Of a stretch of 34,943 nt of DNA, positions 1-34,943 are shown piece by piece (position 1 is the first letter of the stretch; every line of letters starts with the position of its first letter). A model generated the notes under the pieces. It ran no database searches, was not told the DNA's origin, and was given only the letters and a program-made list of their open reading frames with translations. A program made the position numbers and the translations under genes. This DNA is from an uncultured Ruminiclostridium sp. GTDB taxonomy: Bacteria; Bacillota; Clostridia; Oscillospirales; Ruminococcaceae. The stretch is taken from NCBI GenBank assembly GCA_949878745.1, contig CATLBH010000029.1, positions 1-34,943 of the forward strand, written 5' to 3'.

Positions 1-126
1 TTTGAAAGTAATACCAATACGGTGAAATTGTAATATTGATGGAACGCCGTGTGCGGTGAAAGTCGCATGCACGGTGTGGAACGGGGGAAAAGGCAGAGAT
101 TGTATCAAAGCCTTACCTATCGTTAT
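1..126 (+). mobile_element. Group II intron, 3' end only (domains V and VI)
   Basis: Positions 41-83 fold like group II intron domain V: a GC-rich stem of CGCCGTGTGCG and CGCATGCACGGTG closed by GTGAAAG, with the catalytic triad read as CGC at 45-47. Positions 88-126 look like domain VI, where AAGGC pairs with GCCTT around a bulge, followed by the typical ending CCTATCGTTAT. Group II introns end in AY, so the 3' splice site is put after position 126. The intron-encoded reverse transcriptase and the 5' end lie outside the window. The intron is on the + strand while the gene it interrupts is on the - strand, so splicing could not repair that gene's mRNA. The intron class is not assigned. Confidence 0.82.
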
Positions 127-1285
127 CTTCCCGAAACAATGCAACATCCGGTTGTTGCGTCTTTATCGATCGAATTTTGTAACCCGTTCAGTATCGCAGA
201 ATAATGCCCTAACGCTTTATTAAAAGAGCCGCAAAAAACACCTGACAAAGAACCGGACGCTTCGTTATATTGACCGCTAAATATACCGCCATAACTTGTT
301 TTGGCTACATTATCCGCCCCTCCTGCAACCACGCTGCCTGTCTCTAATACTTGATTTCTAAAACCACCTCCAATAAAGGCGCCTGATGCCGTTCCTTCTA
401 TTGTATTGTCGCTTCCGGTTGCAATTGCTGCCTGAGGACAGTTTTTTATAGTGTTAAAAATTCCGCCTATAATAGTAGAGCATGGAGCGCTTAATATCGC
501 GTTTTTTATTCCGTTTAGTATTGCCGATGCACCGCTGATGTTTTTTATATCTTTGTCATCATCAATGGAATTTTGTTCTCCTGCTACATGCGCATAAGGC
601 GTTTTCGGATTGATATAATTTCTCTTAGCCGTAACCGTCCCGCTCTCATTGGTAACGTCCTTATACGAATTAAAAATCTCCGAATTTTTATCCTCATTGG
701 TGAATTGCCTACGCCGTTTCCGCCGCCGCTGCCACTCCCCTCAACAATCGCATTATAAACCCTATGCCCGTTCATATTCAAGTCTTTATACATTTTAAAC
801 TCGTCATCGGGAGCATGATACATAAAATAAATTTTTCCTTCATGGCCTAATCCGATCCACTGTCCGGAGCCGTTTGTAAAAAGGGCAACACCGGGAATAA
901 GCTCATTTTCCTCACCTACGGCGGCGTAACTTGTTCCCACATGCCCCACCGCGTTTTTATCGCGATAAAAACGAAGATATCCGCCGTACAATCTGGCTAT
1001 GTTTTCACCGTAGGTATCGCTTCCGAAAGTGGAAACTCCGTTGTTGTCTATCCTTGCCACCTCTGTACTTTCGGCATTTAAAATAGTACAAACGCCGTCT
1101 GTAGTGCCGCCTATGGTGATATTTCCCGCAAATGTACCTTTCAGCGCGTTAATTCCGTCTTTATTCCAGCTTCCTATCAGATTGCCTTCTTCGTCGAGTA
1201 TATTCAATACACCGTGTTGGTCGTCCAACCCTCCCAGAGTCAATATTCCGCCTACTATAAGTGCGGCCGAAAGTTTGCCTTTAAT
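123..1285 (-). pseudogene. Phage tail/fibre protein fragment, frameshifted and cut by a group II intron
   Basis: On the minus strand a glycine-rich phage structural protein reads from about 1285 (KGKLSAALIVGGILTLGG) down to a frame break near 703-712, right after a run of Gly and Ser codons (GSGSGGGNGVG). It resumes in another frame as FTNEDKNSEIFNSYKDVTN and ends at 123 in a TAA partly made of intron sequence. The first part resembles the shaft of siphophage tail or minor structural proteins (DDQHGVLNILDEEGNLIGSW). The second part has head-like repeats (SGAFIGGGFRNQV, GGIFSGQYNEASG) like those of YadA-type beta-rolls and tail spikes. One extra base at about 708 would rejoin the frames. It has lost both ends and is not functional. 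The exact family of the head repeats is inferred from pattern only. Confidence 0.7.
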
Positions 1286-1505
1286 CCCTGTATAGGGGCG
1301 TGATCCGGTGCGGGGTATGCGTGTACCGTCAGTTCTACGCCGTTTGCTCCGAATTCCTTCCCGATTTCGTCTTGAACATTCATTGATACCTGCCGCACTC
1401 CGTCCATTAAATTTCTGCGAACGGCGGTATCAAGTCTTTGTGAATGGTGCCGCCCTTTTTCGCTTTCATATTCCACGCGCCTTATTCCGCTTTCATTCAG
1501 CTCCT
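1286..1505 (-). pseudogene. Phage minor capsid protein 2-like C-terminal scrap
   Basis: The minus-strand reading from about 1505 to 1286 gives a stretch matching the conserved end of the phage minor capsid protein 2 family (Phage_min_cap2). It has the order SQRLDTAVRRNLMDGVRQV, then GKEFGANGVELTVHAYPAP, then DHAPIQG. The family normally continues in the same protein, but here the sequence switches at about 1285 to tail-protein sequence in another frame. Capsid and tail genes lie kilobases apart in phages, so this junction is a deletion scar. It has no start codon or ribosome site of its own. Assignment is from recognised motif order, not a search. Confidence 0.65.
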
Positions 1506-1511
1506 GCCTTT

Positions 1512-1790
1512 TTCGTTGAGGTTCCGTCGGATTATAACAACCCCCTCCCCGAGGGATACGAAATCGCTGACCTTCCTCCCTGTACATATCTGTATTTTAA
1601 CGGTATGCCCTTTGAGGATCAGAACGATTACGGCACAGCCATCGGAATCCTGAATGAGGCCATCGAAAACTACCCCTTTGAAAAATTCGGCTGGAAAAGA
1701 ACCGATACCGCCCCGGTATTGGGTATGGGCGCGGAAGCGGAAACGGGGGCAAAAACCGCCGTTCCGGTTGAGAAAATTCATGAGAAATAA
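1512..1790 (+). pseudogene. AraC-family regulator, C-terminal effector-binding fragment
   Basis: The plus-strand frame from about 1512 reads FVEVPSDYNNPLPEGYEIADLPPCTYLYF and on to VEKIHEK at the stop at 1788-1790. The pattern VEVPxDYxxPLPEGxExxDLPPC, followed by a residue block containing GWKRTDTAPVLGMG, is typical of the C-terminal effector-binding (GyrI/BmrR-like) domain of clostridial AraC-type regulators. The N-terminal helix-turn-helix half is missing: upstream of about 1512 the DNA reads as phage sequence on the other strand. The open frame continues upstream to 1308 only by chance. About 90 residues of an original protein of roughly 280-300 remain. A strong hairpin terminator follows directly. 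Confidence 0.62.
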
Positions 1791-1807
1791 CCGTAATTTT
1801 ACGCAAA

Positions 1808-1843
1808 AAACCGTTTACCGAGAGAGGTAAACGGTTTCTTGTT
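1808..1843 (+). terminator. Rho-independent terminator after the AraC fragment
   Basis: A perfect 12-bp stem, AAACCGTTTACC (1808-1819) pairing with GGTAAACGGTTT (1826-1837), has a 6-base loop and is followed by a T-rich run. It lies 18 bases after the stop of the AraC remnant and most likely was that gene's terminator. It could also act on leftward transcripts from the YdeI-like gene. Confidence 0.85.
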
Positions 1844-1889
1844 CTCCGTGATATAAAAATATCTTTTTACGGCTTAAATTCCTAATTCC

Positions 1890-2087
1890 TCAAATCCACT
1901 TGGTCTTATCCAACTCCGAAACAAATTTCTCCATTTCCTCTTTAGAGCGGATAGTATGCGTATGCGCGATAACCTCCCGTCTGTGAGCGGGGGTGAGAGT
2001 GGAAAAATAGCTCATTGCGGCGCTGTTTTTGGCCAGCGCCATACTTAATCCCAATGGGATTTCGTTGTCTTTTTCGGGTATAGTCAT
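1890..2087 (-). CDS. YdeI/OmdA-like small protein
   Basis: A 65-residue protein starting MTIPEKDNEIPLGLSMALAKN. I place the start at 2087 because AAAGGA lies nine bases upstream of that ATG; a start ten codons earlier has no ribosome site. The run PLGLSMALAKNxAAMxYFSxLTPAHRREVIxHTHxIRSKEEMxxFV matches the C-terminal domain of YdeI/OmpD-associated (OmdA) proteins, which in Firmicutes often occurs alone as a short protein. The molecular function of this domain is not established beyond a reported link to bacteriocin protection in the longer family. It is a single gene with no operon partner: the AraC fragment converges on it and the glucan synthase gene lies upstream behind terminators. The family assignment is from the motif pattern only. 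Confidence 0.6.
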   Translation of the reverse strand: MTIPEKDNEIPLGLSMALAKNSAAMSYFSTLTPAHRREVIAHTHTIRSKEEMEKFVSELDKTKWI

Positions 2088-2152
2088 ATTATCTGGTTCC
2101 TTTCTTTTTTGTGGCATTGCGTTGTTTTAACGGTTAAGTTGTTTTCCTTAGC

Positions 2153-2283
2153 GGAATCGGCGGCTTCGCCCGATTCCGTGTTTGTTTTTACGCGACTGAT
2201 TATAGGGTATTTTTTCTACAGGCACGTGCTGCGTCGGGGCTTTGCCCCGAACCCCACTTCCTTTTTGGTGCCCCAAAAGGAAG
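2153..2283. repeat. Cluster of intergenic palindromes (partial S-family)
   Basis: Three short palindromes lie in the spacer. CGGAATCGG and CCGATTCCG flank a short loop at 2153-2180. CGGGGC-TTT-GCCCCG sits at 2235-2249. CTTCCTTTTTGG pairs with CCCAAAAGGAAG at 2257-2283. The last recurs, with variation, at 12207, 23661, 28036 and 29410 in this window, so it is part of a dispersed family. No ORF is supported between 2088 and 2338. Confidence 0.6.
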
Positions 2284-2285
2284 CG

Positions 2286-2320
2286 AAAAAAGCGCCGCGC
2301 GGCTTCGCCGCTTTTTTTCT
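2286..2320. terminator. Bidirectional terminator after the glucan synthase gene
   Basis: GCGGC-TTC-GCCGC (2299-2311) is followed by seven T on the plus strand. On the minus strand the arms AAAAAAGCG and CGCTTTTTT frame the same core and end in a T run. It lies 18-50 bases beyond the stop of the large minus-strand gene and fits as its terminator. Confidence 0.75.
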
Positions 2321-2338
2321 TTTTTTCAATCTATTTTA

Positions 2339-5300
2339 TCAGAACCCCACCTCCACCTCTTTTACAATCCCTTTCTCCAACCCCGCCTTTACCTCGTTCT
2401 CCCCCTTCCCCTTATACCTGAAAGTAGCGTTAATCTCTCCCCCTCCAACTCTTATCTTAACCGAAGCCCCGTCAAACTCCGCCGGCAGTCTCGGCGAAAA
2501 GCTCACCACATTCCCCTTTATCCTAATCCCGAACAACCCCTCAAAAATACATTTCCAATACCAAGCCGCCGCCCCCGTATACATCGACCATCCCCCGCGT
2601 CCGTAACAATGAGGATTCGTATAAATATCGGCGGTAATAAAGTAAGGCTCCCTTCCGAATCTTTCGTCCTTATAAGAGGGATTCAGCATATTAAGCAGCT
2701 CGAACCCCCTTTTATTCTGCCCCAATTCAAAGCAGGAAATACAGTACCACACCGCCCCATGAGTATATTGTCCCCCATTTTCCCTTACCCCAATGGGATA
2801 GGATTTCACATACCCAGGATCCTGTCCGATTTCCGCGCCGTTGTCAAAGGGCGGCGCAAACAGCTTGATTATTCCGTTTTTCTTGTCCACCAGCCTCTCC
2901 CACGCCGTATTTGAAGCGATAACCGCCCTCTTGGTATCGGGAAGCCCGCAAAGTGCGGCAAAGGCCTGAGGCAAAAGGTCGATTTTACAAGCCTCGCTTT
3001 CCTCCGCGCCCATTTTTTCCCCATTGTCATAAAACGCCCTCAGATAATGATCACCGTCCCAGGCGTTTTCCTCTATGGCCACGCAAAGGTCAGCTATATT
3101 TTTCTCCAGCTCTTCCGCATATGCCCCTTCGCCCCTTTCCCGCGCCACGGGAGCGAATTTTCTTCCGCACAGGATATAGAACATTGAAAGCCAGACGCTT
3201 TCTCCCTTCCCTTCCGCCCCCACGCGGTTATATCCGTCGTTCCAGTCGCCGCTTCCCATTTTGAGAAGCCCGTTTTTGCCCTTAACAAAACCCTTTTCCA
3301 TAGCTTTTTTACAGTGTCCGAATACGCTGTCCTTCCCCCCGCCGTCGGATACCTCCATAAAAAGCTCTTTCTTGTCCTCGGGCAGCTCTGAGCCGGTGCA
3401 GTATTCCGTTTCTACCCCCCAGAAATCGCTGCCAACGCCGTTCCCTTCCGCGCCGCCGAACACCTCCGCGTATTCACAGGCGACGTAAGGAAGCCACAAA
3501 AGATCGTCGCTGCATTTCGTCCTCACCCCCACCTTTTTGCTCATATCCCCACAGGTAAATTCGTGCCACCAGTGAAGAACGTCCCCCTCCGGGAACTGGC
3601 TTTGACAACAGCGGAGAATGTGCTCAAAGGCCGTTTTCGGCGAAAGATACATTATGGCGAGACAGTCCTGGAGCTGATCCCTGAACCCATACCCACCGCC
3701 GTTCTGAAAAAATCCCGTCCTTCCCCAAAGGCGGCAGGACAAGGCCTGATGGGGCAGCCAGGTGTTAAAAAGCTTGTTTAAATTCCCGTCGGGAGTGAAG
3801 ATTTCGATGCTGTTCTCACAGCTTACCCCACAGGGCGTGCCCTCCAGCGCCTTTACCGAATTTGCCGCTTCGGCGCGGTTTTCACAATAACCCAAAATAT
3901 ACCGTATCCTGAGCTTTTCCCTTGGGGGCAGTACTATGGGTACTATCACCCCCGCTGTTTCCGCGTTAACCCGACCCATTTCCTCCGGACACCCGGAAAG
4001 GTCTCCCTCTCTTATTTCCTCCTCGGAAAAGGAATACCGCGCTTTTTTGCTGCAATACACCACGGCCGCCCCCTTAAAATTAAGGTTTTGGGAATTGGTG
4101 ATAATCAGCGTCCCCTTTTCCGTCTCCGCCACGGGCATCGACCCTTTCACCTTGTCCCCCAAAACGGGGTTAATTTTGTAAATAAGGTCAGCTCGCTGTT
4201 CGCTGTCCGAGGTGTTGGAAAGGGTAACGGTCATTTCCTTACCCATTCCCTTGGAATACACCTTAACCTTCGTTTCCGCCTCGATACACCCCGCCTGACC
4301 TTTATAAGAGCAGTATTGGGGGGTAAATTCCGCCAGACTCCCCCTTATAATATCGTACAGCGCGTTTCCGATTTTCAAAAGCATCATTTCGTTCCCGTTA
4401 TCCGCCAAAGGGTCGTTTTCCCAGGGGGTAAGCTTGTTTTCCCGACTGTTGAGCGCCCAGGTGAAGCCGAGACTGTTTTGCGACAAAAGAGTGCCGAAGC
4501 GGGGATTTGAAAGGATATTACAGCGAATATTCTCCTCTCCGCTTACGATATACCCCTCGTCGGTAAAACGGCTTTCCTCTTTTTTGCGGGAGCACTGCCT
4601 TATCTTAATCAGCGCCCTCTGCCCCGTTTTCCGCCCCTCCTGTCCCAAAACGTTTTTTAACTCGGTTCGCGCCGAAAGGGCGTAAATAAGCGTCAATATT
4701 TCGGGAGTAAGCTCCGATTTCAGAAACGCCCGTCCGAACCCCATCAGATCCCCTTCCGCCGCGCTTTTTTCCAGCCCGTTTTCACACAGGACTATAAGGT
4801 CGCATTTCACCCCGCAGCGGTCAAGCCCCTGCTTTAACAAAACCATTGTTTTCGCTTCCTCCGCCTTGGCGGTAAGCAAGGGGTAATCCCCCGATATGGA
4901 ATATCCCCATAATGCGCTTTTATCCAAGCGGTTTTCCTTCCTCGCCCGAAGTATCGTTTCCTCCTCCGTTTCCCCGTAAAGCAAGGCGGGAAGAGTAACC
5001 GAAGCGATACGCCCGTGAACGGTGGATAAGGATAAGGGCGAGGGTGCAAGGGTTTCCTTTTGCTCCGCCCCGCTGCTCCTCAGCCTTAGAGCCGCCCTTT
5101 TCGCTTCCTCCGCGCTGTCGGCGTAACAGTAAAAGAAGGTCAGCTTCCCGGTTTCCCCCGCGTCCACGGTCATATCGTCCTTAACGAAAAGACAGGGCGA
5201 GGGAATGGAACGGTCATAGCATTCTCTTAAAAGCGCCTTGTCAAAGAATGAAAAGGGCGAATCGCCGAGACAAGCTTCCTTGGAAAAGCAATAGGTGAAA

Positions 5301-8300
5301 TCCGCATCCTCTTCCGCGAATCCCGCGGCGCAGGCTGTTACCCTGTCCCCGTCCCTTTCCTTCCTGTAAAAGACAAAAAGCTTGTTCTCTTTGTCATACT
5401 CCGTTTTCAGGAACAAATCCATAAACATCGGGTGAGCGGAATAATCCGCTTCCGAAGCCAAAGTCGGCTCGCTGTAAAGACACAAAGTGAGCTGCTTTTT
5501 TACGCGGCTTTTGTTTTTTACGCTAAAAACGCGTATTTCCGCGTTCTGCTCCGCTCTTACCCTCATTTCGAGAATAAGGCCCTTTTCCTCGCTTTTATAA
5601 ACCGTTTCCCCCTCGGAAAAAACCGTCGAAGGCTTGATTTTAAACTTTGGGTGATAAAAGAAGGGATAAACCTCGGTTCCGTCGCAAAAGCCGTAAAAAG
5701 CCCCGTGAGGTCGGTCGATATTGCTTCGTGAATCCGTACAGCCGTTTACCGTGCTTAATCCCTTATATACTCCTTTAAACATACCGTTGGCGGAGGTAAA
5801 AAGCGTTAGGCTCCCCCCGCTGAGAGGATTGACGGGGGAACAGAAAAGCTTCTGTTCCCTGATCTCTTCTTTTTCCTTGGGGAATCTTTCTCCGCCCTGA
5901 CTCGGATCGGAATTCAATATTTTTTCTCCTGCCATTACCTTTTCCTCCGAAAGCTCCTCCGCTCTTTTTATCCTTTCGTCGCTTAAAAACAGCTTGGAGC
6001 AGATGTTGTCCTTTAAAAGATTTGCCGCGCCCGCTATGCTCATTCCCACATGGTGCGCCATATGACTTTGTATCACCGCCGCCTTTCTCCCCACTCTTCG
6101 CCTTGTGTAATCCACCGCCTCGTAAAAGCCGTATTTCGGATCCAACGCCCCCTCTTTTTCCAGCCTGCAAAGATTGTTCCAACTCTCCAAAGGCTCCATA
6201 GACAGCGTAAGATAGCTGGAATAAGGGCTTACCACGCACTCGCTGTCCATTCCCCCCTTAAGGGCGGTTTTCTGAACCCCGTGCGCCTTATACTGATAGT
6301 TAAGCTCTCCATCAAAGGCGTAATAGCCGCTTTCGGAAATGCCGAAGGGCGTGTGTCTCCGCTTCTGACAGTGAAGGGCGTATTTAAGAGCCTCGTAACT
6401 CATGCTTCCCTCCTTTGAGGTGATTAAAAGCTCCGGCATAAAAAACTCGAACATTGTTCCCGTCCACGCCACCGCCCCCGCGTAGGCTCCGCTTCTGGAC
6501 ATGGTTCTGGACAGCGCCCGCCAATGCGCCTTGGGCGCCTGTCCCGTGGCGATGGCGGCATAGCTTAAAAGTCTCGCCTCCGACATAAGCATATCGTAAT
6601 TGTGACGGGACAACTGCTCCTTTTCGGTGTCGTAGCCTATGCTGAAAAGCTTGTTTCTCTCCCGATAAAATTCCGAAAGCCTTGTGGCGTTTATTATAAG
6701 GTCAAGCCTTTGCTTAAGAGCGGGAGAAAGCCCGTTTACCCTAAGGCATTCCTTTACCGCGATAAGACAGCAGAAAAAGTTCCCGCTGTCCACCGAGGAC
6801 ACAAACCCCGATACGGGCTTAAGGCTCTTTAAATCGTACCAGTTATAAAGATTCCCCCTCCATTTGGGCAGCTTTTCGATAGACTCCGCCGCCTTTTCCA
6901 AAAGCCCCGTAAACTCCTCTGCGGTAATTATCCCCAATTCGTACACTGCCGCGGCCGACAAAAGATACATTCCCACATTTGTGGGCGACGTTCTGGGACA
7001 AACGCGGTAAACCGGCTTGTACTGAACGTTGTCCGGGGGAAGCCAGGAGGTTTCTTGGCCTATATGATCCTTATAAAAGCTCCACATTTTTTCCGTCTGA
7101 GACAAAAGATCCTTTTTTGCCGCTTCATTCAGCGAGGGCGTAAAGCTGCTTCGGGGCTTATCCGCGTATATGAAAAACGGAAGAGCCGAACACATCAGCA
7201 AAGCGGCGGGAAAGACGGAGTATTCCCCCCGATAAACGCACAAAACCATAAGAAGAGCGGACACCAGAAAAGCCGGCAAAAGGTGCCAAAATCCCCCCAT
7301 AAACGCCGTTTTTTCAAAAAATCCGCTGGTGGTCCACTGTAAAAGGTTTCTTTTCGACACCAGGTTTCGCCAAACCGTCTTAATCAGCGCGTCCAAAGAC
7401 ACCAGCGCCGCCTTTGAAAGAGTCATCACCTCCAACACCGCCTTGGAGGCAAGCTGCTTAACCTCGCTGACGATCGGCGAATAAAAACGCCTTTTTACCC
7501 CGAAATAAAGCCCTCTCACCGCGGAGGAAATCAGCGCCGGAATAAAGGGCAGAAGCAGCGACAGGTAGGCGGCAGTGCTCAAAACAAAACCGTTTCTCAC
7601 GAAACAGGACAAAAACAGCAGCGCGAGACAAAAAACAGGGTGAAGCCCGCGCCTTATATTGTCCGAAAGCTTAAATTTCGTGAGAAAGGAAAAGTCCTTT
7701 CGGAAAATATGCCGAAAATTCTGAAAATCCCCTCTTATCCAGCGGTGAGCCCTCTTGAAATAAGCCTTGGAGGAAGGGGGAAAGCTGTCGGAAAACTCCA
7801 CGTCCCCCGCGTATGCCACCCCGGTGAGCCCCCCCTCCAGAATATCGTGGGACAACACCCTCTCCGGACGGAATTTATCGCAGCAGTCCTTTAAAAAAGC
7901 CTCCTTCCGTATCAGCCCCTTCCCGCAGAATATCCCCTCTCCGAATAAATCAAAGTAAAATTCCCCTCCGAAGCTGTCATAAGCCGAAACGCAGCTTACT
8001 CCCCCGTTTCCCGCCATAGCTCTGGCAAAGGGCGTTTTAAGCGTTGATCCCAAGGTTGAGGTACAGCGGGGCGCGATTATGCCGAAGTCCTTGTTCAAAG
8101 GGTGAAGCGCGATGGCGGTCAGCTCCTTTATACTGTCCATAAGCGGCACCGTGTCAAGATCCAAGGCGGCGATAAACTTACATTCTCTTAAAGGGGCAAT
8201 ATCCCCCAGAACATGATAAAAATTCTCCCCCCCGCCGCAAAGGTACTTCACCAGCTCTTCTATCGCCCCCCTTTTTCGGTCGAAGCCCTGATATTTCCTC

Positions 8301-9436
8301 ATAGTCTTTGAGTATACCCTTTTGCGGAAAACCACCCGACATTCAGGGAATATGAGATTTTTAAGCTCTTCCCCCTCCGCGAAAAGCTTTTCGTCCCCTT
8401 CCTTTATCTCTTTGTCGGCGGGGGCAAGGTCGCAGAGAAGACAGAAAAAAATACCTTCCGCGGGATTTTTAAGCCTTGCGGTCTTAAGCCGCAAAAGCGC
8501 ATCCCTTAACCCCTCCTTATCCGCCACAAGCGCGGACATTACGCAAAGGGTAAACCCGTTTTCGGGCAGATTCTCCCCTATCTCCATTCTCGGAAGCGGA
8601 TGCGAGCGGGCAAAACGCGACATTATCAGGTCTGAAACCGCCTTTACCGCCCCCCATAGAGGAAAGAAACTAATAGGTATCACCCACAGCCGCGTCAAAA
8701 GCCCCGTTATCACCGCCAAAGCGAAAGCAGCGCTCATCTGTATCCACACATAAGCCTTCGCGTTGGCGAAAGGGTAAATGTTGCGGTAATCCTCCTCGAT
8801 AACCTGTCCTATGTGAAAATCGTCCAGAACGGTTCTTTTGGTTATCTCGGAGGTGTACTGTCTTTCCTCTATTCCCGTGAGCCTTGAAATAAGAGCGGTT
8901 CTGGCGCGATATTCCCTTCTGGTTTCCCTTGAGGACTTCACGTATATATCGTCGAACAAAAACGCCCGATGAAGCGGGCTGAGCTCTTCCAAGGCGTTTT
9001 CGTCCAGATCCTTTATCTTATACATTTTGTCCAGATAAAGCCTCGGCTCTTCCCTGTGCGAAGCCGCGCCGAGAACCAGGCAAAGCTTAGCCTGCCATAT
9101 AAGGCTGCTCAACTCCTCCTCGCTTACATAGCGGGTCTGGGATAGGGTATATATAAGCTCGGAAACGGATTTGTCGTTTATGTCCTTAAGCCCGACAACC
9201 TCCGCCCCCAGCGCGGGAAGATTGTCGGCCGCGTTTTCCTTAAGAGGCTCTCCAATAGGCTCCTTTAAAGTGAAATACATATAAGGGGCGGTTTTTATAA
9301 GCCCCTTTATTTCTCTTTCGAAAAGGTGGTTTTCGTTTAATATCTTATCCCCGCGGAGAAGCTTTTCCGTCTTTTTGAGGCTCTTTAAAAAAACCGTTCC
9401 CCTTACGGCGGTATTGGTGGAATTTTTCCGAGACAT
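2339..9436 (-). CDS. ndvB: Cyclic beta-1,2-glucan synthase (NdvB/ChvB-type, GT84-GH189-GH94)
   Basis: A 2365-residue membrane enzyme that builds a beta-1,2-glucan chain from UDP-glucose, cyclises it and trims its length. Residues 1-220 are a cytosolic N-terminal region. Membrane segments lie near 228-270, 610-660 and 715-760. The glycosyltransferase part (about 290-600) has a DxD-type site ALDLDT near 425, then SHDILEG and HRWIRGDFQN. A cyclisation domain (GH189-like) follows from about 770 to 1240, with RGNLYNWYDLKSL and VSSVDSGNF. The C-terminal half is a GH94 phosphorylase-type region with the catalytic-acid motif GSGDWNDGYNRVG near 2060. Rhizobial and Brucella homologues are about 2800 residues. 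Homologues exist in anaerobic Firmicutes, so the host is not alarming. AAGGAAGG precedes the ATG. The gene is transcribed alone between a T repeat and a terminator. Exact domain limits are estimates. Confidence 0.9.
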   Translation of the reverse strand: MSRKNSTNTAVRGTVFLKSLKKTEKLLRGDKILNENHLFEREIKGLIKTAPYMYFTLKEPIGEPLKENAADNLPALGAEVVGLKDINDKSVSELIYTLSQTRYVSEEELSSLIWQAKLCLVLGAASHREEPRLYLDKMYKIKDLDENALEELSPLHRAFLFDDIYVKSSRETRREYRARTALISRLTGIEERQYTSEITKRTVLDDFHIGQVIEEDYRNIYPFANAKAYVWIQMSAAFALAVITGLLTRLWVIPISFFPLWGAVKAVSDLIMSRFARSHPLPRMEIGENLPENGFTLCVMSALVADKEGLRDALLRLKTARLKNPAEGIFFCLLCDLAPADKEIKEGDEKLFAEGEELKNLIFPECRVVFRKRVYSKTMRKYQGFDRKRGAIEELVKYLCGGGENFYHVLGDIAPLRECKFIAALDLDTVPLMDSIKELTAIALHPLNKDFGIIAPRCTSTLGSTLKTPFARAMAGNGGVSCVSAYDSFGGEFYFDLFGEGIFCGKGLIRKEAFLKDCCDKFRPERVLSHDILEGGLTGVAYAGDVEFSDSFPPSSKAYFKRAHRWIRGDFQNFRHIFRKDFSFLTKFKLSDNIRRGLHPVFCLALLFLSCFVRNGFVLSTAAYLSLLLPFIPALISSAVRGLYFGVKRRFYSPIVSEVKQLASKAVLEVMTLSKAALVSLDALIKTVWRNLVSKRNLLQWTTSGFFEKTAFMGGFWHLLPAFLVSALLMVLCVYRGEYSVFPAALLMCSALPFFIYADKPRSSFTPSLNEAAKKDLLSQTEKMWSFYKDHIGQETSWLPPDNVQYKPVYRVCPRTSPTNVGMYLLSAAAVYELGIITAEEFTGLLEKAAESIEKLPKWRGNLYNWYDLKSLKPVSGFVSSVDSGNFFCCLIAVKECLRVNGLSPALKQRLDLIINATRLSEFYRERNKLFSIGYDTEKEQLSRHNYDMLMSEARLLSYAAIATGQAPKAHWRALSRTMSRSGAYAGAVAWTGTMFEFFMPELLITSKEGSMSYEALKYALHCQKRRHTPFGISESGYYAFDGELNYQYKAHGVQKTALKGGMDSECVVSPYSSYLTLSMEPLESWNNLCRLEKEGALDPKYGFYEAVDYTRRRVGRKAAVIQSHMAHHVGMSIAGAANLLKDNICSKLFLSDERIKRAEELSEEKVMAGEKILNSDPSQGGERFPKEKEEIREQKLFCSPVNPLSGGSLTLFTSANGMFKGVYKGLSTVNGCTDSRSNIDRPHGAFYGFCDGTEVYPFFYHPKFKIKPSTVFSEGETVYKSEEKGLILEMRVRAEQNAEIRVFSVKNKSRVKKQLTLCLYSEPTLASEADYSAHPMFMDLFLKTEYDKENKLFVFYRKERDGDRVTACAAGFAEEDADFTYCFSKEACLGDSPFSFFDKALLRECYDRSIPSPCLFVKDDMTVDAGETGKLTFFYCYADSAEEAKRAALRLRSSGAEQKETLAPSPLSLSTVHGRIASVTLPALLYGETEEETILRARKENRLDKSALWGYSISGDYPLLTAKAEEAKTMVLLKQGLDRCGVKCDLIVLCENGLEKSAAEGDLMGFGRAFLKSELTPEILTLIYALSARTELKNVLGQEGRKTGQRALIKIRQCSRKKEESRFTDEGYIVSGEENIRCNILSNPRFGTLLSQNSLGFTWALNSRENKLTPWENDPLADNGNEMMLLKIGNALYDIIRGSLAEFTPQYCSYKGQAGCIEAETKVKVYSKGMGKEMTVTLSNTSDSEQRADLIYKINPVLGDKVKGSMPVAETEKGTLIITNSQNLNFKGAAVVYCSKKARYSFSEEEIREGDLSGCPEEMGRVNAETAGVIVPIVLPPREKLRIRYILGYCENRAEAANSVKALEGTPCGVSCENSIEIFTPDGNLNKLFNTWLPHQALSCRLWGRTGFFQNGGGYGFRDQLQDCLAIMYLSPKTAFEHILRCCQSQFPEGDVLHWWHEFTCGDMSKKVGVRTKCSDDLLWLPYVACEYAEVFGGAEGNGVGSDFWGVETEYCTGSELPEDKKELFMEVSDGGGKDSVFGHCKKAMEKGFVKGKNGLLKMGSGDWNDGYNRVGAEGKGESVWLSMFYILCGRKFAPVARERGEGAYAEELEKNIADLCVAIEENAWDGDHYLRAFYDNGEKMGAEESEACKIDLLPQAFAALCGLPDTKRAVIASNTAWERLVDKKNGIIKLFAPPFDNGAEIGQDPGYVKSYPIGVRENGGQYTHGAVWYCISCFELGQNKRGFELLNMLNPSYKDERFGREPYFITADIYTNPHCYGRGGWSMYTGAAAWYWKCIFEGLFGIRIKGNVVSFSPRLPAEFDGASVKIRVGGGEINATFRYKGKGENEVKAGLEKGIVKEVEVGF

Positions 9437-9471
9437 TTTGTTAATCCTTCCTTTTTAAGAAATTATGCTTA

Positions 9472-9565
9472 ATACTAATCCCTTTTAAAATGTTGGATTA
9501 GTGTTTCGGGTGCAGTCCTTTTTTAAACTATGGATAAGATCCATAGTTTAAAAAAGGATTGGTAC
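9472..9565 (+). repeat. T element, copy 1 (two-hairpin dispersed repeat)
   Basis: The element begins ATACTAAT and ends ATTGGTAC. Hairpin 1 is ACTAATCC (9474-9481) with GGATTAGT (9495-9502). The linker GTTTCGGGTGCA (9503-9514) follows. Hairpin 2 is a perfect 19-bp stem, 9516-9534 with 9540-9558, around a 5-base loop. The same layout recurs at 22755, 23088 (inverted), 25067 and 27904, with a deleted form at 18701. Confidence 0.85.
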
Positions 9566-9657
9566 AAGTTATTGTTAACAAAGCTGCCCAAAAAATGTGC
9601 CGAAGCAATAAAAACTTTTCTTTTTTGTAAGAAATTGTGAAAATTTTATCCTAACAC

Positions 9658-9686
9658 TTGCATTTTCTCGATAAATATTATATAAT
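9658..9686 (+). promoter_or_regulatory. Sigma-A promoter of the ATP synthase cluster
   Basis: TTGCAT (9658-9663) and a perfect TATAAT (9681-9686) are separated by exactly 17 bases. It is the only strong plus-strand promoter seen before the cluster and lies about 140 bases upstream of the first start codon. Confidence 0.8.
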
Positions 9687-9827
9687 ATTACTGCAACTCT
9701 TTGAAAAAATAAAGAAAGCGGCTTACCCATAATACAGATTAGTCAAAATACGGACAAATAAAACTGAAATTTTTCATAATAATATTTCATAAAGAAACAG
9801 ACCGATAAAGGGAGTACAAAAAGTACA

Positions 9828-10478
9828 ATGGCTACGAAAAAGAAAAAGAAAAACGGAATAAACATAGCTTCGCTTATCATAACTATACTTGCGGTGGCTT
9901 TGGCGATCGGCGCGATAATTTTTCTCTTAAAGACCACCGGCTCCGACGATGAAGCGGAAACCACCCCCACCCGGCCCGCCGTTACCGAGTTTATGGCGAC
10001 TCAGGAGCTGGTGGACGCCACGCAGCAGGCCGCCTATGATCTGCTCCCCAAAAACTATAAGGTATTCCAGTATCTTACCAGGGGAATGACCCACGAGGAC
10101 GAGCCTTACGGAAATCTCCCCGAGGACGGCTTCTACACCTGCGTCAGCGACGAATTCGATAATTTTGATGATTTCAGCGATTATATAAAAGGAATATATA
10201 CCGAAGAAACGGCGGAAAAGCTGCTTTCCGACCCCTTCGGGAACGGCTCCGTATACGGCGTGGACGATACCGGCGCGCTTGGTCTTTCCTCTGAATTTGT
10301 TCCCAATGAGGAAGAGGGTCTTTCTTGGGCGGACGTACACTTCCTCTGCACCCCTCTTTCCGAAACCGAATGCAATGTAAAAGTCACCTTAAAGGACTCT
10401 TCCGACAACGACGTGGACAAAGAAGTTATGCTTGTCCTTGAAAACGGCGAGTGGAAGCTTGCGGAGTTGGTGGGCTGA
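9828..10478 (+). CDS. Membrane-anchored extracytoplasmic protein at the head of the atp cluster
   Basis: A 216-residue protein of unknown function. After a lysine cluster (residues 4-8) there is one hydrophobic segment at about 12-34, which reads as an uncleaved N-terminal anchor with the rest outside the cell. A short Thr/Pro linker near 44-50 leads to an acidic domain of about 160 residues (PEDGFYTCVSDEFDNFDDFSDY and a final LENGEWKLAELVG). The YxxVSDxFxxxxDFxxYIxxxYTxETAxKLL pattern and the closing strand vaguely recall IseA-like cell-wall hydrolase inhibitors or NTF2-like folds. I do not claim either. An AAAGGGA site precedes the ATG. The stop lies six bases before the atpZ-like start, so it is very probably co-transcribed with the ATP synthase genes. 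Confidence 0.7.
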   Translation: MATKKKKKNGINIASLIITILAVALAIGAIIFLLKTTGSDDEAETTPTRPAVTEFMATQELVDATQQAAYDLLPKNYKVFQYLTRGMTHEDEPYGNLPEDGFYTCVSDEFDNFDDFSDYIKGIYTEETAEKLLSDPFGNGSVYGVDDTGALGLSSEFVPNEEEGLSWADVHFLCTPLSETECNVKVTLKDSSDNDVDKEVMLVLENGEWKLAELVG

Positions 10479-10484
10479 TGGCTT

Positions 10485-10793
10485 ATGAACGAAGAAAAGG
10501 AAAAAGGCGAAAAAAGGGATAATCCTTTTTCGGTCTACGCGGTGGCCAGCCAAATAGGGTTTATGGTGATCCTCCCCCTTTTGCTGTTCATCTGGGGCGG
10601 CGCGTGGCTGGTGGAAAAATTTTCCCTTCCCCAATGGCTGATGCCCGTGTTTATCGCCTTGGGAATAATAACCATGATATCCTCGGTGGGGAGCTACCTT
10701 CTTAAGCTTACCAAAAAATACGGAAAACCCAACGTCCCCAAAATGTCGGAGTTTCACCACGACACGAAAGATCACGACTATTACGACGATTGA
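10485..10793 (+). CDS. atpZ: AtpZ-like ATP synthase accessory protein
   Basis: A 102-residue protein with two membrane helices at about 20-42 and 52-74, a charged N-terminus and an acidic, His/Asp-rich tail (FHHDTKDHDYYDD). Helical-hairpin proteins of this size encoded before atpI and atpB belong to the AtpZ/AtpI family, proposed to help rotor assembly or to form a Mg2+/Ca2+ channel with AtpI. The match rests on position, length and the FxxYAxxSQIGFxxxxPLLLxIxxGxWL pattern. It follows the upstream gene by six bases, which suggests translational coupling. The His/Asp-rich tail could bind metal, though this is only inferred. Confidence 0.78.
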   Translation: MNEEKEKGEKRDNPFSVYAVASQIGFMVILPLLLFIWGGAWLVEKFSLPQWLMPVFIALGIITMISSVGSYLLKLTKKYGKPNVPKMSEFHHDTKDHDYYDD

Positions 10794-10811
10794 TAAAAAA
10801 GGATTGATATA

Positions 10812-11225
10812 ATGAAGCGCAAACCGAAAAACCCCGCCTTTGAGGAACTGCGGGATATGCTGCCCACGGCGCTGATAATAAACGGCCTCACCCTGGTGGG
10901 AATAGCGGTATACGGCGTATTCGAGGGCATAACCTGGAGAGCCGTGACGGGGCTTCTGTTCGGCGACCTTCTGGCGGCGGGAAACTTTATCCTCTTGGGT
11001 ATGTCGGCGGCAGGCACCCTCACAAAAGCCAGCGCGAAAAAAGGGCAGTTTTTCGCGAATATGTCCTACGGCGGAAGGTATATAGGTCTTTTCCTGCTAC
11101 TGGCGGGAGGGCTTATGCTGGGAATCATCGAGGCGGTTCCCGCTTTTGTCCCGCTTTTTATACCCAAGGTGCATTATATGTTCAAATACACTTTTAAGGG
11201 CAAAAGCTTTGACGACTTCGGCTAA
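10812..11225 (+). CDS. atpI: ATP synthase subunit I-like protein
   Basis: A 137-residue integral membrane protein with four predicted helices (about 17-38, 44-66, 88-108 and 110-128) and a basic C-terminus. Size, topology and place directly before atpB match subunit I (AtpI), which assists assembly of the c-ring and is not part of the finished enzyme. The sequence is poorly conserved in this family, so context carries the call. AAAAAAGG lies just before the start. A 114-bp spacer with a small ACGGC-TTC-GCCGT hairpin separates it from atpB. Confidence 0.72.
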   Translation: MKRKPKNPAFEELRDMLPTALIINGLTLVGIAVYGVFEGITWRAVTGLLFGDLLAAGNFILLGMSAAGTLTKASAKKGQFFANMSYGGRYIGLFLLLAGGLMLGIIEAVPAFVPLFIPKVHYMFKYTFKGKSFDDFG

Positions 11226-11339
11226 GACCGCTTTTTAGACCATGGTTAAAACAAACACAACAGAATTTTTAAAGGCATTTACGGCTTCGCCGTTTCATAT
11301 TTTATTTCATTTTAATTTCAGAAAGGCTGTGATTTTTTA

Positions 11340-12047
11340 ATGGGAATGAATCTTTTGGCGGAATCCAAATTTACCGTTAACGGCCCCCTCGAGGTGACGA
11401 CCTTCGAGCTGTTCGGTATGACCTTTCACCTGTCGGAATCGGTGGTGGTTGAATGGTTCGTTATGATTCTGCTGGGCGTGCTGTTCTTTGTCCTCGGGCG
11501 CAACCTTAAGGTAAAGCCCACATCAAGGCGCCAGATAGCCGCCGAATACATTGTGGGACTGTTCAGCGGAATGGTTAAGGACACCATGGGCGTAAGCTAT
11601 AAGAAATACACACCCTATATAGGCGCTCTTTTCTGCTTCTCCATATTGTCGAGCCTTATGGGACTTCTTGGGCTCCGTCCCCCTACGGCCGACATATCGG
11701 TGGTAGGCTCCTGGGCGCTGATAACCTTCGTGCTGGTTCAGAGGAACAAGGGAAAGACGGGCGGCGTAAAGGGCTATTTCAAAAGCTTTGTCGATCCTCT
11801 TCCCTTTATGCTCCCCTTTAACATAATCGGCGAAATCGCCAACCCCTTGTCTCAGGCGCTCCGTCATTTCGGCAACATTGTTTCGGGACTTGTAATAGGC
11901 GGCCTTATCTATTTTGCCTTAGGCAATTTAGCCATAGGACTTCCCGCGATACTTTCCCTTTACTTCGACTTGTTCTCGTCGTTCTTACAGGCTTACATAT
12001 TCGTTACTTTGACTATGAGTTATGTGTCGATGGCCGAATGCGACTAG
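11340..12047 (+). CDS. atpB: F1Fo ATP synthase subunit a
   Basis: A 235-residue membrane stator subunit that forms the two ion half-channels against the c-ring. The essential arginine is R175 in NPLSQALRHFGNIVSG, and the conserved glutamine is Q217 in FSSFLQAYIFVTLTMSYV. RPPTADISV at 113-121 is the other family signature. The residue after the essential Arg is His, where most family members have Leu (LRLFGN). Five to six helices are evident. The stop codon overlaps a hairpin (12047-12080), and atpE does not follow until 555 bases later, an unusually long gap for this operon. Confidence 0.95.
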   Translation: MGMNLLAESKFTVNGPLEVTTFELFGMTFHLSESVVVEWFVMILLGVLFFVLGRNLKVKPTSRRQIAAEYIVGLFSGMVKDTMGVSYKKYTPYIGALFCFSILSSLMGLLGLRPPTADISVVGSWALITFVLVQRNKGKTGGVKGYFKSFVDPLPFMLPFNIIGEIANPLSQALRHFGNIVSGLVIGGLIYFALGNLAIGLPAILSLYFDLFSSFLQAYIFVTLTMSYVSMAECD

Positions 12048-12204
12048 TATTTTTCGCGCCCGAAAGGGCGCTCAAAATACGTCCGATACACTTTGCGGAC
12101 GCTGTCCGCAATTTTGCTGCGCCAAAAGCGTGTATCGGACACGTACTGCGCCTGTCTTAGGTTGATTTATACGGAAGCTGTATAATATGCGGCAATTCTT
12201 TTTT

Positions 12205-12440
12205 CGCTTCTTTTTTGGGATCCAAAAAGGAAGCAGGGTTTCCAGAGGGGCAACGCCCCTTTGTTCTTCCTCTGCGGAGTAAGAAACTCTCTTTACACTA
12301 AAAGCGCTCGGGAAGGGGTGAATTGAAAAACAGTCCGCAGAACTGTTTTTCAAGAGGGGAAGCCCTGCAAGAGAGTGCTTCTCTTGGTTCGACAAGCACT
12401 TTTTTCCTTAGGGGTTATCCACGAACGGAAAAAGTTTTTA
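12205..12440 (+). repeat. S element, copy A (inside the atp operon)
   Basis: It opens with the palindrome CTTCTTTTTTGGGATCC-AAAAAGGAAG (12207-12233), then GGGGC-AAC-GCCCC. A further stem, AAAAACAGT/ACTGTTTTT, sits near 12328-12352. The family core GGGGAAGCCCTGCAAGAGAG follows, then an AAGCAC block and GGGGTTATCCACGAACGG near 12411-12428. The core recurs at 22970, 24967 and 28168. Confidence 0.75.
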
Positions 12441-12490
12441 ATGCTCCAACAAAAAGCACACCTGTCAAGCACTCACCCCGTTTTTTGAGT

Positions 12491-12517
12491 TTGCCCCCAA
12501 ACAGTAAATCATATAAT
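12491..12517 (+). promoter_or_regulatory. Possible internal promoter before atpE
   Basis: A perfect TATAAT at 12512-12517 lies about 85 bases before the atpE start, with TTGCCC 15 bases upstream. The short spacing and imperfect -35 make it tentative. It would let the c subunit, needed in many copies, be expressed despite the hairpins upstream. Confidence 0.35.
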
Positions 12518-12554
12518 TTCATCAAACCCAAATGTTTTCCCCAAAAAGGGTTAA

Positions 12555-12860
<306 letters not shown>

Positions 12861-12901
12861 GAGTGGACTAAATTCTGTTGAAAGGACTGATCATATTGTA
12901 T

Positions 12902-13426
12902 ATGGAATTACTTGCCGAAAGTAAAACCTATCTCTCCTTCGTGGATATCAACCCCTCTACCATTGTCTTTACGCTGATCAACACCCTTATAATCTTTCTG
13001 CTGTACCGTTTCTTTTTACATAATAAAGTAATGGCGATTCTGGATCAGAGACAGCAGATGATAAACGCCGACTTCGAAGCCGCCGACGCGGCGAAAAAGG
13101 AAGCGGAGGAAACCAAGGCGGAATATACCGAAAAGCTTCTTAAATCCAAGGAAGAAGCCGAACAGATCGTTGCGGCGGCCACCAAAAGAGCCGCCGACAA
13201 GGAAGCGGAGATTATTGCCGAAGCCAACGCCGACGCCGCCAGAATGAAGCAGCAGGCGCAGGAAAGCATCGAGCAGGAAAAACGCCGCGCCCTCAACGAG
13301 GTAAAGGATCAGATTTCCGAAGTGGTTGTTCTGGCCGCCTCCAAGGTTTGCGAAAAGGAAATATCCGAAAAGGACAATGCCGGACTTATTGAAGGTTTTC
13401 TTGCCGGCGTAGGAAAAGAGGGCTGA
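12902..13426 (+). CDS. atpF: F1Fo ATP synthase subunit b
   Basis: A 174-residue peripheral-stalk subunit. One membrane helix at about 18-38 (PSTIVFTLINTLIIFLLYRF) is followed by a long charged, Ala/Glu/Lys-rich coiled coil of about 120 residues that dimerises and binds delta. I take the ATG at 12902. GAAAGGA at 12880-12886 is 15 bases away, so the in-frame TTG at 12896 (nine bases away) is a real alternative adding two residues. The stop overlaps the start region of atpH by design: only one base separates TGA from the next ATG. Confidence 0.93.
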   Translation: MELLAESKTYLSFVDINPSTIVFTLINTLIIFLLYRFFLHNKVMAILDQRQQMINADFEAADAAKKEAEETKAEYTEKLLKSKEEAEQIVAAATKRAADKEAEIIAEANADAARMKQQAQESIEQEKRRALNEVKDQISEVVVLAASKVCEKEISEKDNAGLIEGFLAGVGKEG

Positions 13427-13427
13427 T

Positions 13428-13973
13428 ATGACGGGAACGGTTGAAAAAAACTATTCTTTGGCTCTCTTTGACGCGATAAACGAAGAGGGAGAAAGTCTCT
13501 CTTCGGCGCGGGACGAGCTGAATTCGGTTAAAACCGTCATCGACGGATCCGACGGCTTTGTCAAGCTGATGAACACCCCCACCGTATCCAACGAAGAAAA
13601 AATATCGGTTATCAAGGACGCTTTCGGCGGAAAGCTGTCGAGATGCGTGTACAACTTTCTCTGTGTAATCACCGAGGGAAGGCGCTGGGATAAATTTGAC
13701 AAAATCCGCTCCGCCTTTTCGGAATTGTGCAACGAGAAATTGGGCATAGCGGAGATTACGGTTACCACCGCCTTTCCTCTTACCCCTCCCCAAAAAGAGC
13801 AGGTTAAGAAGAAAATGTCCGAGATAATAGGCAAAAACATACTAATGTCCGAAAAAATTGACAAATCCATAATGGGCGGCATTGTCGTGGACTACGGCGA
13901 CACCCGTATGGACGGCAGCGTTAAAACAAGACTCGAAGGCTTAAAGGAAAGCTTTTCTCAGCTTATAGGCTAA
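13428..13973 (+). CDS. atpH: F1Fo ATP synthase subunit delta
   Basis: A 181-residue soluble stalk protein linking subunit b to the alpha3-beta3 head. The N-terminal helical domain (about 1-110) holds the usual NYSLALFDAINEEG opening. The C-terminal domain has the family ending MGGIVVDYGDTRMDGSVKTRLEGL at about 148-171, equivalent to the IGGxxxxxxDxxxDxSxxxxL signature. It follows atpF with one base between stop and start. A 65-bp spacer and the embedded lipoprotein gene follow; normally atpA would come next. Confidence 0.94.
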   Translation: MTGTVEKNYSLALFDAINEEGESLSSARDELNSVKTVIDGSDGFVKLMNTPTVSNEEKISVIKDAFGGKLSRCVYNFLCVITEGRRWDKFDKIRSAFSELCNEKLGIAEITVTTAFPLTPPQKEQVKKKMSEIIGKNILMSEKIDKSIMGGIVVDYGDTRMDGSVKTRLEGLKESFSQLIG

Positions 13974-14038
13974 AAGAGTTAAAGGGATAAAAGACAAGGA
14001 GTTAAGGCTTAAAAGATCCGGCCGGAAAGGAAATCAAT

Positions 14039-15706
14039 ATGAAAAAATTTAAATATTTTTTCATATATTTTTTGGCACTGACTTTTATTTTGCCTGTCCT
14101 TGCTTCCTGCCAAAAGGAAGATAAGTCGGAAACTTTTTCCGCCGAAATGCCCGATCCCTTTGATTACTCAAAGCCCTTAGCACACGAAACCTTAGGAAGC
14201 TTCAAAAGCTGTTACAACTTCACCTTTTCATGTCTGGATTCCGCGATTCTTAACCTTGCGGATAAAGACGAACGCGACAGGTGGTTTGACGAAAAATTCA
14301 ACGAACGCCTTTTCGTTCCCTACCCCGACGATATTACGGTGTTAAGCTTCGTGCGGCGATTTGACATTCCCAAGGAAAAGCTTCTTGAGGCTGCGGAAAA
14401 TGCCGATTTTCCCGAAGAGTGCATTAGCCCCGAGGATATCGAGATAATTTATTCGGAGGATACGGAGTTAATAAACAAAACCTTCGCGGACGAATACGTC
14501 TTGATAAACGGCGATAAAATATATTCCGCCGAGTGGGTCTATGCACAAACTCCCGACGATTACCTCGACGAGGGAATCCCCTTCGAAAAAGCGATAAACT
14601 GCCTTGAAAAAATGAAAGAGCTGCCCTTTACCGAGGAAGCTCAAACCGCGCTGGACAGTAAAATTGACTATCTTAAAAAAGCGGGCAATCCGGTCAGGGA
14701 ACCGAAAAACATAAAGTTGTTTACCCTTCCCGAAGAGGACTGCAAGTCCTTTTTCAGCGGCTACGACTATGACGAGAACGGAAAAGAAGCGGAAATCAGC
14801 GCCTACTCTCTGGTGTATAAGGAAAAAATATACTCCCCCCAATGGCTTTTCGAACACTCGATAAGCGATTACATAGGGAAAGGCCTACCACTGGACGAAA
14901 CGGCGGATCACCTTGAAAAAATTGGCGATTTCCCCTTTACCGACGAGGCGAGAACCGAGCTGGAGGAAAAAGCGAAGCTTGTAAGAAAAATATATTCCTT
15001 TTCCTATGACGAAGCTTCCGCCGCCGAGGAAAACGAAAACGGTATCCATCAAGAAATAACGATGCCGAATCCGTTTTCCGAAAAAGAAGGAGCGAGCGGA
15101 GACTCGGCGTATAATTTTTACAGCGATTACGCTTTCAGGTTCGGAAATATAGAGTCTACCATATCAAATCTTGTCGACTATGAAAAAAGCAAGGAATGGA
15201 TAAACAACTGTTTTACCGAAGCGATTGCGAATCCCGAAGCTCCGGAAAAAACTCTTTTGGATTATATCAAATATTTTGATATACCGAAAGAAAAGCTTAA
15301 AGAAGCTGTTTCGAGCGCAAATTTACCCGAAGGCTGGATAATATCCCCATCCGATGTGGATGTAATATATTCCGGCGATGATGACCTTATCAAGCAGACC
15401 TTTGTAAACGAATACGCGCTTTTTTATAACGGTAAAATTTACAGCGCCGAGTGGTTGTATGAACATTCGCCAACTGACTATCTTAACGAAGGACTACCCT
15501 TAAACGAAGTCGCGGCGCGTCTCGAAAAAATGGAAGATTTTTCGCTTACCGAGGAAGCGATAGCTGCCTTGGAAACCAAAGCGAAAATGTTGGAGAAGGA
15601 ATATTCCGAAGCGGAAATAACTGTTTCACCCGCAGAACCTGAAACCGTCTCCATGACCGAAGCTCCGGAAACCGACGAACCCGAATCCACAACCCCCGCG
15701 CCCTGA
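14039..15706 (+). CDS. Repeat-containing lipoprotein embedded in the atp operon
   Basis: A 555-residue predicted lipoprotein of unknown function. A basic N-terminus and hydrophobic stretch lead to the lipobox LASC, with Cys24 as the acylation site, so it should sit on the outer face of the membrane. It is internally duplicated: unit A (about 38-155, MPDPF to NKTFADEYVL) recurs at about 342-461 (MPNPF to KQTFVNEYAL). A second unit, KIYSAEWLYEHSxxDYxxxGLPL followed by LEKM and a helix, occurs three times (160-214, 263-318, 466-522). The tail is rich in Thr, Pro and Glu, wall-spacer-like. It lies between atpH and atpA on the same strand with GGAAAG before the ATG, and no promoter or terminator separates it. 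Codon choice looks like that of its neighbours, so recent transfer is not evident. Confidence 0.8.
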   Translation: MKKFKYFFIYFLALTFILPVLASCQKEDKSETFSAEMPDPFDYSKPLAHETLGSFKSCYNFTFSCLDSAILNLADKDERDRWFDEKFNERLFVPYPDDITVLSFVRRFDIPKEKLLEAAENADFPEECISPEDIEIIYSEDTELINKTFADEYVLINGDKIYSAEWVYAQTPDDYLDEGIPFEKAINCLEKMKELPFTEEAQTALDSKIDYLKKAGNPVREPKNIKLFTLPEEDCKSFFSGYDYDENGKEAEISAYSLVYKEKIYSPQWLFEHSISDYIGKGLPLDETADHLEKIGDFPFTDEARTELEEKAKLVRKIYSFSYDEASAAEENENGIHQEITMPNPFSEKEGASGDSAYNFYSDYAFRFGNIESTISNLVDYEKSKEWINNCFTEAIANPEAPEKTLLDYIKYFDIPKEKLKEAVSSANLPEGWIISPSDVDVIYSGDDDLIKQTFVNEYALFYNGKIYSAEWLYEHSPTDYLNEGLPLNEVAARLEKMEDFSLTEEAIAALETKAKMLEKEYSEAEITVSPAEPETVSMTEAPETDEPESTTPAP

Positions 15707-15799
15707 TTTTATTTTTTCCGCCGAATTACTGCGGCTTATTTAAAAAATTCCCCGCGGAAAGGAGTTTCCGCAAGACCACCGAAAGGAGGAAGGTCACAA

Positions 15800-17314
15800 A
15801 TGGAATTACGCCCCGAAGAAATAACGGGAATACTTAAAAATCGAATCAAAGAATTTGACAGTAAAATTTCTCTCACCGATACCGGTACGGTAGTTACCGT
15901 AGGCGACGGTATCGTAAATATCCATGGCTTGGAAAACTGTATGATAAACGAGCTCTTACAGTTTGAAAACAGCGTTCAGTGTATGGCGCTGAACTTGGAG
16001 CAAAGCTCCGTTGGCGCGGTAATGCTGGGTCCCGACGACGACATCAAGGAGGGAGCCACGGTAAAACGCACCGGAAAAATTATCTCCGTGCCCGTAGGCG
16101 AAGCCCTTCTGGGAAGAGTGGTAAACCCCTTGGGCGAACCCATAGACGGCGCGGGAGCAATACTTACCGAGGAACGCAGACCTATCGAAAAGATAGCTTC
16201 CGGTATCATCACCCGCGAACCCGTAAGCGTACCCTTACAGACCGGTATCAAGGCCATCGACAGTATGATCCCCATAGGAAGAGGTCAGCGTGAGCTTATT
16301 ATCGGCGACAGACAGACGGGTAAAACCGCCATCGCCGTGGACACCATCATTAACCAGAAGGATTCCGGCGTTCTCTGTATTTATGTGGCAATAGGACAGA
16401 AGGCCTCCACCGTGGCTACCGTTGTTGAACAGCTTAAGGCTGCGGGAGCAATGGATTTCACTATCGTAGTGTCCGCGGCTGCCTCCGAGCTGGCGCCCCT
16501 TCAGTACATTGCCCCTTACTCCGGCTGTGCCATGGGCGAATACTTTATGGAAAAAGGAAAAGACGTACTGGTAGTATACGACGACCTGTCAAAGCACGCC
16601 GTGGCTTACCGCGCACTCTCCCTGCTCCTTAAAAGACCCCCCGGACGTGAAGCTTACCCCGGCGACGTTTTCTATCTCCATTCGAGACTGCTTGAAAGAG
16701 CTGCCAACCTTACCGAAGAATACGGCGGAGGCTCTCTTACAGCTCTGCCTATCATCGAAACGCAGGCGGGCGACGTTTCCGCGTATATTCCCACCAACGT
16801 TATCTCCATCACCGACGGACAGATATTCCTTGAAACCGAGCTGTTCAACAGCGGTATAAGACCCGCCGTAAACCCCGGTATCTCGGTATCCCGTGTAGGC
16901 GGCAACGCCCAGATCAAGGCGATGAAGAAGGTTTCCGGCTCCCTTAAGCTTGAGTATTCACAGTACCGTGAATTACAGGCGTTCTCTCAGTTCGGCTCCG
17001 ATCTTGACGCGGATACAAAGGCGAGACTTGCCAAGGGCGAGCGTATAGTTGAAGTGCTTAAACAGCCCCAGAGCTCGCCTCTCACCGTTCAGGATCAGGT
17101 TGTAATCATTTACGCCGTTATTAACAACTACCTTGCCGACGTTCCCGTTGATAAAACCGCCAGATACCAAAAGGAGCTGTTGACGGAAATCAATGAGAAG
17201 CACAACGAGATCACAAACGGCATAAAGAACGAAAAGGTGCTTTCACCCGAAAACGAGGAAAAGCTGAAATCGGTGCTTAAGGAGTTTACCGAAAGCTTCG
17301 TGAGAAGCCTGTAA
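15800..17314 (+). CDS. atpA: F1Fo ATP synthase subunit alpha
   Basis: A 504-residue non-catalytic nucleotide-binding subunit of the F1 head. Walker A is GDRQTGKT at 169-176. [13 protein letters not shown] and the signature [14 protein letters not shown] (about 355-368, including the arginine finger near 363-366) are present. Length is normal. A textbook AAAGGAGG (15782-15789) precedes the ATG. The 93-bp spacer after the lipoprotein gene has no terminator, which supports read-through from atpH across the inserted gene. Confidence 0.98.
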
Positions 17315-17338
17315 TATTTCAAAAAGGAGTTTCCTATA

Positions 17339-17581
17339 ATGTGGATAATGGGCGAAAACGGCACCGAGCTTGCCGAAGTGAAATTTTTCAAAGTGGTGAA
17401 AAATATCGGCGGCAAGGATAAAAAGTGGTCTTTAGTGGGGTATCCCCAAGCTATAGATACTATCGGGGGCATCATCTGCGGTTACTTTTCCGACGAGGAC
17501 AGAGCCATAGCCGCGCTTGAAAAGCTGATAGCCTTTATTGAGGAAAACCCCGGAAAGGTTTACAGGTTCGATAAACCCTGA
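17339..17581 (+). CDS. Small MWI-type protein embedded in the atp operon
   Basis: An 80-residue soluble protein beginning MWIMGENGTELAEVKFFKVV and ending in a helix with DEDRAIAALEKLIAFIEENP. The shape (MWIxxxxGxxLxxVxxF, a short beta region, Gly/Tyr, then a helix with ERAxxxLxxI) resembles a widespread family of 70-90-residue Firmicute proteins of unknown role that often start MWI(M/R)SQD and end GxYxTxERALxVLxEI. AAAAAGGAG precedes the ATG, 24 bases after the atpA stop. Placement between atpA and atpG is unusual. No residues suggest catalysis. Confidence 0.7.
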   Translation: MWIMGENGTELAEVKFFKVVKNIGGKDKKWSLVGYPQAIDTIGGIICGYFSDEDRAIAALEKLIAFIEENPGKVYRFDKP

Positions 17582-17662
17582 ATCCCAGGAAAATTTTTCC
17601 CACAGCTAAAAAATCAACAAAAACAAACAAGAACGGCTTCCTGCACGAAAGGAGAACGGAAT

Positions 17663-17785
17663 ATGAAAAAAGCCGCTTTTGTAATAAGCATAGTAGCGCT
17701 GTCAATATCGGCGCTTAATCTGGCGTTTTCCCTGCTTTGCTTTTTCTGCAAGGAAAACGTTCTGCCCCTTAAAAAATACTATTAA
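17663..17785 (+). CDS. 40-residue single-helix membrane peptide in the atp operon
   Basis: A short ORF coding for 40 residues: MKKAAFVISIVALSISALNL, then AFSLLCFFCKENVLPLKKYY. It has a basic start, one hydrophobic helix at about 4-28 with a Cys pair (C26 and C29), and a basic end. GAAAGGAG lies eight bases before the ATG, and the stop is 30 bases before the atpG start, so it is placed and initiated like a real gene. Its size, single helix and location suggest a small membrane protein, possibly associated with Fo, but there is no known family I can name. It could also be a leader peptide coupled to atpG. Confidence 0.6.
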   Translation: MKKAAFVISIVALSISALNLAFSLLCFFCKENVLPLKKYY

Positions 17786-17814
17786 ACCAACATATACTGT
17801 TAAGAGGTGATAAA

Positions 17815-18672
17815 TTGGCATCAGGAAATATGAAGGCGATAAAGCGCCGCATAAAGAGCGTAGGCTCGACCATGCAGATCACCAAGGCAATGGAGCTGGT
17901 TTCGTCCAGTAAGCTGAGAAAAGCCAAGGAAAAAGCCGAAGCCGGCCGCCCTTACTTTGAAAAGCTTTACGAAATGATGACGGAGATAGCCGAATCGAAA
18001 AAGGATTTCAGTTCGCCTTTTATCGAAAGACGGGAAGTAAAAAACCGCCTGTTTATCGTTATCGCGGGCGACAGAGGCCTTGCGGGCGGATATAACGGAA
18101 ATCTGCTTAAAATGGCGCTTTCCGAGGGAGAAAACGGTGAGGATAAACCAAAGATTATCGCTATCGGAAAAAAGACCATTGAGTTTTTTGAGAAACGTGG
18201 CTTTGACATAGTGGGAAAATACCCCCTTCTGGCCGAAACCGCAAAGACAGCCGACTGCTCCGATATTGCCACTATCGCCATTGAGATGTTCAAAAAGGGC
18301 GAGGTCGATCAGGTAAAGATCTTCTACACCACCTTCGTTTCCCCCTTGGTGCAGAATCCCGTTTCCATGGATATACTGCCCATTTACAGAGACGAGGACG
18401 GCGAGGAGGTTCCCGGCGTAATCACATACGACCCCTCTCCCGAAGCGGTTTTCAACCGTATTGTACCTAAATTTACCATGAGCTTGATTTACTGCGCTTT
18501 AAGCGACGCCTATGCTTCGGAGCAATCCGCAAGGCGAAACGCCATGGAAAGCGCTACGGACAACGCCGAAAAAATGACCGAGGAATTAAGCTTAAAATAC
18601 AACCGTGCCAGACAGGAAAAGATCACCAACGAAATTAACGAGATCGTTTCCGGCGCAAATGCACTCCAATAA
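17815..18672 (+). CDS. atpG: F1Fo ATP synthase subunit gamma
   Basis: A 285-residue central-stalk subunit that turns inside the head. The N-terminal helix is MASGNMKAIKRRIKSVGSTM followed by QITKAMELVSSSKLRKAK. The C-terminal signature is LKYNRARQEKITNEINEIVS. The start is a TTG at 17815, five bases after AGAGGTGA; it gives the family's usual MAS beginning, whereas the ATG five codons later has no good ribosome site. A TTG start on a core subunit may lower its yield relative to alpha and beta. The next gene, atpD, follows after 112 bases that hold a deleted T repeat. Confidence 0.96.
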   Translation: MASGNMKAIKRRIKSVGSTMQITKAMELVSSSKLRKAKEKAEAGRPYFEKLYEMMTEIAESKKDFSSPFIERREVKNRLFIVIAGDRGLAGGYNGNLLKMALSEGENGEDKPKIIAIGKKTIEFFEKRGFDIVGKYPLLAETAKTADCSDIATIAIEMFKKGEVDQVKIFYTTFVSPLVQNPVSMDILPIYRDEDGEEVPGVITYDPSPEAVFNRIVPKFTMSLIYCALSDAYASEQSARRNAMESATDNAEKMTEELSLKYNRARQEKITNEINEIVSGANALQ

Positions 18673-18700
18673 TGCTGCTCTCAAATTTTATGGCAGTATA

Positions 18701-18756
18701 ATACTAATCCCTTTTTAAACTTTGTATATTACGTCACTTTAAAAAAGGATTGGTAT
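18701..18756 (+). repeat. T element, copy 2 (deletion derivative) between atpG and atpD
   Basis: Only one hairpin remains. ATACTAATCC (18701-18710) pairs with GGATTGGTAT (18747-18756), with A/T-rich inner arms CTTTTTAAA and TTTAAAAAA. The linker and hairpin 1 closing arm are missing. In full copies, AATCCCTTTTT occurs twice about 35 bases apart, so a deletion between those direct repeats would give exactly this form. Confidence 0.75.
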
Positions 18757-18766
18757 AAGAAACTAA

Positions 18767-20188
<1,422 letters not shown>

Positions 20189-20278
20189 AGCCCTTCGATA
20201 TGACCCGCCGTACCGATCGAATCAAAATTGCACCCAATACTATTAAAAAAATAGCATAAATCAGTAGAGGAGAATGCT

Positions 20279-20683
20279 ATGACTCCCTTTAATCTGCAAA
20301 TTATTACTCCCGATAAGGAATTTTACAACGGAGAAACGGAGAACCTTATCGTAAGAACCACCGTAGGCGACAAGGGCATATTGGCAAGGCACGAGGATTA
20401 TGTGGCGGCCCTGCCCATAGGAAAGCTGAAGGTCAAAATTGACGGCTCTTTCCGCATTGCCGCCGTTTCCGAAGGCATAGTCAAGGTAGGCAAGGATAAA
20501 ACCGTGGTTCTGGTTCAAAGCTGCGAATGGGCGGACGAAATAGACGTGAACCGCGCCAAGGCGGCAAAGGAAAACGCTGAAGCGAGACTCAAAGCAGCCC
20601 AAAAAGAGGATCGCGAATATCTTATCGCGGAGTATAAGCTTAAGAGGGCCATTAACAGAATCGAGGCCTCCGAGCTTAAGTAA
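20279..20683 (+). CDS. atpC: F1Fo ATP synthase subunit epsilon
   Basis: A 134-residue central-stalk subunit that inhibits ATP hydrolysis when its C-terminal helices extend. The N-terminal beta-sandwich starts MTPFNLQIITPDKEFYNGET and includes GDKGILARHEDYVAALPIG. The C-terminal helical hairpin (about 88-134) is complete and ends in a basic helix (EYKLKRAINRIEAS). AGAGGAG precedes the ATG. It is the last gene of the cluster, 22 bases before a strong terminator. Confidence 0.96.
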   Translation: MTPFNLQIITPDKEFYNGETENLIVRTTVGDKGILARHEDYVAALPIGKLKVKIDGSFRIAAVSEGIVKVGKDKTVVLVQSCEWADEIDVNRAKAAKENAEARLKAAQKEDREYLIAEYKLKRAINRIEASELK

Positions 20684-20704
20684 TGTTACAATATGAATAA
20701 AAAT

Positions 20705-20748
20705 AAAGCCGTAATCTTTCTTTTTTGCAAGATTACGGCTTTGTTTTT
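20705..20748 (+). terminator. Terminator of the ATP synthase cluster
   Basis: The perfect 14-bp stem AAAGCCGTAATCTT (20705-20718) with AAGATTACGGCTTT (20729-20742) has a 10-base loop and ends in TTGTTTTT. Confidence 0.92.
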
Positions 20749-21177
20749 ACAAAAGCCTCCGCGAAAAAAACTCACCGTCTTTTTCAAAAGACTCTTTTTA
20801 TTTTCTGAGCACTTTTACCGATATTTTCATTAACATTGTCTTTGTTATACTAAGCTATATTTATATTTAATTTAAAAGTATTTATAGGTGCAGTATAACA
20901 AGTTGTGTATTTACTTGCCTCGGAGTTTTTAACAACACCTTTTTATCTAAAATCATAATAACATTATATTTACCTATATATAATATTTTAATATCAAATA
21001 CGCAATTATTTTATCAATGCCGAAAAAATAACCTGAGGACACGCAAATAAAAATTTTACAGCAAATTCCTCAAAATAAACAACCGCCCCTCTTTTTTCTC
21101 AAACAATCACATTCCCGCCCCTCCGACCGACCACTCCTCCTCAATAAAAAACCCCCTTTCAAAACAATCCATACCCG

Positions 21178-21345
21178 CCCCCATCAACCAAAACCGTCCC
21201 TAACCCCACACCGACTCATCCGCATCCGGCGCAGCCCAAATTTTCTAACGAAAATTTGACGCCGCTCCGCAAGCTCCGCGACTGCTCATTCCGCTCCGCT
21301 CCATTCGCGGCTGCGCCCTACGATCATCCCCCACCCCATAAATCA
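21178..21345 (+). repeat. G element, copy 1 (upstream of the dNTPase gene)
   Basis: Outer arms GGCGCAGCC (21228-21236) and GGCTGCGCC (21309-21317) enclose an inner hairpin, AAATTTTC-TAAC-GAAAATTT (21238-21257), and GCTCCGC-type repeats. A left part containing AAAACCGTCCCTA is also shared with the copy at 31553. The element ends a few bases before the -35 box of the next gene. Confidence 0.75.
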
Positions 21346-21350
21346 CCCCG

Positions 21351-21379
21351 TTGCATTTCCCCCAACTTTATGCTATACT
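21351..21379 (+). promoter_or_regulatory. Promoter of the dNTPase gene
   Basis: TTGCAT (21351-21356) and TATACT (21374-21379) are 17 bases apart, with an extended -10 (TGC before TATACT). The start codon is about 46 bases further. Confidence 0.75.
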
Positions 21380-21424
21380 AATACCAACACCACCCTCAAA
21401 ACAGAAAGAAAGGCAGGTAAAAAA

Positions 21425-22651
21425 ATGCCCACAATCGAATCCCCACTCCGCTACCGCCAACTAAACAAAGAAATCCAACAGCGCATAGAACACGACCGCC
21501 AAAACCACATCTCCAACCCCAATAAAGCAGACGACTTAAAAGCACTTCGCCGAGACCAAACCCGCGACAAGTCAAACCTCCTCCGTCCCGCCTACATAAG
21601 AGACATAGACAAAATCCTTCACCTCCCTCTCTACAACCGCTACAACGATAAAACCCAGGTTTTCTCCTTTATCTCCAACGACGACATCACAAGACGGGGG
21701 CTTCACGTACAATTAGTCTCAAGAATTGCCCGAAACATAGGAAGACTTCTCGATCTTAACCTTGACCTTATCGAAGCCATAGCATTAGGTCACGATATAG
21801 GCCACACCCCCTTCGGCCACGCGGGTGAAAGATATCTCAGCGAGCTTCTTTTTGCCGAAACGGGAAGATATTTTAACCACAACGTCCACAGCGCGAGAGT
21901 GTTGGACGTACTGTACCGGAGAAATATAAGCCTACAGGTGCTGGACGGCGTACTTTGCCATAACGGAGAACTGGAGCTGGGCGAATACCGCCCTTCCCCC
22001 ATAAAGAATTTTGACGATCTGGACAAACGTATAGAGAGCTGCTGCACAACGGGAAGAGAAGCTATCGAAAAGCTTATTCCCTGTACACTTGAAGGCTGCG
22101 TGGTAAGAATAAGCGATATAATTGCTTATGTGGGAAAGGACAGACAGGACGCCGTCACCGCGAAAATAATTGACGAAAACACACCCTTTTCCTCCAACAT
22201 TATCGGAAGCAAAAACGCGGAAATGATAAATAATCTTGTGGTGGATATAGTAAACAACAGTTATGGAAAAGATTGTATCCAAATGAGTAAGGAGGTCTTT
22301 GAGGATCTGAAAACCGCGAAAAGGGAGAATTACGAAAAAATATACCGAAATCCTATGGCCAATACCGCTTACGACGAAGTAATAAAACCGATGTTTAAGG
22401 AAATGTATTACAGATTACTGAAGGAAGCAACGGACAAAAACGAGGATTCGATAATTTATAAGCATCATATAAATTATATCAGGGAAGGAATGAGATATTA
22501 TTCCGATTGCTTTGATTACGGTGAAGAGGAGCCGAATCAGATTGTGGCGGATTTTATGGCGAGTATGACAGATGATTACTTTGTGGAATTGTATAAGGAA
22601 TTGTTTCCCGACAGCGGGTATAGGATAGAGTATCGTTCCTACTTTGGTTAA
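21425..22651 (+). CDS. dgt: HD-domain deoxyguanosinetriphosphate triphosphohydrolase-like dNTPase
   Basis: A 408-residue metal-dependent HD hydrolase that splits dNTPs to deoxynucleoside and triphosphate, so it can limit dNTP pools. The HD metal site is H94 (RRGLHVQLVSRIAR), H123-D124 in ALGHDIGHTPFGHAGE, and D231 in RISDIIAYVGKDRQDA. H127 and H132 are also in place, and the N-terminal RDKSNLLRPAYIRDIDKI is typical of the family. The substrate range within the dGTPase family cannot be told from sequence. AAAGG lies 12 bases before the ATG. The first 60 codons are strikingly C/A-rich and G-poor while the last 60 are G-rich. The gene stands alone, between the atp terminator and a block of repeats. 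Confidence 0.9.
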   Translation: MPTIESPLRYRQLNKEIQQRIEHDRQNHISNPNKADDLKALRRDQTRDKSNLLRPAYIRDIDKILHLPLYNRYNDKTQVFSFISNDDITRRGLHVQLVSRIARNIGRLLDLNLDLIEAIALGHDIGHTPFGHAGERYLSELLFAETGRYFNHNVHSARVLDVLYRRNISLQVLDGVLCHNGELELGEYRPSPIKNFDDLDKRIESCCTTGREAIEKLIPCTLEGCVVRISDIIAYVGKDRQDAVTAKIIDENTPFSSNIIGSKNAEMINNLVVDIVNNSYGKDCIQMSKEVFEDLKTAKRENYEKIYRNPMANTAYDEVIKPMFKEMYYRLLKEATDKNEDSIIYKHHINYIREGMRYYSDCFDYGEEEPNQIVADFMASMTDDYFVELYKELFPDSGYRIEYRSYFG

Positions 22652-22754
22652 AACAAAAGATGATCCTATAAATTCAATTAATTTTTTCGCTTCATTTTAT
22701 TTATACATAAAAACAAATTTACAAAGCGACTATAAAAAATGAAAGTTACAGTTA

Positions 22755-22869
22755 ATACTAATCTTTGGTCAGATTATAGACAAAAAAATGTTGACCAAAG
22801 ATTAGTGTTTCGGGTGTAATCTTTAATCATATTTCCGACTTCGTCTACAATATGATTAAAGATTAGTAT
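22755..22869 (+). repeat. T element, copy 3
   Basis: The ends are ATACTAAT and ATTAGTAT. Hairpin 1 is 15 bp (22757-22771 with 22792-22806). The linker is GTTTCGGGTGTA (22807-22818). Hairpin 2 is 16 bp (22818-22833 with 22849-22864). The stem sequences differ completely from copy 1 beyond the ends, yet both stems pair perfectly. Confidence 0.85.
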
Positions 22870-22956
22870 AAAACATCTTTCAGGAAAGCGTATTAAAGTT
22901 TCCGTCCCGAGGTCGGTGCCTCGCAGCAGTCTCTTACCCTTCTTCAAAAGGTGGGG

Positions 22957-23057
22957 CGTTTTGAAAGAGTGGAAGCCCTGCAAGAGAGAGCTTTCCCTGT
23001 TACGATAAGCACAAGTTATCCTTCGGGGTTATCCCCGAAGGATAAAAATTTTTTTAC
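22957..23057 (+). repeat. S element core, copy B
   Basis: The core has GTTTTGAAAGAG, GGAAGCCCTGCAAGAGAG, a GATAAGCACAAGTTATCC block and CCTTCGGGGTTATCCCCGAAGG. The same order is found at 12360, 24960 and 28160. It sits between two T elements. Confidence 0.75.
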
Positions 23058-23087
23058 ATCCCCAATTAAAACTCATTTAAACGCCTT

Positions 23088-23200
23088 ATACTAATTTCAT
23101 TTTAAAAAGGTTCTAACCTTTTTAAGATGAAATTACACCCAAAGCACTATTTTAAAATTATCCACTAAATTTTGCAATCTTTTTAATTTAAAAATAGTAT
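23088..23200 (-). repeat. T element, copy 4 (inverted)
   Basis: Read on the minus strand, hairpin 1 is 15 bp with one mismatch (23186-23200 region with 23146-23160). The linker is GCTTTGGGTGTA (23134-23145). Hairpin 2 is 19 bp with one G-T pair (23115-23133 with 23094-23112). Both ends keep the TACTA/TAGTA motif. Confidence 0.8.
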
Positions 23201-23290
23201 TACACATGTTTATTTGCTTAACTTCGTGCGAATGGGCAAAAAGCAAATGTTTTAAGATTTCTCTTTTACTTTATTGGGAAAAGAAACCAA

Positions 23291-23306
23291 TGTTCCACGT
23301 GGAACA
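23291..23306. promoter_or_regulatory. parS site, downstream of parB
   Basis: TGTTCCACGTGGAACA is a perfect 16-bp palindrome of the parS type bound by ParB/Spo0J. An identical copy lies at 25852. It is 416 bases beyond the parB stop. Confidence 0.9.
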
Positions 23307-23408
23307 TTAAAAAAATAAAACACCTTATCAGAACGTTTTAAAAATAAAAACCTGTCAGCATAGAAATGGTGCGTGAATTTTCAATAAGATTTGCCGAGGA
23401 TAAGGCAA

Positions 23409-23434
23409 AATTACGCCAATCCTCTGGCGTAATT
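23409..23434. terminator. Hairpin, possible terminator downstream of parB
   Basis: AATTACGCCA (23409-23418) and TGGCGTAATT (23425-23434) form a perfect 10-bp stem with a 6-base loop. It lies about 290 bases after the minus-strand parB stop. No long T run follows, so termination is uncertain. Confidence 0.4.
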
Positions 23435-23721
23435 CAATAAATTTTAACACACGAGATGTTCAGTAATTTGCCCAAAGTCGGCGCAAAGAGGCACCGACAG
23501 CAAATCAAATATAAAAAAGCAATTATTAGTTGGATTTTCCAAAAAAACGTATCGATTTTTATGAAGCAAATTCTCACTTCTTTTGGAGCATTTTTAGCGT
23601 AAAGAAAGTTGCGCCTACGTGAATAAGTAAAGGGCGTTAAACTTTTGGAAACCCTGCTTCCTTTTTGGCTTTCAAAAAGGAAGCGAAAAAATTAACCGTT
23701 TTTACAACCTCCGCAAAAAAC

Positions 23722-24537
23722 TCACTTCAACGGTATTTTAACCGAATACTCAATACACTCCTCCGTCTGCCTTTTCTCCAAATTACAATGTATCCCCGCC
23801 GACTTCATAGCCTCCACTGTCTTATTAAAACTATTTATATAAAGTCCGATAACCCTATAAGGATCAGTCCTGTTAATAATTTTAGGCTTCGGCTTCGTAT
23901 CTTCCTCATACTCCACCAACAGCCCCTCCACATACCTATCGGTTTGCGTGCTGTTCATCTGCCTAAGATAAATCTCCCTCACCGCCTGTTCCCTCTTACT
24001 TTCGGGCAGTCTGATGACAGCCCTTGCCTGCCGCTCGTTCAGCCCGTACTTAAGAACCATTCTTTTGTCATTCTCCGACAACCGCAGCAGCCTTAGCTTA
24101 TTTGCCACGGTAGACTGAGCGATCCCCAGCTTGGAAGCCGCGTCCTCCTGAGTAAGGCCGTAATGATCTATAAGCCTCTTAATCGCCGCCGCCTCCTCAA
24201 GATAATTCAGATCCGCTCTCTGTATATTTTCCAGTATCGCCAGAATCGCGGACTGCTTGTCCTCTCTTTCCAGCACAATACAAGGCACAAACTCCAGATT
24301 AACCAGCTTAGCCGCCCTCAGCCGTCTTTCTCCCGCTATAAGCTGATAACCCGTATCCGTTTTCCTTACCGTAAGCGGCTGAACAATACCGTTCTGCTGA
24401 ATACTCACCGCTAGCTGAGTCAAAGCGTAATCGTCGAAATACTCCCTGGGCTGAGCGGGATTAGGCTCGATCATTGAAACTGGAATATTTACCACATTGT
24501 TTACCACGCGTTCGGCTTGCTTTTGAAAAATAGGCAT
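23722..24537 (-). CDS. parB: ParB/Spo0J/Noc-family DNA-binding CTPase
   Basis: A 271-residue chromosome-partition protein that loads on parS and slides as a CTP-bound clamp. The N-terminal domain has GIVQPLTVR (50-58), the CTP-site motif GERRLRAAK (69-77) and ENIQRADLNYLEEA (103-116). The helix-turn-helix is GLTQEDAASKLGIAQSTVAN (127-146). The C-terminal 60 residues would dimerise. No parA/soj gene is adjacent, and the position next to rsmG and mnmG is where Firmicutes often keep noc. However, the two nearby palindromes are parS rather than the Noc site, which favours true ParB. AAGGGGG precedes the ATG. It is transcribed away from rsmG with 630 bp of repeats between. Confidence 0.87.
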   Translation of the reverse strand: MPIFQKQAERVVNNVVNIPVSMIEPNPAQPREYFDDYALTQLAVSIQQNGIVQPLTVRKTDTGYQLIAGERRLRAAKLVNLEFVPCIVLEREDKQSAILAILENIQRADLNYLEEAAAIKRLIDHYGLTQEDAASKLGIAQSTVANKLRLLRLSENDKRMVLKYGLNERQARAVIRLPESKREQAVREIYLRQMNSTQTDRYVEGLLVEYEEDTKPKPKIINRTDPYRVIGLYINSFNKTVEAMKSAGIHCNLEKRQTEECIEYSVKIPLK

Positions 24538-24585
24538 ATATTTTGCCCCCTTTTTAAATAAAAAAGTCTGTTATCCTTAATACAA

Positions 24586-24613
24586 TTATTACATATATTC
24601 ACCGAGTTTTCAA
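24586..24613 (-). promoter_or_regulatory. Probable parB promoter
   Basis: On the minus strand TTGAAA (24608-24613) and TAATAA (24586-24591) are 16 bases apart, with TG just before the -10. It lies about 50 bases upstream of the parB start. Confidence 0.55.
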
Positions 24614-24753
24614 GCAGAAACTTTCGGGGAAAAATAAGCCTGTTCGACCAAATAATCAGTCCTTCGCGGGATTACAATCCATTTCACGTGCTTAAAAAAT
24701 GAAAAAGAAAAAAATATGGCGAAATAAAATGAAAAGGGGCTTAAAACAATCCA

Positions 24754-25060
24754 TTCTTTCTTTTCATCCTTTTTTAGGATACAAAAAGAAAGTGGGGGGC
24801 CCAAAAAGGCGTCACTTTGGTCGCTCACGCGGGAGCGAAATACCCCACGCAAAGGAGCAAAATTTCGGACAAAGTCCGAAAGCGGTTAGGCCAAAGATTA
24901 GCGCAGAGGGTCTCTTAAGCAGCCCGAAATGGGTGAATTTCAAAATGCCACCGGCGTTTTAAAAGAGGGGAAGCCCTGCAAGAAAAGGCTTCCCCTGTTA
25001 CAATAAGCACAAAATCCCCTTCGGGGTTATCCGCGAACGAACACATTGTTTTACAATCCC
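24754..25060 (+). repeat. S element, copy C (longest)
   Basis: It starts with TTCTTTCTTTTCATCC opposite GGATACAAAAAGAAAG. A TTTGGTCGCTCACGCGGGAGCGAAA hairpin block (also in copy D, stem CGCTC/GAGCG) follows, then TTTCGGAC-AAA-GTCCGAAA near 24863. The core GGGGAAGCC (24967-24975) and GGCTTCCCC flank a short loop, and CCCCTTCGGGGTTATCCGCG closes it. Confidence 0.75.
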
Positions 25061-25066
25061 CATCTA

Positions 25067-25161
25067 ATACTAATCCCTCTTTAAACTGTTGGATTAGTGT
25101 TTCAGGGGCAATCCCTTTTTTAAACTGTGGGTATTACGTCAGTTTAAAAAAGGATTGGTAT
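25067..25161 (+). repeat. T element, copy 5 (abuts rsmG)
   Basis: The ends are ATACTAAT and ATTGGTAT. Hairpin 1 is ACTAATCC/GGATTAGT. The linker is GTTTCAGGGGCA (25099-25110). Hairpin 2 is a 17-bp stem, 25111-25127 with AGTTTAAAAAAGGATT. It ends six bases before the rsmG stop codon. Confidence 0.85.
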
Positions 25162-25167
25162 AAAACT

Positions 25168-25812
25168 CTACCCCCTAAACAACACCAACCTCCTCCCATC
25201 TCCCCCGGGCAGTCTATAAACAATTTCCCTCTCAAACCCCAGCCCAAGCCTATCCCCAATCTTACGCAGCTCTCCGTCCATCTCCTCCTTAGCCCCCCTC
25301 ATAGCCATAAAAACTCCCCCCCTCTTAACCAGCGGAGCGGCATATTTCAAAAGAGTCTCCATATCCGAAACGGCTCGGGCGGTCACCATATCAAACCTTT
25401 TCTTATACTTTTCCGACTTTCCCAGCTCTTCTGCCCGTGCGTGTATAATCTCCTCCGCCCGAATCCCAAGCTCCGGGAGCAAAAGCCCGAGATAATCAGT
25501 CCTCTTCCTTCTGGCGTCCAAAAGGGTAAATCTCAAATCGGGACGAAAAACCATCATAGGAACCGCCGGAAACCCCGCCCCCGTCCCAATATCAAGACAA
25601 GCCGCCTCTTCCCTAACATTATACAGCTTAAGCGGAAGCACCGAATCCAAAAGATGCTTTTCAATAATCCCCGCCCTGTCGGTAATGGCAGTAAGATTCA
25701 CCTTCCGATTATATTCCGAGAGAAAATCAATCATTTTCTCCATCTTCTCAACCTGAATTTCGCTGAGAGAAATGTCCGACAGCCCGAACCTTTCCCTTAT
25801 ATCATTACTCAT
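25168..25812 (-). CDS. rsmG: 16S rRNA (guanine-527-N7) methyltransferase
   Basis: A 214-residue SAM-dependent methyltransferase that modifies G527 of 16S rRNA, in the streptomycin region. The SAM site is CLDIGTGAGFPAVP (72-85). YNRKVNLTAI (34-43) and IEKHLLDSVLPL (50-61) are family blocks. The protein stops at LPGGDGRRLVLFRG, whereas most family members continue about 20 residues with a basic KYPRKxGxPxKxPL tail. The T element lies directly beyond the stop, so the tail may have been lost when it inserted. GAAAGGAA precedes the ATG. It follows mnmG by 150 bp that contain parS, an order typical of Firmicute origin regions. Confidence 0.93.
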   Translation of the reverse strand: MSNDIRERFGLSDISLSEIQVEKMEKMIDFLSEYNRKVNLTAITDRAGIIEKHLLDSVLPLKLYNVREEAACLDIGTGAGFPAVPMMVFRPDLRFTLLDARRKRTDYLGLLLPELGIRAEEIIHARAEELGKSEKYKKRFDMVTARAVSDMETLLKYAAPLVKRGGVFMAMRGAKEEMDGELRKIGDRLGLGFEREIVYRLPGGDGRRLVLFRG

Positions 25813-25851
25813 AGCTTAAATTCCTTTCGGTTTTTACGGGAGCAATTACAA

Positions 25852-25867
25852 TGTTCCACGTGGAACA
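25852..25867. promoter_or_regulatory. parS site between rsmG and mnmG
   Basis: A second exact TGTTCCACGTGGAACA palindrome, in the leader of rsmG. ParB bound here could spread over the rsmG and mnmG promoters. Confidence 0.9.
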
Positions 25868-25962
25868 TACAAATTTTCCCTTTCATAAAAAGCCTTATCC
25901 GTAAAGACAGATTACCGCCCCCAACAAGAAAGCAATCAAAACCCGCCGCAAAAAAAACGTTG

Positions 25963-27837
25963 TCACTCCCCGAGAAGCAGCAGCAAAACCGTAACGTCCG
26001 CCGGATTAACACCGCTTATCCGACTGGCCTGTCCGATATTTAGCGGCCTATATCTGTTAAGCTTTTCCTGAGCCTCAAGCCTTAATCCATGTACCGTCCT
26101 GTAATCGATATCTGCGGGCAGCTTTTTCTCTTCAAGCTTTTTCATCTGCCTCACCTTCTCGTCCTGGGCTTCGATATACCCCTTATACTTAACCCTGATC
26201 TCAACCTTTGAAATAATCGTGTCCCCGAGAGAAGGCGCCTCACCGTCGAAGGCCGCCAAGGTTTTATAATCGACTTGCGGACGCTTCAAAAGCTCCGCGA
26301 ATCTTACTCCGGTAGTAATAGGCGAAGTCCCCAAGCCCGCCAAAGCGACGTTAAGCTCCGAAGAAGGCTTCAAGGTGGTTTTGCTTATTCTCTTAAGCTC
26401 CTTTTCCACGCTTTCGTTCATCTCCAAAAACACCCGATACTTTTTCTCTCCCAATAACCCGAACCTTATGCCGATTTCCGCCAATCTTTCGGGAGCATTG
26501 TCCTGTCTCAGTAAAAGCCTGTATTCGCTACGGCTGGTCATCATTCGATATGGCTCTATACATCCCTTCGTTACCAGATCGTCAATAAGAGTACCTATAT
26601 AAGAAGAGCTTCGGTCAAGCACCAGCATTTCCCTTCCCCCGCAGTAACAGGAAGCGTTTATCCCCGCCACAAGCCCCTGAGCCGCCGCCTCCTCATAGCC
26701 GCTGGTGCCGTTGAACTGACCCGCCCCGAACAGCCCCTTAATCCTCTTGAATTCCAGCGTGGCATACAGCTCCAGCGGATCAACACAGTCATACTCAATG
26801 GCATAAGCGGGACGCATTATCTCCACATTTTCAAGCCCTCTAATGGTGCGGAGAAATTTAATCTGCACGTCCTCGGGAAGACTGGAGGACATACCCTGTA
26901 AATAACACTCATCGGTATCAAGCCCCATAGGCTCAACAAAAAGCTGATGTCTTTCCTTATCCTTAAACCTGACGATTTTGTCCTCTATACTGGGACAGTA
27001 ACGGGGCCCAACCCCCTCAATCCTTCCCGCATACAAAGGCGAACGGTGAAGATTATCCAGAATAATTTTATGGGTCTCCTCATTGGTATAAGTGACGAAG
27101 CACTTCACCTTGTTTTCCAAGGGCAGGTCATTGTCAAAGCAAAAAGGCACTATAGGCTCGTCGCCCTCCTGAACCTCCATAAGGTCAAAATTAACGCTTC
27201 TTTTATGAACCCGCGCGGGGGTACCCGTCTTAAAACGGCGAAGGGAGATCCCCTTTTCCTCCAAATCCTTAGTCAGCTCCAATGCGGGGAGCACATTGTC
27301 GGGTCCGCTCCGATAATTAAGCTCCCCAATATGTATTCTACCCCCAAGATAAGTACCCGTGGCAATAACGGCGGCTTTCACGTTGTAAACGGTACCCAAT
27401 CTGGATTTAACCCCCGTTACCCGTCCCTCCTCGGTAACAATCCCCACGATCTCCGCCTGTTTTATTTCCAGATTTTTCTGACACTCAAGAACCTGCTTCA
27501 TATAAGTATGATATTTCACCCGATCGCTCTGAACCCGCAGGGCGTGAACGGCCGGACCCTTCCCTCGGTTAAGCATACGGGACTGAATAAAAGTAGCGTC
27601 CGCCGCCCTGCCCATTTCGCCCCCCAGCGCGTCGATCTCACAAACAAGCTGTCCCTTTGCGGAACCGCCGATACAGGGATTACAGGGCATATTCGCGATG
27701 GCGTCCAGGGATAAAGTAAACAAAACCGTCCTGTTCCCCGTCCTGGCGGAAGCGAGAGCCGCCTCAACCCCCGCGTGTCCCGCGCCTATTACGGCTACGT
27801 CAAAATCGCTGTTGTATATTTCAATGATATTGTTCAT
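25963..27837 (-). CDS. mnmG: tRNA uridine-5-carboxymethylaminomethyl modification enzyme MnmG
   Basis: A 624-residue FAD enzyme that, with MnmE, adds the carboxymethylaminomethyl group to U34 of certain tRNAs. The FAD-binding fold starts [14 protein letters not shown] (15-28). [16 protein letters not shown] carries the conserved cysteines. [13 protein letters not shown] and [21 protein letters not shown] are further signatures. The C-terminal helical MnmE-binding region is complete and ends [18 protein letters not shown]. Its partner gene mnmE is not in the window. AAGGAT lies nine bases before the ATG. It is read with rsmG downstream on the same strand. Confidence 0.97.
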
Positions 27838-27903
27838 TTTCGTTTTATCCTTATTGTCTAAAATTAAACATTTGTTTTTACGATAACCCGTATATAGTGT
27901 TTT

Positions 27904-27997
27904 ATACTAATCCCTTTTAAAACTGTTGGATTAGTGCTTTGGGAGCAATCCCTTTTTAAACTGTGTGTATTTCGTCAGTTTAAAAAGGGATTGGTAT
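27904..27997 (+). repeat. T element, copy 6
   Basis: The ends are ATACTAAT and ATTGGTAT. Hairpin 1 is ACTAATCC/GGATTAGT. The linker is GCTTTGGGAGCA (27936-27947). Hairpin 2 is AATCCCTTTTTAAACTG with CAGTTTAAAAAGGGATT, a perfect stem. Copies 1 and 5 have one more A/T pair and one fewer G/C pair at the same place. Confidence 0.85.
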
Positions 27998-28035
27998 TAA
28001 ATTCAGTTCATAAATAACAATCAATTCCTTCTTCG

Positions 28036-28250
28036 CTTCCTTTTTGGGATCCAAAAAAGAAAAACAACGTCCCTTTGGTCGCTCCCGCAGGAGCGAAACT
28101 CCACACGTCGAAGGGCGCTCCGAAAAGGGGAATTCCAAAAAAACCACAATGTAGTGTTTTGAAAGGTGGAAGCTCTGCAAGAGTTGGCTTCCCCTCTTAC
28201 GGCAAGCACAAGTTTCCCTTCGGAGTTATCCCCAAACGGTAATGTTATAT
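28036..28250 (+). repeat. S element, copy D
   Basis: CTTCCTTTTTGGGATCC and its partial complement open it. TTTGGTCGCTCCCGCAGGAG matches copy C. The core reads GGAAGCTCTGCAAGAGTTGG, then CAAGCACAAGTTTCCCTTCG and GGAGTTATCCCCAAACGG. Confidence 0.75.
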
Positions 28251-28311
28251 ACATCACCTTATTAGCACCCAAGGAAACAAAATTACTATTTTTTTACATT
28301 CCCCCCAAAAA

Positions 28312-28920
28312 TCAATAAGCAGCCTCTTCCCCCACCTCATCAAGCACCCTGATAACCCTGCACGGATTCCCCGCCGCCAAGCAATTATCGGGAATACTCC
28401 TCGTAACAACACTCCCCGCCCCGATAACGCAGTTATCCCCCACGACAACACCGCCGCAAATCGTCACATTCCCCGCTATCCAGCAGTTATTACCGATCGT
28501 AATCGGTTTTCCGTACTCCAGATCATAAACGGAGCCGTCCTCTCTTTTTCTTAAAGCTCTTTCGGCGGGATTAAGGGAGTGCAGCGCAGTATAAAGAGAA
28601 CAATTCGGTCCGAAAAAAACGTTGTCTCCGATAGTTACGGGACAAGTATCCAGAACGGTAAAATTAAAATTCGCGTAAAACCCTTTCCCCACGGTAGTAA
28701 ACACACCGTAATCAAACTGAACGGGCGACTGCAAAAAAGCCCCCTCACCCCTGTTGGGCAAAAGCAGATCGAGAATCTCATTCCGCCGCTCCACATCGGT
28801 TTCATAGGTGAAATTATACTGTTGAGACAGCCTGTGAGCGCGAACCCTAAGCTCGGTAAGCTCACTGTCGGAGGGATCATAAACTTCTCCCCTAAGCATT
28901 TTTTCTTTTTCCGTAAGCAT
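28312..28920 (-). CDS. Maltose/galactoside-type O-acetyltransferase (LbH family)
   Basis: A 202-residue hexapeptide-repeat acetyltransferase that moves acetyl from acetyl-CoA to sugar hydroxyls. The start is put at 28920 (MLTEKEKMLRGEVYD) because AAAGGA precedes that ATG and the 22 codons upstream have no ribosome site. The N-terminal MLRGExYDPSDxEL block is the Mac domain of maltose acetyltransferases. FDYGVFTTVGKGFYANFNFTVLD and TALHSLNPAER, with its active-site His, follow, then left-handed beta-helix repeats (ITIGNNCWIAGNVTICGGVVVGDNCVIGAGSVVTRSIPDN). The real acceptor sugar is not known from sequence. It stands alone, between repeat blocks, with a clear promoter. Confidence 0.88.
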   Translation of the reverse strand: MLTEKEKMLRGEVYDPSDSELTELRVRAHRLSQQYNFTYETDVERRNEILDLLLPNRGEGAFLQSPVQFDYGVFTTVGKGFYANFNFTVLDTCPVTIGDNVFFGPNCSLYTALHSLNPAERALRKREDGSVYDLEYGKPITIGNNCWIAGNVTICGGVVVGDNCVIGAGSVVTRSIPDNCLAAGNPCRVIRVLDEVGEEAAY

Positions 28921-28957
28921 TGACAATATTCCTTTCAAATTGAATCCAACATCTCTT

Positions 28958-28986
28958 ATAATACCACTTTTATCACATACAGTCAA
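28958..28986 (-). promoter_or_regulatory. Promoter of the acetyltransferase gene
   Basis: On the minus strand TTGACT (28981-28986) and TATTAT (28958-28963) are exactly 17 bases apart, with TGG before the -10. It lies 38 bases upstream of the start codon. Confidence 0.78.
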
Positions 28987-28999
28987 GAAAAAAATAAAA

Positions 29000-29039
29000 A
29001 TACGGACGCGGCCGCCGCCAAGTCCGTATATCTTTTTTT
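29000..29039. terminator. Bidirectional terminator between dnaA and the acetyltransferase gene
   Basis: ATACGGAC (29000-29007) pairs with GTCCGTAT (29022-29029). Seven T follow on the plus strand, and a long T-rich run follows on the minus strand. It would end leftward dnaA transcripts just before the next gene's promoter. Confidence 0.7.
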
Positions 29040-29049
29040 GACTGTAAAA

Positions 29050-29318
29050 AACATTACCGTTCGGGAATAAAGGATTTTATCGAAGGTCAATTTCCTTCTT
29101 ACAATGTCTTATTTTTGCACAAGCCGTGCCGGCCGCTCTCGCGGGGGCTTAAGGTGAACCAAAAAAGGGGGGAAAAGGCTTTGCAATATTTTTTATAAAA
29201 AGGTTTAGCGTTTTGTCTTTGAATACTCGGCCGGAAGAACCTGTCCCTCCACTCTCCCCCATAGGTTTCACCTTAAGAATCCTTCCTTCCACCCCTCTGA
29301 GTGTTTTATTGTCAATAC
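29050..29318 (+). repeat. R element, copy 1 (downstream of dnaA)
   Basis: The left part reads GGATTTTATCGAAGGTCAAT, then TTACAATGTCTTATTTTTGCAC, AAGCCGTGC and CCGCTCTCGCGGGGGCTTAAG. The arms CTTAAGGTGAACC and GGTTTCACCTTAAG (29265-29278) enclose about 105 bases. The right end reads TTTTATTGTCAATAC. The same plan is found at 31066-31353. Confidence 0.8.
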
Positions 29319-29454
29319 GCCGTTCTCAGGACGGAAACTTCGATACGCTTTTCTTAAAGATGTTTTAAATATAAACTTTTAGTTTTTTTAATCCCTTTTA
29401 AACCCTACTTCCTTTTGCGTCACAAAAAGAAAGCGAAAAAAGAATTGATTATTT

Positions 29455-30813
29455 TTAAATCTCATTGGATATATTTTTAACAAGATCCTCAATAGTAGCC
29501 CTATAATTAGGATCCTTTTTAATAATACTCTTTACCTTGTTAATAGCGTAAACCACCGTAGAATGATCCCTTTTACCGAATTCCTCCCCGATAGCGGTAT
29601 AAGAAAGCCCCGTAATCTGATTTATCAGATACATAGCCACCTGCCTCGCCGAAGAAATCTGGCTGTTTCTTCTGGGTCCCACCATTTCCTCGGGAGTAAC
29701 GCTGTAAATATGACTTACCTCGTTGATTATCCTTTCAACGGTGACCGGTATGGGCTGCTGATCTGTCAAAACGTCCTTCGTAACGTTCTGAGCCATGGAA
29801 ATAGTGGGAGAAACCCCCGTCACCAAGGTGAGCGCGTTCATTTTGATTATCGCCCCCTCAAGCTGACGAATGTTTTTCTTAAGCTTGTCCGCCATATATT
29901 CGGTGACATTCTGGGGTATGTGCATATTAAGCAGCTCAGCCTTGCGCTTTATAATGGCCAGCCTCGTTTCAAACTCCGGCGTGCTTATATCCGCCAGAAG
30001 CCCCCATTCAAAACGAGTGAGAAGCCTTTCCTCGATATCGTTTATTTCCTTCGGAGGGCGATCCGAGGTAAGTATTATCTGCTTGTTTTTCTGGTGCAGC
30101 TCGTTGAAGGTGTGGAAAAGCTCGGTCTGGCTTTCCTTTTTCCCGCTGAAAAACTGCACGTCGTCCACCAAAAGCATATCGCAGTTTCTGTACTTGTTTT
30201 TGAATTCGTCATTGGTATTGTATTTAAGGGAATTTACGAATTCCGTGACAAAATTTTCGGCGGAAACGTAAAGCACCTTGAAGCCGGGGTTGTTCTGTTC
30301 GGCGTGATTCTTCACCGCGCACAAAAGGTGAGTTTTTCCCAGTCCCGGCTCGCTGTAAATAAACAAAGGATTGTACTGCCCCGTCTGACCCTGGGCAATG
30401 GACTTGCAGGCGGAATAAGCCAGCCTGTTACTGTCCCCCACGATAAAAGTGTCGAAGGTGTGGTTGTAATTGCTGTTGGCCAAAGTGCTTTCCAGCTTCT
30501 TCGTCATATCCACATCGTCCTCAAGCTCGGGTATGGGGTCGCAGAACTTAAGCCTTTGCTCCGGAGTAAGATCCCCAGGAGTAAGTATGTCGATTTCCAC
30601 GTCAAAGCCCAATATCTCGTAGAACTGTGTTTTGAACATATTCACGTAGTTTTCGTTTATGATGGTTTTTTCGTAAGGATTGTTGACATACAGCACCACT
30701 CTGTTATTGTTAAGCTTTATCGGCTTTATGGGATCGATAAAGAGCTTTTTGGCTGTATCGGTGATGGGAAGATTTTCCTTCATAAGCTCGAAGATATCGG
30801 CGAAAGAATTCAT
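29455..30813 (-). CDS. dnaA: Chromosomal replication initiator DnaA
   Basis: A 452-residue AAA+ initiator that binds DnaA boxes and melts oriC. Domain I occupies about 1-80 and a short linker follows. Walker A is SEPGLGKT (154-161) and Walker B LLVDD (214-218). Domain IV has the box-binding signature GKRDHSTVVYAINKV near 415-430. The start is the ATG at 30813 (MNSFADIFELMKENLP), which has GAGAGG upstream; a longer reading of 20 extra codons lacks a ribosome site and starts with unrelated residues. The Walker A region reads SEPGLGKTHLL where most members have GGVGLGKTHL, a mild variation. dnaN does not follow; R repeats lie on both sides. Confidence 0.97.
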   Translation of the reverse strand: MNSFADIFELMKENLPITDTAKKLFIDPIKPIKLNNNRVVLYVNNPYEKTIINENYVNMFKTQFYEILGFDVEIDILTPGDLTPEQRLKFCDPIPELEDDVDMTKKLESTLANSNYNHTFDTFIVGDSNRLAYSACKSIAQGQTGQYNPLFIYSEPGLGKTHLLCAVKNHAEQNNPGFKVLYVSAENFVTEFVNSLKYNTNDEFKNKYRNCDMLLVDDVQFFSGKKESQTELFHTFNELHQKNKQIILTSDRPPKEINDIEERLLTRFEWGLLADISTPEFETRLAIIKRKAELLNMHIPQNVTEYMADKLKKNIRQLEGAIIKMNALTLVTGVSPTISMAQNVTKDVLTDQQPIPVTVERIINEVSHIYSVTPEEMVGPRRNSQISSARQVAMYLINQITGLSYTAIGEEFGKRDHSTVVYAINKVKSIIKKDPNYRATIEDLVKNISNEI

Positions 30814-30932
30814 AGCTTTAAATTTCCTCTCTTTAAGGATTAGGGAGTTATAGCCGCCGAAATTGCGAAGCAATTCGGAGCGTAAATTAACACGCGAGTT
30901 AAACGCTGAAAATCAGACAAATTTCCAATATA

Positions 30933-30961
30933 ATTTTATCATAAAGGAGAATTTTTTTCAA
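30933..30961 (-). promoter_or_regulatory. dnaA promoter
   Basis: On the minus strand TTGAAA (30956-30961) and TAAAAT (30933-30938) are 17 bases apart, with an extended -10 TGA. The dnaA start lies about 120 bases further. Confidence 0.7.
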
Positions 30962-31065
30962 GTAAAAGGGAGGAAAAAGTTTGATAATTTATATGGAAAT
31001 TTTTGTGTAAAACGGTGAAAAATTTTTAATTGGGTTGGAGTGGTTTAGACATTATGTTAAAAGGG

Positions 31066-31353
31066 GGATTGCTTACCGCAAGGGGAGAAAAGCTTATATT
31101 GAAGGTCGATTCCCTTTTACAATGCTTTATTTATTGCACGAGCCGTGCAGAACCGCTCTCGCGGGGGGCTTAAGGTGACGCCAAAGGGGGGAGAAGGTGA
31201 ACAGGCTACGCAATGTTGTGTTTTGGAAAGATGTTGCTTGTTTTTATCGGAAATATACCGATTCGGCGTAGCCTGTCCCCCACTCTCCCCCCCTTAGGCT
31301 TCACCTTAAGAATCCCTTCCTTACCCCCCCTCTGGTTGTTTTATCGTCAATAC
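31066..31353 (+). repeat. R element, copy 2 (upstream of dnaA)
   Basis: Nested inverted arms: CTTAAGGTGA (31169-31178) with TCACCTTAAG (31301-31310); a G-rich run GGGGGGAGAA with CTCTCCCCCCC; ACAGGCTACGC (31201-31211) with GCGTAGCCTGT (31266-31276). The left part TTCCCTTTTACAATGCTTTA is shared with copies 1, 3 and 4, and the right end TTTTATCGTCAATAC with copy 1. Confidence 0.82.
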
Positions 31354-31552
31354 AGGTTTCGCTCTCATAAAATGCTGTTCCGATGAATGTTATTTTCGTA
31401 TGTTATGTTTTACTCTCAGGCTGTTTCTTTTATATATCCGCTCCCAATAAACCTTTTTCACACGTTTAAGCTTATGTCCTATCAATTATTGCCAATGCGT
31501 GCTTACCCGTAAAAAACTTTGTTTGTATCTTGCATATCAAACTCCGCTAACC

Positions 31553-31735
31553 GCCCCATCAAGTAAAACCGTCCCTACACCGATAACTACCCAACAGCAG
31601 GGGGCGCAGCCCAAATTTTCCTAACGGAAAATTTGTCGCCGCTTCGCTAACGCTCCGCGTCGGCTCCCTCCGCCTCCGCTATCGCTTCGGCTCCGTTCGC
31701 GGCTGCGCCGCCGCCAATCACCCCCCACATCCAAA
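31553..31735 (+). repeat. G element, copy 2 (upstream of the P-type ATPase gene)
   Basis: The arms GGCGCAGCC (31603-31611) and GGCTGCGCC (31701-31709) enclose AAATTTTCC-TAAC-GGAAAATTT (31613-31634). That inner stem is one G-C pair longer than in copy 1. The left flank shares CCCCATCAAG and AAAACCGTCCCTA with copy 1. Confidence 0.75.
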
Positions 31736-31841
31736 AATTTCACCCCACCAATCACCAACACCCAAAAGAACATCAACACTACCGAACAAAAAATTTTTTT
31801 CAAAATTTTTACTTTTTCTTTACCAATTCTCCCCTAAAATA

Positions 31842-31850
31842 TGTTATAAT
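31842..31850 (+). promoter_or_regulatory. Extended -10 promoter of the P-type ATPase gene
   Basis: TGT directly before a perfect TATAAT (31845-31850) makes an extended -10. No good -35 is seen at 17 bases. The start codon is 29 bases downstream, after AAAAGGAG. Confidence 0.6.
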
Positions 31851-31878
31851 AAATGCATATATAAAAAGGAGAAAAACC

Positions 31879-34302
31879 ATGGAAGAGGACATCACAAGAA
31901 CCGAATTTTTAACCACCGGCTTAACCGATCCCCAAATCGCCCACCGCATATCCGCCGGTCAAATCAACGGCGAACAAGACTCCAACACCAAATCCGTAAA
32001 ACAAATAATAACTCAAAACATCTTTACCTTCTTCAACCTCTTAAACATAGCCTTAGGCTTCCTTATCTTCCTTACAGGCTCCTATAAAAACTGCCTGTTC
32101 TTGGGCGTTATCTTCTTTAACATAATAATAGGCATAGCCCAGGAAATTAGAGCAAAAAAAATAGTGGACAAGCTAAGCCTTGTTTCCGCCCCAAAAGCGG
32201 TGGTTTTGCGAAACGGAGCCGCAAAAGAAATCCCAACCGCCGAAATAGTAAAAGACGACCTGATGATCTTAACCTCCGGCCGCCAGATCTGTTCCGACTG
32301 TATAGTCACCGAGGGAGAGTGCGAGGTTAACGAAAGCCTTATAACCGGCGAAAGCGACCCGGTGCCCAAAAAAGTCGGCGACGAGATGATGTCGGGAAGC
32401 TTCGTCATATCGGGAAAGGTAAAGGCAAGAGTCCACAGAGTGGGAAACGAAAACTTCGCCTCTAAAATAACCGCCGGGGCCAAATATCTTAAGAAAAACA
32501 ACAGCGTTATGCTTAAAGCGCTGGATACCATAATAAAAGTGCTGGCGGTATGTATCGTTCCCGTAGCCATCGGCCTGTTCGTTAATTCCATTATTATTTC
32601 GGAGCAGCCTACCGACCGCGCGATCGTAAGTACTGCGGCGGCGCTGATAGGTATGATCCCCGAAGGTCTTTATCTTCTCACAAGCGTGGTAATGGCGGTG
32701 AGCACAATAAGATTGGCAACGCACAAAACCTTGGCTCAGGATATGTACTGTACCGAAACCTTAGCCAGAGTGGACACCCTTTGTCTTGACAAAACGGGCA
32801 CCATTACCGAAGGAAAAATGAGAGTGGAAGACGTGGAGCCGCTTTTAAAGAACTTTCCCGTGGATAAAGCCCTAACCGCCTTCGCCGAGGTTATGGGGGA
32901 CGATAACCCCACCTTTAACGCCGTAAAAGAAAATTGGGGAGCAAATAAAGAAGATTCAATCCCAAAGCCCGTTAAAACTGTTCCCTTTTCCTCCGCCAGA
33001 AAGTGGAGCGCCGCGGAGTTCGGTGAAGGCAGCCTTGTTTTCGGCGCGCCCGAGTTTGTCCTCAGGGAGGAATATGAGGGAATAAGAAAAAAGTGCGAAG
33101 CCGCCCAGAACGAGGGATTAAGAGTGCTTGTTCTGGCCTGTTCAAAGGAAGGCTTGGGAGAGGGAACGCTTCCCCTTGGCCTTAAGGCCGCCGCCCTTAT
33201 ATTTATCGGCGACATCATCAGAAAAGAAGCTCCCGAAACTCTCAAATATTTTGAAAAACAAGGCGTGGACATAAAAATCATCTCCGGGGACAACCCGGTC
33301 ACCGTTTCAAGAATAGCCAATAAAGCGGGGGTGAAAAATTCTTCCCATACCGTGGATATGTCTCTCTTGTCCGATAAGGAAATACCCGAAGCGGCGGAAA
33401 AATATACGGTATTCGGCCGCGTTTCCCCCGATCAAAAGCTTTTGCTGGTAAAAGCCCTGAAAGCCGCGGGTCGTACCGTGGGAATGACAGGAGACGGCGT
33501 AAACGACGTACTGGCGCTTAAAGAAGCGGATTGCTCCATAGCTATGCAGTCGGGAAGCGACGCGGCGAGAAGCGTTTCCAACCTGGTGCTTCTGGACAGC
33601 AATTTCGCCTCCATGCCCTTGGTGGTTGCGGAAGGGAGACGGTCGGTGAACAACCTTCAAAGAAGCGGCACTCTCTTCCTTACGAAAACCATTTATTCCA
33701 CCATACTGGCGTTTATTTTCATATTTATGCCAATCCCCTACCCCTTTCAGCCTATCCAGCTAACTCTTATAAGCACCTTGTCCATAGGCACCCCAAGCTT
33801 TCTCCTTGCCCTTCAATCCAACACCGATATCATAAAGGGCGGGTTCATAAGGAACATTATGCGGATCTCCTTACCTCAGGGCATTGCCACGGCGCTTTGC
33901 GTTATAATTTCTGCGGTGGTCTGCGAGTGTCTTGATTTTTCCACGGAGGCTATGTCCACGGTCACCACCTACGCCGTCACGGCTGTAAGCTTCTTCACGG
34001 TATCGAGAGTTCTGAAGCCCGTTAAGCCTTGGAAAATAGGAATGATGGCGGCGCTTATGAGCGCCTTTGTGGGGGCGGCCGTTATTATGCCTGGTATTTT
34101 CGGTTTATATCCCTTAGGCCTGATGGGCTTCGGCGTTGCCGTTCTTACCGCCTCGGTGGGAATAGAAACAAGCCTTCTTGTGAGCAAGGTTTCCGATAAG
34201 CTTTTAGACATAATGATAAAAATGTTCATACAGGTAAGAAAGCCTTTCAGAGCGGCCAAAAGAAAAATAATTCAAATTTTTGACGAAAAAGGAAAGCAAT
34301 GA
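31879..34302 (+). CDS. CtpE-like P-type cation-transporting ATPase
   Basis: An 807-residue membrane pump. TGES (156-159) is the actuator motif, DKTGT (304-308) holds the phosphorylated Asp304, and TGDGVND near 537 is the hinge motif. Helix 4 carries [16 protein letters not shown] (260-275), whose Pro-Glu-Gly-Leu is like Ca2+ pumps. The N-terminal [17 protein letters not shown] and [18 protein letters not shown] and the PEGLxLLTSV block match the CtpE subgroup, which in Mycobacterium has been linked to Ca2+ uptake. Calcium as substrate is inferred. There is no metal-binding N-terminal domain. AAAAGGAG precedes the ATG. The stop overlaps the rnhA leader and the two genes are clearly one unit. 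The first 150 codons are C/A-rich and G-poor. Confidence 0.9.
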
Positions 34303-34303
34303 T

Positions 34304-34744
34304 ATGGAAAGAAAAACCGTTTATATTTTTTCGGACGGAGCCTGTTCCGGGAACCCCGGCCCCGGGGGATACGGAGTAATATTAAGGTGCGAGGGGAAGG
34401 AAAAGGAGCTGTCCGGAGGAGAAGCGCATACCACCAACAACAGAATGGAGCTGACGGGAGTCATAAAGGGGCTGGAAGCTCTCAAATTTCCCTGCGACGT
34501 AATATTGCAGACGGATTCCAAATACGTGGTGGACGGAATAGAAAAGGGCTGGGCCAAAAGCTGGAGGAAAAACGGCTGGATAAAAAGTGACAAAAAGCCC
34601 GCCCTCAACAGTGATCTGTGGGGCAGGCTTCTGGAGCTTACGGAAATTCACAATGTTAAATTTAATTGGATAAAGGGGCACGCGGGGCATGAGGAAAACG
34701 AGAGGTGCGACAGGTTGGCGGTAAAAGAAAGGGACAAACATTAG
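34304..34744 (+). CDS. rnhA: Ribonuclease HI
   Basis: A 146-residue nuclease that cuts the RNA strand of RNA-DNA hybrids such as Okazaki primers and R-loops. The active-site carboxylates are D11 ([14 protein letters not shown]), E49 (NNRMELTG), D71 (TDSKYVVDG) and D136 (ENERCDRLA). H126 in KGHAGHE is the mobile-loop His. The basic handle ([19 protein letters not shown], 81-99) is present, making it type HI. The start is the ATG at 34304 with AAGGAAAG upstream, one base after the upstream stop, so it is translated from the ATPase mRNA. The 3' end is G-rich. Confidence 0.95.
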
Positions 34745-34761
34745 GGGGGATAGGTTAATTT

Positions 34762-34860
34762 TGCCTGCCGCAAGGAAGAAAGGCTTTTATCAAAGGTTTA
34801 TTCCCTTTTACAATGCTTTATTTTTGCACAAGCCGTGCAGAGCCGCTCCCACGAGGAGTG
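34762..34860 (+). repeat. R element, copy 3 (partial, after rnhA)
   Basis: It has TGCCTGCCGCAAGGAAGAAAG, then TTCCCTTTTACAATGCTTTA, TTTTTGCACAAGCCGTGCAG and AGCCGCTCCCACGAGGAG. The palindromic right half is missing; a second left half starts 16 bases later. Confidence 0.75.
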
Positions 34861-34875
34861 TTTTGACATAAGAAT

Positions 34876-34943
34876 TGCTTGCCGCTTGGGAGAAAGGCTT
34901 TTATCGAAGGTTGATTCCCTTTTACAATGCTTTATTTTTGCAC
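34876..34943 (+). repeat. R element, copy 4 (tandem, cut by the window end)
   Basis: It has TTGCTTGCCGCTTGGGAGAA, then TCGAAGGTTGATTCCC and TACAATGCTTTATTTTTGCAC. It repeats the left half of copy 3 head-to-tail and runs off the window. Confidence 0.75.

What the first reader, a model, noticed from the sequence alone, without database searches (positions are those of the whole stretch)
9472..27997. T element: a dispersed two-hairpin repeat whose stems change sequence but keep pairing
Five full copies (9472-9565, 22755-22869, 23088-23200 inverted, 25067-25161, 27904-27997) share TACTAAT/ATTRGTA ends and a 12-base linker, G[CT]TT[CT][GA]GG[GTA]G[CT]A. Between them lie two stems. In copies 3 and 4 the stem sequences differ completely from copies 1, 5 and 6, yet each still forms 15-19 paired positions. 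That is strong covariation for structure, seen directly. It implies selection on a folded RNA or a folded single-stranded DNA (as for transposable elements of the REP/BIME or IS200/IS605 type). I do not recognise the family. The conserved unpaired linker suggests a binding site for a protein or another RNA.
Basis: partly seen in the sequence, partly recalled or inferred. Interest (0 to 1): 0.82.

Follow-up and report, generated by a model that had tools for sequence, protein, structure and literature searches.

The report
Double-hairpin jumping elements of IS630 type
These repeats are a family of roughly 100-base mobile DNA elements scattered through the genomes of some members of one genus of uncultured bacteria, probably carried by an IS630-type transposase; their two hairpins really do change sequence while staying paired, but that looks like a property of mobile DNA ends rather than of a working RNA.

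Summary
All five copies are where stated (true ends one base inside each edge), plus an unreported solo hairpin at 18702-18755. The linker occurs 122 times in this 2.67 Mb genome (reversed pattern 0). In 20 hand-picked class representatives 98.6% of 588 pair cells pair and 130 cells are changed on both sides (38.9 in shuffles).

What it is: a non-autonomous transposable element (MITE). Copies sit between identical 3-bp flanks TNA (91 of 116; shuffled mean 47, maximum 65), clean empty sites carry one TNA, 82 of 92 tested junctions lie outside long ORFs, and the distribution is patchy. IS630-type insertion sequences with the same kind of ends and the same TNA duplication exist in related genomes, and seven contig ends of the window's own genome carry IS ends sharing the variable block of one element class. 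IS200/IS605 and REP types are not supported, and nothing favours a functional RNA: one-sided changes giving G-U (45 cells) and A-C (38) are about equal. RUP of pneumococcus is the closest known element. New: two palindromes round an invariant linker, TNA instead of TA, interchangeable stem families. Unexplained: why inner arms follow outer ones, and what the linker does. The commonest class (A) has the weakest match to any IS in hand.

The parts
9473..9564 (+). T element copy 1, class A stems (92 bp); linker 9503-9514; flanks TAA (9470-9472) and CAA (9565-9567), so its duplication is imperfect
22756..22868 (+). T element copy 2, class B stems (113 bp); linker 22807-22818; 3-bp duplication TAA at 22753-22755 and 22869-22871
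23089..23199 (-). T element copy 3, class C stems (111 bp); linker 23134-23145; duplication TAA on the element strand (23200-23202 and 23086-23088)
25068..25160 (+). T element copy 4, class A stems (93 bp); linker 25099-25110; duplication TAA at 25065-25067 and 25161-25163
27905..27996 (+). T element copy 5, class A stems (92 bp); linker 27936-27947; duplication TTA at 27902-27904 and 27997-27999
18702..18755 (+). solo hairpin, class A second hairpin with both outer ends and no linker; TAA on each side; lies between two ATP synthase genes (PF00231 ORF ending 18672; ATP-synt_ab ORF from 18785)
   Evidence: weak match at 18670-18755

Best explanation
The T element is a MITE: a non-autonomous DNA transposon of about 90-126 bp moved in trans by an IS630-type (IS630-Tc1-mariner group, DDE) transposase. 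Its outer arms (1 and 4) are the terminal inverted repeats: TACTA, a lineage-specific block of about 5-6 bases, then an A-rich stretch; insertion duplicates a 3-bp TNA target. Each end is backed by an inverted copy of itself (arms 2 and 3), so each half is a palindrome, and the halves are joined by an invariant linker (GTGYTTYGGGTGYAAT). Shown: repeat family, ends, TNA duplication, empty sites, ends shared with IS630-type elements, covariation. Inferred: mobilisation by that transposase; the block acting as its recognition specificity, so that classes track different transposases; the inner arms being kept complementary at DNA level, by quasipalindrome template switching and/or by a need for hairpin ends during transposition.
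For: Genome-wide: 122 linker hits, control 0. TSD: 91 of 116 delimitable copies (24 of 140 dropped; loci of G000, G001, G016) have identical TNA flanks, shuffled mean 47.4 and maximum 65 in 2000, none with 4 bp or more; 122 of 163 in the wider set, which still held four chance hits. Empty sites: hits for 25 of 119 joined flanks; the clean ones I rely on, each with one TNA, are L001, L012, L039, L048, L110 and L113. Placement: 10 of 92 junctions inside an ORF of 120 aa or more, 183 of 267 random points. Patchy: exact linker in 3 of 60 genomes, own included; model R1 in 5 of 36 same-genus genomes and 0 of 7 from other genera, and in a 295-genome draw of the order only in G000 and G034 (strict filters). 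Cognate IS: with the duplication not imposed, four elements of 1104-1117 bp (L264, L267, L268, L269; ends at least 14 of 18 identical) all have identical TNA flanks (TTA, TAA, TTA, TTA) (one search had imposed it). Transposase pieces of L263 and L264 match NF033545 IS630 (as fragments under its cut-off; the G001 second frame over it) and, for L264, DDE_3. Own genome: two contig-end left ends with a transposase start; seven contig-end right ends with block TAACC that read into an IS630-type C-terminus (three of seven translated), the block of T class E1 (28 of 32 identical to the two-copy version, 26 of 32 to the five-copy one). The G001 IS end matches T class D right end of that genome at 25 of 32. 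DNA rather than RNA: one-sided cells G-U 45, A-C 38.
Against: No complete cognate IS is assembled in the window's own genome. G016, G008 and G034 hold T elements but no detectable IS630 transposase, though G016 is only 76% complete. Classes A and B, the commonest here, have no IS with their exact block in hand; class A ends match IS ends only weakly (p 0.054 and 0.024, uncorrected) and the class G right end not at all (p 0.188) (hand-picked ends). The classical duplication of this superfamily is TA, not TNA (passages of PMC7386202; RUP in PMC2229807), and a further IS630-type element in G017 (L296) has 16 of 18 matching ends without a TNA duplication (flanks TTA and GAA; its better ends are flanked by TA). 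The IS ends do not form such hairpins (best mirror 7-10 of 14, against 12-14 in 64 of 68 long T elements) and lack the linker, so T is not a simple internal deletion.
Confidence: 0.85

Rival explanations
1. A folded RNA (regulatory element or small RNA) kept by selection for host function, with the linker as its unpaired binding site.
For: Strong covariation; invariant linker across all stem families aligned; two hairpins predicted in all five window copies.
Against: No G-U over A-C bias, 45 against 38 cells, 21 against 21 distinct states; 4 one-sided against 130 two-sided changed cells between classes, unlike RNA evolution through G-U (recalled expectation); equal strands, 62 and 60; patchy within a genus; many one-sided changes left unrepaired in single copies; no Rfam match.
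Confidence: 0.06
2. A single-stranded-DNA element of IS200/IS605 or REP/REPIN type moved by a Y1 transposase.
For: Paired hairpins with a fixed spacer resemble REPIN doublets (recalled); one Y1 transposase in this genome.
Against: 3-bp duplications and terminal inverted repeats; Y1 found in 2 of 5 element-bearing genomes, one weak and with stops; ends shared with IS630-type elements.
Confidence: 0.03
3. Same MITE, but the keeping of pairing is purely mutational: long near-perfect palindromes are repeatedly made symmetrical by template switching, with no selection on structure. (A rival about the cause of covariation, not about what the element is, so its odds overlap with the best explanation.)
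For: In class A H2, perfectly compensated two-sided states are about as frequent among states seen in one copy (7 of 29) as among states seen in several (7 of 36); no strand bias.
Against: Small counts; copies seen once here may have unsampled relatives; the linker would still need an explanation.
Confidence: 0.4

Closest known systems
RUP, repeat unit of pneumococcus (IS630-Spn1 MITE; PMC2229807 and PMC3049150, passages seen)
   Same: About 107 bp, 108-110 copies, intergenic, AT-rich, TIRs resembling those of a resident IS630-type element, target duplication
   Different: RUP inserts at TA and in its predicted fold the two TIRs pair with each other; the T element duplicates TNA, has two side-by-side palindromes round an invariant linker, and many stem families
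REP/REPIN and BIME (recalled; PMC2817692 and PMC3116915 seen only in search listings)
   Same: Hairpins in high copy number, extragenic; REPINs pair two of them with a spacer
   Different: REPs go with Y1 (RAYT) transposases; here terminal repeats, TNA duplications and IS630-type partners
IS630-Tc1-mariner group members with duplications longer than TA (Fot and Fot-like pogo, TAA or TAAA; PMC7386202, passages seen)
   Same: Same transposase superfamily, 3-bp duplication in Fot
   Different: Those are eukaryotic pogo elements; no closer link was tested
Correia/NEMIS, ERIC, CIR and other bacterial MITE-like repeats (PMC2229807, Table 1 passage)
   Same: About 100-200 bp, stable stem-loops, TA motifs at termini
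   Different: No sequence relation tested; none in the passages seen has exchangeable stems round a fixed linker

Membership tests
MITE (non-autonomous DNA transposon) | short, multi-copy, dispersed | tested here: met
   mostly 92-113 bp, up to 126; 122 exact linker hits in one genome
MITE (non-autonomous DNA transposon) | terminal inverted repeats | tested here: met
   TACTA...TAGTA or TGGTA ends, block matched between the two ends in most classes, not in D or G
MITE (non-autonomous DNA transposon) | target site duplication and empty sites | tested here: met
   91 of 116 TNA; clean empty sites with one TNA
MITE (non-autonomous DNA transposon) | mobilised in trans | not testable with these tools
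   needs a transposition assay
IS630-derived MITE (RUP-like) | TIRs match an IS630-type element, in the same genome | tested here: met
   met for class E1 (own-genome IS ends, 28 of 32) and class D (G001, 25 of 32); 16 of 18 hand-picked T ends beat shuffled IS ends at p 0.025 or less uncorrected, class A left end (0.054) and class G right end (0.188) do not; not shown in the same genome for A, B, C, F, G
IS630-derived MITE (RUP-like) | TA target duplication | tested here: not met
   duplication is 3-bp TNA, as in four IS630-type elements with the same kind of ends; so it is filed with that IS group, not as a RUP
IS200/IS605-derived element | no target duplication, no terminal inverted repeats, Y1 transposase (features recalled) | tested here: not met
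   duplication and TIR present; Y1 in 2 of 5 bearing genomes
REP/REPIN | associated Y1 (RAYT) transposase (feature recalled) | tested here: not met
   PF01797 not found in G001, G016 and G034; G001 and G016 are 86% and 76% complete
described RNA family (Rfam) | covariance-model match at gathering score | tested here: not met
   the only window match is a group II intron at 42-126

The most novel reading that the evidence does not exclude
The paired stems are read as structure: an IS630-type transposase, or a host factor bound to the invariant linker, needs two extruded DNA hairpins, and the five-to-six-base block in the stem is a swappable address that lets one chassis be re-targeted to different resident transposases, with palindrome correction copying each new address into the inner arms. 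This would be a modular parasite of transposases.
Probability: 0.2. Interest if true: 0.75.

Novelty: new variant of a known kind. Interest (0 to 1): 0.5.

Why it matters
Strong covariation is usually taken as a sign of a selected RNA. Here is a large natural set of covarying hairpins in which the other signs (hardly any G-U intermediates, no strand bias, compensated changes in single copies, TNA duplications) point to mobile DNA palindromes instead. That is a useful caution for covariation scans and a good system for asking how compensated palindrome changes arise. It also points to an IS630-type group with a 3-bp TNA duplication and diversifying end blocks, with MITEs that seem to follow it.

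Tried and rejected
IS200/IS605 and REP: not supported, on TSD, TIR and Y1 distribution. RNA family: Rfam gave only the group II intron. T as simple internal deletion of the IS: not supported, since 12 IS ends show no comparable hairpin and 20 IS loci hold no linker within 3 mismatches except two neighbouring T elements. Solo hairpins (9 of 30 loci with an exact class-B-type left end; 18 double, 3 interrupted or other): at first read as proof that one palindrome moves alone; but the two hairpins share direct repeats at their arms, so deletion inside a double element could give the same product with the same flanks, and I leave this open. The G000 C16 IS630-like gene (L261, L295): no TACTA ends found. 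L296 of G017, also IS630 family, has other ends and no TNA. In L263, L265, L266, L270 to L273 no convincing pair of ends came out (L272 and L273 gave 11 of 18 without equal flanks); single ends from L263, L265, L266, L271, L273 and L301 were used by eye. Elements with hairpins were seen there in records JAAVIE, JAAVIF, JAAVIG, CANDLP, CANEHP and JAMPBF; whether the last three belong to the same genus I could not tell. Literature searches on MITE with Oscillospiraceae, and on the MAG names, gave no paper. Several of the 25 empty-site hits are nested or low-quality (for example e5, e9, e17, e36, e53) and are not counted as proof. The counts of 88 and 12 equal the candidates scored, thus lower bounds. 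On the second check I added, which showed that one search had imposed the duplication, and lowered the main confidence from 0.87 to 0.85.
Full report
Observation. The five copies lie at 9473-9564, 22756-22868, 23089-23199 (minus), 25068-25160 and 27905-27996, one base inside each stated edge, and each is predicted to fold as two hairpins. Their form is TACTAAT-stem-ATTAGTG, linker, YAAT-stem-ATTRGTA (TACTATT in class C). A sixth piece, 18702-18755, is a solo hairpin with the same ends. The linker pattern occurs 62 plus 60 times in the 2,665,846-base genome (108 contigs) and its reversed control 0 times. GC of the five copies is 21-35%, of the window 46.9%.

Covariation. From the loci then in hand I delimited 163 elements, 156 after removing four chance hits, sequences with N and duplicates; both steps used pairing to set the ends. 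Stem classes: A (CCCTTTT), B (CTTTGGTC), C, D, E1 to E3, F and, in G034, G, all with the same linker apart from single-base variants. In an alignment of 20 hand-picked representatives 98.6% of 588 cells pair, 20 of 32 pairs show a change on both sides, 130 cells are two-sided (shuffled mean 38.9; none of 500 reached it), and sliding partners by one to three columns drops pairing to 29-46%; the count of further pair types (39) is not above shuffles (37.2).

But it does not behave like a selected RNA. Within classes A (75 copies) and B (36 copies) one-sided changes give G-U in 45 cells and A-C in 38, and as distinct states 21 and 21 (cells count copies, not events): no preference for the pair that only RNA tolerates. 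Between classes nearly every change is Watson-Crick to Watson-Crick, with 4 one-sided changed cells against 130 two-sided. In class A H2, 131 changed cells are one-sided and 98 of them lose a standard pair; of 42 two-sided cells 36 stay Watson-Crick. Copies thus seem to decay after insertion, while compensated changes are seen both in single copies (7 of 29 states) and in shared ones (7 of 36).

Mobility. Of 140 linker hits in the first set (G000, G001, G016), 116 could be delimited; 91 of these have identical 3-bp flanks, TAA 61, TTA 20, TGA 9, TCA 1. Shuffling right flanks gives 47.4 on average and at most 65 in 2000 trials, and no copy has 4 or more identical bases. Because left and right N agree, TNA is a duplication and not part of the element. 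Joined flanks of 119 copies found a counterpart for 25, of which I rely on six: L001, L012, L039, L048 (single TGA, 95.5% over 111 bases), L110 and L113 (filled in G016, unfilled counterpart in G001, 91.6% over 167 bases); some counterparts are other copies of a repeat, not orthologous sites. Elements avoid genes: 10 of 92 junctions inside ORFs of 120 aa or more, 183 of 267 random points in the same flanks. The exact linker is in 3 of 60 genomes counting the window's own. The covariance model finds 88 (a cap) in each of G000, G001 and G016, 37 in G008 and 4 in G034, none in the other 31 same-genus genomes of the list nor in the seven genomes of other genera on it; in a 295-genome draw of the order only in G000 and G034. 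Both searches used Infernal's stricter filters. G001 and G016 correspond to NCBI records titled Oscillospiraceae bacterium, Mgla_MAG_19-bin_22 and Mgla_MAG_6-bin_38. In G016, 34 listed copies share one score and 13 of these begin within 4 bases of a contig start, which suggests recent amplification.

Partner. A search for ends of the form TACTAAT, six free bases, TNANANTATAGACAAA gave 209 places in the own genome within 3 mismatches (control 2) and led to a contig-end IS: TAA, then TACTAACAATCATTTAAAATATAGACAAA and the start of a transposase, with a second copy at the end of C50 flanked by TTA. The protein matches winged-helix families; pieces of its relatives in G001 and G017 match NF033545 IS630 and, for G017, DDE_3, with the gene in two frames. 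Homologues at E 1e-8 or better are in 3 of 60 genomes, G000, G001 and G017; with the G001 protein as query, in 8 of 394 of the order. Four complete elements of 1104-1117 bp (in G017, G276, G376, G329) have matching ends and, without my asking for it, identical TNA flanks. A further IS630-family element of G017 (L296) has other ends and no TNA. In the own genome seven contig ends carry the right end of two related IS, TACTAATAACCA[AT]TTAAAAACA; the three I translated read into an IS630-type C-terminus ending ITGRDWILSCF. T class E1, also in this genome (L274), has the same block. Of 18 hand-picked T ends, E1 right matches an own-genome IS end at 28 of 32 and D right matches the IS of its own genome G001 at 25 of 32; 16 of 18 beat shuffles at p 0.025 or less uncorrected, class A left (0.054) and class G right (0.188) do not. 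In G001 a class D left end, cut by the contig end, follows directly on the transposase second frame, so a T element has probably inserted into that gene.

Mechanism. Arms 1 and 4 are the transposase ends; arms 2 and 3 mirror them. The block is matched between the two ends in L264, L269 and largely L267, partly in L268, and between the ends of T classes A, E1 to E3 and in part B, not D or G; this fits lineage-specific recognition (inferred). Why arms 2 and 3 follow is open: template switching across a near-perfect palindrome would do it without selection; a need for hairpin ends would do it by selection. The IS ends are not mirrored in this way (7-10 of 14, against 12-14 in 64 of 68 long T elements). 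The invariant linker, absent from the IS loci, is unexplained and is the most interesting part.

Known relatives. RUP of Streptococcus pneumoniae is the nearest: 107 bp, 108-110 copies, IS630-Spn1-like ends, insertion at TA, TIRs paired with each other (PMC2229807 and PMC3049150, passages). Longer duplications exist in eukaryotic Fot pogo elements of the same superfamily (PMC7386202, passages). My searches for IS630 MITE hairpins, bacterial double hairpins and Oscillospiraceae MITEs listed no description of this element; they cover only the held open-access library, and searches listed only the top 15 papers.

Noticed in passing
window 42-126: Group II intron match (RF00029, 59.5 bits) at the window start.
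   Followed up: no
window 12342-12463, 22955-23076, 24953-25074, 28152-28273: Another dispersed repeat of 122 bp (63-80% identity to the reference copy); three of the four copies lie close to T elements. Likely a separate repeat family.
   Followed up: no
L218, L238, L253, L027, L001: A second repeat with ends like GGAACCRCTGATT...AATCAGYGGTTCC lies inside some T elements and has T elements inside it.
   Followed up: partly
L067 4-160, L147 367-523, L125 6038-6193, L153 993-1149: 156-157 bp elements with TACTAA ends and equal 3-bp flanks (equality imposed by the scan) that fold as long structures; another non-autonomous family that may use the same transposase group.
   Followed up: partly
L263 1-42: A class D T element end, cut by the contig end, follows directly on the IS630-type transposase frame in G001.
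   Followed up: partly
window 2339-9436: 2365-aa ORF with GH94 domains, perhaps a cyclic beta-glucan synthase (recalled).
   Followed up: no
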